Assembly: GCF_000165835.1 (NCBI RefSeq)
Contig: NC_014640.1
Span: 1,488,001-1,552,000, forward strand
Origin: Achromobacter xylosoxidans A8
GTDB taxonomy: Bacteria; Pseudomonadota; Gammaproteobacteria; Burkholderiales; Burkholderiaceae_B
Reading direction: 5' to 3'
DNA: 64,000 nt
How positions within the stretch are numbered: position 1 is the stretch's first letter; every line of letters begins with the position of its first letter. The notes under the pieces were generated by a model. That model ran no database searches. It saw only the letters and a program-made list of their open reading frames with translations, and had not been told where the DNA came from. The position numbers and the translations under genes were made by a program. This document shows positions 1 through 64,000 of this stretch, one piece after another.

Positions 1-149
1 TCACGCTGCCGCGCGCCGCCTGCAACACCTGGCGGGCGCTATACCTGGGCCTGCGCACCTTCAAGGAAGACTTGATGGCGCACATCCACCTGGAAAACAA
101 CATCCTGTTCGAGAACGCGGCCAATCCCACGGCGCATGCGCGCAATTGA
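1..149 (+). CDS. RIC/YtfE-family iron-sulfur cluster repair di-iron protein, C-terminal fragment
   Basis: The frame is open from the window edge (codons in phase with base 3) to TGA at 147-149 and gives the last 48 residues of a protein. The stretch FKEDLMAHIHLENNILFE is the conserved end of the RIC (YtfE/ScdA/NorA) hemerythrin-like family, where the His and Glu residues bind a di-iron centre. Members repair iron-sulfur clusters damaged by nitric oxide or oxidants and are cytoplasmic. The N-terminal part lies outside the window, so intactness cannot be judged. The next gene on the same strand is another hemerythrin-domain protein, which fits a shared nitrosative or oxidative stress role. The family call is fairly secure because the motif is distinctive; the exact gene name is not. 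Confidence 0.8.
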   Translation, partial: TLPRAACNTWRALYLGLRTFKEDLMAHIHLENNILFENAANPTAHARN

Positions 150-224
150 ACGGGGCTGCGGACGATTCCGCAGCAAACCGCGAGCGGGGCGTCGGCCCCG
201 CTGCTTCCGTACGGAAATCCAGGC

Positions 225-635
225 ATGAACATCGATAAATTCAAGCAGCAGCATGTGGACATCCTGCAGGGCATTGCGTCCCTGCGCCGGTTGGCGCATG
301 CGGGCGTGGCCCGCAACGCGGCCGAAATCGCGCGCGGCATTGTGTCCATGAGCGCCACGATCAAGCTGCACCTGGCGGTCGAGGACCGGGCGCTGTATCC
401 GGCGCTGGCGCGCAGCGACGATACTGACCTGGCACAAGCGGGCCGCGCATTCCAGCAGGAAATGGATGCGATCGCGCGCAGCTACGAGGCATTTGCGCGG
501 CGCTGGAACAATGCCGGCAGCCTGGAGCTGGACGAAGCCGGCTTCCGGGCTGACGCCAATACGGTGCTGCGCCGCGTCCATGAACGCATGCAGCGCGAGA
601 ACCGCGATCTCTATCCCCGCATCGAGGCGCTGTAG
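225..635 (+). CDS. hemerythrin-domain protein
   Basis: A 136-residue, all-helical protein. It shows the hemerythrin pattern of spaced metal-ligand residues: His10 in QQHVDIL, the KLHLAVEDRALYP segment in the second helix region, and RRVHERMQRENRDLYP near the C-terminus. LYP occurs twice at equivalent places in two helical hairpins, as is usual in this fold. Such domains bind a non-heme di-iron centre and sense or store oxygen or nitric oxide. It follows the RIC/YtfE fragment by about 75 bases on the same strand, so the two probably act together in repair or sensing under nitrosative stress. There is no signal peptide, so it should be cytoplasmic. The specific ligand is not known from sequence. 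Confidence 0.82.
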   Translation: MNIDKFKQQHVDILQGIASLRRLAHAGVARNAAEIARGIVSMSATIKLHLAVEDRALYPALARSDDTDLAQAGRAFQQEMDAIARSYEAFARRWNNAGSLELDEAGFRADANTVLRRVHERMQRENRDLYPRIEAL

Positions 636-638
636 CGG

Positions 639-947
639 CTAGCGGCGTTCCGGCGGAATGCCGTCCAGGCTGCGCCGCAGCGCCTCGTGCGCGGCCAGGT
701 CGACCGGGCGATGCTTGCGCTCCGCGCTGGCCGGGTACTTGCCCAGGAAATTCCCGCCCTTGCGGTCGCTGGCGGGACGGACCGGGCGGGGCGTGAAGCC
801 GCCGCCGCAATTGGGGCAGACGTTGCCCAGCAGCCCCTCGGCGCAAGCGGCGCAGAAGGTGCATTCAAGGCTGCATATCCGGGCGGCGGCGGAGTCTGGC
901 GGCAGCGCCGTATCACAGTGTTCGCAACTGGGTCGCAAGGCAAGCAT
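639..947 (-). CDS. DUF1272 zinc-ribbon protein
   Basis: A 102-residue protein starting MLALRPSCEHCDTALPPDS. Two CxxC knuckles (CEHC near residue 8, CPNC near residue 44) and an intervening CTFCAAC segment form the cysteine-rich core of DUF1272, whose members begin with a near-identical L(E)LRPxCE.CD..LPPDS motif. This start was chosen because the family motif begins here; the same frame is open further upstream, but those codons are not conserved-looking. It converges on the hemerythrin gene with 3 bases between the stops. Function is unknown; zinc binding is inferred from the cysteines. The basic C-terminal tail (RKGGNFLGKYPASAERKHRP) is typical of the longer family members. Confidence 0.8.
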   Translation of the reverse strand: MLALRPSCEHCDTALPPDSAAARICSLECTFCAACAEGLLGNVCPNCGGGFTPRPVRPASDRKGGNFLGKYPASAERKHRPVDLAAHEALRRSLDGIPPERR

Positions 948-1118
948 ATGGGCTCCTGGGGCAAGAGACGGGTCCAGGCGCCAGGGTAGGCCGGGACGTC
1001 CGGCGGCGCCATCGGGGTTACGGACAGAAAAGAAGTGAAAACGGCCAGGCGCACAGCGTTTGGCGGACGGTGGCCGCCTGTACACTCGAAAATCCTTTTG
1101 AGGGACAGGGGATACTTG

Positions 1119-2036
1119 ATGGCCGGAAGCAGCTTCTTCGCACTGTTCGACGATATCGCGACCATATTGGACGACGTGTCCGTGATGACCAAGGTGGCGG
1201 CCAAGAAAACGGCCGGCGTGCTGGGCGACGACCTGGCGTTGAACGCCCAGCAGGTCAGCGGCGTGCCGGTCAACCGGGAACTGCCCGTCGTCTGGGCGGT
1301 GGCCAAGGGCTCCTTCATCAATAAGCTGATCCTGGTGCCGGCGGCGCTGCTGATCAGCGTGTTCGCGCCTTGGGCGGTGACGCCCTTGCTGATGCTGGGG
1401 GGCGCATTCCTTTGCTATGAGGGCGTCGAGAAGCTGGCGCATAAGTTCCTGCCGCACGGCGATTCGGACGAGGGCAATCACGCGGCGCGCGCCGAAGCCC
1501 TGCAGGATGCGTCGGTGGACATGGTGGCCTTCGAGCGCGACAAGATCAAAGGCGCGATACGCACGGACTTCATCCTGTCGGCGGAAATCATCGTCATCAG
1601 CATGGAGGCGGTAGCTGACGCGGATTTCACCCGCCAGGTGCTGGTGCTGTCGATCATCGCCATCGCGATGACGGTCGGGGTCTACGGCCTGGTGGCCGGC
1701 ATCGTCAAGCTGGACGACCTGGGCCTCTACCTCAGCCAGAAGTCGTCCCAGGCCACGGCCTGGCTGGGCCGGCGCATCGTGGGCGCGGCGCCCTATCTGA
1801 TGAAGACGCTGTCGGTGGTGGGCACCGCCGCCATGTTCATGGTGGGCGGCGCCATCCTGACCCACGGCATCCCGCCGGTGCAGGCCGCCGTCGACCAGGC
1901 CGCCGCCGCAGTGGGCGGGGGCGGGGTGGTGCAGGCGCTGACGGCCACGCTGCTCAACGCCTTGTTCGGCATCGTGGCCGGGGCCGTGGTGCTGGGGGTG
2001 GTCAGTCTGGCCAAGCGGCTGTTCAAGAAGGGCTGA
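1119..2036 (+). CDS. DUF808 family inner-membrane protein (YedI-like)
   Basis: A 305-residue protein beginning [20 protein letters not shown], the hallmark opening of DUF808. The family's other motifs follow: [22 protein letters not shown], then hydrophobic segments near residues 75-110, 165-215 and 240-300 that would span the inner membrane. E. coli YedI is in this family; its biochemical role is not established. The start was chosen on the conserved N-terminus; the frame is open 28 codons further upstream, but that part is not family-like. A clear rho-independent terminator follows, so it is probably a single-gene transcript. The family call is confident; function cannot be stated. Confidence 0.88.
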
Positions 2037-2101
2037 AGCGAGGAAAGGTTGAAACGCGCAGGCGCCGCCCCGCAGAGCGGGCCGTGCCTGCGGCATCCAG
2101 G

Positions 2102-2123
2102 GAGCGCCGAGGCGCTCTTTTTT
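2102..2123 (+). terminator. intrinsic terminator after DUF808 gene
   Basis: A 6-bp perfect stem GAGCGC/GCGCTC (2102-2107 and 2112-2117) with loop CGAG is followed directly by six T. It ends the DUF808 transcript and insulates the next operon. Confidence 0.8.
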
Positions 2124-2172
2124 ACGCCCCTAGGGAATCCCCTGCCTTGTTGCGCCGGAATACGTGCGCCTA

Positions 2173-2188
2173 AAATTGGCGCCAATTT
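2173..2188. promoter_or_regulatory. operator palindrome, site 1 of 3 (TTGGCGCCAA)
   Basis: AAATTGGCGCCAATTT is a perfect 16-bp palindrome centred about 78 bases before the hydrolase start. The 10-bp core TTGGCGCCAA recurs exactly at 7451-7460 and 17177-17186, both also upstream of genes. I infer a shared transcription-factor operator; the best candidate regulator is the GntR protein encoded at 6695-7315. Confidence 0.7.
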
Positions 2189-2258
2189 ATGTGATCATTA
2201 TTTCGACCACCGGCATAAACCATGCGTCCGCCCGCGCGGCCATGGAAACGAGGAAACC

Positions 2259-3128
2259 ATGCAGTCCAACGCAGCACTCGCCATCCAGCCCGACGCCGCC
2301 CGCGCGCGGGCCATGTACGACCTGGGCCACAGCACCGTCTTTGCCGCCCGCTCCGACCCGCGCTTTTCCTATTGCACCTATGTGCCGCCGCACATCGACA
2401 GCGCCAGGCATCCGATGCAGCTGGTGGTGATCATGCACGGCACCGGCCGCGCCTTCGTGGAATACCGCGACGCGTTCGCGGAGTTCGCCCGCTGGAACGA
2501 CTGCATCGTGCTGTGCCCGCTGTTCCCCGTGAGCCCGCTGGGCGACGGCAACCGCGACGGCTTCAAGCAATTGCGCGAAGGCGACATCCGCTATGACGAG
2601 ATCCTGCTCGACATGGTGGCGGAAGTGGGCGAGAAGTTCGGCTGCGATTTCTCGCGCTTCGGCTTGTTCGGCTACTCGGGCGGCGGCCAGTTCGTGAACC
2701 GTTACGCCTACCTGCACCCGGAAAGCCTGTGGGCGGTGTCGATCGGCGCGCCGGGCTCGGTCACGCTGCTGGATCCCAGCCAGGATTGGTGGGTGGGCGT
2801 GCGCGACGCGGAGGCCCGTTTCGGCAAACGCATCGACATCGAAGCGCTCAAGCAGGTGGCGGTGCACATGATCGTGGGCAAGGCCGACCTGGAAACCTGG
2901 GAAATCACCCATCGCGAAGGCGGCAAGTTCTTCATGCCCGGCGCGAACTCGGCGGGCAACACGCGCCCTGAGCGTCTTGAGTCGCTGCGCCGTTCGTTCG
3001 AAGCCCAGGGCGTGAACGCGGTGCTGGACGTGGTGGAAAACGTGCCGCACGACGGCTTGAAATGCGTGGGCCAGGTGCAGGACTTCCTGGCCGCCGCCTT
3101 GCGCAAGCTGCGACATGAAGGCAACTGA
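2259..3128 (+). CDS. alpha/beta hydrolase in an ABC-transporter operon
   Basis: A 289-residue alpha/beta-hydrolase-fold protein. The nucleophile elbow is GYSGGG with Ser140, preceded by the oxyanion strand VVIMHGTGRAF (about 55-66); a late VPHDGL (about 270) can supply the catalytic His. No signal peptide is seen, so it is cytoplasmic. The start is supported by AACGAGGA a few bases before ATG. The ABC permease genes follow after 61 bases on the same strand, and a strong palindromic operator sits upstream. The layout suggests that it hydrolyses a compound imported by the downstream transporter, for example an ester or amide of a peptide-like ligand. The substrate cannot be read from sequence; dienelactone-hydrolase-like or esterase roles remain possible. 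Confidence 0.78.
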   Translation: MQSNAALAIQPDAARARAMYDLGHSTVFAARSDPRFSYCTYVPPHIDSARHPMQLVVIMHGTGRAFVEYRDAFAEFARWNDCIVLCPLFPVSPLGDGNRDGFKQLREGDIRYDEILLDMVAEVGEKFGCDFSRFGLFGYSGGGQFVNRYAYLHPESLWAVSIGAPGSVTLLDPSQDWWVGVRDAEARFGKRIDIEALKQVAVHMIVGKADLETWEITHREGGKFFMPGANSAGNTRPERLESLRRSFEAQGVNAVLDVVENVPHDGLKCVGQVQDFLAAALRKLRHEGN

Positions 3129-3189
3129 GACCGGCGGACGCGGCGCTTGCGGGCATCCGCGGGTCCGCGACCAGGAATAGGAGAGGGGC

Positions 3190-4134
3190 ATGCTGCGTTT
3201 CGCGCTATCCCGTATCGTCATGGCCATACCGACACTGCTGATCGTGGCGGTGGCGGTGTTCGTGATGATCCGGCTCATACCGGGCGATCCTGCCCAACTG
3301 CTGCTGGGAGACCTGGCAACGCCGGCCGCGCTGGCCGACCTGCGGGCGCGGCTGGGGCTGGACCAGACCTGGCTGACCCAGTTCGGCATCTGGTTCGGCA
3401 ATATGCTGCACGGGGATCTGGGTTCGTCCATCAACACCGGCCAGCCGGTGTTGCCGCTGGTGTGGGACCGCTTCCTGATCAGCGGCCGCGTGGTGCTGGT
3501 AGCGGTGCTGTTCGCCGCGCTGGTAGCGGTACCGGCCGGCATGATCGCCGCCTGGAAGCAGAACAAGGCGCCGGACCTGTTCCTGGTGGGCGCGGCCACG
3601 CTGCTGGTGTCCATTCCGACCTTCTGGCTGGGCCTGCTGCTGCTGATCTTCTTCGGCCTCAAGCTGCAATGGCTGCCGGTGGTGGGCTATGTCTCCATCG
3701 GCGAGGACTGGAAGGCCGGCCTGCTGTACCTGGCCATGCCCATCCTGACCCTGTTCCTGCATGAGATCGGCGTGCTGATGCGCATGGCGCGGGCCAGCAC
3801 GCTGGAAGTGCTGCGGCTGGACTACATCACCCATGCGCGCGCCAAGGGCCTGTCGGAATCCGCGGTGCTGATGCGCCATGCGTTCCGCAACGCCTTCGGC
3901 CCGACCTGGACGCTGATCGGCCTGGTGCTGGGCAACCTGCTGGGCGGCATTGCGGTGGTGGAGACCGTGTTCACCATTCCCGGGCTGGGACGCCTGCTGG
4001 TGGACTCCATCTTTGCCCGCGATTACCCCGTGATCCAGGGCTGTCTGTTGTTCGTGGGCGTGGTCTACGTGATCGTGAACCTGTTCATCGACCTTTGCTA
4101 TCCCCTCTTTGACCCGAGAGTGACCGCCGAATGA
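3190..4134 (+). CDS. peptide-type ABC transporter permease, DppB-like
   Basis: A 314-residue inner-membrane permease of the DppB/OppB family. MLRFALSRIVMAIPTLLIVA is the usual first membrane segment and RLIPGDPAQLLLG the usual first periplasmic motif. The EAA loop that contacts the ATPase lies near residues 208-235 (DYITHARAKGLSESAVLMRHAFRNA, split here by eye). The C-terminus DLCYPLFDPRV is standard for the family. GGAGAGGGG precedes the ATG. The stop overlaps the next gene's start in an ATGA junction, so translation is coupled. It forms the import pore together with the DppC-like subunit. There is no binding-protein gene in this operon; two paralogous candidates lie at 7502 and 15934. Confidence 0.92.
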   Translation: MLRFALSRIVMAIPTLLIVAVAVFVMIRLIPGDPAQLLLGDLATPAALADLRARLGLDQTWLTQFGIWFGNMLHGDLGSSINTGQPVLPLVWDRFLISGRVVLVAVLFAALVAVPAGMIAAWKQNKAPDLFLVGAATLLVSIPTFWLGLLLLIFFGLKLQWLPVVGYVSIGEDWKAGLLYLAMPILTLFLHEIGVLMRMARASTLEVLRLDYITHARAKGLSESAVLMRHAFRNAFGPTWTLIGLVLGNLLGGIAVVETVFTIPGLGRLLVDSIFARDYPVIQGCLLFVGVVYVIVNLFIDLCYPLFDPRVTAE

Positions 4135-4952
4135 AAAAGCGAATTGCAGCCAACGCGCTACTGGGCGGCGCGATCGTGGCGCTGATGATAGTGGCGGCCG
4201 TCATGGGCGCTTTCTGGACGCCGCATGATCCGCTCAAGATCAACTTCGTGGCGCGGCTCAAGCCGCCCGGAGGCGAATTCCTGCTGGGCACGGACGAGTT
4301 CGGGCGCGACGAGCTGTCTCGCCTGCTGGCTGGGGCGTCCAGCAGCGTCTGGATCAGCCTGCTGACCGTGACCTTCGCCATCGTCGCGGGCACCCTCATC
4401 GGCACGCTCACGGGCTTTGTGCGGGGCTGGACCGACCGCATCATCATGGCCTTCAACAATGCGCTGCTGGCATTCCCGGGGCTGCTGCTGGCCTTGGGCC
4501 TGCTGGCGGTGGTGGGCGCCAACAAGTACGGCATCATCCTGGCGCTGGGCCTGGCTTACACGCCTTCGGTGACGCGCATCGTGCGCGGCACGGTGCTGTC
4601 GCTGCGCGAGAAGGAGTTCATCGAATCCTCGCGCGTGCTGGGCAATTCCGAGCTCTACACCATGTTCCGCCACGTGCTGCCGAATTGCGTGGCGCCGCTG
4701 ACGGTGCTGGCGACCTCCATGTTCGGCTGGGTCATCCTGGCGGAAAGCGCGCTGTCCTTCCTGGGCCTGGGCGTGCCGCCTCCCGCACCCACCTGGGGCA
4801 ATATGCTGGCCGCCGCCCGGCCGTTCATGGCGCAGGCTTCCTATCTTTCCATTCTTCCCGGCCTGGCCATCGCGCTCGCGCTGCTGGGAATCAATCTGCT
4901 GGGCGATGCGGTGCGAGACCGTTTCGATCCCCGCATGAGGGGCGTGCAATGA
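4131..4952 (+). CDS. peptide-type ABC transporter permease, DppC-like
   Basis: A 273-residue second permease of the DppC/OppC family. It has an N-terminal membrane segment, the typical LGTDEFGRDELSRLLAGA motif near residues 48-65, and an EAA loop around EFIESSRVLGNSELYTMFRHVLPN (residues about 160-183). The end LGDAVRDRFDPRMRG is canonical. It starts within the stop of the upstream permease and its own stop overlaps the ATPase start, both as ATGA junctions, so three subunits are made from one coupled message. Substrate class is dipeptide/oligopeptide/nickel-type; the actual ligand is unknown. Confidence 0.92.
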   Translation: MKKRIAANALLGGAIVALMIVAAVMGAFWTPHDPLKINFVARLKPPGGEFLLGTDEFGRDELSRLLAGASSSVWISLLTVTFAIVAGTLIGTLTGFVRGWTDRIIMAFNNALLAFPGLLLALGLLAVVGANKYGIILALGLAYTPSVTRIVRGTVLSLREKEFIESSRVLGNSELYTMFRHVLPNCVAPLTVLATSMFGWVILAESALSFLGLGVPPPAPTWGNMLAAARPFMAQASYLSILPGLAIALALLGINLLGDAVRDRFDPRMRGVQ

Positions 4953-6604
4953 GCGCACTGGTATCGGTATCGAATCTGTCGCTGACCGTCGGCCACGGCG
5001 GCCGCGAGATCGTCAGCGGGGTGTCCTTCGAGGTGGCTCCCGGCGAGATGGTCGGCATCGTCGGCGAATCCGGCAGCGGCAAGACCCAGGCCGCCCGCGC
5101 CATCATGGGCCTGACGCCATCGCCGCTAGTAGTGGCGGGCGGCTCCATCAAGTTCGAAGGCGTGGAGGTGACCCAGGCGTCGCCCGCTGCGCTGCGCAAG
5201 CTGCGCGGCGCGCGCATCGGCATGGTGTTCCAGGAGCCGATGACTTCGCTGAATCCGTCCATGCCCATCGGCCGGCAACTGGACGAGGGCTTGAGGCTGC
5301 ACCGCAAGGACCTTTCTACCGCAGCACGCCGCGAACGCATCCTGGAAATGCTGCGCCGGGTTGGCATCCGCGACCCCAAGGGTGCGATGGAAGCTTGGCC
5401 GCACGAGTTCTCCGGCGGCATGCGCCAGCGCATGATGCTGGCCTCCGTGATGCTGCTGGAGCCGGCGCTGCTGATCGCGGACGAGCCCACCACGGCGCTG
5501 GACGCGGTGGTGCAGCGCGACGTGCTGGAACTGATGGTGGACCTGACGCGCGAACACCATACCGCGGTGCTGATGATCAGCCACGACCTGCCGATGGTGG
5601 CGCGCTACACCGAACGCATGGTGGTGATGCAGCACGGCAAGGTGCTGGAAACCGGCGCCACGGCCGCCATCCTGGAACGGCCGCAACATCCCTACACGCG
5701 CAAGCTGCTGGACGCCATGCCGCGCCGGTTGCCGGCGCGACAGCTGGGCAAGGAGGCGCCCATCGTCGAGGTCAAGAACCTGGTGGTGGACTACGCCGGG
5801 CACCAGCGCTTGTTCTCGCGCACCGGCGCCAAGCGCGCGCTCAACGGCATCGACCTGCACGTCAAGCCGCGCGAAGTGGTGGCGGTGGTGGGCGGTTCGG
5901 GTTCGGGCAAGACCACGCTGGGCCGGGCCATTGCCGGATTGCTGGCGCCTACCTCCGGTCAGATCCTGTTCCGCGGCCAGCCCGTGAACCGCCGCTCGGC
6001 CTCCTGGCGCGACTACCGGCTGAATTGCCAGATGGTGTTCCAGGACCCGTACTCCTCGCTGGACCCGCGCATGACCATCGGCCAGCTGGTGGGCGAGGGC
6101 CTGCGCATGCTGGACGACATGCCCGCGGCAGACAAGCGCCGCCGGGTGGACGAGGTGCTGGCCGAAGTGGGCCTGGGCTCCGAATACGCCAAGCGCTATC
6201 CCCACGAAATGTCGGGCGGGCAGCGCCAGCGCGTGGCGATCGCCCGCGCCATCGTGCGCCGTCCGGCCTTCGTCATTGCCGACGAACCGGTGTCCGCGCT
6301 GGACGTGACTGTGCGCGCGCAGGTGCTGGACCTGTTCGCCGACCTGCAGGAGCGCCACGGCTTTTCCTGCCTGTTCATCAGCCATGACCTGGGCGTGGTG
6401 GAGCAGGTGGCCGATCGCGTGGTGGTGATGCGCGACGGCGGCATCGTCGAGCAGGGCTCGCGCGACGCCGTGTTCGACCAGCCGCAGGAGGAATACACCC
6501 GCAGCCTGCTGTCGGCGATTCCGGCGCTGGAATCCACCGAAACCGGTGGCGTGCGGCTGCGTTGGCGGCTGGACCAGCAGGAGCCGTTGCGGGCCAGTGC
6601 CTGA
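4949..6604 (+). CDS. fused double ABC ATPase, DppD-DppF-like
   Basis: A 551-residue protein with two complete ABC ATPase domains in tandem. Domain 1 has Walker A GESGSGKTQ (about 36-44), signature SGGMRQR and Walker B LLIADEPTTALD. Domain 2 has Walker A GGSGSGKTT, signature SGGQRQR and Walker B VIADEPVSALD. Both carry the oligopeptide-family C-terminal extension (HPYTRKLLDAMP and EEYTRSLLSAIP). Each half would normally be a separate gene (DppD, DppF); fused forms are common in beta-proteobacteria and look functional here. The ATG at 4949 overlaps the permease stop. It energises import through the two permeases upstream. The gene is followed by a GC-rich hairpin and then the gntR gene. Confidence 0.93.
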   Translation: MSALVSVSNLSLTVGHGGREIVSGVSFEVAPGEMVGIVGESGSGKTQAARAIMGLTPSPLVVAGGSIKFEGVEVTQASPAALRKLRGARIGMVFQEPMTSLNPSMPIGRQLDEGLRLHRKDLSTAARRERILEMLRRVGIRDPKGAMEAWPHEFSGGMRQRMMLASVMLLEPALLIADEPTTALDAVVQRDVLELMVDLTREHHTAVLMISHDLPMVARYTERMVVMQHGKVLETGATAAILERPQHPYTRKLLDAMPRRLPARQLGKEAPIVEVKNLVVDYAGHQRLFSRTGAKRALNGIDLHVKPREVVAVVGGSGSGKTTLGRAIAGLLAPTSGQILFRGQPVNRRSASWRDYRLNCQMVFQDPYSSLDPRMTIGQLVGEGLRMLDDMPAADKRRRVDEVLAEVGLGSEYAKRYPHEMSGGQRQRVAIARAIVRRPAFVIADEPVSALDVTVRAQVLDLFADLQERHGFSCLFISHDLGVVEQVADRVVVMRDGGIVEQGSRDAVFDQPQEEYTRSLLSAIPALESTETGGVRLRWRLDQQEPLRASA

Positions 6605-6644
6605 GGGGCGGGTTTCCCAGGGGGCGCTGGCGCCGACCCCCGGG
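6605..6644. repeat. GC-rich hairpin, copy A of an intergenic repeat
   Basis: This short palindromic block contains GGGGG (6620-6624) able to pair with CCCCC (6637-6641), and resembles the start of the larger block at 45970-46067 (shared CGGGT..CCCAGGGGGCG and CTGGCG). It sits directly after the ATPase stop, so it may work as a transcript end or mRNA stabiliser. There is no T-run. Confidence 0.45.
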
Positions 6645-6694
6645 ATACTTACGCATAAAATACGCGCTTCGGATTTGATAGACGGGAGTGGTCC

Positions 6695-7315
6695 ATGCCG
6701 AAATCGGCAACGGCACAGCCCGGCCTGGTTGATCGCATCGCCCACGATATTCAGGCGGGTGTGTACGGTCCCGGCGCCTGGCTGAAACAGATCGACCTGC
6801 AGGAACGCTACGACGCCAAGCGTCTGGACGTCCGGCGGGCGCTAGACCAATTGGCCGCCAAGCGGCTGATCGCGCACATCCCGAACCGGGGCTATCACGT
6901 CTACGCCATGGATCCGGACCAGCACTTGCAGATCCGCGACATCCGCATCCTGCTGGAAACGGGCGCGGCGGCGGACCTGATGCCCAACGTCACGGCGGCC
7001 AAGGTGCGGGCCTTGCGCACCCTGGCCGAACGCTTCGCCAAGCTGCTGCAGGATGGCACGCTGCTGGAGCAGTACGAGGTCAACCTGGCTTTCCATGCGG
7101 GCATGTATGACATGTGCCGCAACCGGGAATTGACCGCGCTGATCCAGGAAACCCGGGCCCGCGGCCCCGCGGCGCCGGCCAAGGAATGGGTGACGCGCTC
7201 GCGCATCGAGATTTCCGCGCGCGAGCACTTCGACATGGTCGACGCGCTGGAAGCGCGCGACGTCAAGCGCCTGCAGAAAATCATTGCCCAGCACGTGGGG
7301 CAGGACATCTCCTGA
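6695..7315 (+). CDS. GntR-family (FCD type) transcriptional regulator of the transporter locus
   Basis: A 206-residue regulator. The N-terminal winged helix spans about residues 8-70 (DRIAHDIQAGVYGPGAWLKQ, then QERYDAKRLDVRRALDQLAAKRLI and IPNRGYHV). The helical FCD effector domain follows, with likely metal or acid ligands in NLAFHAGMYD (about 130-139) and a late REHFDMVDALEARD. It lies immediately after the hydrolase-ABC operon and before a binding-protein gene, and the palindrome TTGGCGCCAA occurs upstream of both. I infer that it controls this locus and possibly the C45 hydrolase operon at 17 kb. The direction of control and the effector are unknown. The start ATG at 6695 gives a usual-length HTH; a weak SD (GGGAGTGG) precedes it. 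Confidence 0.85.
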   Translation: MPKSATAQPGLVDRIAHDIQAGVYGPGAWLKQIDLQERYDAKRLDVRRALDQLAAKRLIAHIPNRGYHVYAMDPDQHLQIRDIRILLETGAAADLMPNVTAAKVRALRTLAERFAKLLQDGTLLEQYEVNLAFHAGMYDMCRNRELTALIQETRARGPAAPAKEWVTRSRIEISAREHFDMVDALEARDVKRLQKIIAQHVGQDIS

Positions 7316-7347
7316 GACGTTTTCCGCGACTCGCGCTACGCACATGC

Positions 7348-7378
7348 GGCGGCCTCTTGAAACAGGGCCGCCGTTTTT
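7348..7378 (+). terminator. intrinsic terminator after gntR
   Basis: GGCGGCC (7348-7354) pairs with GGCCGCC (7366-7372) across an 11-base loop and is followed by GTTTTT. It ends the hydrolase-ABC-gntR transcript. Confidence 0.8.
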
Positions 7379-7450
7379 CATTCCGGCGGCGCTTTCAGGG
7401 ATACCCCCGATAGCGGCGTGGCGCATTCCGCCCATAATGAGCAGCTAATT

Positions 7451-7460
7451 TTGGCGCCAA
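7451..7460. promoter_or_regulatory. operator palindrome, site 2 of 3 (TTGGCGCCAA)
   Basis: TTTTGGCGCCAATAT is a 15-base match, core and flanks, to the site at 17177. The centre is about 46 bases before the binding-protein ATG, a position where a bound repressor would block the promoter. Confidence 0.7.
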
Positions 7461-7501
7461 TATATGCGTGAATTTTGCGCCGCACGCCGGGGAGTCTTTG
7501 C

Positions 7502-9061
7502 ATGCACCACGTTTTCGTACCCAGAGCGCTCGCGCTCAGCCTGGCGCTGGCCGCCGCCGGTTCGGCCCAGGCCGCGCTGCTCACCATTGCCCAGCCGGCC
7601 GACATCCGCTCGACCAACCCCGGCGTCAACCGCGACAACACCACCGACGGCGTGGTGCTGAACATCGTGGAAGGTCTGGTCGGCTACCGCGAAAACGGCA
7701 CCGTGGGCCCCTTGCTGGCCAAATCCGTGGATCTGTCGGAAGACGGCCTGACCTATACCTTCAAGCTGCGCGACGGCGTCAAGTTCCACAACGGCGCCAC
7801 GCTGACCTCGGCCGACGTGATCTGGAACTGGCAGCGCTACATGGATCCCAAGACGGATTGGCGCTGCCGCAGCGACTTCGACGGCCGCAACGGTCTGAAG
7901 GTGACGGACGTCTCCGCGCCCGACGCGCAGACCGTGGTGATGAAGGTGGACCGCAAGTCGGCCGTGTTCCTGGATTCGCTGGCCCGTACCGACTGCGGCA
8001 TGACGGCCATCATCTCCAAGGATTCGGTGGCGGCCGACGGTTCCTGGATCAAGCCGGTGGGTACGGGCCCCTACATGTTCAAGGACTGGAAGCGCGGCGA
8101 ATACACCTTGCTGTCCGCCTTCAAGGATTACGCCTCGCCTGGGGGCGACAAGCCGGACGGCTACGTCGGCTCCAAGCGTCCGCTGGTGGAGGAAGTGAAG
8201 TTCCTGGTCGTTCCCGATCCTTCGACCTCGAAGGCCGGCCTGCTGTCGGGCGCCATCGACGCCGCGCAGATCACCAACACCGACGTGGGCGAACTGAAAA
8301 GCGCGAAGAACCTGGCGGTGTTCAGCCCGCATGACGCCGTCAAGCACGTGCTGCTGTTCCAGACCGAGGATCCGGTGCTGAAGAACGTCAAGATCCGCCA
8401 GGCCATCGCCGCGTCGCTGGATATCCCCCAGGTTGTGGCCGCGGCTTCCGAAGGCCTGGGCCAGCTGAACAACTCCGCCGTCTACGCGGGTTCGGCCTAT
8501 TACAAGGATGCGGAAAAACGCGGCTACAAATACGATCCGGCGCGCGCGCAGCAATTGCTGAAGGAAGCCGGCTATAAGGGCGAGCCCGTGGTCATCTACG
8601 CGAACAAGCGCGCCCACGTGCCCAGCTACCAGGTGGCGGTGATCGCGCAGGCCATGATGCAGTCCGTGGGCATCAACGCCAAGATCGAGGTGCTGGAATG
8701 GGCCACGCAGCTGGACCGCTACAACACCGGCAAGTACCAGATCAGCTCGTTCTCGTTCTCGTCGCGCCTGGACCCCTCGCTGAGCTTCGAGCAGTTCTCG
8801 GGCGACAAGGCCAAGCAGCCGCGCAAGGTCTGGGACGATCCCGCGGCGCAGAAGCTGATCGATGAGAGCTTCCTGGAATCCGATCCGGCCAAGCGCCAGG
8901 CGCTGTTCGACCAGCTGCATGCCCTGATGCTGGAACAGACGCCGATGCTGATGCTGTACAACGGCGCGGACGCCTGGGCTTCCAGCAAGCGCGTCGAAGG
9001 ATTCTCGGTCTGGGAAGGCAAGCCGCGGGCCTGGGAGACCAAGGTCCGGGACGGCAAGTAA
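7502..9061 (+). CDS. ABC transporter substrate-binding protein (SBP family 5), paralogue 1
   Basis: A 519-residue periplasmic binding protein of the DppA/OppA cluster. A Sec signal peptide (about residues 1-25, RALALSLALAAAGSAQA) precedes mature ALLTIAQPADIRSTNPGVNRD. The domain order is standard: an entry motif YTFKLRDGVKFHNG near residue 85, then TGPYMFKDWKRGEYT and the C-terminal LHALMLEQTPMLMLYN. The ATG at 7502 is preceded by GGGGAG at good distance. It is closely related to the protein at 14369-15934 (shared ADIRST.PGVNRD, VVEWATQLDRY-like and KAKQPRKVWD segments). Neither binding protein lies in an operon with its own permeases, so both probably deliver ligand to the transporter at 3190-6604. 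The ligand is unknown. Confidence 0.9.
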   Translation: MHHVFVPRALALSLALAAAGSAQAALLTIAQPADIRSTNPGVNRDNTTDGVVLNIVEGLVGYRENGTVGPLLAKSVDLSEDGLTYTFKLRDGVKFHNGATLTSADVIWNWQRYMDPKTDWRCRSDFDGRNGLKVTDVSAPDAQTVVMKVDRKSAVFLDSLARTDCGMTAIISKDSVAADGSWIKPVGTGPYMFKDWKRGEYTLLSAFKDYASPGGDKPDGYVGSKRPLVEEVKFLVVPDPSTSKAGLLSGAIDAAQITNTDVGELKSAKNLAVFSPHDAVKHVLLFQTEDPVLKNVKIRQAIAASLDIPQVVAAASEGLGQLNNSAVYAGSAYYKDAEKRGYKYDPARAQQLLKEAGYKGEPVVIYANKRAHVPSYQVAVIAQAMMQSVGINAKIEVLEWATQLDRYNTGKYQISSFSFSSRLDPSLSFEQFSGDKAKQPRKVWDDPAAQKLIDESFLESDPAKRQALFDQLHALMLEQTPMLMLYNGADAWASSKRVEGFSVWEGKPRAWETKVRDGK

Positions 9062-9087
9062 GGCGATTGTCCGCAAGGAGGAACGAT

Positions 9088-9117
9088 ATCGGCCCTGAGC
9101 GTGAACTCAGGGCCGAT
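9088..9117. terminator. perfect hairpin between convergent genes
   Basis: ATCGGCCCTGAG (9088-9099) and CTCAGGGCCGAT (9106-9117) form a 12-bp perfect stem with a 6-base loop. It sits between the convergent binding-protein genes and probably ends transcription in one or both directions. There is no T-run on either side, so this is a likely rather than certain terminator. Confidence 0.6.
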
Positions 9118-9163
9118 GTCATGCGGACGGCGCGCGCGGATCTGGATTCCGCGGGGACTGCCC

Positions 9164-10159
9164 TCAGTCGAGCTTGACGCCCGCCTGCTTGATCACGGCG
9201 GCCCAATCCCGGACTTCGGCGCCCAGGAACGTGCTCAGCTCGGCCTGCGTGGACGGCGCCAGGATCAGGCCCTCGTCGGCAAAGCGCTTGCGCAGCTCGG
9301 CGTTGGTCAGCACTTTCTCCAGCGCGGGTTGCAGGCGCTGCACCACTTCCGCGGGCACGCCCGCAGGCGCCATCAGGCTGTACCAGGTGGTGGCTTCCAG
9401 CCCCTTCACGCCCTGCGAGGCCGCGGTCGTCACTTCAGGCAGGGCCGGCGACTTTTCCTTGCCCGTCACTGCGGCGGCGCCGACCCGGCCGCCCTTGTAC
9501 TGCGGCAGCATTTCCACCACCTGCGTCACGCCCATGCTCAATTCGCCCGAGGCCACCGCCAGCAGCACCGGCGCGCTGCCCTTGTAGGGCACGTGCACCA
9601 GCTTGCCGCCCGTGGCCAGGTTCAAGACTTCGCCCGTCAGGTGGGTGATGCTGCCCGCGCCGGAAGAACCGAAGGTCAGCTTGCCCGGATCCTTGTTCGC
9701 CAGCGCGATCAGCTCTGGCAGGTTCTTCGCCTGCAGGCCCGGATTGACCGCGAACACCAGCGGACTCTTGCCCACCAGCGTGATGGGCGTGAAATCCTTC
9801 ACCGGGTCGTAGTTCAGGTTCGGATACAGGCTGGGCGCGATCGCCAGCGTCGACACGTTGCCCAGCAGCAGCGTGTAGCCGTCCGGCTCCGCGCGCGCCA
9901 CCGCATTGGTGCCGATGGTGCCGCCCGCGCCGGCGCGGTTTTCCACGATGACCTGCTTGCCCAGCGTGTCGTTCAGCTGCTGCGACAGCGCGCGCGCCAA
10001 GGTGTCGGCCGCGCCGCCGGGCGGGAAGGGCACGACGATGCGGATGGGTTTGCTGGGATAGGCCTCGGCTTGCGCTGCCGGGCTCAGGCCCAGCGCCAGC
10101 AACCCGGCCAGGGCCGTGGCCAGCAGGCCGCGGCGATTGATTTTCTGGTACTTCGACAT
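9164..10159 (-). CDS. Bug/TctC-family periplasmic solute-binding protein
   Basis: A 331-residue extracytoplasmic receptor of the Bug (TctC) family, very expanded in Bordetella and Achromobacter. A signal peptide covers about residues 1-31 (RRGLLATALAGLLALGLSPAAQA). The mature start AYPSKPIRIVVPFPPGGAADTLAR is the family signature, followed by DGYTLLLGNVSTLAIAPSLY and YDPVKDFTPITLVG. CAGGAGAG precedes the ATG. It is the last gene of a minus-strand group with gntR, allA and puuE, so its ligand may be a ureide or related carboxylate. No TctA/TctB membrane components are in the window, so it must use a partner encoded elsewhere or serve in sensing. Confidence 0.9.
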   Translation of the reverse strand: MSKYQKINRRGLLATALAGLLALGLSPAAQAEAYPSKPIRIVVPFPPGGAADTLARALSQQLNDTLGKQVIVENRAGAGGTIGTNAVARAEPDGYTLLLGNVSTLAIAPSLYPNLNYDPVKDFTPITLVGKSPLVFAVNPGLQAKNLPELIALANKDPGKLTFGSSGAGSITHLTGEVLNLATGGKLVHVPYKGSAPVLLAVASGELSMGVTQVVEMLPQYKGGRVGAAAVTGKEKSPALPEVTTAASQGVKGLEATTWYSLMAPAGVPAEVVQRLQPALEKVLTNAELRKRFADEGLILAPSTQAELSTFLGAEVRDWAAVIKQAGVKLD

Positions 10160-10202
10160 GCTGCTCTCCTGATGAGAAAACGGGGGCGATGCAGAAAACG
10201 AA

Positions 10203-11129
10203 TCAGCGCGCGGCGCCTTGGGCGGCCGGATGGTGCGCATGCCAGTGGCGCGCGATGTCGGCGCGGCGGCAGACCCAGACGTCGCTGTGCGCCGCCACGT
10301 GGTCCAGGAAGCGCGCCAGGCCTGCCGCGCGTCCGGGCTGGCCGACCAGCCGCAGATGCAGTCCCACGGACATCATCTTGGGAGCCGTGGCGCCTTCCTC
10401 GTACAGCATGTCGAAAGCATCGCGCAGGTACTCGAACAGGTCCTGCCCCGTGGCCATGCCGCCGCGGATGAACTTGGCGTCGTTGTTGGCCAGGCCGTAA
10501 GGCACCAGCAGGTGGGGCTTGCCGCCGACCTGGGTCCAGTAGGGCAGCTCGTCGTTGTAGGTATCGGAGTCGTAGAGGAAACCGCCTTCCTCGGCCAGCA
10601 GCGCGCGGGTGTTCAGGCTGGGGCCGTAGCGGCAATACCAGCCCAGCGGCCTGGAACCGACCGTGCGGGTCATCGATTCCACCGTGCGGCGGATGCGCTC
10701 GCGTTCCTCTTCCAGCGTCAGGTTCTGGTGCCGTTCCCAGCGCCAGCCGTGCGCACAGACGTCATAGTCCGCTGCCTTGATGGCCTCGCAGACTTCGGGA
10801 TTGCGCTCCAGCGCCAGGCCGCAGCCCAGTATCGTGGCCGCCATGCCGCGTTCCTGCAGCAGGCGGTGCACGCGCCAGAAGCCGATCCGGCTGCCGTACT
10901 CGAACATCGATTCGGCCGCCAGGTCGCGCCCCGCGAAGCCGCCCGCGCCGCCCTCGGTCAGCCCGGTTTCGGATTCAGCATCGCCGTCCGGCACCGAAGG
11001 CTCGCCGCCTTCCTCGTAGTTGATGCACAGGTTCAGCGCCAGGCGCGCGCCGCCCGGCCATTTGGGATCGGGCGGGTTAGCGCCGTAGCCGACAAAGTCG
11101 CGGCGCAAGTGCGGATGATCGGTAGTCAT
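10203..11129 (-). CDS. puuE: PuuE-type allantoinase (polysaccharide-deacetylase fold)
   Basis: A 308-residue protein that follows the PuuE pattern closely: RDFVGYGANPPDPKWPGGARLAL at the start, NYEEGGEP near residue 38, FEYGSRIGFWR (about 76-86) and HWHAHHP at the end. PuuE enzymes hydrolyse allantoin to allantoate with a NodB-like fold but without metal. Consistent with that, the usual HxxxH motif reads HGWRW here (His127, Trp131) and the catalytic Asp position is in NYEE. It lies 10-25 bases after allA on the same strand, supporting a purine-ureide pathway. An alternative ATG at 11144 adds five residues; I chose the start nearest the conserved N-terminus. The protein could act on a related cyclic ureide or imide. 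Confidence 0.82.
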   Translation of the reverse strand: MTTDHPHLRRDFVGYGANPPDPKWPGGARLALNLCINYEEGGEPSVPDGDAESETGLTEGGAGGFAGRDLAAESMFEYGSRIGFWRVHRLLQERGMAATILGCGLALERNPEVCEAIKAADYDVCAHGWRWERHQNLTLEEERERIRRTVESMTRTVGSRPLGWYCRYGPSLNTRALLAEEGGFLYDSDTYNDELPYWTQVGGKPHLLVPYGLANNDAKFIRGGMATGQDLFEYLRDAFDMLYEEGATAPKMMSVGLHLRLVGQPGRAAGLARFLDHVAAHSDVWVCRRADIARHWHAHHPAAQGAAR

Positions 11130-11154
11130 AGCGGGGCTAGCCATCGGTGAGGAA

Positions 11155-11664
11155 TCAATCGGAAAGCGAAACCAGGGCGTGCGGAGCCGGCGCCTGCCAG
11201 AACTCGTCGTCATCGCCGCGGCCGGTCTGGCCCATCAGGACCAGGAACTCCGCCGGCCCCTGCAACACGGTCAGGCCGTGATGCCAGGCACCCACGCGGT
11301 AGCACACGCCCTGGCTGCCGGTCGCGAGAAACGCTTCCAGCCGCGCCATGTCGGGCAGATCGTCGGCCCCGGTAGGCGCCACCACCACCAGATAGGGCGA
11401 GTCCGTCAACGGCACGAAACTCTGCGCCGCATAGCGATGGCGTTCCATCAGCCGGATCTCGACCGGCCCCGGCGGCGCCGCCTGCACCCGGCTGACCCAG
11501 CTTGCGTGCCGCACGACCTCGGGTCCATGCCGCATCGGCTCGGTCAGATAGTGACGACGCTCCGCGCCCTGATGCGCAATTACCTCCCCATACGGCGCGA
11601 ACGCCTCGGGCGTCAGCCGCCGCGGGCGGATCATGCGCGGCGAACCGCCAAGGTCAGGCGCCAT
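11155..11664 (-). CDS. allA: ureidoglycolate lyase, AllA family
   Basis: A 169-residue cupin-type protein. LTPEAFAPYGEVI near residues 17-29 is the AllA opening; ERHRYAAQSFVPL (about 73-85), YLVVVAPTGADDLPD and GVCYRVGAWHHGLTVL (about 120-135) are the core cupin motifs. The enzyme splits ureidoglycolate to glyoxylate and urea, the last step of ureide breakdown, in the cytoplasm. Its start overlaps the end of gntR by 11 bases; a shorter start at 11634 (MIRPRR) is possible and would remove the overlap. Next to puuE it makes a two-step ureide module. Allantoate amidohydrolase is not in the window. Confidence 0.85.
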   Translation of the reverse strand: MAPDLGGSPRMIRPRRLTPEAFAPYGEVIAHQGAERRHYLTEPMRHGPEVVRHASWVSRVQAAPPGPVEIRLMERHRYAAQSFVPLTDSPYLVVVAPTGADDLPDMARLEAFLATGSQGVCYRVGAWHHGLTVLQGPAEFLVLMGQTGRGDDDEFWQAPAPHALVSLSD

Positions 11665-12292
11665 GGCTCAGATACCCCAGCGAATTCACATAGCTGCGCC
11701 GCACGTTCTCCAGATGCGCCGCCATCGCCTGCCGCGCGCGGGCCGATTCGCCCGACAACAGCGCCTGCACGATCGCCAGATGTTCTTCCCGCGCCTGCAC
11801 CTGCCGCTGCGGCAAGCGCTCCACATCGCACATCCGCACCTGCCGCCGCGTCGCCGTGATCATGGTCGCCAGATTCCGGTTGCCGCAATACGCCGCCACC
11901 AGATCGTGCAGCGCGTTATCGACCTCCCAATCCGACTTCTCATCCGCCGTCTTCGCATCCAGCAAGGCCTGCAGCCGCGCCCGCAGCCCCTCCAGAGGCT
12001 CCGCCGGAATCCGCCCGGTCGCCATCGCCGCCGCTTCGCTCTCCAGCAGGCTGCGGATCTGCAGCAGTTCCAGCAGATCCGTCACGCCGAACGAGCGCAC
12101 CACGATGGACCCGTTGGACAGCCGCTCCAGCATCCCTTCGCCCAGCAGCCGGTTCATGGCCGCGCGCAAAGGCGTACGCGACACCTCCAGCTCATCCGCC
12201 AGCCGCCTTTCCTCCAACACTTCCCCCGCCGGAATCCGGCGCGAAACGATCTGGTCCAGCAGGGTTTGATAGGTACGTTGTGTAGCGTTCAT
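11654..12292 (-). CDS. GntR-family (FCD type) regulator of the ureide operon
   Basis: A 212-residue regulator with an N-terminal winged helix (about residues 1-70: TYQTLLDQIVSRRIPAGEVLEE, RRLADELEVSRTPLRAAMNRLLGEGML) and a C-terminal FCD effector domain (LQIRSLLESEAAAMA, then DNALHDLVAAYCGNRNLATMI). It is the first gene of the minus-strand gntR-allA-puuE-bug operon. The start at 12292 was chosen because upstream codons of the open frame do not look like HTH sequence. An inverted repeat 81 bases upstream (12373-12397) could be its own operator. The effector is probably a ureide intermediate, by context only. Confidence 0.85.
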   Translation of the reverse strand: MNATQRTYQTLLDQIVSRRIPAGEVLEERRLADELEVSRTPLRAAMNRLLGEGMLERLSNGSIVVRSFGVTDLLELLQIRSLLESEAAAMATGRIPAEPLEGLRARLQALLDAKTADEKSDWEVDNALHDLVAAYCGNRNLATMITATRRQVRMCDVERLPQRQVQAREEHLAIVQALLSGESARARQAMAAHLENVRRSYVNSLGYLSHGA

Positions 12293-12372
12293 GTGGGTTG
12301 CAGCGTAAGAAAAAGGCGCGAACGACAGAGACTCCCAATTGCCGTCCCGCGCAATGGATGAGAAGGTACCCC

Positions 12373-12397
12373 ACTGGTATCCCAAAGAGATACCAGT
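12373..12397. promoter_or_regulatory. inverted repeat upstream of gntR-allA-puuE-bug
   Basis: ACTGGTATC (12373-12381) and GATACCAGT (12389-12397) form perfect 9-bp arms around CCAAAGA. A further GTATCCC follows at 12399-12405. The form and place fit an autoregulatory operator for the GntR protein, or overlap with its promoter. Confidence 0.6.
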
Positions 12398-12655
12398 AGT
12401 ATCCCTAATGGTTATTACCAGCCGGCCGGCGCTAGCCCAGGTGGCGACGGAGTCGAAAAGCGGGACAGGGAAGGAAGAACTGCCCAGGGTAGAGGGCAGG
12501 CCGCGCGTGAATGCGCGAATGGCAAATGCGAACGGAAGTCCGAGGGAGGTACAACGAAGAGGAACAACGAACGCGGAATGACGAAGAACGGGAAAAAGAC
12601 AGAATCAACACCCGCGCGCAAGCGCAAATCACCACGACGCCCCACCACCACGTAA

Positions 12656-12689
12656 GCTGCTTGCGGCCGCCTGCGCGGCCGCAAGCAGC
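12656..12689. repeat. perfect 15-bp hairpin
   Basis: GCTGCTTGCGGCCGC (12656-12670) and GCGGCCGCAAGCAGC (12675-12689) pair perfectly with a 4-base loop CTGC. There is no T-run on either strand. It could be a transcription barrier, an mRNA 3' stabiliser, or part of a larger element with the neighbouring repeat. Confidence 0.7.
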
Positions 12690-12751
12690 GGGCCCCGCAA
12701 ATCTCTCCACCACCCACCGGCCTGACGGCGCGACAAGCCAAGATGAAGGCA

Positions 12752-12915
12752 GCCCGGCGGCGCGGGCCCTGAGGCTGCGAGCAACCTCGATGCGCCCGAG
12801 GGAATCGGAAGGAGCCGCCGCAGGCGGTGACGACGATGACGACGGGGCAGTCCGGAGCGAAGGCTCCGGACCGCAATCGTGGGCGCGAGCAGCCTCAGGG
12901 CCCGCGCCGCCGGGC
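12752..12915. repeat. 164-bp element with 27-bp perfect inverted ends and three internal hairpins
   Basis: Bases 12752-12778 are the exact reverse complement of 12889-12915 (27 of 27). Inside are three smaller stems: CCTCG/CGAGG (12785-12789 and 12797-12801), CCGCC/GGCGG (12815-12819 and 12823-12827) and GTCCGGAGC/GCTCCGGAC (12850-12858 and 12863-12871, loop GAAG). Folded as RNA this is a long closing helix with a three-hairpin junction. It may be a structured RNA in the 3' region of the upstream binding-protein message or a small non-autonomous mobile element. No target duplication was seen around it. Confidence 0.6.
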
Positions 12916-12957
12916 GACCTACGAAGACAACACCTGCCGCAGCAAAAACAGCAAAGA

Positions 12958-12965
12958 CAACGAAG
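12958..12965. repeat. IS target-site duplication, left copy
   Basis: CAACGAAG directly precedes the IS end and is repeated exactly at 14355-14362. Eight bases is the usual duplication size for IS256-family elements. Confidence 0.8.
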
Positions 12966-14354
12966 GGGAATGTCAGAAATTTTGTGTTTTAGGCATTGTT
13001 CTGACATTGCATTGTTTACTGGCTGCCCAGTTGCGGGTCGATACGGTTCCGGGTAAATCGGTCTTCGTAGAGGATGGCGAACTGCTGCATAGCCTCGGTC
13101 CAATGATGTGTGGCCGAACCCCATTTAACGGTGATGTTTCGCAGCGCCAACCAGAGCAGCTTAATCGCCGCGTCGTCGGTGGGGAAGTGGCCGCGTGTCT
13201 TGATGATTTTGCGTAGCTGCGCGTTCACGCTCTCTATCGCGTTCGTCGTGTAGATCACGCGTCGGATCGCAGGTGGGAACACGAAGAATGGGATGACGTG
13301 TTCCCAGGCGCCTTTCCAGGCCTTGACGATCAAGGGGTACTTCACGCCCCACGGGCTCTTGGCAAACTCATCGAGAGCCTGTTGTGCGGCCTCGGTGCTG
13401 ACCGCAGCGTAGATCGGGCGCAACGCCGTGGCGATTGTCCGGCGTTCTTTCCAGCCTGCATAACCCAAGCTATTGCGGATCAGATGCACGATGCACGTCT
13501 GCAACGTGGTGGCCGGGAACACGACCTCCAGCGCCTGGGGCATCCCCTTTAAACCGTCAGTCACCGCGATCAGGATGTCCTGGACGCCTCGCGTTTTTAG
13601 GTCGTTGAACACCCGCATCCAGAACCTCGCGCCTTCGGTGGTCTCGATCCACAGGCCCAGAATCTCGCGTGTGCCATCGGGTAGCACACCCAACGCCAGA
13701 TAGACGGCCTTGTTCTGCACCAAGCCCTCGTCGCGGATCTTGACCCGTAGCGCGTCGAAGAACACCACGGGGAACATCGGCTCCAGCGGCCGGTTCTGCC
13801 AGGTCTGCACTTCTTCCATGACCTCTTCGGTCACCGAACTGATGAACTCCGGCGACACGTCGGTGCCGTACTGTTCGTCCAGAAACGCCCGGATCTCGCG
13901 CACGCTCATGCCACGGGCGTACATCGCGATGATCTTGTCATCAAAACCGGTAAACCGGCGTGCGTGCTTGGGGATCAGGATCGGCGCAAAGGTGCCGTCC
14001 CGATCCCGGGGAATATCCAGCTTCAGCGGGCCGTCATCGGTCAGCACCGTCTTGCTGCTCTTGCCGTTGCGCTGGTTGGTCGACGCCTGCGGTCGAGTCT
14101 GGCCCGCCGGGTAGCCCAGGTGTCGGCCCAGTTCGGCACCCAGAGCTCTCTCGATCAGCGCCTTCTTCAACAGCATGAACGTGTCCTGCACCGCCTCGGC
14201 TGTCATCGGCCCGGTTACAAGTTCATCGAGCAACTGCTCTGCACTGGCCGGTAGCGCCGGCGGGCTGGACTGCTTCGCGGACTTCGGATTGCGTGCCATG
14301 AGCGGTCTCCTTGAAAACCATCATAGGCCTGCACACAAAAATCCTGACACTCCC
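12966..14354 (-). mobile_element. IS256-family insertion sequence, complete
   Basis: A 1389-bp element. The terminal inverted repeats begin GGGAATGTCAGAAATTTTGT (from 12966) and, on the other strand from 14354, GGGAGTGTCAGGATTTTTGT; they match at most positions through about base 28. A single full-length transposase lies between them and the element is flanked by 8-bp direct repeats CAACGAAG. Everything expected of a recently active copy is present. It inserted 6 bases past the stop codon of the binding-protein gene at 14369, so that gene is intact but its native 3' region has been separated from it. Confidence 0.92.
13016..14299 (-). CDS. IS256-family (mutator-type) transposase
   Basis: A 427-residue transposase with the three DDE residues in recognisable context: Asp182 in FFDALRVKIRD, Asp248 in AVTDGLKGMPQ and Glu356 in TTNAIESVNAQLR. 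Other family landmarks are the N-terminal ALGAELGRHLGYP, RNGKSSKTVLT and IPRDRDGTFAPILIPKH segments and the Cys/His insert TCIVHLIRNS near residue 268. Length is within the usual range and there is no frameshift, so it should be active. It catalyses excision and reinsertion through a circular intermediate in this family. It is the only gene of the element. Confidence 0.95.
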   Translation of the reverse strand: MARNPKSAKQSSPPALPASAEQLLDELVTGPMTAEAVQDTFMLLKKALIERALGAELGRHLGYPAGQTRPQASTNQRNGKSSKTVLTDDGPLKLDIPRDRDGTFAPILIPKHARRFTGFDDKIIAMYARGMSVREIRAFLDEQYGTDVSPEFISSVTEEVMEEVQTWQNRPLEPMFPVVFFDALRVKIRDEGLVQNKAVYLALGVLPDGTREILGLWIETTEGARFWMRVFNDLKTRGVQDILIAVTDGLKGMPQALEVVFPATTLQTCIVHLIRNSLGYAGWKERRTIATALRPIYAAVSTEAAQQALDEFAKSPWGVKYPLIVKAWKGAWEHVIPFFVFPPAIRRVIYTTNAIESVNAQLRKIIKTRGHFPTDDAAIKLLWLALRNITVKWGSATHHWTEAMQQFAILYEDRFTRNRIDPQLGSQ

Positions 14355-14362
14355 CAACGAAG
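14355..14362. repeat. IS target-site duplication, right copy
   Basis: CAACGAAG, identical to 12958-12965, immediately outside the right IS end. Confidence 0.8.
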
Positions 14363-14368
14363 ACAATA

Positions 14369-15934
14369 TCAAGGCGCCGCCACCCGCTCCACCTCCCATG
14401 CCCGCGGCTTCTTAACCGCCCAAGGCTGATACCCCCTGATATCCGCCCGATAAGCCCCAATATCCAACCCGTTATACAAAGGAATACTAGGCACATCCGC
14501 CAGGAACAGCTTATGCAGCTGGTCAAACGAAGCCTGCCGCTTCGCATGATCCGTATCCGACGCCGCCGCCTCGATCAGCTTCTGCGCCTCCGGGTTGTCC
14601 CAAACCTTGCGCGGCTGCTTCGCCTTATCCCCCGTCACCATCTCGTAATTCAGCGCCGCATCCAGCCGCGCAGAATAAGGGAAGGTCATCATCTGGTAAG
14701 TGCCCGCGTTATAGCGGTCCAGCTGTGTCGCCCACTCCACCACCGACAACTGCGCATTGATGCCAACCGCCTGCAGCATCGCCTGAATGATGACCGCGGA
14801 GTTATACGACTGCGGATAGCGCTTGGTCGTCAGGATCGCAAGTTCCTGCCCCTTGTATCCGGCTTCCTTCAGCAGCTTCTGCGACTGGGCCGGATCGTAA
14901 TTCCAGCCCTGCTTCTGCGCCGCGTCGTAGTAGGGCGACACCAGCGGCACAATCGAATTGTTCGGCTGCGCCAGGCCTTCCGTCACCGCCGCCGCCAACT
15001 GCTGGTAATCGATCGCGTGGGCCAACGCCTGGCGCATCTTGGGATTGGCCAGCACCGGATCCTTGGTCTGCATCAGCAGCGCCGTCATGCTCATCACCGG
15101 CGCATGCGCCACCTTGACGTTCGGCGTGCCTTGCAACACCGGCACGTCGCTATTGGACACGTCCTCGATGATGTCGATATTGCCCCGCTGCAAGGCCGCC
15201 TTGGCGGTGGAATCGTCCGGCACGATCAGGAAGCGTACCTCGTCCACCAGCGGCCGCTTCGATCCCGTGTAGCCGTCGCGCTTGCCGTCCAGGTTTGAAT
15301 AGCCCGCGAACTTGGTCAGGCGTATGTACTCGCCGCGCTTCCATTCCGCCAGCTCGAACGGACCGGTGCCGATGGGCTTGTCCCAAGCGCCGTCCGCGCG
15401 CACCGAATCCTTGGACAGGATGCCGGTGCCGCCGCAGTCGGCGCGCGCCAGCGTCGCCAGGAACAGGCTGCTGGGCTTTTCGATGTGGTAGACCACCGTC
15501 TGCGCGTCCGGCGCTTCCACGCCCGTGACCTTGACCGTGCCACGTCCGTCGAATTCGCTGGCGCAGCGCCAGCCCGAATTGGCCGCGGTGTAGTGCTGCC
15601 AGGTCCACAGCACGTCGGCCGAGGTCATGGGCTTGCCGTTATGGAACTTGATGCCTTCGCGCAGCTTGAAGGTATAGGTCTTGCCGTCCGGGCTGATGTC
15701 CACCGACTTGGCCAGCAGCGGGCGGACCTCGGCGTCCTCGCCATAGGCCACCAGGCCCTCGACGATGTGCAGCACCACCGCGTCGCTATTGCTGTCGCGG
15801 TTGACGCCGGGTTCGGTGGAGCGGATGTCGGCCGTGAGCGAGATGCGCAGCGGCGGGGCGGATTGCGCCCAGGCCGCGCCGGCCACGGCGCCCAGCGCCA
15901 GCGCAACCGCGGCGCTCAATAGATTTTTATTCAT
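14369..15934 (-). CDS. ABC transporter substrate-binding protein (SBP family 5), paralogue 2
   Basis: A 521-residue periplasmic binding protein. The signal peptide spans about residues 1-23 (LLSAAVALALGAVAGAAWAQ); the mature part begins near SAPPLRISLTADIRSTEPGVNRD. It matches the protein at 7502-9061 along its length (YTFKLREGIKFHNG, KDSV.ADG.W.KP.GTGP, SKRPLV.EV.FL.VPD, QLDRYN.G.YQ, DKAKQPRKVWD). It lies 36 bases after the C45 hydrolase on the same strand, so the two form an operon under the palindrome at 17177. It probably feeds the ABC transporter at 3190-6604. An IS256 element has inserted 6 bases beyond its stop without damaging the coding region. Confidence 0.9.
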   Translation of the reverse strand: MNKNLLSAAVALALGAVAGAAWAQSAPPLRISLTADIRSTEPGVNRDSNSDAVVLHIVEGLVAYGEDAEVRPLLAKSVDISPDGKTYTFKLREGIKFHNGKPMTSADVLWTWQHYTAANSGWRCASEFDGRGTVKVTGVEAPDAQTVVYHIEKPSSLFLATLARADCGGTGILSKDSVRADGAWDKPIGTGPFELAEWKRGEYIRLTKFAGYSNLDGKRDGYTGSKRPLVDEVRFLIVPDDSTAKAALQRGNIDIIEDVSNSDVPVLQGTPNVKVAHAPVMSMTALLMQTKDPVLANPKMRQALAHAIDYQQLAAAVTEGLAQPNNSIVPLVSPYYDAAQKQGWNYDPAQSQKLLKEAGYKGQELAILTTKRYPQSYNSAVIIQAMLQAVGINAQLSVVEWATQLDRYNAGTYQMMTFPYSARLDAALNYEMVTGDKAKQPRKVWDNPEAQKLIEAAASDTDHAKRQASFDQLHKLFLADVPSIPLYNGLDIGAYRADIRGYQPWAVKKPRAWEVERVAAP

Positions 15935-15970
15935 CGATACGTCTTCCTGGGGTTGCGCGGGCGCGCCGCG

Positions 15971-17113
15971 TCAGGCGGCAGCCAGCAGTTCGGGTTCGGC
16001 GCTCAGGCTGTAGCGGGTGAAGCTGCGGTTCAGCGCCGGCAGCGGCGCGACTTCCATCAGGCCGGCCTCGGGCTCCATGATCACCATCGCCACCGTGGCC
16101 GACAGGTTGTCGTGGCTGCCGGGGCGCGGCGGACGGCAGACGGAATAGGGTGCGCCGAAGTCGTCGAACAGCGCGCGCTTCAAGTCTTCGCGCGTCAGCT
16201 TGGACTGCTCGTTCAGCAGCCGGCGCACGCGCCAGTCGCGATAGGCGCTTTCCGGCGTGCTGGCGCGGCCGGTGTCGCGCAGCTTGGTCAGGGCCACGTC
16301 GCTGACCCAGTGGTTGGCGTGGACGATCAGATCGTCGCTACCCGGGTAGATGGGGAAGGCTTCGTCGGTGGTGCATTCATAGTCCACGCCGAAGCCCGCG
16401 GCCATGCCGATCATGATGTTGTTGGAGCAGGACTTGGGCGTGGTCGCCACGGCCTTGATCGCCAGCGCGAAGTGTTCCTGTTCCAGCACCTTGCGGCGGA
16501 TCAGCGACAGCGGCACGCCCAGCTGGCGGAAGTCGCGGTCGGATTCCAGGTAGTTGGCGGTGATTGATACGCCGGCGCTGTTCAGGCCGCTGCGCGCCAG
16601 GCCGCCGGCTTCGACGAAGGTCAGGATGTCGGGGCCGTTGTCGTTCCGCACGCGAAGCACGATGGCGGTCTCGGCGCATTCCGCGCGCCAGTCCCAGTTC
16701 TGCCCATGGATCAGGCGGCCATTGGCCGAACGCGTCGGCAGGATCAGCGCGCCGGTGCAGCCGTCGCCCGGCTCCAGTTCGGCGGCCTTCTTCTTTTCGG
16801 CGCGGGCCTTGGCGATGACTTCCGTGCGCGCGTTCACCATCACGATGTCTTCGAAAGGCACGTCGGCGCCTGCCGCAATGCCGCGCATTTCTTCCAGGTA
16901 ATGCGGCGCGAAGTTCTCGATCTCGCGGGCGAAGCCGTTGATCAGCTGGGTGCGCGCCATGGCGTCATAGCCCAGGTCGACCAGGGTCTGGCCGTACATC
17001 TTGGCGCTCTTGCGCACGCGATCAGCGGCTTGCTGGCCGTAGGAGCGGCCGCGGGCCTCGGGCGCGCCCGAAACCGATACGAAGGGAAATTGGGTGATCT
17101 GGGTCATGGACAT
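15971..17113 (-). CDS. C45-family Ntn hydrolase (acyl-CoA:6-APA acyltransferase-like)
   Basis: A 380-residue member of peptidase family C45. The processing site is DGCTGALIL with Cys119, the residue that becomes the N-terminal nucleophile after self-cleavage. NWDWRAECAETAIVLR (about 143-158) and GLARSGLNSAGVSITANYL (about 175-193) are conserved core strands, and SHDNLSATVAMVIMEPEAG occurs near the C-terminus. The family includes penicillin acyltransferase and amide hydrolases acting on N-acyl amino acids and small peptides. There is no signal peptide, so it works in the cytoplasm. It heads an operon with a peptide-type binding protein, and its promoter region carries the shared TTGGCGCCAA palindrome. 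I infer that it splits an amide in the imported ligand. A start two codons later is possible. Confidence 0.85.
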   Translation of the reverse strand: MSMTQITQFPFVSVSGAPEARGRSYGQQAADRVRKSAKMYGQTLVDLGYDAMARTQLINGFAREIENFAPHYLEEMRGIAAGADVPFEDIVMVNARTEVIAKARAEKKKAAELEPGDGCTGALILPTRSANGRLIHGQNWDWRAECAETAIVLRVRNDNGPDILTFVEAGGLARSGLNSAGVSITANYLESDRDFRQLGVPLSLIRRKVLEQEHFALAIKAVATTPKSCSNNIMIGMAAGFGVDYECTTDEAFPIYPGSDDLIVHANHWVSDVALTKLRDTGRASTPESAYRDWRVRRLLNEQSKLTREDLKRALFDDFGAPYSVCRPPRPGSHDNLSATVAMVIMEPEAGLMEVAPLPALNRSFTRYSLSAEPELLAAA

Positions 17114-17176
17114 AGGGCGGCGCGCCGCGCCGCAATCTGGGGTGGGAATTGGATGGCGAAAAAATGTTAGCTTATT

Positions 17177-17186
17177 TTGGCGCCAA
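17177..17186. promoter_or_regulatory. operator palindrome, site 3 of 3 (TTGGCGCCAA)
   Basis: TTTTGGCGCCAATAT here is the same 15 bases as at the 7.45-kb site, and both have AGCT shortly before. The centre is about 68 bases upstream of the C45 hydrolase start on the minus strand. Confidence 0.7.
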
Positions 17187-17233
17187 TATTGCTCAGGGTT
17201 TACCAGTGCAAGGACGCCATGGGCGTCCTGCGT

Positions 17234-18001
17234 TCAGCGCGTATGGGGGGAGGCGGCGGCCAGGTCGGCGCAGGTCTTGAAGTTTGCGCCCGCGGCGCGG
17301 AAGCGCTCCAGCAGTTGCTCGACTTTCAGCAGCCTTGCCGCGCGGCCGACGCCGTTGTCGGCGCGCGGATGCAGGGTCAGGCAGGCATAGCCTTCGGCCG
17401 CAAGCAGCGCGTCGCCCTGTTCCACCCAGTGCGCGTAGGCCCGGTCCTGCGTCACGCGGCGGCTGAAATGGGTGGCGTCGCACAGGCCTTCGCTCCAGGG
17501 CAGCTCCACCATGCCGGGCCCGCCGTCCGCGTCCAGCATGTAGGGGGCGTCGTCGTCGATCGCGCTGCTGTCGTAGCGGTAGCCGAGCTGGTGCAAGAGC
17601 GGCACGGTGTTGGCGGTGAACCCGCTGGCGTAGCGGAAGCCTTGCGGCGCCGAGCCGGTCAGTGCGGCCAGCCGGTCTCGGGCCCGTTCCAGCACTTCGC
17701 CTTCGCGTTCGCCCAGCGCCGGCAGGTCTTCGTAGGCATTGCCCTGCGAGGCCGCTTCGTGGCCGTCGCGCAGGCTTTGCTCCAGCAGGCCGCGGCAGCG
17801 CTCGGCTTCGAACACCGGCCAGAACAGCGTGGCGCGGATGCCCTGGCGGCGCAACATGTCCAGCACGCGCGCCAGGCCGCCGCCATAGGTGTAGCGGCCA
17901 TGCGCATCGCGGCCGTGCAGCGAGGCTTCGGGCTGGGTCGCGGCTTCGGGGCCGATGCCCTGCACGTTGATGGTGACCAGCAAGGTTTTGTCGGCGCTCA
18001 T
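17234..18001 (-). CDS. degenerate NodB-fold deacetylase-like protein
   Basis: A 255-residue protein of the polysaccharide-deacetylase fold that has lost the usual metal and catalytic residues. It aligns with the product of the gene just upstream: GHEAASQGNAYED here against GHEIAAHGYLHEA there, and TINVQG against TVHVDG. So His-His becomes Gln86 and Tyr90, and the Asp becomes Gln14. Other fold motifs are kept (YDSSAIDDDAPYM, LTLHPRADNG). Its ATG overlaps the upstream stop (ATGA) and GGAG precedes it, so it is translationally coupled. It may be a partner subunit of the intact paralogue, or a metal-independent enzyme like PuuE. It is not a broken gene: the frame is full length. Confidence 0.8.
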   Translation of the reverse strand: MSADKTLLVTINVQGIGPEAATQPEASLHGRDAHGRYTYGGGLARVLDMLRRQGIRATLFWPVFEAERCRGLLEQSLRDGHEAASQGNAYEDLPALGEREGEVLERARDRLAALTGSAPQGFRYASGFTANTVPLLHQLGYRYDSSAIDDDAPYMLDADGGPGMVELPWSEGLCDATHFSRRVTQDRAYAHWVEQGDALLAAEGYACLTLHPRADNGVGRAARLLKVEQLLERFRAAGANFKTCADLAAASPHTR

Positions 18002-18882
18002 GCGCTTCTCCAGGCGTCGGGGCGGGCAAGGCAGTGGCGCGCCAACGCTTCCAGCGTCATGACGTGCACATCGGGTTGGGCGGCCAGATAGGCCAGGAAC
18101 CGGTCCAGCGCCGCGGCGCGGGCCGGGGTGCCCGAACCGCCGGCGGCCTTGGGATGCACGGTCAGGTGCACATAACCTTCGGCCTGACGCAGCGCCTCGA
18201 ACTCCTGCACCCAGTTGTCGTAGGCTTCCGCCGCGAGGCTGTGGCCCGAGAAATAAAAGGGGTAGTCGTCCAGCGACACCGTGTTGTTGGGCAGCATGAT
18301 GAAGTCCGCCGCGTCCGCCGGCAGGTAGGGGCGGTCCTGGTCCTTCTCGCTGGCGTCGTAGCAATAGCCCAGCCGCCGCAGCGCGGGCAGGGTGCGGTGG
18401 CTTTTGCGGCCCGAGGGCGAGCACCAGCCCACCGGCGTCACGCCCAGCTCGCGCTGGATGATGCGGTGGGTCTGCTCCAGCAGCGCGGGCTCGTCCTCGC
18501 CCAGGTCCCAGGCTTCATGCAGATAGCCATGCGCGGCGATCTCGTGGCCTGCTTGCAGGATGGCGTGGAAGGTGGTCGGGTAGCGCTCGACGTCGTAGCC
18601 GCAGGCGAAGAAGGTGGCGGGCATGCCATGGCGCGCCAGGATCTCCAGGTGCCGCGGCACGCCGCGGCGGATGGCATAGCGGCCGGCGGTGTGGGGACCG
18701 GCCGGGAACTGCTTGCGGCCGACCTCGACGGCCGGGCCGTCCACGTGGACGGTGACGCACACCACCGCGCGCACCGGTACTGCGCCCGCGGCGCGCAGGC
18801 CCTGCGCGCGCAGCTCGCGGTCCAGCGGTAGCCAGGGATTGGAGCGGGCGTCCAGCGGGACGCCATAAGGTATGCGTTGCAT
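17998..18882 (-). CDS. polysaccharide-deacetylase family hydrolase with intact metal site
   Basis: A 294-residue NodB-fold protein. TVHVDGP holds the catalytic Asp (Asp48) and HGYLHE the metal-binding histidines (His118, His122). GWCSPSGRKS, YDASEKDQDRPYLP and LTVHPKAAGG are further fold motifs. No signal peptide is seen, which argues against a cell-wall substrate and for a small cytoplasmic amide or cyclic imide. Its start shares one base with the stop of the Bug-family gene upstream (TGATG), and its own stop overlaps the next deacetylase. The operon bug-deacetylase-deacetylase suggests uptake plus hydrolysis of one compound, under the divergent IclR regulator. Confidence 0.85.
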   Translation of the reverse strand: MQRIPYGVPLDARSNPWLPLDRELRAQGLRAAGAVPVRAVVCVTVHVDGPAVEVGRKQFPAGPHTAGRYAIRRGVPRHLEILARHGMPATFFACGYDVERYPTTFHAILQAGHEIAAHGYLHEAWDLGEDEPALLEQTHRIIQRELGVTPVGWCSPSGRKSHRTLPALRRLGYCYDASEKDQDRPYLPADAADFIMLPNNTVSLDDYPFYFSGHSLAAEAYDNWVQEFEALRQAEGYVHLTVHPKAAGGSGTPARAAALDRFLAYLAAQPDVHVMTLEALARHCLARPDAWRSA

Positions 18883-19895
18883 CAGGTGGCCTTGATGTTG
18901 GCGGTCTTGATCAGCGTGCGCCATTTCTCGCTTTCGGTGGCGACGAAGCGGCTCAATTCCTGCGGCGTGCTGCCGTGCAGTTCCAGTCCGTTCTGCGTCA
19001 GTTGCTCCATGGCGGGCTGCTTGAGCGCGCTTTGCACGGCGCCGTTCAGCGTCTGGATGATGGCGGCGGACGTGCCCGCGGGCGCGAACACGCCGTTCCA
19101 GCCTATGGCCTGATAGCCGGGAAAGCCCGACTCCGCCACGGTGGGCACGTCGGGCAGGGCCTGCGCGCGCTGCGCCGAGGTCACCGCCAGCGGCCGTGAT
19201 TTACCGCCCCGGATGAATTGCTGCTGGTTGATCACCACGTCCATCAGGATGGGGAACTGCCCACCCAGGAAGTCGTTGACGGCTGCCGCCGCGCCCTTGT
19301 ACGGCACGCCGGGCAGGTCCAGTCCGGCGGTGGCCTTGAGCAATTCCATGGCCAGATGCGCGGAGCTGCCGTTCTGCGTGATGCCATAGAAATACTTGCC
19401 CGGATTGGCTTTGATCAGGGCGACCAGCTCTTGCAGCGAGCGCGCAGGAAACGACGGATGTACCACCAGCACGTTGTTGTAGTAGCAGACCATGGACACT
19501 GGTTCGAAGTCCTTGACCGGGTCGTAGCCGATGTTCTCGTACAAGCTCTGGTTCACCGTATGGGTGCCAGTGGATCCCAGTGCGATGGTGTAGCCGTCGG
19601 GCGCCGAACGCGCGGCCTGCTGCGTGCCGATGTTGCCGGCCGCTCCGCCCTTGTTGATGACGACCACGCTTTGCTTGAGCGCCACGCCTATGCCCTGGGC
19701 CAGCGGGCGGGCCACCAGGTCGGTGCCGCCGCCGGCCGGGAAGGGCACGATGAACTGGAGGGCGCGTTCGGCCGGATAGCCGGCCGCCCAGGCGCGGCCG
19801 GGCCGGGCCAATGCCGCGCTGGCCAAGGTCGCGGCCGAAGCCCCCAGGAAATGCCGGCGGCTGATGCCGCCCTTGGTGCCGCAAGACTGCTTCAT
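18882..19895 (-). CDS. Bug/TctC-family solute-binding protein with Tat signal
   Basis: A 337-residue periplasmic receptor. The N-terminus carries a twin-arginine motif SRRHFLGASAATLASAA, so it is likely exported folded by the Tat system. The mature part opens AGYPAERALQFIVPFPAGGGTDLVAR, then DGYTIALGSTGTHTVNQSLY and YDPVKDFEPVSMV, all typical of the Bug family. AAGGGGAATATCC before ATG gives a good ribosome site. It is the first gene of an operon with two deacetylase-fold hydrolases. Membrane partners are not encoded nearby. The ligand is probably the amide or imide substrate of the downstream enzymes. Confidence 0.88.
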   Translation of the reverse strand: MKQSCGTKGGISRRHFLGASAATLASAALARPGRAWAAGYPAERALQFIVPFPAGGGTDLVARPLAQGIGVALKQSVVVINKGGAAGNIGTQQAARSAPDGYTIALGSTGTHTVNQSLYENIGYDPVKDFEPVSMVCYYNNVLVVHPSFPARSLQELVALIKANPGKYFYGITQNGSSAHLAMELLKATAGLDLPGVPYKGAAAAVNDFLGGQFPILMDVVINQQQFIRGGKSRPLAVTSAQRAQALPDVPTVAESGFPGYQAIGWNGVFAPAGTSAAIIQTLNGAVQSALKQPAMEQLTQNGLELHGSTPQELSRFVATESEKWRTLIKTANIKAT

Positions 19896-19972
19896 GGATA
19901 TTCCCCTTGTGTTTTCCGCAGGCGCAGAAGCGTGCTGGTGCCGTCCTGTGCCTTGCTTGAATATCATTATTC

Positions 19973-20021
19973 GATAAAAAATAATTCAATCCAATTAGTT
20001 TTTATCTATAAATGATAAAAA
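19973..20021. promoter_or_regulatory. AT-rich control region with three GATAAAAA boxes
   Basis: GATAAAAA occurs at 19973-19980 and 20014-20021, and inverted (TTTTTATC) at 19999-20006. The block is strikingly AT-rich for this genome and lies between the divergent bug operon and the iclR gene. It is a good place for the IclR operator and the promoter of one or both transcripts. Confidence 0.5.
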
Positions 20022-20150
20022 ATGGAAAAACGATAGTTTGGGCCTTGTTCGACTGCTGGCACCAATAGGCATCGCCAATGACACAGGCGCAGACCGCGTA
20101 CCCCTGTGATACGCTGCGCCCGATCCCGCGTTGTTCCCTGCCCACCCGCC

Positions 20151-20921
20151 ATGTCCACCCTGAAGCGAGCCCTAGCGATACTTGACCTCTTCAGCCTCGA
20201 AACCCCGGTGCTGTCGGCGGAAGAGATCATTTCGCGCCTGTCGTATTCGGCGCCCACGGGCTACCGCTACATCCGCGACCTGACGGACCTGGGCTATCTG
20301 CTGCGCGTGACCGGCGAGGGCTACAAGCTGGGGCCGCGCATCATCGAACTGGACCACCTCATCATCGACGGCGATCCGGTGCTGGGAGTGGCGCGGCCGA
20401 TCATGCGCGAGGTGGTGGACCAGGTAGGCGGCGACGTGCTGCTCAGCGTGATCCATGGCCTGCGCATCCTCAACATCCATCACGAGCGCGGGCCGGACGA
20501 ACTGGGCATTCCGCACGGCCGCGGCCGCGCCCATCCGCTGTTTCGCGGCGCCACGGCCAAGACCATCGTGGCATTCCTGCCGCGCAAGGACCAGCGCCGC
20601 TTGTACGAAGCGCATGCGGACGAGATCCGCCAGCTGGGCCTGGGGGAAACGCAGGCCGAGTTCACCGGCAAGCTGGATCAGATCCGGGTGCAGGGTTTTT
20701 ATCTGGGAGTCGGCGAGATCTCGCCGGAGCGGGCGGGCATCGCGGTGCCGGTGTTCCAGGAAGACCGCCGCGTATTCGGCGCGCTGACCGTCACCTTCCT
20801 GGCGGCCCGGCTCAACACCATTGCGCAGGACAAGACCACGGCCTTGCTGCAGTCGGCCGCCCGCCGCATCGAGTCGCTGGCGCTGGCCACGCGCATGAAG
20901 GAACAAGCCCCCGCGCCGTGA
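20151..20921 (+). CDS. IclR-family transcriptional regulator
   Basis: A 256-residue regulator. The N-terminal winged helix (STLKRALAILDLFSLETPVLSAEEIISRL, divided by eye near residues 2-30, then APTGYRYIRDLTDLGYLLR) is followed by the IclR effector domain: YKLGPRIIELDHLI, HPLFRGATAKTIVAFLPR (about 140-158), and the ligand-pocket segment ERAGIAVPVF near 208. It is divergent from the Bug-deacetylase operon, the usual layout for an IclR regulator and its target. The start at 20151 gives the standard short lead before the HTH. The effector is presumably the operon substrate. Confidence 0.87.
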   Translation: MSTLKRALAILDLFSLETPVLSAEEIISRLSYSAPTGYRYIRDLTDLGYLLRVTGEGYKLGPRIIELDHLIIDGDPVLGVARPIMREVVDQVGGDVLLSVIHGLRILNIHHERGPDELGIPHGRGRAHPLFRGATAKTIVAFLPRKDQRRLYEAHADEIRQLGLGETQAEFTGKLDQIRVQGFYLGVGEISPERAGIAVPVFQEDRRVFGALTVTFLAARLNTIAQDKTTALLQSAARRIESLALATRMKEQAPAP

Positions 20922-20979
20922 GCGCGAGGGCTTGCGTGCCGGTCTGCCGCGGTCAGGACGGCATGCCGCCCGATTCAGG

Positions 20980-22431
20980 CTACTGCTGCGCGGCGCGCGT
21001 GGGCGACCCCATGGCCTGGAACAGCGCGGCCGTTTCGGTCAGGCGCGCATTGGCGTACTCGATCTCGCGCAGGCGGGCCGCCACGTAATGCTGCTCGGCG
21101 GCATATTCGGTGTAAGGCGCCAGCGCGCCCAGGCGCACGCGGCTGGCGGTGTTGCGGTAGGACTGCTCCGCGGCGCGGCGCGAGGCTTCGGCCGAGGCCA
21201 GCGCCTGCCCGTCGGCGTCCAGCCGCGACAGCGTGTCGGCCACGTCGCGGAAGGCCGTCAGCACGGTTTGCTTGTATTGCAGCAGTGCGGCCTCGTAGCG
21301 TTCCTTGGCCGCGCTGCGCTCGGCCAGCAGTGCGCCGCCATGGAAGATGGGTTGTGTGAGCGAGGCGCCGATCGCCCAGATGGCGCCGGCGCCCGACATC
21401 GCCGCCGGCCAGTTGAAGCCGCTCTTGCCCATGGACGCCGACAAGGACAAGCTGGGGAACAGCTGCGCGGTGGCCACGCCCACGTCGGCCGCGGCCGCCT
21501 GCACCACCGCATCGGCGAACAGGATGTCCGGGCGCGCCGCCAGCAGTTCGGACGGCACTACCACCGGCACCTGTTGCGGCACGGCCAGCATGCCGAAAGC
21601 CAGGTCGGGCGGAGCCTGGTCGGGATTGCGGCCCAGCAGCACCGCCAACGCATGGCGCGTGGCATGCCAGCTTGCGCGCAGGCCGGGCAGGGACGCTTCC
21701 AGCGTGGCGGCGTCCTGGTCCGCGTCCAGCGCATCGTTCTGCGAGGCCGAACCCAGTTCATAGCGACGCTGCGTATCGCGCGCCACCTGCCGCGCCAGCA
21801 CCACCTGTTTTTCGGTCAGCGCCACGCGTTCCGCCAGCGCCGCCGCGGTGATGGCGCCGGTGACGATATTGCTGGCGAGCGAACGTCGGGCCGACTCCAG
21901 CTGGAAAGCCTGCTGTTCGACTTGGGCCGCCAGCGAGGCGTTGGCGAAGCGCGCCGCGCCGAACAGGTCCAGGTCGTATTTGGCGTGGACCTGGCCGGTG
22001 AAGACGTTGTATTGGGCGGTCGGCTCAGGCAGGTTCGGCATGGTCAGCGCGCGCCGCCGGGAGACGTCGGCGCCCGCGTCGACCGAGGGCAGCAAAGACG
22101 AATTCACCTGGCCGCGCAATTGCTCGCGCGCGCCGGCCAGATTGCGTTCGGCGGCGGCCAGGTCCGGGCTGTTGGCCAAACCTTCGGCCACCAACGCGTT
22201 CAGCGCTTCGGAGCCGTAGCGCTTCCACCATTCCGGCACGGGCCGCGCGCCTTGTTCGAAGCGCTGCGCCACGCCCTGGGCGGTAGCGCCCGCGGCGGGC
22301 GTGGCTTCGACGCCGTACTGCGCCGGTTGCGCAATGGCGGGCGGCTTGTTGCTGGGGGCGAAGGCGCAGGCGCCCAGCGCCAGCGTCAAGGGCAGGGCTG
22401 CCAGGCGTAAGGAAAGTCTGCTCATTGTCAT
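20980..22431 (-). CDS. RND efflux outer-membrane factor (NodT/OprM family), system 1
   Basis: A 483-residue outer-membrane channel lipoprotein. The lipobox is LALGACA, with the acylated Cys near residue 22. Two repeated outer-membrane-efflux (TolC-like) domains follow, with family motifs KYDLDLFGAARFANA (about 165-180), AARPDILFADAVVQAAAADVG (about 305-325) and a coiled-coil-rich helical barrel. The ATG overlaps the stop of the RND pump gene (ATGA), so it is coupled. Together with the upstream genes it makes a tripartite exporter from periplasm or cytoplasm to the outside. It converges on the iclR gene. Confidence 0.9.
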   Translation of the reverse strand: MTMSRLSLRLAALPLTLALGACAFAPSNKPPAIAQPAQYGVEATPAAGATAQGVAQRFEQGARPVPEWWKRYGSEALNALVAEGLANSPDLAAAERNLAGAREQLRGQVNSSLLPSVDAGADVSRRRALTMPNLPEPTAQYNVFTGQVHAKYDLDLFGAARFANASLAAQVEQQAFQLESARRSLASNIVTGAITAAALAERVALTEKQVVLARQVARDTQRRYELGSASQNDALDADQDAATLEASLPGLRASWHATRHALAVLLGRNPDQAPPDLAFGMLAVPQQVPVVVPSELLAARPDILFADAVVQAAAADVGVATAQLFPSLSLSASMGKSGFNWPAAMSGAGAIWAIGASLTQPIFHGGALLAERSAAKERYEAALLQYKQTVLTAFRDVADTLSRLDADGQALASAEASRRAAEQSYRNTASRVRLGALAPYTEYAAEQHYVAARLREIEYANARLTETAALFQAMGSPTRAAQQ

Positions 22432-25400
22432 GCTCCCCGTTCCACCGTGTCGCCGGCGTGGGCGCCGGGTGGCACGCCTTCGGGCTCGTCGCGTTCGTCG
22501 TGGCGCACGCGGAACCACGCCGCGTACAAGGCCGGCAGGAAGAACAGCGTCAGCACGGTGGCGATGGTGATGCCGCCCATCAGGGCGGTAGCCATGGGGC
22601 CGAAGAAATTGCTGCGCAATAGCGGGATCAGCGCCAGCACGGCGGCCGCGGCCGTCAGCGTGATGGGCCGGAAGCGCCGCACGGTGGCGCCGACGATGGC
22701 GTCCACGCGTTTGTGGCCGGCGCCGATGTCCTGCTCGATCTGGTCCACCAGGATCACCGAGTTGCGCATGATGATGCCGAACATCGCAATCACGCCCAGC
22801 ATGGCCACGAAGCCGAACGGCTTGCCGAACAGCAGCAGCGCCGCGACCACGCCTATCAGTCCCAGCGGCGCGGTCAGCACCACCATCAGCACGCGGGCGA
22901 AGCTTTGCAGCTGCAGCATCAGCAGGGTCAGCACGGCCACCGCCATCAGCGGCATCTGCGCGTTGATGGAAGACTGGCCCTTGGCGCTTTCCTCTACCGG
23001 GCCGCCTACCTCGATGCGGTAGCCGACAGGCAATTCGGCGCGCAGGGCCTTGAGCTTGGCGTCGATGGCGTGGGTGACGTCTATGCCTTGCGCGCCGGCG
23101 TTGACGTCCGCCTGCACCGTGATGGTGGGCTGGCGGTCGCGTTCCCAGATGACCCCGTACTCCAGGCCGTAACGCACGTGGCCCAGGCTGCCCAGCGGCA
23201 CCGCGCCGTTGGGCGTGGGCATGGCCAGGGTGGCCAGGCGCGCGGGATCGATCCGTTCTTCCTGCGGCGCGCGCAGGCTGACGGTGATGAGCTTGTCGCG
23301 TTCGCGGTACTGCGTGACCGCGTAGCCCGACAAGGTCATGGCCAGGAAGTCCGAAATGTCGTTGGAACTGACGCCCAGTTCGCGTGCCTTCTGCTGGTCG
23401 ATCTCGAAGCGCACCGAACGTTCGGACGGCTCGTCCCAGTCGAACTGCACATTGGTCGAACGCGGATCGGCGCGGACCTCGGCGGCCACTTTCTCGGCCA
23501 CCGCGCGCACCTCGGCAATCTTGTCGCCGCTGACGCGGAACTGCACCTGGAAGCCCACCGGCGGGCCGTTTTCCAGGCGCGACAATCGGCTGCGGATGGC
23601 CGGGAACTGCTCGCGCAGCACGGGCTGCAGCCACCGGGCCAGCTTTTCGCGGTCCTCGACGGAATGCGTGGTGATGACCAGCTGGGCGAAGTTCGGGGTG
23701 GCGAGCTGCTGGTCCAGCGGCAGGTAGAAGCGCGGCGCGCCGGTGCCGACGAAGCTGACCGAGTGGTCGATTTCGGGACGGCCTTCCAGCGCCTTTTCCA
23801 AACGTTCGACCTGGCGCAGCGTGGAGGCGAACGATGCGCCTTCCTGCAGGCGCACGTCCACCAGCAGTTCGCTGCGGTCGGAGCTGGGGAAGAATTGCTG
23901 CGGCACGAAGCGGAAGCAGGCCATGGCCACCACGAACACCAGCACCGTGCCGCCCAACACCAGATAGCGGCGGTCCACGCACCAGCCCACCCAGCCGCGC
24001 AGGCGCTGGTAGAAGCGGGTGTCGTAGATGTCGTGCTCATGGTCGTCGGGCAGATGGGCTTCGCGTTTGCGTTCCGGCAGCATGCGGTAGCCCAGCAGCG
24101 GAATCAGCACCACGGCGGCGAACCAGGAGGTGATCAGCGCGATGGCGGACACCTGGAAGATGGAACGCGTGTATTCGCCCGTGCTGGACTTGGCCAGCGC
24201 GATCGGCAGAAAGCCTGCCACCGTGACCAGGGTGCCGGTCAGCATGGGGAAAGCGGTACTGGTGTAGGCAAACGCCGCCGCGCGCGCCCGGCTCCAGCCC
24301 TGTTCCAGCTTCACGGCCATCATCTCGACCGCGATGATGGCGTCGTCCACCAGCAGGCCCAGCGCCAGCACCAGGGTGCCCAGCGAGACCTTGTGCAGGC
24401 CGATGCCGAACATGTCCATGAATAGCGCGGTGACCGCCAGCACCACCGGGATAGAGATGACCACCACCATGCCGGTGCGGAAACCGAGAGACACCAGGCT
24501 GACGGCCAGCACGATGGCGACGGCCTCGGCCACCGAGCGCAGGAAGTCGTCGACCGAGTGCGACACTGCCTTGGGCATGCTGGAGACTTCCTGCAGCGTC
24601 AGGCCGGCTGGCAACTGGGCCTTGAGCTCATCGAACTTGGCGCCCAAGGCGCGGCCCAGGTGCACCACGTCGCGCCCGGGCTGCATGGTGATGCCTATGC
24701 CCAGCACAGGGCCACCGCCCAGCCGCATCTGTTCGATCACCGGATCTTCGTAGCCACGGCGGATGGTGGCGATGTCGCCCAGCCGGATCGATTTGCCGTT
24801 GACCCGGATCAGCGTGTCCGCCAGGGCCCGGCTGTTGGCGTACTGGCCACTGGGCCGCACGAAGATGCGGTCGTCGGCGGTGGTCAGCGTGCCGGCGCCG
24901 GCCACGGCGTTCTGGCTGTTGATGGCCTGGGCGATCTGCTGGGGCGACACGCCCAGCCGCGTCAGCTGGGTGTTGGAGATTTCTACATAGATGTGCTCGG
25001 GCTGGTCGCCGAAGTAGTCCACCTTGGCCACGCCTGGCACGCGCAGCAGCACGGTGCGCAGCCTGTCGGCGTAGTCGTGCAGCTGGGCCGGCGAAAAGCC
25101 GTCGCCCTGCAGCGTGTAGATGTTGGTGTAGACGTCGCCGAACTCGTCGTTGAAGAAGGGACCCTGTACGCCGGGGGGCAGCGTGGCCGAGATGTCGCCG
25201 ACCTTCTTGCGCACCTGGTACCACTGTTCGGCCACGGTGCTGGCGGGCGCGGAATCCTTCATGGTGTAGAAGATCAGCGATTCGCCGGGCCGCGAATAGC
25301 TGCGCATGAAGTCGGTGTTGGGGGCTTCCTGCAGCTTCTTGGCGATGCGGTCGGTGACCTGTTCCTGCACCTGCTGCGCGGTGGCGCCGGGCCAGAGGGT

Positions 25401-25601
25401 CTTGATGACCATGACGCGAAAGGTGAAGGGCGGATCTTCCGATTGCGCCAGCTTCGAGTACGACAGCACGCCGAACAGCGTGATCAGCGTGATGATGAAG
25501 ATGACCAGGGGCTGGTGCCGCAACGCCCAGGCGGACAGGTTGAAGCGGCCTTCCTCGTGGCGCTGCGCCTGGGTCGGAGCGTCGTGTTGCGGGCCGTTCA
25601 T
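22428..25601 (-). CDS. RND efflux pump, TriC/MexK-like, system 1
   Basis: A 1057-residue inner-membrane proton/drug antiporter of the HAE-RND family, with the usual twelve-helix plan and two large periplasmic loops. LGLLVDDAIIAVEMM carries the paired Asp of the proton relay in TM4. In TM10 the relay Lys of AcrB (SAKNAIL) is replaced by Arg (IIMRNSVILVD). The N-terminus FNLSAWALRHQPLVIFIITLITLFG differs from AcrB and is closer to TriC/MexK-type pumps. The start MNGPQ at 25601 overlaps the adaptor stop. Substrates cannot be predicted; this subgroup often handles biocides such as triclosan. A divergent TetR gene probably represses it. Confidence 0.9.
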   Translation of the reverse strand: MNGPQHDAPTQAQRHEEGRFNLSAWALRHQPLVIFIITLITLFGVLSYSKLAQSEDPPFTFRVMVIKTLWPGATAQQVQEQVTDRIAKKLQEAPNTDFMRSYSRPGESLIFYTMKDSAPASTVAEQWYQVRKKVGDISATLPPGVQGPFFNDEFGDVYTNIYTLQGDGFSPAQLHDYADRLRTVLLRVPGVAKVDYFGDQPEHIYVEISNTQLTRLGVSPQQIAQAINSQNAVAGAGTLTTADDRIFVRPSGQYANSRALADTLIRVNGKSIRLGDIATIRRGYEDPVIEQMRLGGGPVLGIGITMQPGRDVVHLGRALGAKFDELKAQLPAGLTLQEVSSMPKAVSHSVDDFLRSVAEAVAIVLAVSLVSLGFRTGMVVVISIPVVLAVTALFMDMFGIGLHKVSLGTLVLALGLLVDDAIIAVEMMAVKLEQGWSRARAAAFAYTSTAFPMLTGTLVTVAGFLPIALAKSSTGEYTRSIFQVSAIALITSWFAAVVLIPLLGYRMLPERKREAHLPDDHEHDIYDTRFYQRLRGWVGWCVDRRYLVLGGTVLVFVVAMACFRFVPQQFFPSSDRSELLVDVRLQEGASFASTLRQVERLEKALEGRPEIDHSVSFVGTGAPRFYLPLDQQLATPNFAQLVITTHSVEDREKLARWLQPVLREQFPAIRSRLSRLENGPPVGFQVQFRVSGDKIAEVRAVAEKVAAEVRADPRSTNVQFDWDEPSERSVRFEIDQQKARELGVSSNDISDFLAMTLSGYAVTQYRERDKLITVSLRAPQEERIDPARLATLAMPTPNGAVPLGSLGHVRYGLEYGVIWERDRQPTITVQADVNAGAQGIDVTHAIDAKLKALRAELPVGYRIEVGGPVEESAKGQSSINAQMPLMAVAVLTLLMLQLQSFARVLMVVLTAPLGLIGVVAALLLFGKPFGFVAMLGVIAMFGIIMRNSVILVDQIEQDIGAGHKRVDAIVGATVRRFRPITLTAAAAVLALIPLLRSNFFGPMATALMGGITIATVLTLFFLPALYAAWFRVRHDERDEPEGVPPGAHAGDTVERGA

Positions 25602-26785
25602 GAGGCGAAATCCTCGGGATGCAGCGGCGGCACGGCGCGGACTTTCTCGCCGGCGGCCACGGTGTGCACGCCTTGCCACACCACGCGTTCGCCCGCCTGC
25701 AATCCCTTGGACAGGGTGACGGTGCGGGCGTCATAGCGCAGCACTTCGACGCGGCGCAGTTCCAGGGTGTCCGCGTCCGGCTTGACGATCCATACCGCGG
25801 GCGCGGGGCCGTCATGGAACAGCGCGGTGGCCGGCACGGTGTAGGTCGTCAGGCTTTCGGCTGCGCGGTTGTCGAAGCTGATGTTGGCCGTCATGCCCAG
25901 GCGCACATCCGCGCCCGGCGCCTCCAGCGTGAGCTTGGCGCGATAGGTGCGGCTTTGCGGATCCGCGGCCGGCGCGATCTCGCGCAGCACGGCGGCAAAC
26001 GTCTGGCCGGGCAGGGGGCCGAGCGTGACGCTGGCGCGCTGGCCGATGGCCAGGCCCGCCAGCACGCTTTCCGGCACGTCGCAGATGGCGTCGATATCGC
26101 CCGACCAGGCCAGGTTGTAGACCGGATCGCCCGCGGCCACGTTCTGCCCGGTGTCCGCCTGCTCCGCGGTGATGACGCCGGCATGGTCGGCCTGCAGCGT
26201 GGTGTATTTGAGCTGGTCGGCCGCCAGCGCGGCCTGCTGCTGCGCCTGGTCGCGTTGCGCCAGCGCGGCGGCGTAGGCGTTGCGGGTTTGCTCCAGCTGA
26301 GTCGCGGCGATCAGGTTTTCGCGCGCCTGGGCGCGGTCGCGGTCCAGCTGCTGGCGGGCGTAGTCCAGCTGGTGCTGGGCCGCCGTCAACTGCGCGCGAG
26401 CGCTGGCCGCGTTCTTGGCGGCGTCGGCCGGATCCAGTTTGGCGACGATCTGTCCGGGGGTGACGGCATCGCCCAGTCGGACCTGGCGCTCGATGATCTT
26501 GCCGCCCACGCGGAACGACAGCGGCGTGCTGTAGCGCGCCTGCACTTCGCCCGGCAGGGTCCAGGCCGGCAGGCGCTCATCCGCCTGGGCGGGCATGGCG
26601 ACCACGGGACGCGGCGCGGCCGGCGGCGCTTCGTTGCGGCCGCAGGCGGCGAGCAGCAAGGCAATGGCCGCGGCGGCCGGCAGCGACAGCAGGCGCGGCC
26701 ATTGGCGGGAGCGGGGGGGAGGCGGCGCCGCGTCGGCGGCAAGGTTGTGCGCGGCAGGGCGCGCGCAAGGGCCAGGGCAATTCAC
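25598..26785 (-). CDS. RND membrane-fusion adaptor lipoprotein, system 1
   Basis: A 395-residue periplasmic adaptor starting with GTG at 26785, supported by GAGGTG upstream. A hydrophobic segment ending LLLAACG is a lipobox, giving a lipid anchor to the inner membrane. Domains in order: lipoyl half (FRVGGKIIERQVRLGDAVTPGQIVAKLDP, about 90-118 in parts), helical hairpin (about 120-195), second lipoyl half (LQADHAGVITAEQADTGQNVAAGD, in parts) and beta-barrel (YRAKLTLEAPGADVRLGMTANI). It links the RND pump to the outer-membrane channel. It is the first gene of the operon. Confidence 0.88.
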   Translation of the reverse strand: MNCPGPCARPAAHNLAADAAPPPPRSRQWPRLLSLPAAAAIALLLAACGRNEAPPAAPRPVVAMPAQADERLPAWTLPGEVQARYSTPLSFRVGGKIIERQVRLGDAVTPGQIVAKLDPADAAKNAASARAQLTAAQHQLDYARQQLDRDRAQARENLIAATQLEQTRNAYAAALAQRDQAQQQAALAADQLKYTTLQADHAGVITAEQADTGQNVAAGDPVYNLAWSGDIDAICDVPESVLAGLAIGQRASVTLGPLPGQTFAAVLREIAPAADPQSRTYRAKLTLEAPGADVRLGMTANISFDNRAAESLTTYTVPATALFHDGPAPAVWIVKPDADTLELRRVEVLRYDARTVTLSKGLQAGERVVWQGVHTVAAGEKVRAVPPLHPEDFAS

Positions 26786-26861
26786 GTAACACCTCGCGGC
26801 GCTGAAAGTGGCGGAAACGGGCCGGATCCGGCCCCGTACGGCCTGGATTCTAATACAGGTA

Positions 26862-26884
26862 TGAATTCGGATTCAATGGTGAAT
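26862..26884. promoter_or_regulatory. tandem operator between tetR and RND operon 1
   Basis: Half-sites alternate at a fixed 4-base spacing: TGAAT-TCGG-ATTCA-ATGG-TGAAT. Any two neighbours make a 14-bp palindrome. It lies 32 bases before the tetR start and in the divergent promoter of the efflux operon, a typical TetR-binding place. Confidence 0.6.
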
Positions 26885-26915
26885 CTGAAATGCCGGCCAG
26901 TGCTAAACTCGCGCC

Positions 26916-27539
26916 ATGTCAAAAGTCCGCCTTACGCGAGAGCAAAGCCGTGATCAGACGCGTCAGCGTCTGCTCGACGCTGCGCAATCGATCTTTGTAG
27001 CGAAAGGGTTTGTGGCGACCAGCGTGGAGGACATCGCCGAGCAGGCGGGCTACACGCGCGGGGCCTTCTATTCCAACTTCAGCAGCAAGTCCGAACTGTT
27101 CCTGCAGTTGCTCAGACGCGACCACGAAACCGTGATGAACGACATGCGCGCCATCTTCGAGGAAGGGGCCTCGCGCCCGCAGATGGAAGCGCGCGTGCTC
27201 GAGCACTATTCCACGCACTTTCATCAGAACGACTGTTTCCTGCTGTGGATGGAAGGCAAGCTGCAAGCGGTGCGCGATCCCGATTTCCGTGTGGGCTTCC
27301 TGGCGTGCATGCGGGAATTGCGCGCCGCCGTCACGGACTACGTGCGGCAGTTCTCGGCCCGGGTCGGCACGCCGCTGCGCATGCCGGCCGAACAGATGGC
27401 GCTGGGCCTGCTGGCCTTGTCGGACGGCATGCAGTTCAACTATGCCTTCGATCCGCAGGCCGTCACGCCGGAAATGACCGAGGCGGTGCTGGCCGGTTTC
27501 TTCCGCAGCGTGGTCTTCGGCGAACCCAAGCCCGAATAA
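26916..27539 (+). CDS. TetR-family repressor divergent from RND system 1
   Basis: A 207-residue regulator. The HTH occupies about residues 10-58 (TRQRLLDAAQSIFVAKGF, TSVEDIAEQAGYTRGAFYSNFSSKSELF), then an all-helical ligand domain (YSTHFHQNDCFLLWMEGKLQAV, MELRAAV-like region and LLALSDGMQFNYAFDP). It is divergent from the TriC/MexK-like operon with 130 bases between starts and a tandem palindrome near its own start. I infer repression of the pump, relieved by a pump substrate. The start was chosen by the family's usual 10-residue lead. Confidence 0.87.
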   Translation: MSKVRLTREQSRDQTRQRLLDAAQSIFVAKGFVATSVEDIAEQAGYTRGAFYSNFSSKSELFLQLLRRDHETVMNDMRAIFEEGASRPQMEARVLEHYSTHFHQNDCFLLWMEGKLQAVRDPDFRVGFLACMRELRAAVTDYVRQFSARVGTPLRMPAEQMALGLLALSDGMQFNYAFDPQAVTPEMTEAVLAGFFRSVVFGEPKPE

Positions 27540-27557
27540 CGCGGCCCGCGCCTGGCC

Positions 27558-27938
27558 TCAGGCCAGCAGTTCCGAGATTTCGATGAGATTCAGATCCGGG
27601 TCGCGCAGGTAGACCGAGCGGATCTTGCCGGTGGCGCCGGTGCGCGGCACTGGCCCTTCGATGATGCGGGCGCCTGCGCGGTTCAGCTGGGCGATCACTT
27701 CCTCCAGGGGACGGTCGGCGATGAAGCACAGGTCCAGCGCGCCCGGCACGGGCAGGTGGGCCTTGGGTTCGAACTCGCGCCCGCGCACGTGCAGATTGAT
27801 CTTCTGGTTGCCGAAGCGCAGCGCCTGGCGGCCCTCGCCAAAGGTCTCCAGGCGCATGCCCAGGATCCGGGTGTAGAAGTCCACCGTGGCGTCGGGGTCG
27901 GTGCAGGTCAGGACCAGATGGTCCAGGTGATCGATCAT
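27558..27938 (-). CDS. VOC-family (glyoxalase/bleomycin-resistance fold) protein
   Basis: A 126-residue protein made of two beta-alpha-beta-beta-beta units. MIDHLDHLVLTCTDPDATVDFYTRILGM is the typical first module (divided by eye), with metal-ligand His7 in HLVL; DLCFIADRPLEEV and SVYLRDPDLNLIEISE form the second, with a late Glu as the usual fourth ligand. AGGAGAG precedes the ATG. It converges on the tetR gene and is next to a BCCT transporter on the other strand. Members include glyoxalase I-like lyases, dioxygenases and antibiotic-binding proteins; nothing here fixes the substrate. Confidence 0.85.
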   Translation of the reverse strand: MIDHLDHLVLTCTDPDATVDFYTRILGMRLETFGEGRQALRFGNQKINLHVRGREFEPKAHLPVPGALDLCFIADRPLEEVIAQLNRAGARIIEGPVPRTGATGKIRSVYLRDPDLNLIEISELLA

Positions 27939-28081
27939 GGGATATCTCTCCTGAGGCCGGCCCGGCTTGAGGTTTCAGATTGTCAGACGGCCCGTGGCCG
28001 TGATAGTAATACCTGCGGCGCGGCCGGACTGAGGGGGGCCGCCGCCGGAATTTCCAACCCTTGGGCGAAAGGAGAGGCAGC

Positions 28082-30052
28082 ATGACTTCAGAAACCCGAC
28101 CATCCACCATCAATCGCCCAGTGTTTATCCCAGCGGCCGTGTTCACGCTGCTGCTGGTCGGATTCGCGATCCTGGCGCCCAAGGCGGCGCAAAGCCTGTT
28201 CGAGTCCGTGCAGGGCTGGATACTGGGCAATGCCAGCTGGTTCTACATCCTGGTCGTGGCCATCATCCTGCTTGCAGTGGTGTTCCTGGCGGTCAGCCGC
28301 TACGGCGACATCAAGCTGGGGCCCGACCACAGCGAGCCCGACTACCGCAATTTCACCTGGTTCGCGATGCTGTTCTCCGCGGGCATGGGGATCGGCCTGA
28401 TGTTCTTCGGCGTGGCCGAGCCCGTGATGCACTTCATGGCGCCGCCGGTGGGCGAGGGCGGCAGCGTCGCCGCGGCCCGCGAAGCCATGAAGATCACATT
28501 CTTCCACTGGGGCCTGCATGCCTGGGCCATCTATGCGGTGGTGGCGCTGATCCTGGCCTTTTTCAGCTATCGCCATGGCTTGCCGCTGACCCTGCGTTCG
28601 GCGCTTTATCCCCTGATCGGCAATCGCATCCATGGCCCCATCGGGCATGCCGTGGACATCTTCGCCATCATCGGCACGGTGCTGGGCGTGGCCACATCGC
28701 TGGGCCTGGGCGTGGCGCAGATCAACAGCGGGCTCAACCACCTGTTCGGCGTTCCGGTGGGCGTGACGGCGCAGATCATCCTGATTGTGGTGACCTGCGG
28801 CCTGGCGACCCTGTCGGTGGCCAGCGGCCTGGATAAGGGCATCCGCATCCTGTCCGAGACCAACCTGGTGCTGGCGGCGGTGCTGCTGCTGTTTGTGCTG
28901 GTGGTCGGTCCCACAGTGTTCCTGTTCCAGACCTTTGTGCAGAACACCGGCGCCTATCTGTCGGACATCGTCAACAAGACCTTCAATCTCTACGCCTACG
29001 AACCCACCGACTGGATCGGCGGCTGGACGCTGTTCTACTGGGGCTGGTGGATCGCCTGGTCGCCCTTCGTGGGCCTGTTCATCGCGCGCATCTCGCGCGG
29101 CCGCACCATCCGCGAATTCGTCACCGGCGTGCTGCTGGTGCCGGCCGGTTTCACCCTGTTCTGGATGACCGTGTTCGGCGATACCGCCATCCACATGATC
29201 CTGGTCGACAAGGTGCAGGGCTTCGCGGAGGTGGTACAGGCCGATTCCTCACTGGCGCTGTTCGCGTTCCTGGAGCAATTGCCCTGGAGCGGGGTGCTGT
29301 CCATCGTTGCGATCGCGATGGTGGCCGTGTTCTTCGTCACCTCGGCCGACTCGGGCGCGCTGGTGGTGGACTTGCTGGCGTCCGGCGGCTCGGACCGCAC
29401 GCCCGTGTGGCAGCGCATCTTCTGGTCGCTGCTGATGGGCGCGGTGGCGATCGCGCTGCTGCTGGCCGATGGGCTGACCGCGCTGCAGACCGCCACCATC
29501 GCCAGCGCCTTGCCGTTCTCGGTGATCCTGCTGCTATCCCTGTGGGGCTTGTTCAAGGCGCTGAAGCTGGACGCCACCAAGCGTGGCATCCGCTACCAGT
29601 CGCTGACGCTGTCGCGCCCCACGCGCGGCGGGCAGTCATGGGAGCGGCGCTTGCGCAACATGGTCATGATGCCGCGTCGCGCCCATGTGCAGCGCTTCAT
29701 CGGCGACGTGGTGCGGCCCGCGCTGGAAGACGTGGCTGACGAGCTGCGCAAGCAGGGTTATGAAGTGGCTGTGCGCGAGCACGGCAACGACGAGGGCGTG
29801 ATCATGGAAGTCTCGCATGGCGAGCACCTGGATTTTTCCTATGCGGTGCAGCCTGAAGCCTTCGTGCGTCCCAGCCTGACGCCGGAAGAAGCCGCCGACG
29901 AGGAGGAGCGCAAGTACTTCCGCGCTGAAGTGCATCTGCGCGAAGGCGGGCAGGACTACGACATCATGGGCTGGAGCCGCGACGCCGTCATCGGCGACAT
30001 CCTGGACCAGTACGAGCGCCACCGCCACTACCTGCATATGGTGCGGACCTAG
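28082..30052 (+). CDS. betT: BCCT-family choline/betaine transporter, BetT-like
   Basis: A 656-residue inner-membrane transporter with about twelve helices over residues 13-500. The diagnostic BCCT segment GWWIAWSPFVGLFIARISRG (about residues 320-340) is present with its tryptophans, as is SAGMGIGLMFFGVAEPVM (about 100-117). A long hydrophilic C-terminal tail (about 510-656) is the osmosensory domain found in E. coli BetT. It imports choline or betaine with protons for osmoprotection. GAAAGGAGAG precedes the ATG; seven more codons upstream are possible but lack this support. No choline dehydrogenase genes are adjacent, so choline itself is only the likeliest substrate. A strong terminator follows. 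Confidence 0.88.
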   Translation: MTSETRPSTINRPVFIPAAVFTLLLVGFAILAPKAAQSLFESVQGWILGNASWFYILVVAIILLAVVFLAVSRYGDIKLGPDHSEPDYRNFTWFAMLFSAGMGIGLMFFGVAEPVMHFMAPPVGEGGSVAAAREAMKITFFHWGLHAWAIYAVVALILAFFSYRHGLPLTLRSALYPLIGNRIHGPIGHAVDIFAIIGTVLGVATSLGLGVAQINSGLNHLFGVPVGVTAQIILIVVTCGLATLSVASGLDKGIRILSETNLVLAAVLLLFVLVVGPTVFLFQTFVQNTGAYLSDIVNKTFNLYAYEPTDWIGGWTLFYWGWWIAWSPFVGLFIARISRGRTIREFVTGVLLVPAGFTLFWMTVFGDTAIHMILVDKVQGFAEVVQADSSLALFAFLEQLPWSGVLSIVAIAMVAVFFVTSADSGALVVDLLASGGSDRTPVWQRIFWSLLMGAVAIALLLADGLTALQTATIASALPFSVILLLSLWGLFKALKLDATKRGIRYQSLTLSRPTRGGQSWERRLRNMVMMPRRAHVQRFIGDVVRPALEDVADELRKQGYEVAVREHGNDEGVIMEVSHGEHLDFSYAVQPEAFVRPSLTPEEAADEEERKYFRAEVHLREGGQDYDIMGWSRDAVIGDILDQYERHRHYLHMVRT

Positions 30053-30085
30053 CGCCCTGCCCCGCAGATACGCCCGCACCTCCCG

Positions 30086-30112
30086 AAACCGCCAGCCTGC
30101 TGGCGGTTTTTT
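30086..30112 (+). terminator. intrinsic terminator after betT
   Basis: AAACCGCCAG (30086-30095) pairs with CTGGCGGTTT (30100-30109) around CCTG and runs into a T-tract. Confidence 0.9.
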
Positions 30113-30203
30113 CATGCCCACACGCCGCGCAGGGGCTTGTACGCCATAGTCCGGCGCTATGCCAGTAATTGGATTAACCCTTTTGACGAAATGCCCGATA
30201 TCG

Positions 30204-30214
30204 TGGATTATCCA
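30204..30214. promoter_or_regulatory. small palindrome before RND operon 2
   Basis: TGGATTATCCA is a perfect palindrome around one base, 32 bases upstream of the adaptor ATG. A related TTGGATTAA lies about 30 bases earlier. It may be an operator for an unlinked regulator or for the COG2345 protein encoded after the operon. Confidence 0.35.
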
Positions 30215-30245
30215 AGAACATTCTTTGATAAATAGCGAGTCGATC

Positions 30246-31376
30246 ATGAAGGCGAATTCAGGAGCGTGGGCCGTTGGGGCCGTGGCGCTGGCGGTGGCGC
30301 TGGCGGGCGGCGGGCTGTACTGGAAGTACGGCGGCGCACAGCAACAGGGCGGCTGGGCCATGGCGCCGGCCAAAGTCGCGGTGGCCACCGCCCGGCAGGC
30401 GGATTTCCCCGTGACCCTGAGCGGCATCGGTTCGCTGGAGGCGGCCCGCCAGGTGCAGGTGGCGGCTGAAGTGGACGGCCGGGTCGATCGGATCCTGTTC
30501 GCGTCGGGCGCGCAGGTCCAGGCCGGTCAGTTGCTGGTGCAGCTGAACGATGCCCCCGAGCAGGGCGAACTGGCCAGGCTGCAGGCCCAGGCGCGCAACG
30601 CGCGCGCCTTGCTGGAGCGCACCCGCCGCCTGCTGCCGCAGCAGGCCGCCACGCGTGAACAGCTGGACCAGGCACAGGCCGACTACGACCAGGCCGCGGG
30701 CGACATCAAGCGGGTACAGGCGCTGATTGAACAGAAGCGCGTCAAGGCGCCGTTTGACGGCGTGCTGGGCGTGCGCCGGGTGAACCTGGGGCAGTTCGCC
30801 CGCGCCGGCGATGCGCTGGTGTCGTTGACCGACGCCTCCGCCGTGTACGCCAACATCACCCTGCCCGAGCAGGCCATGGGCGCGCTGCGCGCGGGCCAGC
30901 CGGTGACCGTAACGGTGGATGCCCATGCCGGACGCGTCTTCGAAGGCAAAATCACCACGGTGGAGCCGCAGGTCGACGCGGGTTCGCGCACCGTGCGTGT
31001 GCAGGCGACCTTGCCCAACGCCGACGGCGCCCTGGCGGCCGGCATGTACGCCCAGGGCCAGATCGGTCTGCCTGCGCGCCCGGGCGTGATCACCGTGCCG
31101 GAAACCGCGGTCAGCTACAGCGCCTACGGCGATTCGGTCTATGTGGTGACGCCGCCCAAAGAGGGCGGACAGGCCGGCACGACGGTGCGGCAAGCCTATG
31201 TGAAGACGGCGGAACGCGTGCGCGGCCGCGTCGTCGTGACCGAAGGACTGCAGGCGGGCGAGCAGGTCGTGACTTCGGGCCAGCTGCGCCTGCATAACGG
31301 CGCGGCGGTCGAGGTCGGCGCCGAGGACACCGTGGCGCTGGACGCCGCGCAGCAAACCCTGGCGCAGGTCCGGTGA
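30246..31376 (+). CDS. RND membrane-fusion adaptor, MexH-like, system 2
   Basis: A 376-residue adaptor with an N-terminal membrane anchor (about residues 8-24, no lipobox Cys). Domain order is usual: lipoyl half (VAAEVDGRVDRILFASGAQVQAGQLL, in parts near 75-100), alpha hairpin (about 105-165), lipoyl half (KAPFDGVLGVRRVNLGQFARAGD, in parts), beta-barrel and a membrane-proximal end (VTEGLQAGEQVVTSGQLRL). The ATG at 30246 was chosen over the longer open frame because the leader before it is not protein-like. The RND gene follows after 16 bases. It should couple the MexI-like pump to the outer-membrane factor. Confidence 0.87.
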   Translation: MKANSGAWAVGAVALAVALAGGGLYWKYGGAQQQGGWAMAPAKVAVATARQADFPVTLSGIGSLEAARQVQVAAEVDGRVDRILFASGAQVQAGQLLVQLNDAPEQGELARLQAQARNARALLERTRRLLPQQAATREQLDQAQADYDQAAGDIKRVQALIEQKRVKAPFDGVLGVRRVNLGQFARAGDALVSLTDASAVYANITLPEQAMGALRAGQPVTVTVDAHAGRVFEGKITTVEPQVDAGSRTVRVQATLPNADGALAAGMYAQGQIGLPARPGVITVPETAVSYSAYGDSVYVVTPPKEGGQAGTTVRQAYVKTAERVRGRVVVTEGLQAGEQVVTSGQLRLHNGAAVEVGAEDTVALDAAQQTLAQVR

Positions 31377-31392
31377 GAGCGCGGAGCAGAAC

Positions 31393-34300
31393 ATGAAATT
31401 CACCGATCTCTTCGTGCGCCGGCCTGTGCTGGCGCTGGTGGTCAGCACCCTGATCCTGCTGCTGGGCATCAAGGCCCTGAGCGGCCTGCCGGTGCGGCAG
31501 TATCCGCTGACCGAAAGCACTACCATCACCATCACCACCCAATACCCGGGCGCCTCGCCCGACCTGATGCAGGGCTTCGTCACCCAACCCATCGCGCAAT
31601 CCGTGGCCACGGTGGAAGGCATCGACTACCTGTCGTCCTCGTCGACCCAGGGCCGCAGCGTGATCACGGTGCGGATGAAGCTGAACGCCGATTCCAACAA
31701 GGCCATGACCGAGGTGATGGCCAAGGTCAACGAGGTCAAGTACCGCTTGCCGCAGGACGTCTACGACCCGGTGCTGGTCAAGTCCGCCGGCGAGGCGACG
31801 GCCGTGGCTTATGTGGGCTTCTCCAGCAGCACTTTGTCCCTGGCCGCCTTGACTGACTATCTGTCGCGGGTGGTGCAGCCGCAGCTGTCGTCCATCGACG
31901 GCGTGGCCAGCGTGGAACTCTACGGCGGGCAGAAGCTCGCCATGCGGGTATGGCTGGACCCCAACCGGATGGCGGCGCGCGGCATTTCCGCGGGCGAGCT
32001 GGCCGACGCGCTGCGCGACAACAACGTGCAGGCGGCGCCGGGACAGGCCAAGGGCCTGTACGTGGTGTCCAACATCCAGGTCAACACGGACTTGGTCAAC
32101 GTCGCGGAATTCCGCGACATGGTGGTCAAGCGCGAGGGCGACGCGATCGTGCGCCTGGGCGACGTGGCCACGGTCGAACTGGGCGCCGCGTCCACCGATT
32201 CCAGCGGCCTGATGGATGGCGAGCCGGCGGTGTATTTCGGGCTGAACGCCACGCCGGTGGGCAATCCGCTGGTGATCGTCAAGCGCCTGAACGAGCTGCT
32301 GCCTAACATCAAGCAGAACCTGCCGCCGGGCACCAGCGTGCAGGTGCCGTTCGAACTGGCCCGCTTCATCAGCGCGTCCATCGACGGCGTGGTGCAGACG
32401 CTGATCGAGGCCATCGCCATCGTGGTGGTGGTGATCTTCCTGTGCCTGGGCTCCCTGCGCGCCGTGCTGATCCCGGTGCTGACCATTCCCCTGTCCATGC
32501 TGGGCGGGGCGGCCATCATGGCGCTGTTCGGCTTCAGCGTGAACCTGCTGACCTTGCTGGCCATGGTGCTGGCCATCGGCCTGGTGGTGGACGACGCCAT
32601 CGTCGTGGTCGAAAACGTGCATCGCCACATCGAAGAGGGCAAATCGCCGGTGCGCGCGGCCCTCATCGGCGCGCGCGAAGTGGCGGGGCCGGTGATCGCG
32701 ATGACCATCACGCTGGCGGCGGTCTACGCGCCCATCGGCCTGATGGGCGGGCTTACCGGTTCGCTCTTCAAGGAATTCGCCTTCACCCTGGCGGGCTCCG
32801 TGGTGGTGTCGGGCGTCATTGCGCTGACCTTGTCGCCCGTGATGAGCTCGTTCCTGCTGAATAGCCGCGTGTCCGAAGGCTGGATGGCGCGTCGCGCCGA
32901 GCATTTCTTTGAAGGCCTGGGGAACGCCTATGGCCGCGTGCTTGACGTATCGCTGCATCATCGCTGGGTGACCGGCCTGATCGCCGTGGCGGTACTCGCC
33001 AGCCTGCCGTTCCTGTACAACGCCGCGCAAAGCGAGCTGGCGCCGGTCGAGGACCAATCCACCGTGCTGACCGCGATCAAGTCGCCGCAGCACGCCAATA
33101 TCGACTATGTGGAGAAGTTTGGCCGCAAATGGGACGACGTGATGAAGACCCTGCCTGAACAGCAGGGGCGCTGGCTGATCAACGGTTCCGACGGCGTGTC
33201 CAACAGCATTGGCGGCGTGGACTTCGTGTCCTGGGAAAAGCGCCACCGTTCGGCCGACCAGATCCAGGCCGACATGCAGGCCATGGCGAACCAGGTCGAA
33301 GGCAGCAACATCTTCGCCTTCCAGCTGCCGTCCCTGCCCGGTTCCACCGGCGGGCTGCCGGTGCAGATGACGCTCATGAGCGCCTCGGACTATCCGGTGG
33401 TCTACGAGGCCATGGAAGGCCTGAAGAAGGCCGCGCGCGAAAGCGGCTTGTTCATGGTGGTCGACAGCGACCTGGACTACAACAATCCGGTGGTGCAGCT
33501 GAAGGTGGACCGCGCCAAGGCCAACAGCCTGGGCGTCACCATGAAGGCCATCGGCGATACGCTGGCCGTGCTGGTGGGCGAGAACTACGTGAACCGCTTC
33601 GGCATGGACGGTCGCTCCTATGACGTGATTCCGCAGAGCCTGCGCGAACAGCGCATCTCGCCCGAATCGCTGGCGCGCTACTACGTCAAGAGCGCCAGCG
33701 GCGCGCAGGTGCCGCTGTCCAACCTCGTGACCGTGTCCATGGGCGTGGAGCCCAACAAGCTGACCCAGTTCAACCAGCTCAATGCCGCCACCTTCCAGGC
33801 CATACCGATGCCGGGCGTCACCATGGGCGACGCGGTGCAATTCCTGACCGAGCAGGCCAAGTTCCTGCCCGCCGGCTTCAGCTACGACTGGCAGTCGGAT
33901 GCGCGTCAGTACAGCCAGGAAGGTTCGGCGCTGATGATCACCTTCATCTTCGCCATCATCGTGATCTACCTGGTGCTGGCGGCGCAATACGAGAGCCTGC
34001 GCGATCCCTTCATCATCCTGGTGAGCGTGCCCATGTCGATCTGCGGCGCGCTGATCCCGCTGGCGCTGGGCATGGCCACCGTCAACATCTATACCCAGAT
34101 CGGGCTGGTGACGCTGATCGGCCTGATCAGCAAGCACGGCATCCTGATGGTGGAGTTCGCCAACGAAATGCAGCTCAGCCACGGGCTGGACCGGCGCGCC
34201 GCCATGGAGCAGGCCGCCCGCATCCGGTTGCGCCCCATCCTGATGACGACCGCCGCCATGGTCATGGGTCTGATCCCGCTGCTGTTCGCCACCGGCGCTG

Positions 34301-34497
34301 GCGCGCACAGCCGCTACAGCCTGGGCCTGGTCATTGTGGTGGGCCTGCTGGTCGGCACGCTGTTCACGCTGTTCGTGTTGCCCACCGTCTACACCGTATT
34401 CGCCCGCGATCACCGCGCGGCGCACGATACGCCGCGCGCCCGCGAGCTGGCGCTGGCCCAGGCCGAGGACGCCGCAGCGCCCGGTGTCTCGGCCTAG
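31393..34497 (+). CDS. RND efflux pump, MexI-like, system 2
   Basis: A 1034-residue HAE-RND antiporter. The N-terminus MKFTDLFVRRPVLALVVSTL and the segments YPGASPDLMQGFVTQPIAQS, EGIDYLSSSS and VVENVHRHIEEGKSP are much like MexI of the Pseudomonas MexGHI-OpmD system. Proton-relay residues are present: LVVDDAIVVVE in TM4 and GLISKHGILMVE in TM10 (Lys kept). Usual length. It sits between its adaptor and outer-membrane partner in one plus-strand operon. MexI-type pumps export phenazine-related and redox-active compounds, but the substrate here is not known. Confidence 0.92.
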   Translation: MKFTDLFVRRPVLALVVSTLILLLGIKALSGLPVRQYPLTESTTITITTQYPGASPDLMQGFVTQPIAQSVATVEGIDYLSSSSTQGRSVITVRMKLNADSNKAMTEVMAKVNEVKYRLPQDVYDPVLVKSAGEATAVAYVGFSSSTLSLAALTDYLSRVVQPQLSSIDGVASVELYGGQKLAMRVWLDPNRMAARGISAGELADALRDNNVQAAPGQAKGLYVVSNIQVNTDLVNVAEFRDMVVKREGDAIVRLGDVATVELGAASTDSSGLMDGEPAVYFGLNATPVGNPLVIVKRLNELLPNIKQNLPPGTSVQVPFELARFISASIDGVVQTLIEAIAIVVVVIFLCLGSLRAVLIPVLTIPLSMLGGAAIMALFGFSVNLLTLLAMVLAIGLVVDDAIVVVENVHRHIEEGKSPVRAALIGAREVAGPVIAMTITLAAVYAPIGLMGGLTGSLFKEFAFTLAGSVVVSGVIALTLSPVMSSFLLNSRVSEGWMARRAEHFFEGLGNAYGRVLDVSLHHRWVTGLIAVAVLASLPFLYNAAQSELAPVEDQSTVLTAIKSPQHANIDYVEKFGRKWDDVMKTLPEQQGRWLINGSDGVSNSIGGVDFVSWEKRHRSADQIQADMQAMANQVEGSNIFAFQLPSLPGSTGGLPVQMTLMSASDYPVVYEAMEGLKKAARESGLFMVVDSDLDYNNPVVQLKVDRAKANSLGVTMKAIGDTLAVLVGENYVNRFGMDGRSYDVIPQSLREQRISPESLARYYVKSASGAQVPLSNLVTVSMGVEPNKLTQFNQLNAATFQAIPMPGVTMGDAVQFLTEQAKFLPAGFSYDWQSDARQYSQEGSALMITFIFAIIVIYLVLAAQYESLRDPFIILVSVPMSICGALIPLALGMATVNIYTQIGLVTLIGLISKHGILMVEFANEMQLSHGLDRRAAMEQAARIRLRPILMTTAAMVMGLIPLLFATGAGAHSRYSLGLVIVVGLLVGTLFTLFVLPTVYTVFARDHRAAHDTPRARELALAQAEDAAAPGVSA

Positions 34498-34512
34498 CCC
34501 AAGGAAACCATC

Positions 34513-35958
34513 ATGAAGCATCCACAACTTTCCCTACGCTTGCGCCGCGGCGCGACCGTACTGCTGGCCGCGTTGGCCACCGCCGGCTGCGCCGTCGGTC
34601 CCGATTACCAGAAACCCCAGGTCGCGCCAGTGACGCTGGCCAGCCCCGAACAGGCCCTGTTCTCCACCGACCAGCTGCAGCGCGACTGGTGGAAGCAATT
34701 GCAGGATCCCCAGCTGGACCGGCTGATCGATCTGGCGCTGTCCCGCAACCTGGACATCCGCATCGCGCAGTCGCGCCTGGCCGAATCGCGCGCGGTGCTG
34801 GACGAGAAGGAACTGGACCAGCTGCCGGCCGTCACCCTGGGCGGCGGCTATGAGCGCAGCCTGTCGCAGGCCAATGCCGGCGCCAGCGGCCAGCGCAACC
34901 TGGCGCAGAGCTACCGGGCGGGCTTCGACGCCACCTGGGAGCTGGACCTGTTCGGGCGTCTGCGCCGGGCGGCCGAGGGCGCGGCCGCCCGCAGCGAGGC
35001 GCAGGCCGCGGATCTGGCCCAGACCCGCATCGTGGTGGCGGCCGAAGTGGCGCGCAATTACTTCGAACTGCGCGGCGCCGAACAGCGCCTGGCCGTGGCG
35101 CGCGCCAACCTGGAGAGCCAGCGCGACAGCCTGCGCGTGATCCAGGCCATGGTATCGGCGGGCCGCGGCGACGAAGGCGACCTGGCCAGCGCGCGCGCCG
35201 AACTGGAGACTGTGCAGGCCAGCGTCCCGGTGCAGATCGCCGCGCGGCGGCTGGCGCAGTACCGGATTGCGGTGCTGGCGGGCCTGCGCCCGGTGGAGCT
35301 GGGCGAATTGGACGCGGGCAAGGCGCTGGCCCCCCTGGACACTCGCCTGCCGATCGGCGACGTGAGCGCCTTGCTGTCGCGCCGCCCCGACGTGCTGGCG
35401 GCTGAACGCGGCATGGCTGCCGCCAACGCCGACGTGGGCGTGGCGACCGCGGAACTGTATCCGCGCATCGACCTGGGCGGATTCCTGGGTTTCGTCGCCT
35501 TGCGCGGCGCGGATTTCGGCTCATCGGCCAGCCGCGCTTTCAGCGTGGCGGCCAATGCCAACTGGCCCGCCTTCCACCTGCCCACGGCGCTGGCGCGCAA
35601 GCGCGGCGCGGTGGCGCGCGCGGACGGCGCGGTCGCGAGCTATGAGCTGACCGTGCTGCGTGCGGTCGAGGAACTGGAATCGGCGCTGACGGAATACGGC
35701 CAGACGCAGCAGCGCCTGGGCAGCCTGGCGCAGGCGGCCGCGCACAGCGGCAGGGCGGCGGAACTGGCGCAGCTGCGCTACCGGGAAGGCAGCACCCCGT
35801 ATTTGACGGTGTTGGACGCCCAGCGTACGCTTTTGCGCGCCCAGGACGCCGTAGCCGTGGCCGAAACCGAGTCCTACACCCGTCTGATCGCGCTGTACAA
35901 GGCGCTGGGAGGCGGATGGGAAGCGCCAGCGGCGGACTCGCAGGTGGCTTCCGGCTGA
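34513..35958 (+). CDS. RND efflux outer-membrane factor (NodT/OpmD family), system 2
   Basis: A 481-residue outer-membrane lipoprotein. ATAGCAVGPDYQKP is the lipobox and the invariant GPDY..P start of NodT-type factors. WWKQLQDPQLDRLIDLAL, TWELDLFGRLRRAAEG and LLSRRPDVLAAERGMAAANADVG are the usual efflux-channel motifs in order. The end YKALGGGWE is also typical. It lies 15 bases after the pump gene and completes the tripartite exporter begun by the two genes upstream. Confidence 0.92.
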   Translation: MKHPQLSLRLRRGATVLLAALATAGCAVGPDYQKPQVAPVTLASPEQALFSTDQLQRDWWKQLQDPQLDRLIDLALSRNLDIRIAQSRLAESRAVLDEKELDQLPAVTLGGGYERSLSQANAGASGQRNLAQSYRAGFDATWELDLFGRLRRAAEGAAARSEAQAADLAQTRIVVAAEVARNYFELRGAEQRLAVARANLESQRDSLRVIQAMVSAGRGDEGDLASARAELETVQASVPVQIAARRLAQYRIAVLAGLRPVELGELDAGKALAPLDTRLPIGDVSALLSRRPDVLAAERGMAAANADVGVATAELYPRIDLGGFLGFVALRGADFGSSASRAFSVAANANWPAFHLPTALARKRGAVARADGAVASYELTVLRAVEELESALTEYGQTQQRLGSLAQAAAHSGRAAELAQLRYREGSTPYLTVLDAQRTLLRAQDAVAVAETESYTRLIALYKALGGGWEAPAADSQVASG

Positions 35959-36011
35959 CCGCCAGGCGCGGTTCGTGGCACCATAGGCATACATCCGGAG
36001 AATCCACATCC

Positions 36012-36668
36012 ATGTCTGACAGTCCGTCTCATCCCGTCGCCTGGGAGCATCAGCCCGCGGATCGCGTGCTCATGGCCTTGAAGACGCGCGGCCCGCAGTC
36101 CGTCGCCGTCATTGCCAAGGCCATGGACGTGACCGCCGAAGCCGTGCGCCAGCAGATGACCCGCTTGCATGCGGAAGGACTGGTGGATTCCGAAAGCCAT
36201 AGCGCGGGCCGGGGCCGGCCCACGCAGATCTGGTTCCTGACCGCTGCCGGACATGGCCGATTTCCCGACACGCATGCCGAAATGACGGTGCAGATGATAG
36301 GCGCCATCCGCCAGGCGTTCGGCGAAGAGGGCGTCGAAAAGCTGATCGAAGTGCGCGAGGCCGCCATGCTCAGCGGCTATCGCCAGGCCATGCAGGGCGC
36401 CCGCAGCCTGAAGGAACGGCTGGAGCGGCTGGTGGAAGTCCGCTCCGCCGAAGGCTACATGGCCGAGTTGCGCAAGGACGGCCCGGACTACCTCTTCATC
36501 GAGAACCATTGCCCGATCTGTTCCGCGGCAAAGGCCTGTATGGGCTTTTGCCGCAGCGAGCTGGAACTCTTCAACAAGGTGCTGGGAGCAGAGGTCCGGG
36601 TGCGGCGCGAAGAGCACATCCTCACGGGCGCGCGCCGCTGCGCCTACCGCATCGACAAGGCCGGCTGA
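36012..36668 (+). CDS. COG2345-type HTH regulator with a cysteine cluster
   Basis: A 218-residue regulator. The winged helix is at about residues 15-80 (DRVLMALKTRGPQSVAVIAKAMDVTAEAVRQQ, divided by eye; GRGRPTQIWFLTAAG wing). The C-terminal part carries Cys167, Cys170, Cys176 and Cys180 in NHCPICSAAKACMGFC, plus Cys210 in RRCAYRI. This spacing is reminiscent of SufR-like regulators that hold an iron-sulfur cluster. So it may sense redox or cluster status. It follows the MexI-like efflux operon by 53 bases on the same strand and may regulate it. Cluster binding is an inference from cysteine placement. Confidence 0.82.
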   Translation: MSDSPSHPVAWEHQPADRVLMALKTRGPQSVAVIAKAMDVTAEAVRQQMTRLHAEGLVDSESHSAGRGRPTQIWFLTAAGHGRFPDTHAEMTVQMIGAIRQAFGEEGVEKLIEVREAAMLSGYRQAMQGARSLKERLERLVEVRSAEGYMAELRKDGPDYLFIENHCPICSAAKACMGFCRSELELFNKVLGAEVRVRREEHILTGARRCAYRIDKAG

Positions 36669-36672
36669 CCGG

Positions 36673-38055
36673 TCATGAGCCGGGCTGCTCCCAGCCGCCC
36701 AGTGCCTTGTACAACTCCACCGCGTTGACCAGCCGGCGCTGTTGCAGCCGGATGAACTCCTGTTCGGATTCGAACAAGCTGCGCTGCGCCTCCAGCATCT
36801 CCAGGTAGCTGGCCACGCCGCGTTCGTAGCGCCTTTCGGTCAGGCGCTGGCGGTCGCGGTCGGCGTCGCGCACCTTGCGCTGGGCGTCGATCTGCGCGCG
36901 CAGCGTGTCGCGGGCGGACAGCGCGTCGGCCACTTCGCGGAAGGCCTGCTGGATGCTGCCTTCGTATTGGGCTACCGCGATGTCCTTGCGGGCCTCGGCC
37001 AGCGACAGGTTGGCGCTGTTGCGACCAGCATTGAAGATGGGCAGCGTCAGCTTGGGCGCGAAGGTCCAGGTGCCCGTGCCCGAACCGAACAGGTCCGAGA
37101 AACTGCCGGCCGTGGTGCCGATGTCGGTCGTCAGCTGCACCGACGGGAAGAACGCCGCGCGCGCCGCGCCGATATCGGCATTGGCGGCTCGCAGCGTGTC
37201 CTCGGCCTGGCGCAGGTCCGGACGACGGATCAGCAGGGCGGAAGGCAGGCCCGCGGCCAGCGGCGTCAGGCTCTGGCTTTCCAGCGTGACGGCATCGGTG
37301 TCGGGCGGCAGCGAAAAGTCGCCCGCCAGTAAGCCCAGCGTGTGGACGGACTGGCGGTATTCCCGGCTCAGTTCGGCGTGCGTGGCGCGCGAGGATTCCA
37401 CCAGCATCTGCGCCGTGCGCAGTCCCACGGCCGTTTCCAGCCCTGCGTCGTAGCGGCGTTGGGTGAGTTTGAGCGAGGCCTCGCGCAACGCCAGCGTGCT
37501 CTCGGTCAGACGCAGCTGCTCCGCCAGTGAACGCTGGTTGAAGTAGGCCGCAGCGGTCTCCGACACCAGCGACAGCGTGGCGGCGCGGTGCGCCTCCTCG
37601 CTGGCCAGGTAGCGCGATAGCGCGGCGTCGCTCAGGCTTTTCACGCGGCCGAAGAAATCCAGTTCGAACGCGGCGATGCCGACGGCCGCGCGATAGCGGT
37701 CCGCCACCGGCATGCGCGGTTGGCCGGGCTCGGCGCCGCGTCCGCGGCTGAATTCGCCCGTGCCATCGATGGACGGCAGGCGGTCGGCCTGTTGCACGCC
37801 GTACAGCGCCCGGGCTTCCTGGATGCGCAGCGCCGCCACCCGCAGGTTGCGGTTGTTTTCCAGCGCGGCGGCGATCCAGGCCTGCAGCGCCGGGTCGTTG
37901 AAGTAGTCGCGCCAATCCTGCGGCACGGCGGCCTGCCCGTCGGCGGCCGGCGTGTCGTAGGCGTGCGGCACGGGCGCGGCAGGGCGTTCATAGGTAGGGG
38001 CCAGCGAGCAGCCGGCCAGGGCCAGCGCAAGCAGGGTCATGGCCATAGCCTTCAT
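36673..38055 (-). CDS. oprZ: outer-membrane factor of the AxyXY-OprZ-like efflux system
   Basis: A 460-residue OprM/NodT-family lipoprotein. LALALAGCSLAPTYERP is signal peptide plus lipobox. WRDYFNDPALQAWIAAALENN, AFELDFFGRVKSLSDAAL and IRRPDLRQAEDTLRAANADIGAARAAFFPS (each given in part) are OprM-like landmarks. The start overlaps the pump stop (ATGA). The operon order adaptor-pump-channel with a divergent MexZ-like TetR is that of axyXY-oprZ in Achromobacter, where it confers aminoglycoside and other drug resistance. The gene name depends on genus identity, which I infer. Confidence 0.82.
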   Translation of the reverse strand: MKAMAMTLLALALAGCSLAPTYERPAAPVPHAYDTPAADGQAAVPQDWRDYFNDPALQAWIAAALENNRNLRVAALRIQEARALYGVQQADRLPSIDGTGEFSRGRGAEPGQPRMPVADRYRAAVGIAAFELDFFGRVKSLSDAALSRYLASEEAHRAATLSLVSETAAAYFNQRSLAEQLRLTESTLALREASLKLTQRRYDAGLETAVGLRTAQMLVESSRATHAELSREYRQSVHTLGLLAGDFSLPPDTDAVTLESQSLTPLAAGLPSALLIRRPDLRQAEDTLRAANADIGAARAAFFPSVQLTTDIGTTAGSFSDLFGSGTGTWTFAPKLTLPIFNAGRNSANLSLAEARKDIAVAQYEGSIQQAFREVADALSARDTLRAQIDAQRKVRDADRDRQRLTERRYERGVASYLEMLEAQRSLFESEQEFIRLQQRRLVNAVELYKALGGWEQPGS

Positions 38056-41000
38056 GGCGTGGTCTCCAGCGTTTCGCGGCCTTGCGGACGCGCGGGGCGC
38101 ACGCGCATGCCCAGCACGCGGCCCACGATAAGAAAGAAAAGCGGCACCAGGAAGATGGCCAGCACCGTCGCGGTGATGATGCCGCCCAGCACGCCCGTGC
38201 CGATCGCGGCCTGGGCGCCCGAGGCCGCGCCGGTGGCCAGCGCCAGGGGCAGCACCCCCACGCCGAAGGCCAGCGAGGTCATCACGATGGGCCGCAGCCG
38301 GAGCCTGGCGGCCTCCAGCGTGGCGGACACGATGCCCTGGCCATCGCGCACCAGGTCCTTGGCCACTTCCACGATCAGGATCGCGTTCTTGGCCGACAGT
38401 CCGATGGTGGCGATGAGGCCGACCTTGAAGTAGATGTCGTTGGGCATGCCGCGCAGCGTCACGCCCAGCACCGCGCCGATCACGCCCAGCGGTACCACCA
38501 GGATCACCGCCAGCGGGATGGACCAGCTTTCGTACAGCGCGGCCAGCGCCAGGAACACGACCAGCACCGACAGCGCGAACAGGATGGGCGCCTGGTTGCC
38601 GGACAGCCGTTCCTCATAGGACTGTCCCGACCAGTCGAAGCCGATGCCGCGCGGCAGCTCCGCCGCCAGCGCTTCCATGGCGCGCATGGCCTCGCCGCTG
38701 CTGTGCCCGGGGGCCGCCGCGCCGTTGATGGTGAACGAGGGGAAGCCGTTGTAGCGGTTGAGCTGCGGCGGACCCATGGACCATTTCAGGGTGGTGAAGG
38801 CGGACAGCGGCACCATCTGGCCCTGCAGGTTGCGCACGTGCAGGCGCGATACGTCCGCCATGTCGACGCGGCTCTTGCCGTCGGCCTGCACGGTCACGCG
38901 CCGCACCTGGCCATTGAGCATGAAATCGCCGATGTAGTCCGATCCGTACATCACCGCCAGCGCGGTGTTGATCTCGTCCACCGATACGCCCATGGCCTGG
39001 GCCTTGTCGCGGTCGACGCGCAGCTCCAGCTGCGGCGCTTCTTCCTGGCCCGCGAACACCACTTCCGCCAGCGCGGGATGGCTCGAGGCCGCCGCCAGCA
39101 ACTGCTGGCGCGCCTGGGCCAGGGCCTCATAGCCCAGTCCGCCGCGGTCTTGCAGGCGGAAGTCGAAGCCCGAGGTCGAGCCCAGGTCCGGCAGCGGCGG
39201 GGAATTCAGCGCGTGCACCATGACGTTCTTGCGGTCGGCGAACGCGGCGTTGATGCGTTCCACCACCGCGTTCACGTGCAGGTCGGCGGCGCCGCGCTGC
39301 TTCCAGTCCTTCAGCGTGACGAAGAACATGGCCGAGTTCGGTCCGCTGCCGTAGTTGCTGAAGCCGTTGACCGAATACACATATTCGACGGGCTCGTGCT
39401 CCAGCATGTAGCGTTCGACGTCCTTCACCATCGCCATGGTCTCGGCTTGCGGCGAGCCCTGGGGCAGGATGACCATGGCCATGAAGCTGCCCTGGTCTTC
39501 GTCCGGCAGGAAGGAAGAGGGCAGCCGCGCGAACAGCAATGCCACTGCGGCGATCACGGCTAGATAGGCCAGGCCGAAGCGCACCGGACGGGCCAGCACG
39601 CCGGACACCCGCGTGGTGTAGCGCGCGGTCAGGCGCGTGAAGGCCCGGTTGAACCAGCCGAAGAAGCCGCGCTTCTCGTGGTGGCCCGCGGCGATGGGCT
39701 TGAGCAGGCTGGCGCACAGCGCGGGCGTTAACGACAGCGCCAGGAAGGCCGAGAAGGCGATCGACACGGCCAGCGTCACGGCGAACTGGCGATAGATGTT
39801 GCCCACCGCGCCGTCGAAGAACGCCATGGGCACGAACACCGACACCAGCACCACCGTGATGCCGACGATGGCGCCGCTGATCTGGCCCATGGCCTTGACC
39901 GTGGCCTCGCGCGGCGGCAGGCCTTCCTCGGCCATGATGCGTTCGACGTTCTCCACCACCACGATGGCGTCGTCCACCAGGATGCCGATGGCCAGCACCA
40001 TGCCGAACATCGTCAGCACGTTGATGGAATAGCCCAGCCACAGCATCACGCCCAGCGTGCCCAGCAGCGCCACCGGCACCACCAGCGTGGGGATCAGCGT
40101 GGCGCGGAAGTTCTGCATGAACAGGTACATCACGCAGAACACCAGGGCCACGGCTTCCAGCAGGGTCATCAGCACCTTCTTGATCGAGATTTCGACGAAG
40201 GTGGAGGTCTCGTACGGAATGTCCCAGGTCACGCCCGGCGGGAAATACTGGGCCAGCTCCTGCATGGTGGCGCGGATGCGTTTGGTGGTCTCGACTGCGT
40301 TCGATCCCGGCGCCAGCTTGATGCCCAGGCCCGTGCCGGTCATGCCGTTCACGCGCGACAGGTACATGTAGTCGGTGCCGCCCAGTTCGACCCGGGCCAC
40401 GTCCTTCAGGCGCAGAGTGGCGCCGTCTGACTGCGCGCGCAGCGGAATGTTGCCGAACTGCTCGGGCGTGTGCAGGGATTCGCCGGCGACGATGCTGGCG
40501 TTCAGCGGGGCGTCCTTGGGCACGGCCTGGTTGCCCAGTTCGCCGATGGTGACCCGCGCGTTATGGCTGCGCAGGGCCGAGACGATGTCGCCCGGGGTCA
40601 GGGCCATGGCCGTCAGCTTGGCCGGATCCGGCCAGATGCGCATGGCGGCTTCGGCGCCGAAGGATTGCACCTTGCCCACGCCTTCCACGCGGCGCAGGGC
40701 CTGTAGCACGTTGGAGGCGGCCAGCTCGCCCAGTTGCATGTCGTCCAGGCCGCCGTCCGACTTCAGCGACACCACCAGCTGGATGTTGTCGGCCGCCTTT
40801 TCGACGCGCACGCCGTCGCGACGCACCGATTCGGGCAGGCGCGGCTCCACCGCCTTCAGGCGGTTCTGCACTTCCACGGCCGCCAGGTCGGGATTGGTGC
40901 CCTGCTTGAAGGTCAGGTTGATGCTGGCCCAGCCCGTCGAGTCGCTGCTGGACGAGGTATACATCAGCCCGGGGGCGCCGTTCATCTCGCGTTCGATGAT

Positions 41001-41189
41001 GGCGGTGACGGCCTCTTCGACCACCTTGGCCGAGGCGCCGGGATAGCTGGCGCCGACGTTGACCACCGGCGGAGCGATGTCGGGATACTGCGCCACCGGC
41101 AGCGCGCGAATCGACAGAATGCCGACCAGCACGATCAGCAGCGAGATCACCCAGGCGAAGACCGGGCGATCAATAAAAAAACGCGCCAT
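38052..41189 (-). CDS. axyY: RND multidrug efflux pump, AxyY (MexY/AcrB-like)
   Basis: A 1045-residue HAE1 pump opening MARFFIDRPVFAWVISLLIV, the AcrB/MexB/MexY signature. The TM4 proton-relay pair is in GILVDDAIVVVENVERIM and the TM10 Lys in GLSAKNAILIVEVAKD. The periplasmic porter domain has the usual YPGASAKVVEEAVTAIIE and FKQGTNPDLAAVEVQNRL. Length is standard. It lies 6 bases after the adaptor. Homologues of this system in Achromobacter (AxyY) expel aminoglycosides, macrolides, tetracyclines and some beta-lactams. MexB-type identity is the alternative; the MexZ-like regulator favours MexY. Confidence 0.85.
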   Translation of the reverse strand: MARFFIDRPVFAWVISLLIVLVGILSIRALPVAQYPDIAPPVVNVGASYPGASAKVVEEAVTAIIEREMNGAPGLMYTSSSSDSTGWASINLTFKQGTNPDLAAVEVQNRLKAVEPRLPESVRRDGVRVEKAADNIQLVVSLKSDGGLDDMQLGELAASNVLQALRRVEGVGKVQSFGAEAAMRIWPDPAKLTAMALTPGDIVSALRSHNARVTIGELGNQAVPKDAPLNASIVAGESLHTPEQFGNIPLRAQSDGATLRLKDVARVELGGTDYMYLSRVNGMTGTGLGIKLAPGSNAVETTKRIRATMQELAQYFPPGVTWDIPYETSTFVEISIKKVLMTLLEAVALVFCVMYLFMQNFRATLIPTLVVPVALLGTLGVMLWLGYSINVLTMFGMVLAIGILVDDAIVVVENVERIMAEEGLPPREATVKAMGQISGAIVGITVVLVSVFVPMAFFDGAVGNIYRQFAVTLAVSIAFSAFLALSLTPALCASLLKPIAAGHHEKRGFFGWFNRAFTRLTARYTTRVSGVLARPVRFGLAYLAVIAAVALLFARLPSSFLPDEDQGSFMAMVILPQGSPQAETMAMVKDVERYMLEHEPVEYVYSVNGFSNYGSGPNSAMFFVTLKDWKQRGAADLHVNAVVERINAAFADRKNVMVHALNSPPLPDLGSTSGFDFRLQDRGGLGYEALAQARQQLLAAASSHPALAEVVFAGQEEAPQLELRVDRDKAQAMGVSVDEINTALAVMYGSDYIGDFMLNGQVRRVTVQADGKSRVDMADVSRLHVRNLQGQMVPLSAFTTLKWSMGPPQLNRYNGFPSFTINGAAAPGHSSGEAMRAMEALAAELPRGIGFDWSGQSYEERLSGNQAPILFALSVLVVFLALAALYESWSIPLAVILVVPLGVIGAVLGVTLRGMPNDIYFKVGLIATIGLSAKNAILIVEVAKDLVRDGQGIVSATLEAARLRLRPIVMTSLAFGVGVLPLALATGAASGAQAAIGTGVLGGIITATVLAIFLVPLFFLIVGRVLGMRVRPARPQGRETLETTP

Positions 41190-41195
41190 TGCGGT

Positions 41196-42407
41196 TTATC
41201 CTTTTTGGCCCGCGGCGGGCGTCCTTGCCTGGACGCCGGCCTCCGGGTTGCCGGCGGTGGGGGCCTGCGCGCTCGGCGCGGCCCGCTCCACCGGTTTGAT
41301 TTTCTGGCCCGCCGCCAATTGGGCGGCGTTCTCGACGACGATGCGCTCGCCGCCCGCCAGTCCCTGCGTGACGATCCAGTACGGGCCTTGCAGCCGCTGC
41401 GCGGTGACGGCGATCTTCTTCAGCTCGCCGTCCGGGCCCGCGGCCAGCACGTGCGCGCCTTCGGCGTTGCGCAGCAGGGCGTTGCGCGGCACCAGGTAGG
41501 TGTCGCGGTTGATCGCCTGCTCCAGCCGCACGCGCACATACATGCCCGGCAGCAGGTCGCGGCCCGGATTCTCGAACAGCGCCCGCATGGTGACGTTGTC
41601 GGTGCCCGGATCCACCGCCAGGTCGGCGAACGACAGCGTTCCGCCGCGCCCGTACTCGGAACCGTCGGGCAGCAGCAGCCGCACCTGCACCTGGTCCGGC
41701 GCCACGCCTTCCAGGGCTCCGGCGCGGATCTGCTTCTGCAACTGCATCACCTCGGCGGCGGGCTGGGCGAAGTTCACATAGATCGGGTCGATCTGCTGTA
41801 CCACGGTCAGCGGCGTGGCCTGGCCTTCGCCCACCAGCGCGCCTTCGGTGACCAGCGCGCGCCGCGCCCGGCCGTCGATGGGCGAGGTGACCCGCGCGTA
41901 GTCCAGCTTCAGCTTGGCGCTTTGCAGGTTGGCGCGGGCCAGGGCGACCTCGGCCCGGGCCTGGCGTTCTTGCGCCACGCTTTCGGCGTGGTCGCGTTCG
42001 CTGATGGCGCGGTCCGACACCAGGTCGGCGTAACGGCGCAGCTTGTCGGCGGCGGCGGACAGGTTCGCCTGCGCGCGCGCCAGGTTCGCGGCTTCGGAAT
42101 CGTAGGCGGCCTGCAAGGGCGCGGGATCGATCTGGAACAGCGCGGCGCCGCGCGCCACGTCCTGGCCTTCCTCGTACAGGCGCGCGGTAACGATGCCGGC
42201 CACGCGCGCGCGCACCTCGGCCTCGCGGTAGGGCTCCAGCCGGCCCGGCAATTCGGTGGCGACGCTGGTGGGCGTGGCCGCCGCGACGATGACGCCGACT
42301 TCGGCGGGCGCCTCGGCGGCTGTTTGGGCTTCCGGTTTCGAGCAACCGGTAATAAGAATTACTACGGAAAAAAGGGCGAGCGTGCGTAGAGAGACTCTTT
42401 GCTTCAT
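41196..42407 (-). CDS. axyX: RND adaptor lipoprotein, AxyX (MexX-like)
   Basis: A 403-residue periplasmic adaptor. VVILITGCSKPE is the lipobox. ELPGRLEPYREAEVRARVAGIV starts the AcrA/MexX core; a helical hairpin (about 95-165), YARVTSPIDGRARRALVTEGALV (in parts) and QQIDPIYVNFAQPAAEVMQL follow, then LLPGMYVRVRLEQAI and the C-terminal strand. It is the first gene of the minus-strand efflux operon, with the control region and axyZ just upstream on the other strand. The Ala/Pro-rich tail after residue 375 is likely disordered. Confidence 0.85.
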   Translation of the reverse strand: MKQRVSLRTLALFSVVILITGCSKPEAQTAAEAPAEVGVIVAAATPTSVATELPGRLEPYREAEVRARVAGIVTARLYEEGQDVARGAALFQIDPAPLQAAYDSEAANLARAQANLSAAADKLRRYADLVSDRAISERDHAESVAQERQARAEVALARANLQSAKLKLDYARVTSPIDGRARRALVTEGALVGEGQATPLTVVQQIDPIYVNFAQPAAEVMQLQKQIRAGALEGVAPDQVQVRLLLPDGSEYGRGGTLSFADLAVDPGTDNVTMRALFENPGRDLLPGMYVRVRLEQAINRDTYLVPRNALLRNAEGAHVLAAGPDGELKKIAVTAQRLQGPYWIVTQGLAGGERIVVENAAQLAAGQKIKPVERAAPSAQAPTAGNPEAGVQARTPAAGQKG

Positions 42408-42490
42408 TTTTAAAGTTGTCTGATGGGGCCGCAGAGGGCTGAGGTGGGGAAAGGCGCCGACTTTCCCGCGTGGGGAAGCGAGTCTATCAT

Positions 42491-42512
42491 TTAATCCGTC
42501 ACGCTTGATTAA
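42491..42512. promoter_or_regulatory. inverted repeat between axyX and axyZ
   Basis: TTAATC (42491-42496) and GATTAA (42507-42512) flank a 10-base spacer in the AT-rich part of the divergent control region. It is a candidate AxyZ operator, overlapping likely promoters for both genes. Confidence 0.45.
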
Positions 42513-42568
42513 TTATTTTGTTCGGAAGTATGCTCCCCGCTACACAATTATTCACAGTGTGTGGAGAG

Positions 42569-42601
42569 GGCGGCTTCCGGTGTGGAAGCCGCCGTTTTTT
42601 T
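42569..42601 (+). terminator. intrinsic terminator inside the axyZ leader (possible attenuator)
   Basis: GGCGGCTTCC (42569-42578) and GGAAGCCGCC (42584-42593) form a perfect 10-bp stem with a 5-base loop, followed by G and seven T. It is oriented plus, only about 30 bases before the axyZ ATG, with no plus-strand gene ending upstream. A second T-run (CCGTTTTTTT) follows. Confidence 0.75.
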
Positions 42602-42632
42602 GCCACCGTTTTTTTAAGTAGGAGGTCCCCGC

Positions 42633-43271
42633 ATGGCCCGCAAGACGAAAGAAGAGTCCCAACGCACCCGCGACCGCATCCTGGACGCCGCGGAGCACGT
42701 GTTCCTGTCCAAAGGGGTGGCCGCCACCACCATGAGCGATATTGCGGACTATGCGGGCGTGTCCCGGGGCGCCGTCTACGGCCATTACAAGAACAAGATC
42801 GACGTCTGCATCGCCATGTGCGACCGCGCGCTGGGCGAGGCCGCGCCGCTGACCCAGGTGTCGACCGAGGGCGAGGCGCTGGAATCGCTCTACTCCTCCA
42901 TGCGGCAGTACATCCAGATCTACGCGCAGGAAGGTTCGGTGCAGCGGGTGCTGGAGATCCTGTACCTGAAATGCGAACGCAGCGACGAGAACGCACCCTT
43001 GCTGCGCCGCCGCGACCTGTGGGAGCGCCATGCCTTGCGCACCTCGGAGAAACTGCTGCGCGCCGCCGTCAAGCGCGAAGATCTGCCGCGCGCGCTGGAC
43101 GTGCGCCTGTCCAACCTCTATCTGCACGCCCTGGTCGACGGGGTGTTTGACAGCATCTGCTGGTCCGATCGCCTCAAGGGCGATATCTGGCCGCGCGTCG
43201 AGCGCATGCTCCGCGCCGCCATCGATACCCTCCGGTTTTCCGCGCACTTGCTGACGCCGAAAGCCGCTTGA
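42633..43271 (+). CDS. axyZ: TetR-family repressor AxyZ (MexZ-like)
   Basis: A 212-residue repressor starting MARKTKEESQRTRDRILDAA. HTH at about residues 12-58: FLSKGVAATTMSDIADYAGV and SRGAVYGHYKNKIDVC, where GHYKNKIDVC is close to MexZ. Residue 29 is Val; substitution V29G in AxyZ is the change reported to derepress axyXY-oprZ in resistant Achromobacter isolates, so this copy looks wild type there. AAGTAGGAGG is a strong ribosome site. It is divergent from axyX with a 225-base control region. A terminator hairpin sits in its own leader, suggesting extra control. Confidence 0.85.
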   Translation: MARKTKEESQRTRDRILDAAEHVFLSKGVAATTMSDIADYAGVSRGAVYGHYKNKIDVCIAMCDRALGEAAPLTQVSTEGEALESLYSSMRQYIQIYAQEGSVQRVLEILYLKCERSDENAPLLRRRDLWERHALRTSEKLLRAAVKREDLPRALDVRLSNLYLHALVDGVFDSICWSDRLKGDIWPRVERMLRAAIDTLRFSAHLLTPKAA

Positions 43272-43357
43272 TTCAGCCGGGACCATATGCCGGGCGCCTC
43301 GGGACCGCGCGCCCCTGAGCCGCGCGCGGCTGAGCCGGGCGCCTCTACAATCCCGGC

Positions 43358-44254
43358 ATGACCCTCAAGCAACTCGAAGCCTTCTACTGGGCCGCCACCT
43401 GCGCAAGTTTCGCCGTGGCGGCCGAGCGCCTGCACCTGTCGGTGTCGTCGCTGTCCAAGCGCATCACCGAGCTCGAGGAAGGCCTGGGCCTATCGCTCTT
43501 CGACCGCAGCGGCCACAAGGCGGTGCTGACCGACGCCGGCCAACGCCTGCTGCCGCAGGCGCGCGACCTGCTGGCCTCGGCCGAACAGATCCGGGCGTCG
43601 CTGGCGCAAAGCGCGGGCCTCAGCGGCCGTTGCCGCTTCGGCGTGGGCGAGTTGACCGCGCTGACCTGGTTGCCGCGGCTGATCAGGGGCGTGCGCGCCG
43701 CCTATCCGGACCTGGTGCTGGAACCCTATGTGGATATCGGCCAGGTGCTGGAGCAGCGCGTGGCCGACGGTGAATTGGACTTCGCCGTGATCGCCGGCCG
43801 TTCCTCGCGGCCCAATATCGCTTCCAGTTCCATAGGCCAGGCGGACTTCTCCTGGGCCGCCGCGCCTGCCGTGCTGGAGGGCGCCACGCGCATGACGCCC
43901 GCGCTGCTGGAACGCCTGCCGCTGGTCACGTTGCCGGCGGGGGCCGGCACCACGCGCATCATCGACGACTGGCTGGCGGGCCGCGAGGCCGGCGGAGAAC
44001 GTCTCTGCTGCAACAACTGGGGGGCGGTGGTCGGCCTGCTCATAGAAGGCACCGGCGTGGGCCTCTTGCCCAGCCATTGGGCCAGCGCGCTGCAGGCCGA
44101 AGGCAGTCTGCGCGTGCTGGAAGGGGATAGGCCCCTGGCGGCCTTGCCCTACGCCTTCCAGCATCGCCGCGACGATACCCGGCCGCTGGTCGCCAAGCTG
44201 CGCGCCGAGGTCCAGGCCGCCGTGGATTTCGCGGCGCCTTGCCGCATTCCCTGA
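43358..44254 (+). CDS. LysR-family transcriptional regulator
   Basis: A 298-residue LTTR. The HTH is at about residues 3-60 (TLKQLEAFYWAATCASFAVAAERL, HLSVSSLSKRITELEEGLG, LFDRSG, with parts omitted), then the periplasmic-binding-like effector domain (GRCRFGVGELTALTWLPRLI, LCCNNWGAVVGLLIEGTGVGLLPSHW, in parts). TACAAT at 43347-43352 lies only 5 bases before ATG, so the message may be nearly leaderless, or another promoter is used. The next genes on the same strand are a peptide-type binding protein and a gamma-glutamyltransferase, which it may regulate. Confidence 0.87.
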   Translation: MTLKQLEAFYWAATCASFAVAAERLHLSVSSLSKRITELEEGLGLSLFDRSGHKAVLTDAGQRLLPQARDLLASAEQIRASLAQSAGLSGRCRFGVGELTALTWLPRLIRGVRAAYPDLVLEPYVDIGQVLEQRVADGELDFAVIAGRSSRPNIASSSIGQADFSWAAAPAVLEGATRMTPALLERLPLVTLPAGAGTTRIIDDWLAGREAGGERLCCNNWGAVVGLLIEGTGVGLLPSHWASALQAEGSLRVLEGDRPLAALPYAFQHRRDDTRPLVAKLRAEVQAAVDFAAPCRIP

Positions 44255-44466
44255 AAGCGCGTCCGCAAGGCGGCCGCCCGGCGGGCATTTAGGCTTACGA
44301 CAGCCGCCGCTCTATACAATCGCCGCGCGCCTGGCGCAGAATCCAACAAGAACGTGCGCAGCGGGGGATGGACCCGGCGATGCAGCACGGCTCGGGTCTG
44401 TTCCCTCATGCCAGGCGGCGCGTCCGCGCGGGGAACCAGGCCGACCTGAACCGACGGAGATCTTTC

Positions 44467-45969
44467 ATGCGTAAACTTTGCCTCGCCATGGCCATGGCGG
44501 GAATGCTGGCCAGCGGATTGGCGCAAGCCCAGTCCACCCTGCGTATCGGCCTGCAGGACGACCCCGATGTGCTGGACCCGGTGCGCGCGCGTACCTTCGT
44601 GGGCCGCATCGTCTTCGCTTCCCTGTGCGACAAGCTGGTCGAGATCACCCCGGACCTGAAGATCGTGCCGCAGCTGGCGCAATCCTGGACCATCAGCCCG
44701 GACCACAAGGTGCTGACCTTCAAACTGCGCACGGATGCCGTGTTCCATGACGGTACGCCGGTGGACGCCGCGGCCGTCAAGGCCAATCTGGACCGCGCCC
44801 GCACCTTGCCCGACAGCAACCGCAAGAGCGAACTGGCCACGGTCGCCAGCGTCGAGGCCCCGGACGCCAGCACCGTGGTGCTGAACCTGTCCGAACCCGA
44901 CGCCTCGCTGCTGTCGCAACTGTCCGATCGTGCCGGGATGATGATGTCGCCCGCCAGCTTCGACAAGGACCCCGGCGGCAAGCCGGTATGCTCTGGGCCT
45001 TACCAGTTCAAGGAGCGCGTGCAGAACGACCGCATCGTGCTCGAGAAATTTCCCAAGTACTGGGATGCGGCCAACTATCACTTCGACCGCCTGGTCTACA
45101 CCCCGATCCCCGACAACACCGTGCGCCTGAACAACCTGCGCGCGGGCGACCTGGACATCATCGAGCGCGTGGCGCCCAGCGATGCCAAGGCCGTGAAGGA
45201 CGACAAGAACCTGACCCTGGCGCCGGTGACCGGCCTGGGCTTCCAGGCCATTTCGGTGAACCTGGCCAATGGCGCGCGCGCCAACAACCCGCTGGCCAAG
45301 GACAAGCGCGTGCGCCAGGCCTTGGATCTTGCGATCGACCGCGACGTGCTCAACCAGGTGATCGGCGAAGGCATGTTCCAGCCCGCCTATCAGCCGTTCC
45401 CGCCGGCCAGCTTCGCCTACAACACCGCCTTCGAGCACAAGGGCCGCGATCCCAAGAAAGCGCAGGCCCTGCTGAAGGAGGCGGGCTATGACCGCGTCAA
45501 ATTCGAGATCACCTTCGGCAACAACACCACCATGCAGCAGGTGTTCGAGCTGGTGCAGGCCATGGGCGCCGAAGCGGGCTTCGACATCACCCTGCGTCCG
45601 GTGGAGTTCGCCTCCCTGCAATCCTCGCTTGCGCGCGGCGACTTCGAAGTAGGGCAGAGCGGCTGGTCGGGCCGGGTCGATCCCAGCGGCAACATCCATC
45701 AGTACCTGAGCTGCAAGGGCAACCTGAACGACGGCAAGTTCTGCGACGCCGGCGTCGACAAGCTGCTCAACGACGCTCGCGCCGAATCCGACACCGCCAA
45801 GCGCCGCGCCATGTATGACCAGGTGCTGGCGACCATGCAGGACCAGCGTCCCATCGTCTACCTGTTCTACCTGCCGTGGACCTTTGGCGTGCAGAAGAAG
45901 TTGGAAGGCTTCGTGCCTTACCCCGACGGCCTGATCCGTCTGAAGGGCGTCACTTTGGCCAAGAAGTAA
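44467..45969 (+). CDS. ABC transporter substrate-binding protein (SBP family 5), GsiB-like
   Basis: A 500-residue periplasmic binding protein. The signal peptide is about residues 1-22 (LCLAMAMAGMLASGLAQA), mature start QSTLRIGLQDDPDVLDPVRART. LTFKLRTDAVFHDGTPVDAAAVKANLDRA and the C-terminal QVLATMQDQRPIVYLFYLPW are family motifs (in parts). ACGGAGA precedes ATG; TATACAAT at 44313-44320 may be the -10 box. It is followed by a gamma-glutamyltransferase, so glutathione or gamma-glutamyl peptides are a reasonable ligand. It differs clearly from the two paralogues at 7.5 and 14.4 kb. No permeases are adjacent. Confidence 0.88.
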   Translation: MRKLCLAMAMAGMLASGLAQAQSTLRIGLQDDPDVLDPVRARTFVGRIVFASLCDKLVEITPDLKIVPQLAQSWTISPDHKVLTFKLRTDAVFHDGTPVDAAAVKANLDRARTLPDSNRKSELATVASVEAPDASTVVLNLSEPDASLLSQLSDRAGMMMSPASFDKDPGGKPVCSGPYQFKERVQNDRIVLEKFPKYWDAANYHFDRLVYTPIPDNTVRLNNLRAGDLDIIERVAPSDAKAVKDDKNLTLAPVTGLGFQAISVNLANGARANNPLAKDKRVRQALDLAIDRDVLNQVIGEGMFQPAYQPFPPASFAYNTAFEHKGRDPKKAQALLKEAGYDRVKFEITFGNNTTMQQVFELVQAMGAEAGFDITLRPVEFASLQSSLARGDFEVGQSGWSGRVDPSGNIHQYLSCKGNLNDGKFCDAGVDKLLNDARAESDTAKRRAMYDQVLATMQDQRPIVYLFYLPWTFGVQKKLEGFVPYPDGLIRLKGVTLAKK

Positions 45970-46067
45970 GCTCCCCCCTACCCGCTGGCGCGGGTCCCCC
46001 AGGGGGCGGCGCTGGCGGACCGGCGGAGCCGGATCCGCGGCGCCCCGGCTGGCGGCGTCCGCGGGCC
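45970..46067. repeat. GC-rich palindromic intergenic repeat, copy B
   Basis: A run of short hairpins: CCCGC/GCGGG (45981-45994), CCCCC/GGGGG about 45996-46006, and GCGGACCGGC/GCCGGATCCGC around 46015-46037 with one bulge. The first half resembles the block at 6605-6644. It lies between the binding-protein and gamma-glutamyltransferase genes and may end or stabilise the first message. Confidence 0.5.
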
Positions 46068-46154
46068 TCTCCAGCGTGCCTATTCTTTTGATCGCCAGGC
46101 GCCCGCCGTACAGGAATTGTTCCGCGTTTCAGCGGCAGCCCTATAGGAATCATC

Positions 46155-47954
46155 ATGTTTACGACTCGCCCGGAAATCCTTGGCACCTTCGGTGTCGTGA
46201 CCTCCACCCATTGGCTGGCCAGCGCGGCCGGCATGTCGCTGTTGGAGCGCGGCGGCAACGCTTTCGACGCCTGCGTCGCCTCGGCCTTCGTGCTGCAAGT
46301 GGTCGAACCCCATCTGGTCGGCCCCGCCGGCGAAGTGCCCGCGGTGTTCTACTCCGCGCGCACCGGCCGCGTCGAGGTGCTGTGCGGCCAGGGCACCACG
46401 CCCGCGGCCGCCACGCTCGAACGCTACCGCGCCGAAGGCCTCAAGCTCATCCCCGGCAACGGCTTGCTGGCTACCGTCATCCCGGGCGCCTTCGACGCCT
46501 GGATGCTGCTGCTGCGCGACCACGGCAGCATGCGCGTGCGCGACGTGCTGGAGCACGCCATCTATTACGCGGAGCACGGCCACGCGTTGATGCCGCGCAT
46601 CTCCAACACCATCGCCGGCCTCAAGGATTTCTTCCAGACGCATTGGCCGACCACCGCCGAACTCTATGTGCCAGGCGGCAAGGTACCCGAGGCCCGCAAG
46701 CTGTTCCGCAATCCGGCGCTGGCTCGCACCTGGACCCGCGTGGTGCAGCAGGCCGAAAGCGCCGGCGCGGATCGCGAGCGCCAGATCGAGGCGGCGCGCG
46801 ACGCCTTCTACCGTGGCTTCATTGCGGAGGAAATCGACAAGTTTGCGCGCAACACCGATGTCATGGACGAGAGCGGTTCCACCCACCGGGGTGTTATCAC
46901 CGCCGACGACCTGGCGGGCTGGTCGGCTAGTTATGATAAGCCGGTCACCTACGACTACCACGGCTACACAGTGGCCAAGGCCGGTTCCTGGAGCCAGGGT
47001 CCTGTCTTCCTGCAGACCCTTGCCCTGCTCAAGGACATGGACCTGGCCGGCGTCAGCCCGACCAGCGCCGAATTCGTGCACCGCGTGACCGAGGCCATGA
47101 AGCTGGCCTTTGCCGACCGCGAGGCCTATTACGGCGATCCGGCTTTCGTCGATGTGCCGCTGGACCATCTGCTGTCCGACGCCTACAACGCCGAGCGCCG
47201 CGCGCTGATCGGCGAGTCGGCCTCGCAGGAGCTGCTGCCCGGCCAGGTGCCCGGTTTCGAGGCGCAGGTGAAGCGCGTCATGGACACGCTGGAACGCCTG
47301 TCCAAGGTCTCCGCGCCCGGCAGCGCCACCAACGAGCCCACGCTGGCCGACATGCGCGCCTCCGCCAAGCGCGGCGATACCACCCACGTGGACGTTATCG
47401 ACCGTTGGGGCAACATGATCTCGGCCACGCCTTCGGGCGGCTGGTTCCAGTCCTCGCCAGTGATCCCGGAACTGGGCTTCGGGCTCAACACGCGCGCGCA
47501 GATGTTCTGGCTGGAGGAAGGACTGCCCGGCACGCTGGCGCCCGGCAAGCGTCCGCGCACCACGCTGACGCCTTCGCTGGCGCTGCGCGACGGCAAGCCC
47601 TATCTGGCCTTCGGCACCCCCGGCGGAGACCAGCAGGAGCAATGGCAATTGCTGTTCTTCCTGCGCCACGTGCATCACGGCCTGAACCTGCAGGAAGCGA
47701 TCGACCTGCCCATGTCCCACACCATGCACTTCCCTACGTCCTTCTATCCGCGGGACCGCAAGCCGGGACATCTGGCGGTGGAGGCGAGCTTCGGCGCCGA
47801 GGTCATCGCGGCGCTGCGCCAGCGCGGGCACCAGATTGAGGAAGTGCCCGAGTGGTCGGTGGGCAGGTTGACCGCGGCTTCGCGCGATGCCGACGGCCTG
47901 CTGCATGCAGCGGCCACGCCGCGGCTGATGCAGGCCTACGCCATCGGCCGTTGA
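46155..47954 (+). CDS. gamma-glutamyltransferase family Ntn hydrolase
   Basis: A 599-residue enzyme of the GGT family (acivicin-target fold). The processing site is RGDTTHVDVIDRWGNM: Thr409 should become the nucleophile after self-cleavage into large and small subunits. ERGGNAFDACVASAFVLQVVEPH (in parts, about 31-55) and PGKRPRTTLTPSLAL are standard motifs. There is no signal peptide, so the enzyme is probably cytoplasmic, unlike E. coli Ggt. It would cleave or transfer gamma-glutamyl groups, for instance from glutathione, gamma-glutamyl amines or related amides. It follows a peptide-type binding protein, suggesting import then cleavage. Cephalosporin-acylase-like activity is an alternative in this family. 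Confidence 0.9.
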   Translation: MFTTRPEILGTFGVVTSTHWLASAAGMSLLERGGNAFDACVASAFVLQVVEPHLVGPAGEVPAVFYSARTGRVEVLCGQGTTPAAATLERYRAEGLKLIPGNGLLATVIPGAFDAWMLLLRDHGSMRVRDVLEHAIYYAEHGHALMPRISNTIAGLKDFFQTHWPTTAELYVPGGKVPEARKLFRNPALARTWTRVVQQAESAGADRERQIEAARDAFYRGFIAEEIDKFARNTDVMDESGSTHRGVITADDLAGWSASYDKPVTYDYHGYTVAKAGSWSQGPVFLQTLALLKDMDLAGVSPTSAEFVHRVTEAMKLAFADREAYYGDPAFVDVPLDHLLSDAYNAERRALIGESASQELLPGQVPGFEAQVKRVMDTLERLSKVSAPGSATNEPTLADMRASAKRGDTTHVDVIDRWGNMISATPSGGWFQSSPVIPELGFGLNTRAQMFWLEEGLPGTLAPGKRPRTTLTPSLALRDGKPYLAFGTPGGDQQEQWQLLFFLRHVHHGLNLQEAIDLPMSHTMHFPTSFYPRDRKPGHLAVEASFGAEVIAALRQRGHQIEEVPEWSVGRLTAASRDADGLLHAAATPRLMQAYAIGR

Positions 47955-47960
47955 ACGGCA

Positions 47961-47990
47961 GCGGCGGGCGCGCCTGGCGCCGCCCGCCGC
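47961..47990. terminator. strong hairpin after gamma-glutamyltransferase gene
   Basis: GCGGCGGGCG (47961-47970) and CGCCCGCCGC (47981-47990) form a 10-bp perfect stem. Only short T stretches follow, so termination is likely but not certain. Confidence 0.5.
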
Positions 47991-48034
47991 CAGCCTTGTT
48001 GCGGCGTTTTGCCGGCATGGGGTATGTTTGTCGC

Positions 48035-49009
48035 ATGACGCCTCCCCAGCAGAACCCGGCAGCCGCCGCTCATTCCCTGACGGGACAAGAACCCCTTTTC
48101 ATCGTCCTCAACACCGGATCGGGACGCGGCGACGCGCAGATCCTGCAGGACATGATCCGCCGCATACTCGACGAGGCCGGGCGCCGCTACGAACTGATGC
48201 CCGTGCAGGATCCGTCGCGCCTGACCGATACGGCCGAGGCTGCCGTCAGGCGTGCACAAGAGCAGCAAGGCGTGGTCATCGCGGCGGGCGGCGACGGCAC
48301 GCTCAACGCGGTTGCCGGCGTCGTGCTGGGCAAAGGGGTGCCGTTCGGCATCCTGCCCCAGGGCACATTCAACTACTTTGGACGCAGCTACGGCATCTCG
48401 CAGGACACGGAAGTGGCCTTGCGCGGTTTCCTGCAAGGCCAGCCCAGGCCGGTGCAGGTCGGCATGCTCAACGGCCGGCTGTTCCTGGTCAATGCCAGCC
48501 TGGGCCTGTATCCGCAACTGCTCGAAGACCGCGAAGCCTACAAGCAGAAGTACGGTCGCAGCCGATGGGTGGCGCTATGGTCGGGCCTGGTCACGCTGCT
48601 GCGCGCGCCGCGTCAGCTGAGCCTGCTGCTGGATCATGGCGGACAGGCCCGTAACCTGCGTTCGCCCACGCTGGTGGTGGGCAACAACAAGCTCCAGCTG
48701 GAGCACATCGGCATCGAGTCAGCGGAACTGGACCAGAACCGCCTGATCGCCATGGCGGCGCGGCCCGTCGGCACCCTGGCGCTCTACGGCCTGCTGCTGC
48801 GCGGCCTGTTCAGTCGGCTGGGGGAAGCCGAGCATGTGGTCAGCTTCGCCTTCGACCGCCTGACGGTGGCCGTGCGCGGACGCCGGCGCGTCAAGGTGGC
48901 GATGGACGGCGAAATTTCCTGGATGGATACGCCGCTGGAATTCAAAGTGGCCGACGAACGGCTGCCGCTGGTGGTGCCGGCGGACTCGCAATACCTGGAC
49001 CGTTCATGA
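48035..49009 (+). CDS. diacylglycerol/lipid kinase family protein (DagK catalytic domain)
   Basis: A 324-residue protein with the lipid-kinase fold. LFIVLNTGSGRGD (about 26-38) and IAAGGDGTLNAVAG (about 87-100) are the nucleotide-binding motifs; GILPQGTFNYFGRSYGI replaces the usual GTxNxxA. The C-terminal beta-sandwich holds VAMDGEISWMDTPLEF. Members phosphorylate diacylglycerol, sphingosine-like bases or related lipids at the membrane face. The next gene, a metallophosphoesterase, overlaps its stop (ATGA), and a PAP2 phosphatase follows, so a lipid phosphorylation/dephosphorylation group is likely. An ATG at 48017 in a neighbouring frame is not in phase. Confidence 0.85.
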   Translation: MTPPQQNPAAAAHSLTGQEPLFIVLNTGSGRGDAQILQDMIRRILDEAGRRYELMPVQDPSRLTDTAEAAVRRAQEQQGVVIAAGGDGTLNAVAGVVLGKGVPFGILPQGTFNYFGRSYGISQDTEVALRGFLQGQPRPVQVGMLNGRLFLVNASLGLYPQLLEDREAYKQKYGRSRWVALWSGLVTLLRAPRQLSLLLDHGGQARNLRSPTLVVGNNKLQLEHIGIESAELDQNRLIAMAARPVGTLALYGLLLRGLFSRLGEAEHVVSFAFDRLTVAVRGRRRVKVAMDGEISWMDTPLEFKVADERLPLVVPADSQYLDRS

Positions 49010-49791
49010 CCCGTATCCTGCATTTTTCCGACACCCACTTCGGCACGGAACGCAAACCCGTGGTCGAAGCCGCGCTGGACCTGGCGTGCACCCTCGCGCC
49101 CGACCTGGTGGTGCTCAGCGGCGACATCACGCAACGCGCGCGGCGCGGCCAGTTCGCTGCCGCCCGCAAATTCATCGAACGCCTGTCGCTGCCGGTGCTG
49201 ACCGTGCCGGGCAATCACGACATTCCGCTGTTCAACGTGTTTGCGCGCGCGCTGAATCCCTACGGCAACTACAAGCGGGCCTTGGGCCCCGTGCTGGAAC
49301 CCGTGTTCGAGAACGCCGGCCTGCTTGCCATCGGCGTCAACACGACGCGCCCGCGCCGCCGCAAGGACGGCGAGATATCCGGCTCGCAGATCGCCCGGGT
49401 CGCCGAGCGGCTGCGCCAGGCCAAGCCGGGGCAGCTGCGCATCGTGGTCGCGCACCACCCCGTGCGCGCCAAGGTGGAGTCGGATCTCTCCAACCTCCTG
49501 ATCGGGCGCGAGCGCGCGCTTGAAGCCTGGGCGCAGGCGGGCGTCGACCTGGTCCTGGGCGGGCATATCCACCTGCCTTATGTGCTGCCGCTGAATCCCG
49601 CGTCAGCTTCCGGCGGCTGGGTCGTGCAGGCCGGAACTACCTGTTCGCGCCGCGTGCGCGGCAATGTGCCCAATTCGGTCAATGTCATCACTAGCGACGG
49701 GCGGGGCGATTGCCAGATCGAACGTTGGGACTACGCCGCCGGGGCGCATGCGTTCGCACCGGTAGACAAGACCCTGGTCGCGTTGTATTGA
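49006..49791 (+). CDS. metallophosphoesterase (calcineurin-like)
   Basis: A 261-residue enzyme with all metal-ligand motifs in order: FSDTHFG (about 7-13), VVLSGDITQRA (about 35-45), VPGNHD (about 66-71), VAHHPVRAK (about 146-154) and GGHIHLPY (about 185-192). This arrangement is the class III cyclic-nucleotide or lipid phosphodiesterase type. It is cytoplasmic by sequence. Its ATG overlaps the stop of the lipid kinase gene, so the two products are made together. The true substrate (cyclic nucleotide, UDP-sugar lipid or phospholipid) cannot be set from sequence. Confidence 0.9.
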   Translation: MTRILHFSDTHFGTERKPVVEAALDLACTLAPDLVVLSGDITQRARRGQFAAARKFIERLSLPVLTVPGNHDIPLFNVFARALNPYGNYKRALGPVLEPVFENAGLLAIGVNTTRPRRRKDGEISGSQIARVAERLRQAKPGQLRIVVAHHPVRAKVESDLSNLLIGRERALEAWAQAGVDLVLGGHIHLPYVLPLNPASASGGWVVQAGTTCSRRVRGNVPNSVNVITSDGRGDCQIERWDYAAGAHAFAPVDKTLVALY

Positions 49792-49828
49792 AGGGAAGCG
49801 GAAATTTCATCGTGACGGGCGCCTATTC

Positions 49829-50596
49829 ATGACGGATGCGTATGCGGCGTGGGCCGCGGCCCATGCCTTGCAGCTATTCATCGTATTGCCATTGCTGGCC
49901 GGCGGCGCGGCGCTCCTGTTTGCGCGCTGCGGTCTGAGCTTGCGTGGCCGCCGTCGCGCCGTTTTCTTTACGACGGGCGCCTGCGCCGCGCTGGCGGTCT
50001 TCCTGGTCCTGGCTTTCGCGATAGAAAGCGAGGGGGCGGTGGTGGCCTTTGACAGGGCCCTGGCCAGTTCCCTGAGCATGTCCATGTCCACGCCGCTGCT
50101 GTGGCTGCTGTCCTGGTTCACCTATCTGGGCGACCGGAAATTCCTGACCGGGATCAGCGTGCTGATGACGCTGTTCCTGCTGTGGCGCGGGGATTGGCGG
50201 CTGGCGCTGGTCTGCGCCGTTGCCACCGGTGTGGGTGGCGCGCTCAACTGGCTGCTCAAGCATGCCTTCCAACGGGTGCGGCCGGAGCACGATCATGGCT
50301 ACGCCAGCGTGGCGGGGTGGAGCTTTCCCAGCGGCCATTCCTCGGCCGCGATGGCCGTCTACGGCATGGCCTGCTATCTGTTGTGGCGTCTGGCGCCGCC
50401 TGCCTGGCGCCTGCCCGGCATCGCGCTGCTGGCGGCGTTGATCATGGCGATCGGACTCAGCCGCATCCTGCTGCAGGTCCATTTCGCCAGCGACGTGCTG
50501 GCGGGCTTCGCGGTCAGCCTGGCCTGGCTGGCGCTGTGCGTGGCGGCGGCGCAGCGCCTGCGGCCGTCATCCGCCCAGGGCCAGGGCATTCAGTAG
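49829..50596 (+). CDS. PAP2-family membrane phosphatase
   Basis: A 255-residue protein with about six membrane helices. The three catalytic motifs are present: KHAFQRVRP (about 145-153), SFPSGHSSAAMA (about 168-179) and SRILLQVHFASDVLAG (about 211-226). Members dephosphorylate phosphatidic acid, undecaprenyl pyrophosphate or lipid A groups on the periplasmic side. It follows the lipid kinase and metallophosphoesterase genes, and may balance the kinase. The last 30 bases overlap the end of the convergent gene on the minus strand. Confidence 0.9.
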   Translation: MTDAYAAWAAAHALQLFIVLPLLAGGAALLFARCGLSLRGRRRAVFFTTGACAALAVFLVLAFAIESEGAVVAFDRALASSLSMSMSTPLLWLLSWFTYLGDRKFLTGISVLMTLFLLWRGDWRLALVCAVATGVGGALNWLLKHAFQRVRPEHDHGYASVAGWSFPSGHSSAAMAVYGMACYLLWRLAPPAWRLPGIALLAALIMAIGLSRILLQVHFASDVLAGFAVSLAWLALCVAAAQRLRPSSAQGQGIQ

Positions 50597-51004
50597 GCGC
50601 GCCTCCGCGCCTGGGGCGTCCGCCGTCGCGCGCAGGGGCGCGCAGGTGTAGCGGCCGCCCGCCGCGACGATGGCCTGATCCAGGCTGTGCGCACGCTCGG
50701 CGCACGGCGGTTCCAGGTCCACGATCAGCTTGCCCGCTACCGGTGCCGTCACGTTGCCGTCGCTGAAACGCTCCAGCGTGCGGTCGATCTCGCGCTCGCG
50801 CGGCAGGGCCAGCACGATGGTGTCGGATTCCTCCAGGGCCTCGCGCGCCGAGGTCGCCAGCGTGGCGCTGCCGCGGAAGTCCTCGCAACGCCCGGGCTCG
50901 ATGTCGTAGAGGGTTAGCGCGATGTCCGGGTCGGCCGCCAGGAGGCGCTGCGCGGCCAGCGTGCCGGTCTTGCCCATGCCGACGATGCTGACGCGCATGC
51001 TCAT
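50567..51004 (-). CDS. short NAD(P)-binding protein, 6-phosphogluconate/beta-hydroxyacid dehydrogenase-like N-domain
   Basis: A 145-residue protein that has only the Rossmann domain of the family. MRVSIVGMGKTGTLAAQRLLA is the dinucleotide-binding GxGxxG loop, followed by DPDIALTLYDIEPG and SDTIVLALPREREIDRTLE. The normal enzymes have about 290 residues with a helical C-terminal domain; here the frame ends after APLRATADAPGAEARLLNALA. It may be a genuine one-domain protein or a truncated relic. The ATG at 51004 overlaps the thioesterase stop (ATGA), so it is still translated in an operon. Its end overlaps the PAP2 gene by 30 bases, which may mark the truncation. Confidence 0.7.
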   Translation of the reverse strand: MSMRVSIVGMGKTGTLAAQRLLAADPDIALTLYDIEPGRCEDFRGSATLATSAREALEESDTIVLALPREREIDRTLERFSDGNVTAPVAGKLIVDLEPPCAERAHSLDQAIVAAGGRYTCAPLRATADAPGAEARLLNALALGG

Positions 51005-51444
51005 GGCTTGGGCACGGACCACGTGCTCACGATATGGGCGAGAGGCTCGTCCGAGCCTTCGCCGGTCAGGATGACTTCGCCGGCCGACAGCCGGCCGACT
51101 TTCAGCAGCCGGGCGTCCGCATAGATGGCGCCCGCCGGGCTCTTGCGCAGGAAATTGATCGTCAGGCTGGCCGTCACCGCGTGCGCCTGACCGGTGGCGC
51201 CCACCACCGCGGCGTACATGGTCAGGTCGGCCAGGCCCATCAGCATCGGCCCGGCAACGATGCCGCCCAGCCGCTGGTGGGCGTCGCGCGCCGGCAGCAC
51301 CGCGCGCGCCGTGCCGCGGCCGATGCGCAGCACGTCTATGCCCAGCAGCAGGGAAAAGGGATGCTGGTCGGCCAGCAGGATGTGGAAATCGGCCAGGCTG
51401 ATCAGCGGGGCGTCGGCCGGGGTGTCCAGGTCGGTTGCGGTCAT
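51001..51444 (-). CDS. PaaI-like hotdog-fold thioesterase
   Basis: A 147-residue hotdog protein. HPFSLLLGIDVLRIGRGTARAVLPA is the first strand region, GGIVAGPMLMGLADLTMYAAV (about 68-88) the central helix with the catalytic Asp, and TASLTINFLRKSPAG the typical PaaI strand (each given in part). Such enzymes hydrolyse acyl-CoA thioesters, often of aromatic or hydroxylated acids. Starts in an ATGA overlap with the tetR stop and stops in one with the dehydrogenase-like gene, so three genes form one coupled minus-strand operon. The start at 51444 is set by that junction. Confidence 0.85.
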   Translation of the reverse strand: MTATDLDTPADAPLISLADFHILLADQHPFSLLLGIDVLRIGRGTARAVLPARDAHQRLGGIVAGPMLMGLADLTMYAAVVGATGQAHAVTASLTINFLRKSPAGAIYADARLLKVGRLSAGEVILTGEGSDEPLAHIVSTWSVPKP

Positions 51445-52055
51445 CGTTGCTCCAGGGCGAGGCAATAGTTGTCCAGCAGCGCTTGCGCGCGCTGGCCCAG
51501 GGATTTCAAGCGGCGGGTGTGCAGCAGCAGCAACAGTCCCATCAGATAAGTGAAGAGATTCATCTGTTCGACCGCGACCACGGCAGGCTCCCAGGATTTG
51601 GTCCGGGCCAGCGCGACGCCCAGCAGATCTATGCATTGGCGCAGGCGGGTGTTTAGCCGTTCGTCCATTTCCCGGCCCAGCCCGCGCGGCCCCAATCCCT
51701 GGAACAGGTACATGCCCAGGGAAAAATCGGTCCGCCGTTCGGCGTAGTAGCCGAAGAAGGCGTGGATGGCATCGCGCGCGGCGGCGGGGCCGGGCCCGGA
51801 GGTGGCTGCCTCGGCCAGGTGCGCGTGCAGGCGCTCCAGCGATTCCTCCAGCAGCGCGCCATAGATGGTTTCCTTGCCGGCGAACCAGGGATAGATGGCG
51901 CCGGTGGTGCAGCCAGCCTCCTTGGCGATCGCGCGGATCGTAGTCTTCTCCAGGCCGTCGCGTTCGAACACACGCTGCGCGGCGTCGAGCACCAGTTGGC
52001 GCCGCAACGCATTCAGTCGTTCGGAACGGTCGGCACGGGAGGAGGGTGGGAGCAT
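51441..52055 (-). CDS. TetR-family transcriptional regulator
   Basis: A 204-residue regulator with HTH at about residues 15-65 (LRRQLVLDAAQRVFERDGL, TTIRAIAKEAGCTTGAIYPWFAGKETIY in part) and a helical ligand domain rich in Leu and Arg (FFGYYAERRTDFSLGMYLFQ). I chose ATG at 52055; an ATG at 52088 in frame would add 11 residues. It heads an operon with a thioesterase and a short dehydrogenase-like gene, so it probably represses its own operon in response to an acyl-CoA or fatty-acid-like ligand. A perfect palindrome AATAACAATGTTATT lies upstream. Confidence 0.82.
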   Translation of the reverse strand: MLPPSSRADRSERLNALRRQLVLDAAQRVFERDGLEKTTIRAIAKEAGCTTGAIYPWFAGKETIYGALLEESLERLHAHLAEAATSGPGPAAARDAIHAFFGYYAERRTDFSLGMYLFQGLGPRGLGREMDERLNTRLRQCIDLLGVALARTKSWEPAVVAVEQMNLFTYLMGLLLLLHTRRLKSLGQRAQALLDNYCLALEQR

Positions 52056-52104
52056 GTGGTTCGGCTCAGAAATCGACGATTCGATCATATCGACGATTTT
52101 TAGA

Positions 52105-52119
52105 AATAACAATGTTATT
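52105..52119. promoter_or_regulatory. palindrome upstream of tetR-thioesterase operon
   Basis: AATAAC-AAT-GTTATT is a 15-bp palindrome 50 bases before the tetR start. ATCGACGAT occurs as a direct repeat close by (52072-52080 and 52089-52097). Both fit an autoregulated TetR promoter. Confidence 0.5.
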
Positions 52120-52523
52120 GATAGTGGACGATAAGGCCTGTTTCTGCTGCGCGGGTCTCGATGGCTAATGCGGAGTTCCGGCGTCGGCATCCGGCCCCAA
52201 CGGCGTCGGAAAGAGCCATGTATTAGGTGACGGGGATGGTATCCGGGGTAGTCGAATAATTAGGGGCAGGGCTGAAAGTCGCATGAATAGGTGCTCGGAC
52301 TTAAAACCGAGGGTAAGCCCTAGTGCGACCGGCCAGGCTGCGCTGAGTTGTTGCAATATCCCAACAAGGCTGTCGTAAACCTGCACTTTTCTGGCGCCGA
52401 CCATAGCCAGCCCCCCTGATTTTTGATGCAATAGCGTCAACTTCCCTTCGCGGAGTTAGGGGGGCGGCAGGCTGGTTTGCTGGATTGCTGCTCTTGTCAC
52501 TCAAATCAACGGAGATTTCTTAA
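52120..52523 (+). other. long porin leader/intergenic region with RNA-like structure
   Basis: About 400 bases with no credible gene. Near the porin, CCCCCCT (52411-52417) can pair with AGGGGGG (52458-52464), enclosing two smaller hairpins, TTGATGC/GCGTCAA and AACTTCC/GGAGTT with TTCG in its loop. CCAG/CTGG extend the outer stem with bulges. The region could form a structured 5' untranslated leader that controls porin mRNA stability or small-RNA access. An AACGGAGA ribosome site is 9 bases before ATG. Confidence 0.45.
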
Positions 52524-53633
52524 ATGAAAAAGACTCTGCTCGCTGCCGCCCTGCTCGCCGGTTTTGCCGGTGTCGCCCAGGCAGAAACGTCTGTCACCCT
52601 GTACGGTATCATCGACACGGGTATCGGCTACAACAAGATCAGCGGTGGTCCCGATGCCATGAACGGCAGCCGTTTCGGCATGATCAACGGCGTCCAGAAC
52701 GGTTCGCGCTGGGGTCTGCGTGGTTCGGAAGACCTGGGTGACGGCCTGCGCGCTGTTTTCCAGCTGGAATCCGGCTTTGATTCGGGTAACGGCAAGTCGG
52801 CCCAAGGTGGCCGCCTGTTCGGTCGTCAAGCCACCATCGGTCTGGCCAGCGACAGCTGGGGCCAACTGGACTTCGGTCGTCAAACCAACATCGCGTCGAA
52901 GTACTTCGGCTCGATCGATCCGTTCGGCGCTGGCTTCGGTCAAGCCAACATCGGCGTTTCGATGAGCGCTGCCAACACGCAACGCTACGACAACATGGTC
53001 ATGTATCAGACCCCGTCGTTCAGCGGCTTCCAGTTCGGCATCGGCTACTCGTTCAACGCCGACGACAACAACGCGGATCAAACCGGCTGGCGCACGGCTG
53101 ACAACACCCGCGCCATCACGACCGGTCTGCGTTACGTGAACGGCCCCCTGAACGTGGCCCTGACGTACGACCAGCTGAACGCTTCGAACAAGGCGCTGTT
53201 CGCTGATCAAGACGCTACCCCGCGTATGTACGCCATCGGCGGTTCGTACGACTTCGAAGTCGTGAAGCTGGCCTTGGCCTACGCTCGCACGACCGACGGC
53301 TGGTTCGCTGGCCAAGGCGTGAACACCGGTTCGGGCTCCCTGAGCATCGGCACCAACATCTTTGCTGACGGCTTCAAGGCCAACTCGTACATGGTCGGCC
53401 TGTCCGCCCCGATCGGCGGCGCAAGCAAGCTGTTCGGTTCGTGGCAAATGGTTGACCCCAGCAACGACCGTATCAACGGTGCTGAGACGATGAACGTCTT
53501 CTCGCTGGGCTACACCTACGACCTGTCCAAGCGCACCAACCTGTACGCTTACGGTTCGTACGCCAAGAACTACGCCTTCATGGAAGACGTCAAGTCGACC
53601 GCCGTCGGCGTCGGTATCCGTCACCGCTTCTAA
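52524..53633 (+). CDS. general diffusion porin, Burkholderiales type
   Basis: A 369-residue trimeric 16-strand porin. The signal peptide is MKKTLLAAALLAGFAGVAQA; the mature protein begins ETSVTLYGIIDTGIGY. SRWGLRGSEDLGDGLRAVFQLESGF (in parts), LFGRQATIGL and the FGRQTNI strand are family landmarks, and the C-terminal strand ends in RHRF with the terminal Phe needed for assembly. Codon use is visibly different from neighbours, with many T- and C-ending optimal codons, as expected for a very abundant protein. It sits alone between a long leader and two tandem terminators. It lets small hydrophilic solutes through the outer membrane and would affect drug entry alongside the efflux systems. Confidence 0.93.
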   Translation: MKKTLLAAALLAGFAGVAQAETSVTLYGIIDTGIGYNKISGGPDAMNGSRFGMINGVQNGSRWGLRGSEDLGDGLRAVFQLESGFDSGNGKSAQGGRLFGRQATIGLASDSWGQLDFGRQTNIASKYFGSIDPFGAGFGQANIGVSMSAANTQRYDNMVMYQTPSFSGFQFGIGYSFNADDNNADQTGWRTADNTRAITTGLRYVNGPLNVALTYDQLNASNKALFADQDATPRMYAIGGSYDFEVVKLALAYARTTDGWFAGQGVNTGSGSLSIGTNIFADGFKANSYMVGLSAPIGGASKLFGSWQMVDPSNDRINGAETMNVFSLGYTYDLSKRTNLYAYGSYAKNYAFMEDVKSTAVGVGIRHRF

Positions 53634-53673
53634 TCCTAAGCAGGGCGCAAGTCCTGCCTGGATTTAAAGTGCG

Positions 53674-53725
53674 CGAACGGGCTTCGGCCCGTTCGTATAA
53701 AACCACCCTTCGGGGTGGTTTTTTT
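53674..53725 (+). terminator. tandem terminators after the porin gene
   Basis: Hairpin 1 is CGAACGGGC/GCCCGTTCG (53674-53682 and 53687-53695) with a TTCG loop. Hairpin 2 is AAAACCACCC/GGGTGGTTTT (53699-53708 and 53713-53722), also TTCG, and runs into T's. The second is a textbook intrinsic terminator; the first may stabilise the mRNA end. Confidence 0.9.
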
Positions 53726-53887
53726 CGTTTATGCGCCTGTGTTTTTGCGTGTGTTTGTGCGTGCATCGGCAGGCTGCTGTATGCTTGCGCACCGGTGCTG
53801 AAAACAGCCATTGTTCCATTTGAGGAATGCTGTCTTTCACCTGCTGTTCGAGCTACAGAGTTCAGCCAGAAGTAACCGCGCGAATGC

Positions 53888-53893
53888 TACAAT
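53888..53893 (+). promoter_or_regulatory. possible -10 box of the nuo operon
   Basis: TACAAT lies 31 bases before the nuoA ATG. No good -35 hexamer is seen at 16-18 bases upstream, so the promoter may be weak or activator-dependent. The remaining bases between the porin terminators and nuoA show nothing else recognisable. Confidence 0.35.
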
Positions 53894-53924
53894 CCTAAGG
53901 TTTGCGCATTTGACGGACGCCTGA

Positions 53925-54284
53925 ATGAACCTGCAACAGTATTTTCCCGTCCTGCTGTTTATCGTAGTGGCCACCCTTATCGGGTTCGCGCTTCTAACGG
54001 CCGGCTCCCTCCTTGGTCCGCGGCGTCCCTACGCCGAGAAGCTCTCGCCGTACGAATGCGGTTTTGAGGCCTTCGAAGACGCCCGCATGAAGTTTGACGT
54101 GCGCTACTACCTCGTGGCGATCCTGTTCATTCTTTTCGACCTGGAAATCGCGTTCCTGTTCCCGTGGGCCATTGCCCAGGGCACGGTCGGCCTCCTCGGT
54201 TTCTGGACGGTCATGGTATTCCTGGCCGTGCTGACGGTCGGCTTCATCTACGAATGGAAAAAGGGCGCGCTGGACTGGGAATAA
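53925..54284 (+). CDS. nuoA: NADH-quinone oxidoreductase subunit A
   Basis: A 119-residue membrane subunit of complex I with three helices (about 8-30, 62-82 and 88-110). [33 protein letters not shown] (shown in part: YECGFE and [16 protein letters not shown]) is the conserved family core and carries acidic residues near the quinone channel. It is the first gene of the nuo operon, which transfers electrons from NADH to ubiquinone and pumps protons across the inner membrane. Confidence 0.96.
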
Positions 54285-54323
54285 CCCGCCGGGTTTTTCC
54301 ACAGCACGCTATCAGAGACGAAT

Positions 54324-54800
54324 ATGGCTATAGACGGCATTCTCAAGCAAGGGTTCATCACAACCAGCGCGGACAAGTTCCTTAATTGGGCGAAGACCGG
54401 CTCCATGTGGCCCATGACCTTCGGTCTGGCCTGTTGCGCGGTTGAAATGATGCACGCGGGCGCGGCCCGCTACGACCTGGACCAATTCGGCATCATCTTC
54501 CGGCCCAGCCCGCGCCAGTCCGATCTGATGATCGTGGCCGGCACGCTGTGCAACAAGATGGCGCCGGCGCTGCGCAAGGTCTATGACCAGATGCCCGAGC
54601 CGCGTTGGGTGGTTTCCATGGGCTCCTGTGCCAACGGCGGCGGTTACTACCACTACTCGTATTCGGTGGTCCGCGGCTGCGATCGCATCGTACCGGTAGA
54701 CGTCTACGTGCCGGGCTGCCCGCCCACGGCCGAGGCGCTGGTCTACGGCTTGCTGCAAATGCAGAACAAGATCCGTCTGACCAACACGATTGCGCGCTGA
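54324..54800 (+). CDS. nuoB: NADH-quinone oxidoreductase subunit B
   Basis: A 158-residue peripheral-arm subunit holding the terminal N2 4Fe-4S cluster. The ligands are the adjacent Cys37-Cys38 in [12 protein letters not shown], Cys in [10 protein letters not shown] and Cys in [13 protein letters not shown]2 passes electrons to quinone, so this subunit sits at the membrane interface with NuoD. It follows nuoA by 39 bases. Usual length and no oddities. Confidence 0.97.
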
Positions 54801-54876
54801 GCTTCGCCGCGCCAGGCAGCAGTCCGCTGCAGCCGGCCCCTCGAAACCAGCGTATCGGTTCACCTAAGCGTACAAG

Positions 54877-55503
54877 ATGATGACCAGGCTCGAAACCCTG
54901 AAAAACAATTTGCAGACCACCCTCGGCGCGGATATCGCCCTGACCGAGGCGTTGGGCGAGCTGACGCTCGAAGTGCCCGCGCAGCAGTGGTTCTCCGTCT
55001 GCAACAAGCTGCGCACCGAAGCCGGCCTGCGCTTCGAAACCTGTATCGACCTGTGCGGCGTCGACTACCTGACCTGGGGCAACGGCACGCGCCAGATGCC
55101 CGAGGAAACCGCCGCCAAGATCCACCGCGCGCGCTTCGCCGTGGTGGTGCACCTGGTCTCGATCGAGCACAACTGGCGCCTGCGCGTGCGCACCTGGGCC
55201 GAGGATGACGAGTTCCCGATGGTCGCGTCGTTGATGGAATGCTGGCCGACCGTGGGCTGGTTCGAGCGCGAAGCCTTCGACCTGTACGGCATCGTCTTCG
55301 AAGGCCATCCGGACCTGCGCCGCATCCTCACTGATTACGGCTTCATCGGCCATCCCTTCCGCAAGGACTTCCCGCTGTCCGGCACCGTCGAAATGCGTTA
55401 CGACCCGGAACAACGGCGCGTCATTTACCAGCCGGTCACGATCGATCCGCGCGAGATCACGCCGCGCGTGGTCCGCGAAGACTCCTACGGCTTGGGGCGT
55501 TAA
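54877..55503 (+). CDS. nuoC: NADH-quinone oxidoreductase subunit C
   Basis: A 208-residue 30-kDa subunit of the peripheral arm. [26 protein letters not shown] (in parts, residues about 128-152) and [11 protein letters not shown] are the family signature. Here nuoC and nuoD are separate genes, in contrast to the fused nuoCD of enteric bacteria. Two ATGs stand in a row (MMTRLE), so translation could start at 54880. It lies 76 bases after nuoB, the largest gap in the operon, and 3 bases before nuoD. Confidence 0.96.
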
Positions 55504-55506
55504 ATC

Positions 55507-56763
55507 ATGGCAGAAATCAAGAACTACACGCTCAACTTCGGCCCCCAGCACCCGGCCGCGCACGGTGTGCTGCGCCTGGTGCTCGAGCTCGACGGCGAAG
55601 TGATCCAGCGCGCCGACCCGCACATCGGCCTGCTGCACCGCGCCACCGAAAAACTGGCCGAACACAAGACCTACATCCAGGCGCTGCCCTACATGGACCG
55701 CCTGGACTACGTGTCCATGATGTGCAACGAGCACGCCTATGTCATGGCCATCGAAAAGCTGCTGGGCGTGGAAGCCCCGCTGCGCGCGCAGTACATCCGC
55801 GTGATGTTCGACGAGATCACCCGTCTGCTGAACCACTTGATGTCGCTGGGTTCGCACGCGCTGGACGTGGGCGCCATGGCGGTGTTCCTGTACGCCTTCC
55901 GTGAACGCGAAGACCTGATGGACTGCTACGAAGCAGTCTCGGGCGCGCGCATGCACGCGGCCTACTACCGTCCGGGCGGCGTCTATCGCGACCTGCCGGA
56001 CTCGATGCCGCAATACGGCGACACCAGCAAGTACCGCGGCGACAAGGAAATGCGCGTCATGAACGATGCGCGTTCGGGCTCGCTGCTGGATTTCATCGAA
56101 GACTTCACCAACCGCTTCCCGGGTTGCGTCGACGAGTACGAAACGCTCCTGACCGACAACCGCATCTGGAAGCAGCGTCTGGTCGGCATCGGCGTGGTCG
56201 ACCCGGAACGCGCCAAGGCGCTGGGCTTCACCGGCCCGATGCTGCGCGGTTCGGGCGTGGCCTGGGACCTGCGCAAGATGCAGCCCTACGAAGTCTACGA
56301 TCTGCTCGATTTCGACATCCCCGTGGGTGTCAACGGCGACTGCTATGACCGCTACCTGGTCCGTATCGCCGAAATGCGTGAAAGCAACCGCATCATCCGC
56401 CAGTGCGTGGAGTGGCTGCGCAACAACCCGGGCCCGGTCATGATCGAGAACCACAAGATCGCCCCGCCCAAGCGCACCGCCATGAAGACCAACATGGAAG
56501 AGCTGATCCATCACTTCAAGCTCTTCACTGAAGGTTTCCACGTGCCTCCCGGTGAAGCGTACGCCTCGGTGGAACACCCCAAGGGCGAATTCGGCATCTA
56601 CGCGGTGTCGGACGGCGCCAACAAGCCTTACCGCCTGAAGATTCGGGCCCCCGGCTTTGTCCACCTGCAAGCGCTGGATGAAATGTCGCGCGGTCACATG
56701 ATCGCCGACGCCGTCACCATCATTGGCACGCAGGACATCGTTTTCGGCGAAATCGATCGCTGA
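55507..56763 (+). CDS. nuoD: NADH-quinone oxidoreductase subunit D
   Basis: A 418-residue 49-kDa subunit, related to the large subunit of NiFe hydrogenases but without the metal site. [22 protein letters not shown] (in part) forms the quinone-binding loop with its His, and [29 protein letters not shown] and FGEIDR at the end are conserved. Together with NuoB it makes the quinone pocket at the membrane. It starts 3 bases after nuoC. Confidence 0.97.
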
Positions 56764-56810
56764 TCCGCCCAGACAGTCACGAGCACGCCCGCATAACCCG
56801 GATTCAAACT

Positions 56811-57305
56811 ATGCTGCTTTCCGAACAGGCCTACCAGAAAATCGACCGAGAACTCGCGAAGTTCCCGGCCGACCAGCGGCAGTCCGCCATCATGGCCTCG
56901 CTTGCCATCGCGCAAGAAGAGAAGGGCTGGTTGGCTACCGAAATCATTGAAGATGTGGCCAACTACATTGGCGTTCCGCCCATCGCGGTCCAGGAAGTCG
57001 CCACCTTCTACAACATGTTCGACGTCAAGCCCGTCGGCAAGAACAAGATCGCTGTCTGCACCAACTTGCCCTGTGCCTTGCGCGACGGCGAACGCGCCGG
57101 CGACTACCTCAAGCGCAAGCTGGGCGTCGACTACCGCGGCACCACTCCCGACGGCCAGTTCACCCTGGTGGAAGGCGAGTGCATGGGCGCCTGCGGCGAC
57201 TCGCCCGTGCTGATCGTGAACAACAAGCATATGTGCGTGCGCATGACCGAAGAGAAGCTGGACGCGCTGGTCGCGGCCCTCAAGGTGCAAGGAGAGTCGG
57301 CATGA
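56811..57305 (+). CDS. nuoE: NADH-quinone oxidoreductase subunit E
   Basis: A 164-residue thioredoxin-like subunit with the N1a 2Fe-2S cluster. Cluster ligands are in [11 protein letters not shown] and [30 protein letters not shown] is a further family motif. It pairs with NuoF at the tip of the hydrophilic arm. The stop overlaps the nuoF start (ATGA), coupling the two. Confidence 0.96.
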
Positions 57306-58669
57306 ACGCGCCCGACCTGTACAAGCAGTTCGCGCAGGGGCTGGACCCCAATCCGCTGAACGACGTTTCCAATTCGATGTGCCTGCACGGCCGGCACATC
57401 CAGCCGCAGATCATGGCGGATGTCGACGGCGCCAACTGGCGCCTGGCCGACTACGTCAAGCGCGGTGGCTATGAAGCCCTGAAGAAGATCCTGACCACCG
57501 GCATGAAGCCGGAAGACGTGATCGCCGAGGTCAAGGCCTCGGGTCTGCGCGGCCGCGGCGGCGCGGGCTTCCCGACCGGCCTGAAGTGGAGCTTCATGCC
57601 GCGCGCCTTCCCCGGCCAGAAGTACCTGGTCTGCAACTCCGACGAAGGCGAGCCCGGCACGTTCAAGGACCGCGACATCCTGCGCTTCAATCCGCACATC
57701 GTGATTGAAGGCATGGCGATCGCGGCCTACGCCATGGGCATCAGCGTTGGCTACAACTATATCCACGGCGAAATCTTCGAAGTCTACGAGCGCTTCGAGG
57801 AAGCGCTGGAAGAGGCGCGCGCCGCCGGCTTCCTGGGCGACAAGATCCTGGGTTCGGATTACAGCTTCCAGCTGCACGCGTTCCATGGCTACGGCGCCTA
57901 CATCTGCGGCGAAGAAACCGCGTTGCTGGAATCGCTGGAAGGCAAGAAGGGTCAGCCGCGCTTCAAGCCGCCGTTCCCGGCCAGCTTCGGCCTGTACGGC
58001 AAGCCCACCACCATCAACAACACCGAAACCTTCGCGGCGGTGCCCTGGATCATCCGCAACAGCGGCCAGGCCTACCTCGAAGTCGGCAAGCCGAACAACG
58101 GCGGCACCAAGCTATTCTCGATCACCGGCGACGTCGAGCGTCCCGGCAACTACGAGATCCCGCTGGGCACCCCGTTCTCGACCCTGCTGGAACTGGCGGG
58201 CGGCATGCGCGGCGGCAAGAAGCTGAAGGCCGTGATCCCTGGCGGATCTAGCGCCCCGGTGCTGCCGGCCGACGTCATCATGGAATGCACGATGGACTAT
58301 GACTCCATCGCCAAGGCCGGCTCGATGCTGGGCTCCGGCGCCGTGATCGTCATGGACGAAACGCGCTGCATGGTGAAGTCGCTGTTGCGCCTGTCGTACT
58401 TCTATTTCGAGGAAAGCTGCGGCCAGTGCACGCCGTGCCGCGAAGGCACCGGCTGGCTCTACCGCATGGTGCATCGCATCGAAAACGGTCACGGCCGTCC
58501 GGAAGATCTGGACTTGCTGGACAACGTGGCGGGCAACATCATGGGCCGCACCATCTGCGCCCTGGGTGACGCCGCCGCCATGCCCGTCCGTGGCTTTCTC
58601 AAGCATTTTCGCGACGAATTCGCGCACCACATCGAGCATAAGTCTTGTGTGGTCCCGCAATATCTGTAG
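57302..58669 (+). CDS. nuoF: NADH-quinone oxidoreductase subunit F
   Basis: A 455-residue NADH-binding subunit. [17 protein letters not shown] is the nucleotide loop, [16 protein letters not shown] the FMN-site motif, and [15 protein letters not shown] with a later Cys binds the N3 4Fe-4S cluster. It oxidises NADH and passes electrons to the chain in NuoE and NuoG. The start at 57302 is set by the ATGA overlap with nuoE and the family N-terminus; the frame is open earlier but not conserved. Confidence 0.96.
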
Positions 58670-58684
58670 GTCTCAGGAACAGCA

Positions 58685-61012
58685 ATGGTTGAACTAACCG
58701 TCGACGGCAACAAGGTCGAAGTGCCCGAAGGCAGCATGGTCATGCATGCCGCCCAGAAAGTCGGGCTTTACGTGCCGCATTTCTGCTACCACAAGAAACT
58801 GTCCATCGCGGCCAACTGCCGCATGTGCCTGGTTGAAGTGGAAAAAGCGCCCAAGGCGCTGCCCGCCTGCGCCACGCCCGTGACCAACGGCATGGTCGTC
58901 CACACCTGCTCCGAGAAGGCTCGCGCCGCTCAGAAGTCGGTGATGGAATTCTTGCTCATCAATCACCCGCTCGACTGCCCGATCTGCGATCAGGGCGGCG
59001 AATGCCAGTTGCAGGACCTGGCCGTGGGCTACGGCGGCTCTTCCTCGCGTTACCAGGAAGAAAAGCGCGTGGTCTTCCATAAGGACCTGGGTCCGCTGGT
59101 TTCCGCCGAGGAAATGAGCCGCTGCATCCACTGCACCCGCTGTGTGCGCTTCGGCCAGGAAATCGCCGGCGTCATGGAACTGGGCATGCTGGGCCGTGGC
59201 GAACACTCCGAGATCACGACCTTCGTCGGCCGCTCGATCGAGTCCGAACTGTCGGGCAACATGATCGACATCTGTCCGGTGGGCGCGCTGACCTCCAAGC
59301 CCTTCCGTTACAGCGCGCGCACCTGGGAACTGGCTCGCCGCCGTTCGGTCAGCCCGCACGACAGCCTGGGCGCCAACCTGGTGGTCCAGGTCAAGGGCGA
59401 CCGCGTCATGCGCGTGGTTCCCTTCGAAGACGAAGCCGTCAACGAATGCTGGATCAGCGACCGCGACCGTTTCTCGTACGAAGGCCTGAACAGCGAAGAC
59501 CGCCTGTCGGCCCCGATGATCAAGGGCACCGACGGCAAGTGGCAGGAAGCTTCCTGGAGCGACGCGCTTGCCGCCGTGGCCCAAGGCCTGTCCCGCGTGC
59601 GCGACAGCTTCGGCGCCGGCCAGATCGGCGCCCTGGCGTCCGAATACGCCACCACCGAGGAATACGCGCTGCTGGGCCGCCTGGTCCGTTCGCTGGGTTC
59701 CGAGAACATCGACTTCCGCCTGCGCCAGACGGATGCGGCCTTTGACGCCGCCCTGACCGGCGCGCCTTGGCTGGGCATGCCGATCGCCGAACTCGACAAC
59801 CTGGACCGCGTTCTGGTGGTCGGTTCGTTCCTGCGCAAGGATCATCCGCTGATGGCGCAGCGTCTGCGTCAGGCCGCCAAGCGCGGCACCCAGATCCTGA
59901 TGGTCGACAGCGCCGCTGACGATCCCCTGATGCCCATCGCTGCCCGCATTACCGTGGCGCCGTCCGAGCTGGCGCGCGCGCTCGCCGAAGTGGCAGTCGC
60001 CTTGGCCCAGGCCAAGGAACAGGCCGTGCCGGCCGAGTTCGCCTCGGTCACGCCTGGCGAAAACGCCAAGCTCATCGCCGCCAGCCTGGCTTCCGGCGCC
60101 AACACCGCCGTGCTGATGGGCAACCTGGCCGTGGCCAGCGCCCAGGCTTCGACCCTGGCCGCCAACGGCCGCGCCGTGGCGCAACTGGCCGGCGGCAAGT
60201 TCGGCTTCCTGACCTCCGGCGGCAATACCGTCGGCGGTTACCTGGCTGGCGCCATTCCGGGCAAGGGCGGCAAGAATGCCGCCGCCATGCTGGCCGAGCC
60301 GCTGAAGGCCTACGTGGTCCTGCACGCCGAACCGCTGCTGGACGCCGACAACGGCCAGCAAGCCATCGCCGCGCTGCGCGGCGCGCAGTTCGCGGTGGCC
60401 TTGACGCCTTACCGTTCGGCAGCCGCTGAATGGGCCGACGTCATGCTACCGGTGTCGCCGTTCACTGAAACCTCGGGTACCTACGTCAACGCGCAAGGCC
60501 TGGCCCAGAGCTTCAAGGGTACGGTCACGCCGTTCGGCCAGACCCGTCCGGGCTGGAAGGTCCTGCGCGTGCTGGGCAACGTCCTGCACTTGGCCGGCTT
60601 CGACGACGAGACCTCCGAGTCCGTGCGCGACGCCGCGCTGGCGGGCGGCATCGAAGGCCGCCTGTCCAACGAGATCAAGGCCCCGCTGGGCCTGGGCCAG
60701 GCCGGCACCGGCCTGGAGCGCGTCGCCGACGTGCCGATCTACCGCACCGACGCCATGGTCCGCCGTTCGGAGCCGCTGCAAGCGGCCCCGGCCTCGAAGA
60801 AGCCGGCTGCCGCCATGAACGGCCGCACGCTCACCAGCCTGGGCCTGACGGCCGGGGTCAAGGTGCGCGTGTCGGGCGCGCAGGGCGCCGTCGAACTCGA
60901 AACCGTGCAGGACGATGCCGTGGCCGACCGTGCCGTGCGCATCTCCGCAGCCTTTGAAAACACCGCAGCCCTGGGTGGCGCATTCGGTCAAATCAGCGTG
61001 GAGCGTGCCTGA
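58685..61012 (+). CDS. nuoG: NADH-quinone oxidoreductase subunit G
   Basis: A 775-residue subunit carrying most of the iron-sulfur chain. Near the N-terminus are the 2Fe-2S ligands ([16 protein letters not shown]), the His/Cys N5 site ([18 protein letters not shown]) and a 4Fe-4S site ([17 protein letters not shown]). The rest is the molybdopterin-oxidoreductase-like domain without a cofactor. The stop shares one base with the nuoH start (TGATG). Confidence 0.96.
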
Positions 61013-62085
61013 TGGAATGGCTTAATGTTCTTGAGAGCCAGGGTACGGCATTGCTGGGCCCGACGGTCTGGCTGGTCCTCTGGACCCTCATCAAGATTGT
61101 GGTCATCGCCGTGCCCATCATTCTGTGCGTGGCTTACCTGACCTACTGGGAACGCAAGATGATCGGCGCCATGCACGTGCGCATGGGTCCGAACCGCGTC
61201 GGCTTCAAGGGGCTGCTGCAGCCGTTCGCCGACGTGTTCAAGCTGCTGACCAAGGAAGTGGTGGTTCCGTCGCAGGCCAACAAGGTGCTGTTCATCGTGG
61301 CCCCCGTGGTCACGCTGATGCCCGCCCTGGCCGCCTGGGCGGTGGTGCCGTTCGGCCCCGACGTGGTCCTGGCCAACGTCAACGCCGGTCTGCTGTACAT
61401 CATGGCCATCACGTCCATCGGCGTGTACGGCGTGATCGTGGCGGGTTGGGCGTCCAACTCCAAGTACGCCTTCCTGGGCGCGCTGCGCGCTTCGGCGCAG
61501 ATGCTGTCGTATGAACTGGCCATCGGCTTCGTGCTGGTGACGGTGCTGCTGGTGTCGGGCAGCCTGAACATGTCCGAGATCGTGCATGTTCAGAACCGCG
61601 GCTGGTTTGCCGACAAGGGGCTGACGTTCATGTCGTGGAACTGGCTGCCGCTGTTGCCGCTGTTCGTGATCTACGTGATCTCGGCCGTGGCCGAAACCAA
61701 CCGCCACCCGTTCGACGTGGTCGAAGGCGAATCCGAAATCGTGGCCGGCCACATGGTCGAATACTCGGGCATGGCGTTCGCGCTGTTCTTCCTGGGCGAA
61801 TACGCCAACATGATTTTGCTGTCCTGCATGGCCTCGATCATGTTCCTGGGCGGCTGGGCTTCGCCGATCGACATCGCGCCGCTGACCTGGATTCCGGGTT
61901 GGATCTGGCTGGGTCTCAAGACGTTTTTCGTGGTCTCGTTGTTCGTGTGGTTCCGTGCGTCGTTCCCGCGCTACCGCTATGACCAGATCATGCGCTTGGG
62001 TTGGAAAATCTTCATCCCGCTGACCGGCGTTTGGCTGGTCGTGGTGGCGATCTGGATGCAGACGCCCTGGAACATTTGGCGCTAA
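61012..62085 (+). CDS. nuoH: NADH-quinone oxidoreductase subunit H
   Basis: A 357-residue membrane subunit with about eight helices. [20 protein letters not shown] (residues about 44-63), [19 protein letters not shown] and [10 protein letters not shown] are conserved and line the entrance of the quinone chamber with their acidic residues. It links the peripheral arm to the proton-pumping arm. Confidence 0.97.
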
Positions 62086-62106
62086 GCCGCCAGGCAGAGG
62101 CAGGAT

Positions 62107-62595
62107 ATGGAAGCGATCAAGGATTTCTTCGGCAGCCTGATGCTGACCGAGTTGCTCAAGGGCATGCGCCTGACGGGCAAGTATTTCTTCAAGCGCAAGG
62201 TCACCTTGCGCTACCCCCAGGAAAAGACGCCTGCGTCGCCGCGTTTCCGCGGCCTGCACGCGCTGCGCCGCTACCCCAACGGGGAAGAGCGCTGCATCGC
62301 GTGCAAGCTGTGTGAAGCCGTGTGCCCCGCGCTGGCGATCACGATCGAGTCGGACCAGCGCGATGACGGCACCCGCCGCACCACGCGCTACGACATCGAC
62401 CTGACCAAGTGCATTTTCTGCGGCTTCTGTGAGGAAAGCTGCCCCGTGGACTCCATCGTGGAAACGCATATCCACGAATACCACGGCGAAAAGCGCGGCG
62501 ACCTGTATTTCACCAAAGACATGCTGCTCGCCGTGGGCGACCGCTATGAAGCCGATATCGCCCGCCGCCGGGCCGAAGACGCTCCCTACCGTTGA
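62107..62595 (+). CDS. nuoI: NADH-quinone oxidoreductase subunit I
   Basis: A 162-residue ferredoxin-like subunit with two 4Fe-4S clusters (N6a and N6b). The motifs are [16 protein letters not shown] (about 62-77) and [16 protein letters not shown] (about 101-116). It bridges NuoG to NuoB in the electron path and is membrane-associated through its N-terminal helix. Confidence 0.97.
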
Positions 62596-62612
62596 AGCCC
62601 AGGACCTGATCC

Positions 62613-63263
62613 ATGACTTTTACTACTGTCCTGTTCTACATACTGGCCGCCGTGCTGGTGATCGCGGCGTTCCGCGTGATCACCGCGCGCAGCCCGGTCA
62701 CCGCCGTCCTGCACCTGATCCTGGCGTTCTCCAACGCGGCCATGCTGTGGATGCTGCTGGGCGCCGAGTTCCTCGCGCTGCTGCTGGTGCTGGTGTACGT
62801 GGGCGCCGTGATGGTGCTCTTCCTCTTCGTCGTGATGATGCTGGACATCCGCATGGATGCCCTGCGCCAAGGCATGAAGACCTACCTGCCGCTGGGCCTG
62901 ATCATCGGCCTGGTGATGGTGCTGGAAATGGCCTTCGTGCTGGGTTCGACCTGGTACGGCGCGGGCCCGCAAGCCCCGGTTGCCGGCGACTACAACAACG
63001 CCCGCGCGCTGGGCGAAGCCATGTACACGCAGTACGTCTACGCCATTGAAGTGGGCGCCGCGCTGCTGCTGGTGGGCATGGTCGCCGCCATCGCGCTGAC
63101 CCTGCGCCGCCGCCGCGACGTGAAGTACAACGACCCGGTGGCCGCCGTCCGCGTGCGTGCGAAGGACCGTTTCCGTCTGGTGAGCATGCCCGCCCAGAGC
63201 GAGCGCGCCCAGGCGCACAACGGCACCCCGACCGCCGCCGCGCCCCAAGGAGAACAAAAATGA
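62613..63263 (+). CDS. nuoJ: NADH-quinone oxidoreductase subunit J
   Basis: A 216-residue membrane subunit with five helices. [21 protein letters not shown] and [19 protein letters not shown] carry the conserved TM3 pi-bulge region. The C-terminal 45 residues (after about 170) are hydrophilic and rich in Arg, Ala and Pro, longer than in E. coli but usual in this group. The stop overlaps the nuoK start. Confidence 0.95.
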
Positions 63264-63568
63264 CGCTGACGCTGGCCCACTACCTGATCCTCGGGGCGAT
63301 CCTGTTCGCCATCGGGATCTTCGGCATCTTCCTGAACCGCCGCAACCTGATCATTCTCCTGATGTCCATCGAGCTGGTGCTCCTGGCCGTCAACATGAAC
63401 TTCGTGGCGTTCTCCAGCTGGTTCGGCGACACCGCCGGCCAGGTGTTCGTGTTCTTCATCCTGACCGTGGCCGCCGCTGAAGCGGCGATCGGCCTGGCCA
63501 TCCTGGTGCTGCTGTTCCGCAACCTGAACACGATCAACGTTGACGAACTCGATCGCCTGAAGGGCTGA
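63260..63568 (+). CDS. nuoK: NADH-quinone oxidoreductase subunit K
   Basis: A 102-residue membrane subunit with three helices, related to the MrpC antiporter subunit. [19 protein letters not shown] includes the conserved membrane Glu of the proton path, and a second Glu is in [13 protein letters not shown]. The start ATG overlaps the nuoJ stop (ATGA). Confidence 0.97.
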
Positions 63569-63586
63569 ACGGGGTATTGGAAGAAA

Positions 63587-64000
63587 ATGTCTAGCTCACC
63601 CAATCTCTACTTGCTCATCGCGCTGGCTCCGCTGGCCGGGGCAATTCTCGCGGGCCTCTTCGGCACCGGGTTCCTGGGCCGTCCCATCGGCCGCCGTGCG
63701 TCGCACATGATCACCATCCTGGGCGTGCTCATCTCCACCATCGGTTCGGTGGTGGTGCTGAACGACGTGCTCAACGGCCTGCGCTTTGACGGCGCGGTCT
63801 ACACCTGGAGCCTGATCGGCCAGACCAAGCTGGAAATCGGCTTCCTGATCGATCCGCTGTCGGCCATGATGATGGTCGTGGTGACTTCGGTGTCGCTGAT
63901 GGTGCACATCTACACCATCGGCTACATGGCGGATGATCCCGGCTACCAGCGCTTCTTCTCCTACATCTCGCTGTTCACGTTCTCCATGCTGATGCTGGTG
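63587..64000 (+). CDS. nuoL: NADH-quinone oxidoreductase subunit L, N-terminal part
   Basis: The first 138 residues of NuoL, open to the window edge. It begins MSSSPNLYLLIALAPLAGAI, 18 bases after nuoK, and continues with GFLIDPLSAMMMVVVTSVSLMVHIY (in parts) and YMADDPGYQRFFSYISLFTFSMLMLV, the conserved antiporter-like core. NuoL is the distal proton-pumping subunit with the long lateral helix; that part and nuoM, nuoN are expected beyond the window. Confidence 0.95.
   Translation, partial: MSSSPNLYLLIALAPLAGAILAGLFGTGFLGRPIGRRASHMITILGVLISTIGSVVVLNDVLNGLRFDGAVYTWSLIGQTKLEIGFLIDPLSAMMMVVVTSVSLMVHIYTIGYMADDPGYQRFFSYISLFTFSMLMLV

Follow-up and report, generated by a model that had tools for sequence, protein, structure and literature searches.

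The 64-kb stretch of DNA analysed here (the window) carries an Opp-type importer, two hydrolases and a GntR-type regulator, arranged in three operons that are each preceded by the same palindrome, TTGGCGCCAA. The features are as follows.

2176..2185, no strand assigned: predicted operator 1, TTGGCGCCAA within AAATTGGCGCCAATTT, preceding the alpha/beta-hydrolase-opp-gntR operon
2259..3128, plus strand: alpha/beta hydrolase, PahZ1/LpqC-like, with invariant Ser140, Asp210 and His264
3190..4134, plus strand: OppB-type permease (profile match)
4131..4952, plus strand: OppC-type permease (profile match)
4952..6604, plus strand: fused OppD-OppF ATPase (profile match)
6695..7315, plus strand: GntR/FCD regulator GntR(6695), also GntR1, VanR group with six-helix effector domain
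7433..7438, plus strand: CATAAT, a -10-like hexamer 12 nt before operator 2
7451..7460, no strand assigned: predicted operator 2, TTGGCGCCAA, preceding binding protein 1
7502..9061, plus strand: family 5 substrate-binding protein 1, SBP1 (profile match)
11654-12385: GntR2, the second GntR protein in the window
14369..15934, minus strand: family 5 substrate-binding protein 2, SBP2, 57% identical to protein 1
15971..17113, minus strand: C45 autoproteolytic Ntn hydrolase, predicted nucleophile Cys119 in GDGCT
17177..17186, no strand assigned: predicted operator 3, TTGGCGCCAA, preceding the C45-SBP2 operon

With family 5 binding proteins, two BPD permeases and OppDF-type ATPases, the transporter qualifies as an Opp/Dpp ABC importer, and neither permease reaches any of the substrate-specific NCBIfam cut-offs. 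A preliminary description of this DNA had correctly assigned two binding proteins and two hydrolases to a single permease/ATPase set. The alpha/beta hydrolase finds its best match, by sequence and by fold, in poly(aspartic acid) hydrolase-1 (PahZ1; PDB 6ve6, 9o7u; PMC4456602), although the identity is only about 20%. Ser140, Asp210 and His264, invariant in 17 homologues, presumably form its catalytic triad. Against the curated short-chain PHA depolymerase family NF050058 the protein scored 29.2 bits, below the cut-off of 150, and on the available sequence and model it may be likened to PahZ1 as the nearest solved structure rather than filed as PahZ1. The second hydrolase scored 291 bits with the C45 profile NF040521 (cut-off 85) and belongs to that family; D117-G118-C119-T120, with the predicted nucleophile, is invariant in 12 sequences. 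It can be aligned to the C45 enzyme isopenicillin-N acyltransferase (PDB 2x1d) over residues 55-334, DGCT falling at the cleavage site, though the relationship is distant (E 1e-21). Because one enzyme is similar to a beta-aspartyl amide hydrolase and the other to isopenicillin-N acyltransferase, the substrate is probably of amide type; the earlier suggestion of an N-acylated or peptide-like amide fits these enzyme families, from which we infer the substrate itself. In a sister branch of the regulator's relatives, M20/M28 hydrolases are paired with an amino-acid importer.

The gntR gene starts about 90 bp past oppDF and is probably co-transcribed with it. GntR(6695) combines an N-terminal GntR winged helix (PF00392, 36.2 bits, cut-off 27) with a C-terminal FCD domain (PF07729, 72.9 bits, cut-off 24.3). 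FCD effector domains contain six or seven helices, six being the mark of the VanR group, and the AlphaFold2 model (mean pLDDT 84.8) has six from residue 74 on, which assigns the protein to that group. Arg43, Asn130, His134, His178 and His200 are invariant in 13 sequences, the last four matching the metal-ligand pattern Asp/Asn-His-His-His; their equivalence to the ligands of Atu1419, a regulator discussed below, is suggested by their order. The recognition helix of GntR(6695) follows the pattern xRx[DE][VI]R[RK], and the helix changes that accompany the GG/CC site are Ile33, Asp/Glu45 and Arg/Lys48.

A recount gave exactly three copies of TTGGCGCCAA in the window, at 2176-2185, 7451-7460 and 17177-17186, the coordinates given before, and the expectation of well under one chance copy was borne out by dinucleotide shuffles of the window, which held a mean of 0.15 copies and three copies in 0 of 100 cases. 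All three are intergenic, as had been stated, but the distance to the start codon, put at 46-78 bases, was recalculated as 41-73 bp: 73 bp from operator 1 to the ATG at 2259, 41 bp from operator 2 to the ATG at 7502, and 63 or 69 bp from operator 3 to the minus-strand ATG at 17113 or 17107. Sites 2 and 3 have an uninterrupted run of 16 bases in common, where 15 had been reported, on the same strand though their genes run in opposite directions. ATTGGCGCCAAT is the fuller form of the predicted operator TTGGCGCCAA.

Genome-wide (7.36 Mb), TTGGCGCCAA occurs in 13 exact copies as against 3 for the reversed control string; of the ten copies outside the window, 8 lie in ORFs and 2 between genes. The AT-flanked form, with two A/T on both sides, accounts for 4 of the 13, namely all three copies in the window and a copy preceding a GH31 gene. 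With 8 of 13 copies in ORFs and 4 of 13 AT-flanked, the bare 10-mer is not specific, whereas the AT-flanked, promoter-placed form is; the bare 10-mer was rejected as a genome-wide regulon marker. Many copies in unrelated coding regions, named in the preliminary description as an argument against a regulon, were thus found in part for the bare 10-mer and not for the AT-flanked form. The copies within ORFs, together with a terminator scan that reads site 1 as a stem (its overall hits being fewer than in shuffles), would suit chance or a non-regulatory repeat, such as restriction-site-like GGCGCC or a hairpin. We consider this hardly credible, since the motif recurs in many genera while control motifs stay near zero, the sites are lost together with the regulator, and at sites 1 and 2 the flanks are less conserved than the site.

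As a possible extension of the regulon, the GH31 gene has the exact site in 31 of 33 genus genomes with GntR1 and, among the 9 without GntR1 in which the gene could be located, in 3 (Fisher 4e-4, ancestry not controlled); the bases flanking this site are conserved too. A second candidate extension, to an MFS/HlyD pair, is seen in four close genomes only (L002, L083-L085).

Within the genus, the regulator was found in 33 of 43 genomes, and in all 30 loci fetched from these 33 the exact TTGGCGCCAA lies downstream of gntR. Each regulator-bearing genome has at least two AT-flanked sites, the other 10 having 0 or 1 (Fisher 5e-10, ancestry not corrected). The alpha/beta hydrolase orthologue is present in 32 of the 33, one copy carrying an in-frame stop, and in 0 of the 10; it was not found in one regulator-bearing assembly, which is 57% complete. 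The C45 orthologue is present in 33/33 and 0/10, one of the 10 having a 45% C45 relative. The outgroups comprised 14 loci (L044-L057) with a GntR 53-75% identical, as stretches of about 19 kb rather than whole genomes. Here the exact site stands before the hydrolase in 13 loci and also before SBP1, C45 or both in 11. In two Candidimonas loci (L048, L049) only the hydrolase is preceded by it, with no site within one mismatch at C45, and in Corticimicrobacter (L056) each of the three promoters carries TTGGCACCAA or its complement. The search before orthologues in related genomes, proposed in the preliminary description, therefore came out in favour of the palindrome.

The wider set consisted of 80 named loci, retained from 188 relatives of the regulator; these loci were chosen by the regulator and yield statistics that take no account of shared ancestry. 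ATTGG-NN-CCAAT at 9 or more of 10 positions was found in 80/80, a looser form run without a control. The strict ATTGG..CCAAT gave 84 copies in 67 of the 80, compared with 0-7 copies when eight control palindromes were searched and with 1.25 copies on average over 20 first-order simulations; ATTGT..ACAAT gave one copy in the 80 loci. ATTGG-NN-CCAAT lacks the GT-N2/3-AC that is usual, with published exceptions, in the FadR-type operator class, and judged from sequence the regulator appears to belong to the FCD proteins but to have a variant operator in place of the canonical FadR-type one. Among 49 loci (L121-L169), Leu, Met or Ile at helix residue 44 goes with the centre CG in 17/17 and Asn with TA in 10/10. 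The centre of the site is not fully determined by the helix, since Pro at residue 44 goes with five different centres among 18 loci and the helix TRPEVRR with CG, CA, TA and AA. In Pandoraea and Pseudomonas loci the motif was seen before C45 only, not before the hydrolase or SBP1. Using a simple gene caller with over-long starts, 39 of 56 sites of L122-L169 fell outside genes. ATTGG..CCAAT is absent from the relatives L058-L060, whose identity is 36%; by eye, two show TTTATGCGCATAAA and one a partial match.

Other regulator families also use palindromes with a central CG, so GntR2, a LacI-type or an Lrp/AsnC protein might bind this one while GntR(6695) acts elsewhere. The conserved GH31-gene copy that persists in 3 of 9 genus genomes without GntR1 and a site at an Lrp/AsnC gene in some relatives would agree with such a reading. 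However, no GntR2 match was found in the outgroup stretches (about 19 kb) that keep the sites, on which ground GntR2 was rejected; the window genome's Lrp orthologue has no exact site listed nearby, the motif is found in 80/80 GntR1-chosen loci while other neighbours change, and site and GntR1 helix co-vary. Control by another regulator is thus improbable, and GntR(6695) is preferred.

None of the three sites showed a consensus promoter in a sigma-70 scan, and the assumption of repression therefore relies on CATAAT and on precedents. CATAAT lies 11-12 nt upstream of operator 2 in 30/30 genus loci, the same with and without the ATAA filter, which suggests a transcription start just before operator 2. 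The alternative that GntR(6695), bound to the site, acts as an activator, or as a repressor at some but not all of the promoters, would be in keeping with promoter elements that are weak by consensus and with conserved bases on both sides of the palindrome at site 3. We regard this as unlikely in view of the constant position of CATAAT and of the structural neighbours Atu1419 (PMC7797058) and DhdR (PMC8651671), both of them characterised proteins that repress from sites located on core promoter boxes.

The sites, their conservation, and their co-occurrence and co-variation with the regulator are established by computation, and from them we infer binding, repression and a ligand. It is very likely that TTGGCGCCAA is the operator of GntR(6695), bound at three promoters, which are most likely repressed, and that the regulon serves amide-type uptake and cleavage. 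The proposal that GntR(6695) regulates the three operons, made in the preliminary description, is supported by conservation before orthologues, co-occurrence and helix-site co-variation. A GntR(6695) dimer would read the operator through the invariant Arg43 and an altered recognition helix, bind the three promoters, its own operon's among them, and repress most likely by occupying the transcription start or the bases just past it; release would come from the imported compound or from a product of its breakdown. The regulon would comprise one OppBCDF importer, two binding proteins, the PahZ1-like alpha/beta hydrolase and the C45 Ntn hydrolase, both taken as cytoplasmic, for uptake and cleavage of an amide-linked nutrient (N-acyl, beta-peptide or similar).

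What began as a palindrome noticed by eye can now be read as a predicted operator, to which a specific regulator, three target operons and occurrence in many genera are assigned. The paired changes of helix and site make the evolution of DNA specificity open to direct testing here, and the regulon points to an amide-scavenging pathway, apparently not yet characterised, that employs bacterial C45 and PahZ1-like enzymes. We lean, if only slightly, towards a widespread undescribed clade of VanR-type FCD repressors in alpha-, beta- and gamma-proteobacteria that moved from GT/AC to GG-N2-CC by helix rewiring (28 Arg to Ile, 40 acid, 43 Glu to Arg) and controls amide import with cytoplasmic cleavage by unrelated enzymes (PahZ1-like and C45; M20 and M28 in the other branch). 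If so, the clade would offer a natural setting in which to study shifts in operator specificity, and could readily serve as a sensor of an as yet unknown amide.

The word undescribed refers here to the open-licence literature, in which TTGGCGCCAA was not found together with GntR and none of the matches listed describes such a regulon; TTGGTACC and 'GntR family' co-occur in PMC2695467, but the matching passages are a primer and a reference title. Atu1419, an Agrobacterium fabrum VanR-group FCD repressor (PDB 6z74, 6za3), is a structural neighbour of GntR(6695) that likewise joins a GntR HTH to an FCD domain, at 18-20% identity in Foldseek alignments. Its operator is a 10-bp palindrome overlapping -10 boxes, from which the protein acts as a repressor; Arg45 contacts G3, and the metal site is Asn-His-His-His (PMC7797058). 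The G at position 3 and the invariant helix Arg (Arg43 here) are as in Atu1419, whereas its operator ATGTATACAT (GT-N2-AC) differs from TTGGCGCCAA (GG-N2-CC), as does the pathway (PMC7797058). DhdR of Achromobacter denitrificans (PDB 9jpj; PMC8651671) is a same-genus GntR-family repressor with a short palindrome and also a structural neighbour, but has the operator GTTATCAGATAAC and responds to D-2-hydroxyglutarate. FadR-subfamily operators follow TKGT-N2/N3-ACMA; the half-site spacing here is compatible with their N2 class and the conserved G is kept, while the T and A of GT/AC are replaced by G and C (PMC4494728). In a gapless mapping of this regulator onto the HTH positions of PMC4494728, position 28 changes from Arg to Ile/Val and position 43 from the Glu of FadR to Arg/Lys, and position 40 is Asp/Glu (Gln in 1/80). 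Ile/Val at position 28 is consistent with T where Arg there prefers G/C, and Asn44 with a TA centre agrees with the published preference of Asn at the equivalent position for A/T at the motif centre (PMC4494728). As the operator departs from the GT/AC boxes used for GntR/FCD site prediction, standard motif searches could miss such regulons.

As the preliminary description had observed, the window contains three intergenic copies of the palindrome TTGGCGCCAA and no more, against 0.15 expected from shuffling; the start codons lie 41–73 bp downstream of them. The genes behind these sites are:

2176–2185, site 1: upstream of genes for an alpha/beta hydrolase, OppB, OppC, a fused OppDF ATPase and the GntR/FCD regulator GntR(6695)
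7451–7460, site 2: upstream of the gene for a family 5 binding protein (SBP1)
17177–17186, minus strand, site 3: upstream of genes for a C45 Ntn hydrolase and a second binding protein (SBP2), 57% identical to SBP1

The two parts of the regulon are separated by a purine/ureide-like cluster (9164–12385, minus strand; TctC receptor, PuuE-like allantoinase, ureidoglycolate-lyase-like gene and a second FCD regulator, GntR2) that was not seen in many of the related stretches. An IS256/Mutator-type transposase (13016–14299, minus strand) lies between this cluster and SBP2; in the relative L090 the spacing is too tight for it.

Across the 7.36 Mb genome, TTGGCGCCAA has 13 exact copies and the reversed string three. 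Eight of the ten copies outside the window fall within ORFs, which rules out the bare 10-mer as the specific signal and leaves the AT-flanked promoter copy; the concern raised in the preliminary description about coding-region copies genome-wide applies in part to the former and not to the latter.

Conservation before orthologues, a further expectation of that description, was borne out. An alignment of the regulator, used to scan named sequences, found 188 relatives; among the best 80, which were retained, the nearest is from A. xylosoxidans strain B_1 (identity rounding to 100%, with one residue differing in the N-terminal part compared), which places the window within or beside Achromobacter. 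The exact site lies 3' of the regulator in all 30 fetched Achromobacter loci, which in the named loci is the start region of the first binding protein. The regulator was found in 33 of 43 genus genomes, all 33 carrying at least two WWWTTGGCGCCAAW matches, while the ten regulator-negative genomes carry none or one; in the two with one match (G015, G037) the exact site precedes a GH31 gene. C45 orthologues (at least 92% identity) occur in exactly the same 33 genomes, a 45% relative being present in regulator-negative G024, and alpha/beta hydrolase orthologues (at least 85%) in 32 of them, all but a 57% complete assembly; the G032 copy has an in-frame stop. Cassette, regulator and sites are present or absent together in the genus, by counts that ignore shared ancestry. 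Five genomes (G006:C23 ~48914–54402, G016, G027, G029 and G031) hold a second cassette, in which a few kb separate an alpha/beta hydrolase gene (51–53% identical) from a C45 gene (67–68% identical).

Fourteen outgroup loci, with regulators 53–75% identical to GntR(6695), have a similar gene arrangement. The exact site stands upstream of the hydrolase in 13, and in 11 of these also before SBP1, C45 or both; in the remaining two, from Candidimonas, it precedes the hydrolase only, with no match at C45 within one mismatch. In the Corticimicrobacter locus, TTGGCACCAA precedes the hydrolase and SBP1, and its reverse complement precedes C45. Such a change, made in parallel at all three promoters, is what selection by a single DNA-binding protein would produce.

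The 80 loci span Achromobacter, Bordetella, Candidimonas, Corticimicrobacter, Advenella, Pandoraea, Microvirga, Azospirillum, rhizobia, Pseudomonas and others. All contain ATTGGNNCCAAT at at least nine of ten positions with GG and CC kept, a loose form that includes some coding copies. For the full 10/10 form we counted 84 copies in 67 loci, compared with 0 to 7 for eight control palindromes and a mean of 1.25 in 20 first-order simulations; ATTGT..ACAAT, the canonical GT/AC form, occurs once. The motif was seen before C45 only in the Pandoraea and Pseudomonas loci. It is absent from three loci with 36%-identical relatives (L058–L060), where inspection by eye revealed TTTATGCGCATAAA in two, and a partial match in the third, between regulator and hydrolase.

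Further copies of the site were noted elsewhere. In L064, a FecA-like TonB-dependent receptor gene (3876–6281, minus strand; exact TTGGCGCCAA upstream at 6236) is divergent from an AsnC/Lrp gene with its own copy, and L065 and L068 have the same site pair. This AsnC/Lrp-family regulator (L064:6383–6808, L046 ~14502–15161, L047:4265–4684; assigned by Pfam, in L046 by resemblance) has an operator just 5' and adjoins the hydrolase–opp operon; the window genome's 72% relative lies elsewhere (C1:288931), with no site among the exact genome copies. ATTTGGCGCCAAAT is found upstream of the GH31 glycoside hydrolase gene (L001:1501, G000:C1:874651), its exact 10-mer occurring in 31 of 33 genomes with GntR(6695) and three of nine without. 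Four close genomes share TTGGCGCCAA between MFS transporter and HlyD-type genes (L002:1501, L083, L084, L085), and in L069:5361 and L088:1729 a site separates a secretory-lipase-like gene from a beta-lactamase-fold serine hydrolase (Pfam in G012, resemblance only in G011).

The alpha/beta hydrolase gave no Pfam match, its fold being assigned by other sequence and fold comparisons; its nearest match by both (first two distinct proteins by fold) is PahZ1, a beta-amide poly(Asp) hydrolase (PMC4456602). Ser140, Asp210 and His264 are invariant, and the protein scores far under the curated depolymerase cut-off. The C45 protein is above its family cut-off, has an invariant Cys119 and aligns to isopenicillin-N acyltransferase. 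In a sister branch, mainly rhizobia (L136–L165), the regulator is divergent to an M20-type amidohydrolase; operator centres are TA, CA, CG, TG and AA. The gene family in this divergent position occurs in 29 of 48 loci (L122–L169), and its scanned representatives are M20 amidohydrolases. Behind it come ABC genes of the polar amino-acid type and, in 14 loci, a family of M28 peptidases, again judged from scanned representatives. As both branches pair an importer with amide hydrolases, an amide-linked nutrient is our best guess for the substrate.

Recognition helix and site co-vary in 49 loci (L121–L169), in tests that ignore ancestry: residue 44 is Leu, Met or Ile in 17 loci, all 17 with a CG centre, and Asn in 10, all 10 with TA. 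Pro, present in 18 loci, is combined with five different centres, and the helix TRPEVRR alone with four. Together with site conservation and co-occurrence, this supports the proposed three-operon regulon, and GntR(6695) is very probably its regulator; that it binds the sites and represses is a prediction, as are its ligand and the substrate. What is new is how widely the system is spread, an operator that departs from the GT/AC rule alongside fitting changes in the recognition helix, and the sister branch.

Residue 44 is HTH position 39 in published numbering, positions being mapped via the numbered FadR contact table (Arg43 as FadR Arg45, assuming no gaps). According to PMC4494728, position 39 correlates with the motif centre, Asn preferring A/T, and position 28 is usually Arg, preferring G/C; in this group position 28 is Ile or Val. 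At position 40, 79 of the 80 proteins carry Asp or Glu and L159 carries Gln; where FadR has Glu at position 43, this group has Arg or Lys.

GntR(6695) belongs to the VanR group of FCD proteins, with both Pfam domains above cut-off and six effector-domain helices in its structure model. Asn130, His134, His178 and His200, invariant in 13 sequences, correspond to the zinc-binding set of Atu1419 (PMC7797058). In all 30 genus loci a –10-like CATAAT stands 11–12 nt 5' of operator 2; transcription would then start a few bases before this operator, which favours repression. A sigma-70 consensus scan found no promoter at any of the three sites, so this step is inferred. According to the same paper, Atu1419 is a repressor whose operator, the 10-bp palindrome ATGTATACAT, overlaps –10 boxes and is contacted at its third base, G, by a helix-3 Arg. 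TTGGCGCCAA matches this operator in length and in having G as its third base, and Arg43 does not vary in the present group. The simplest account would be that the docking frame of Atu1419 is kept, with G4/C7 replacing T4/A7.
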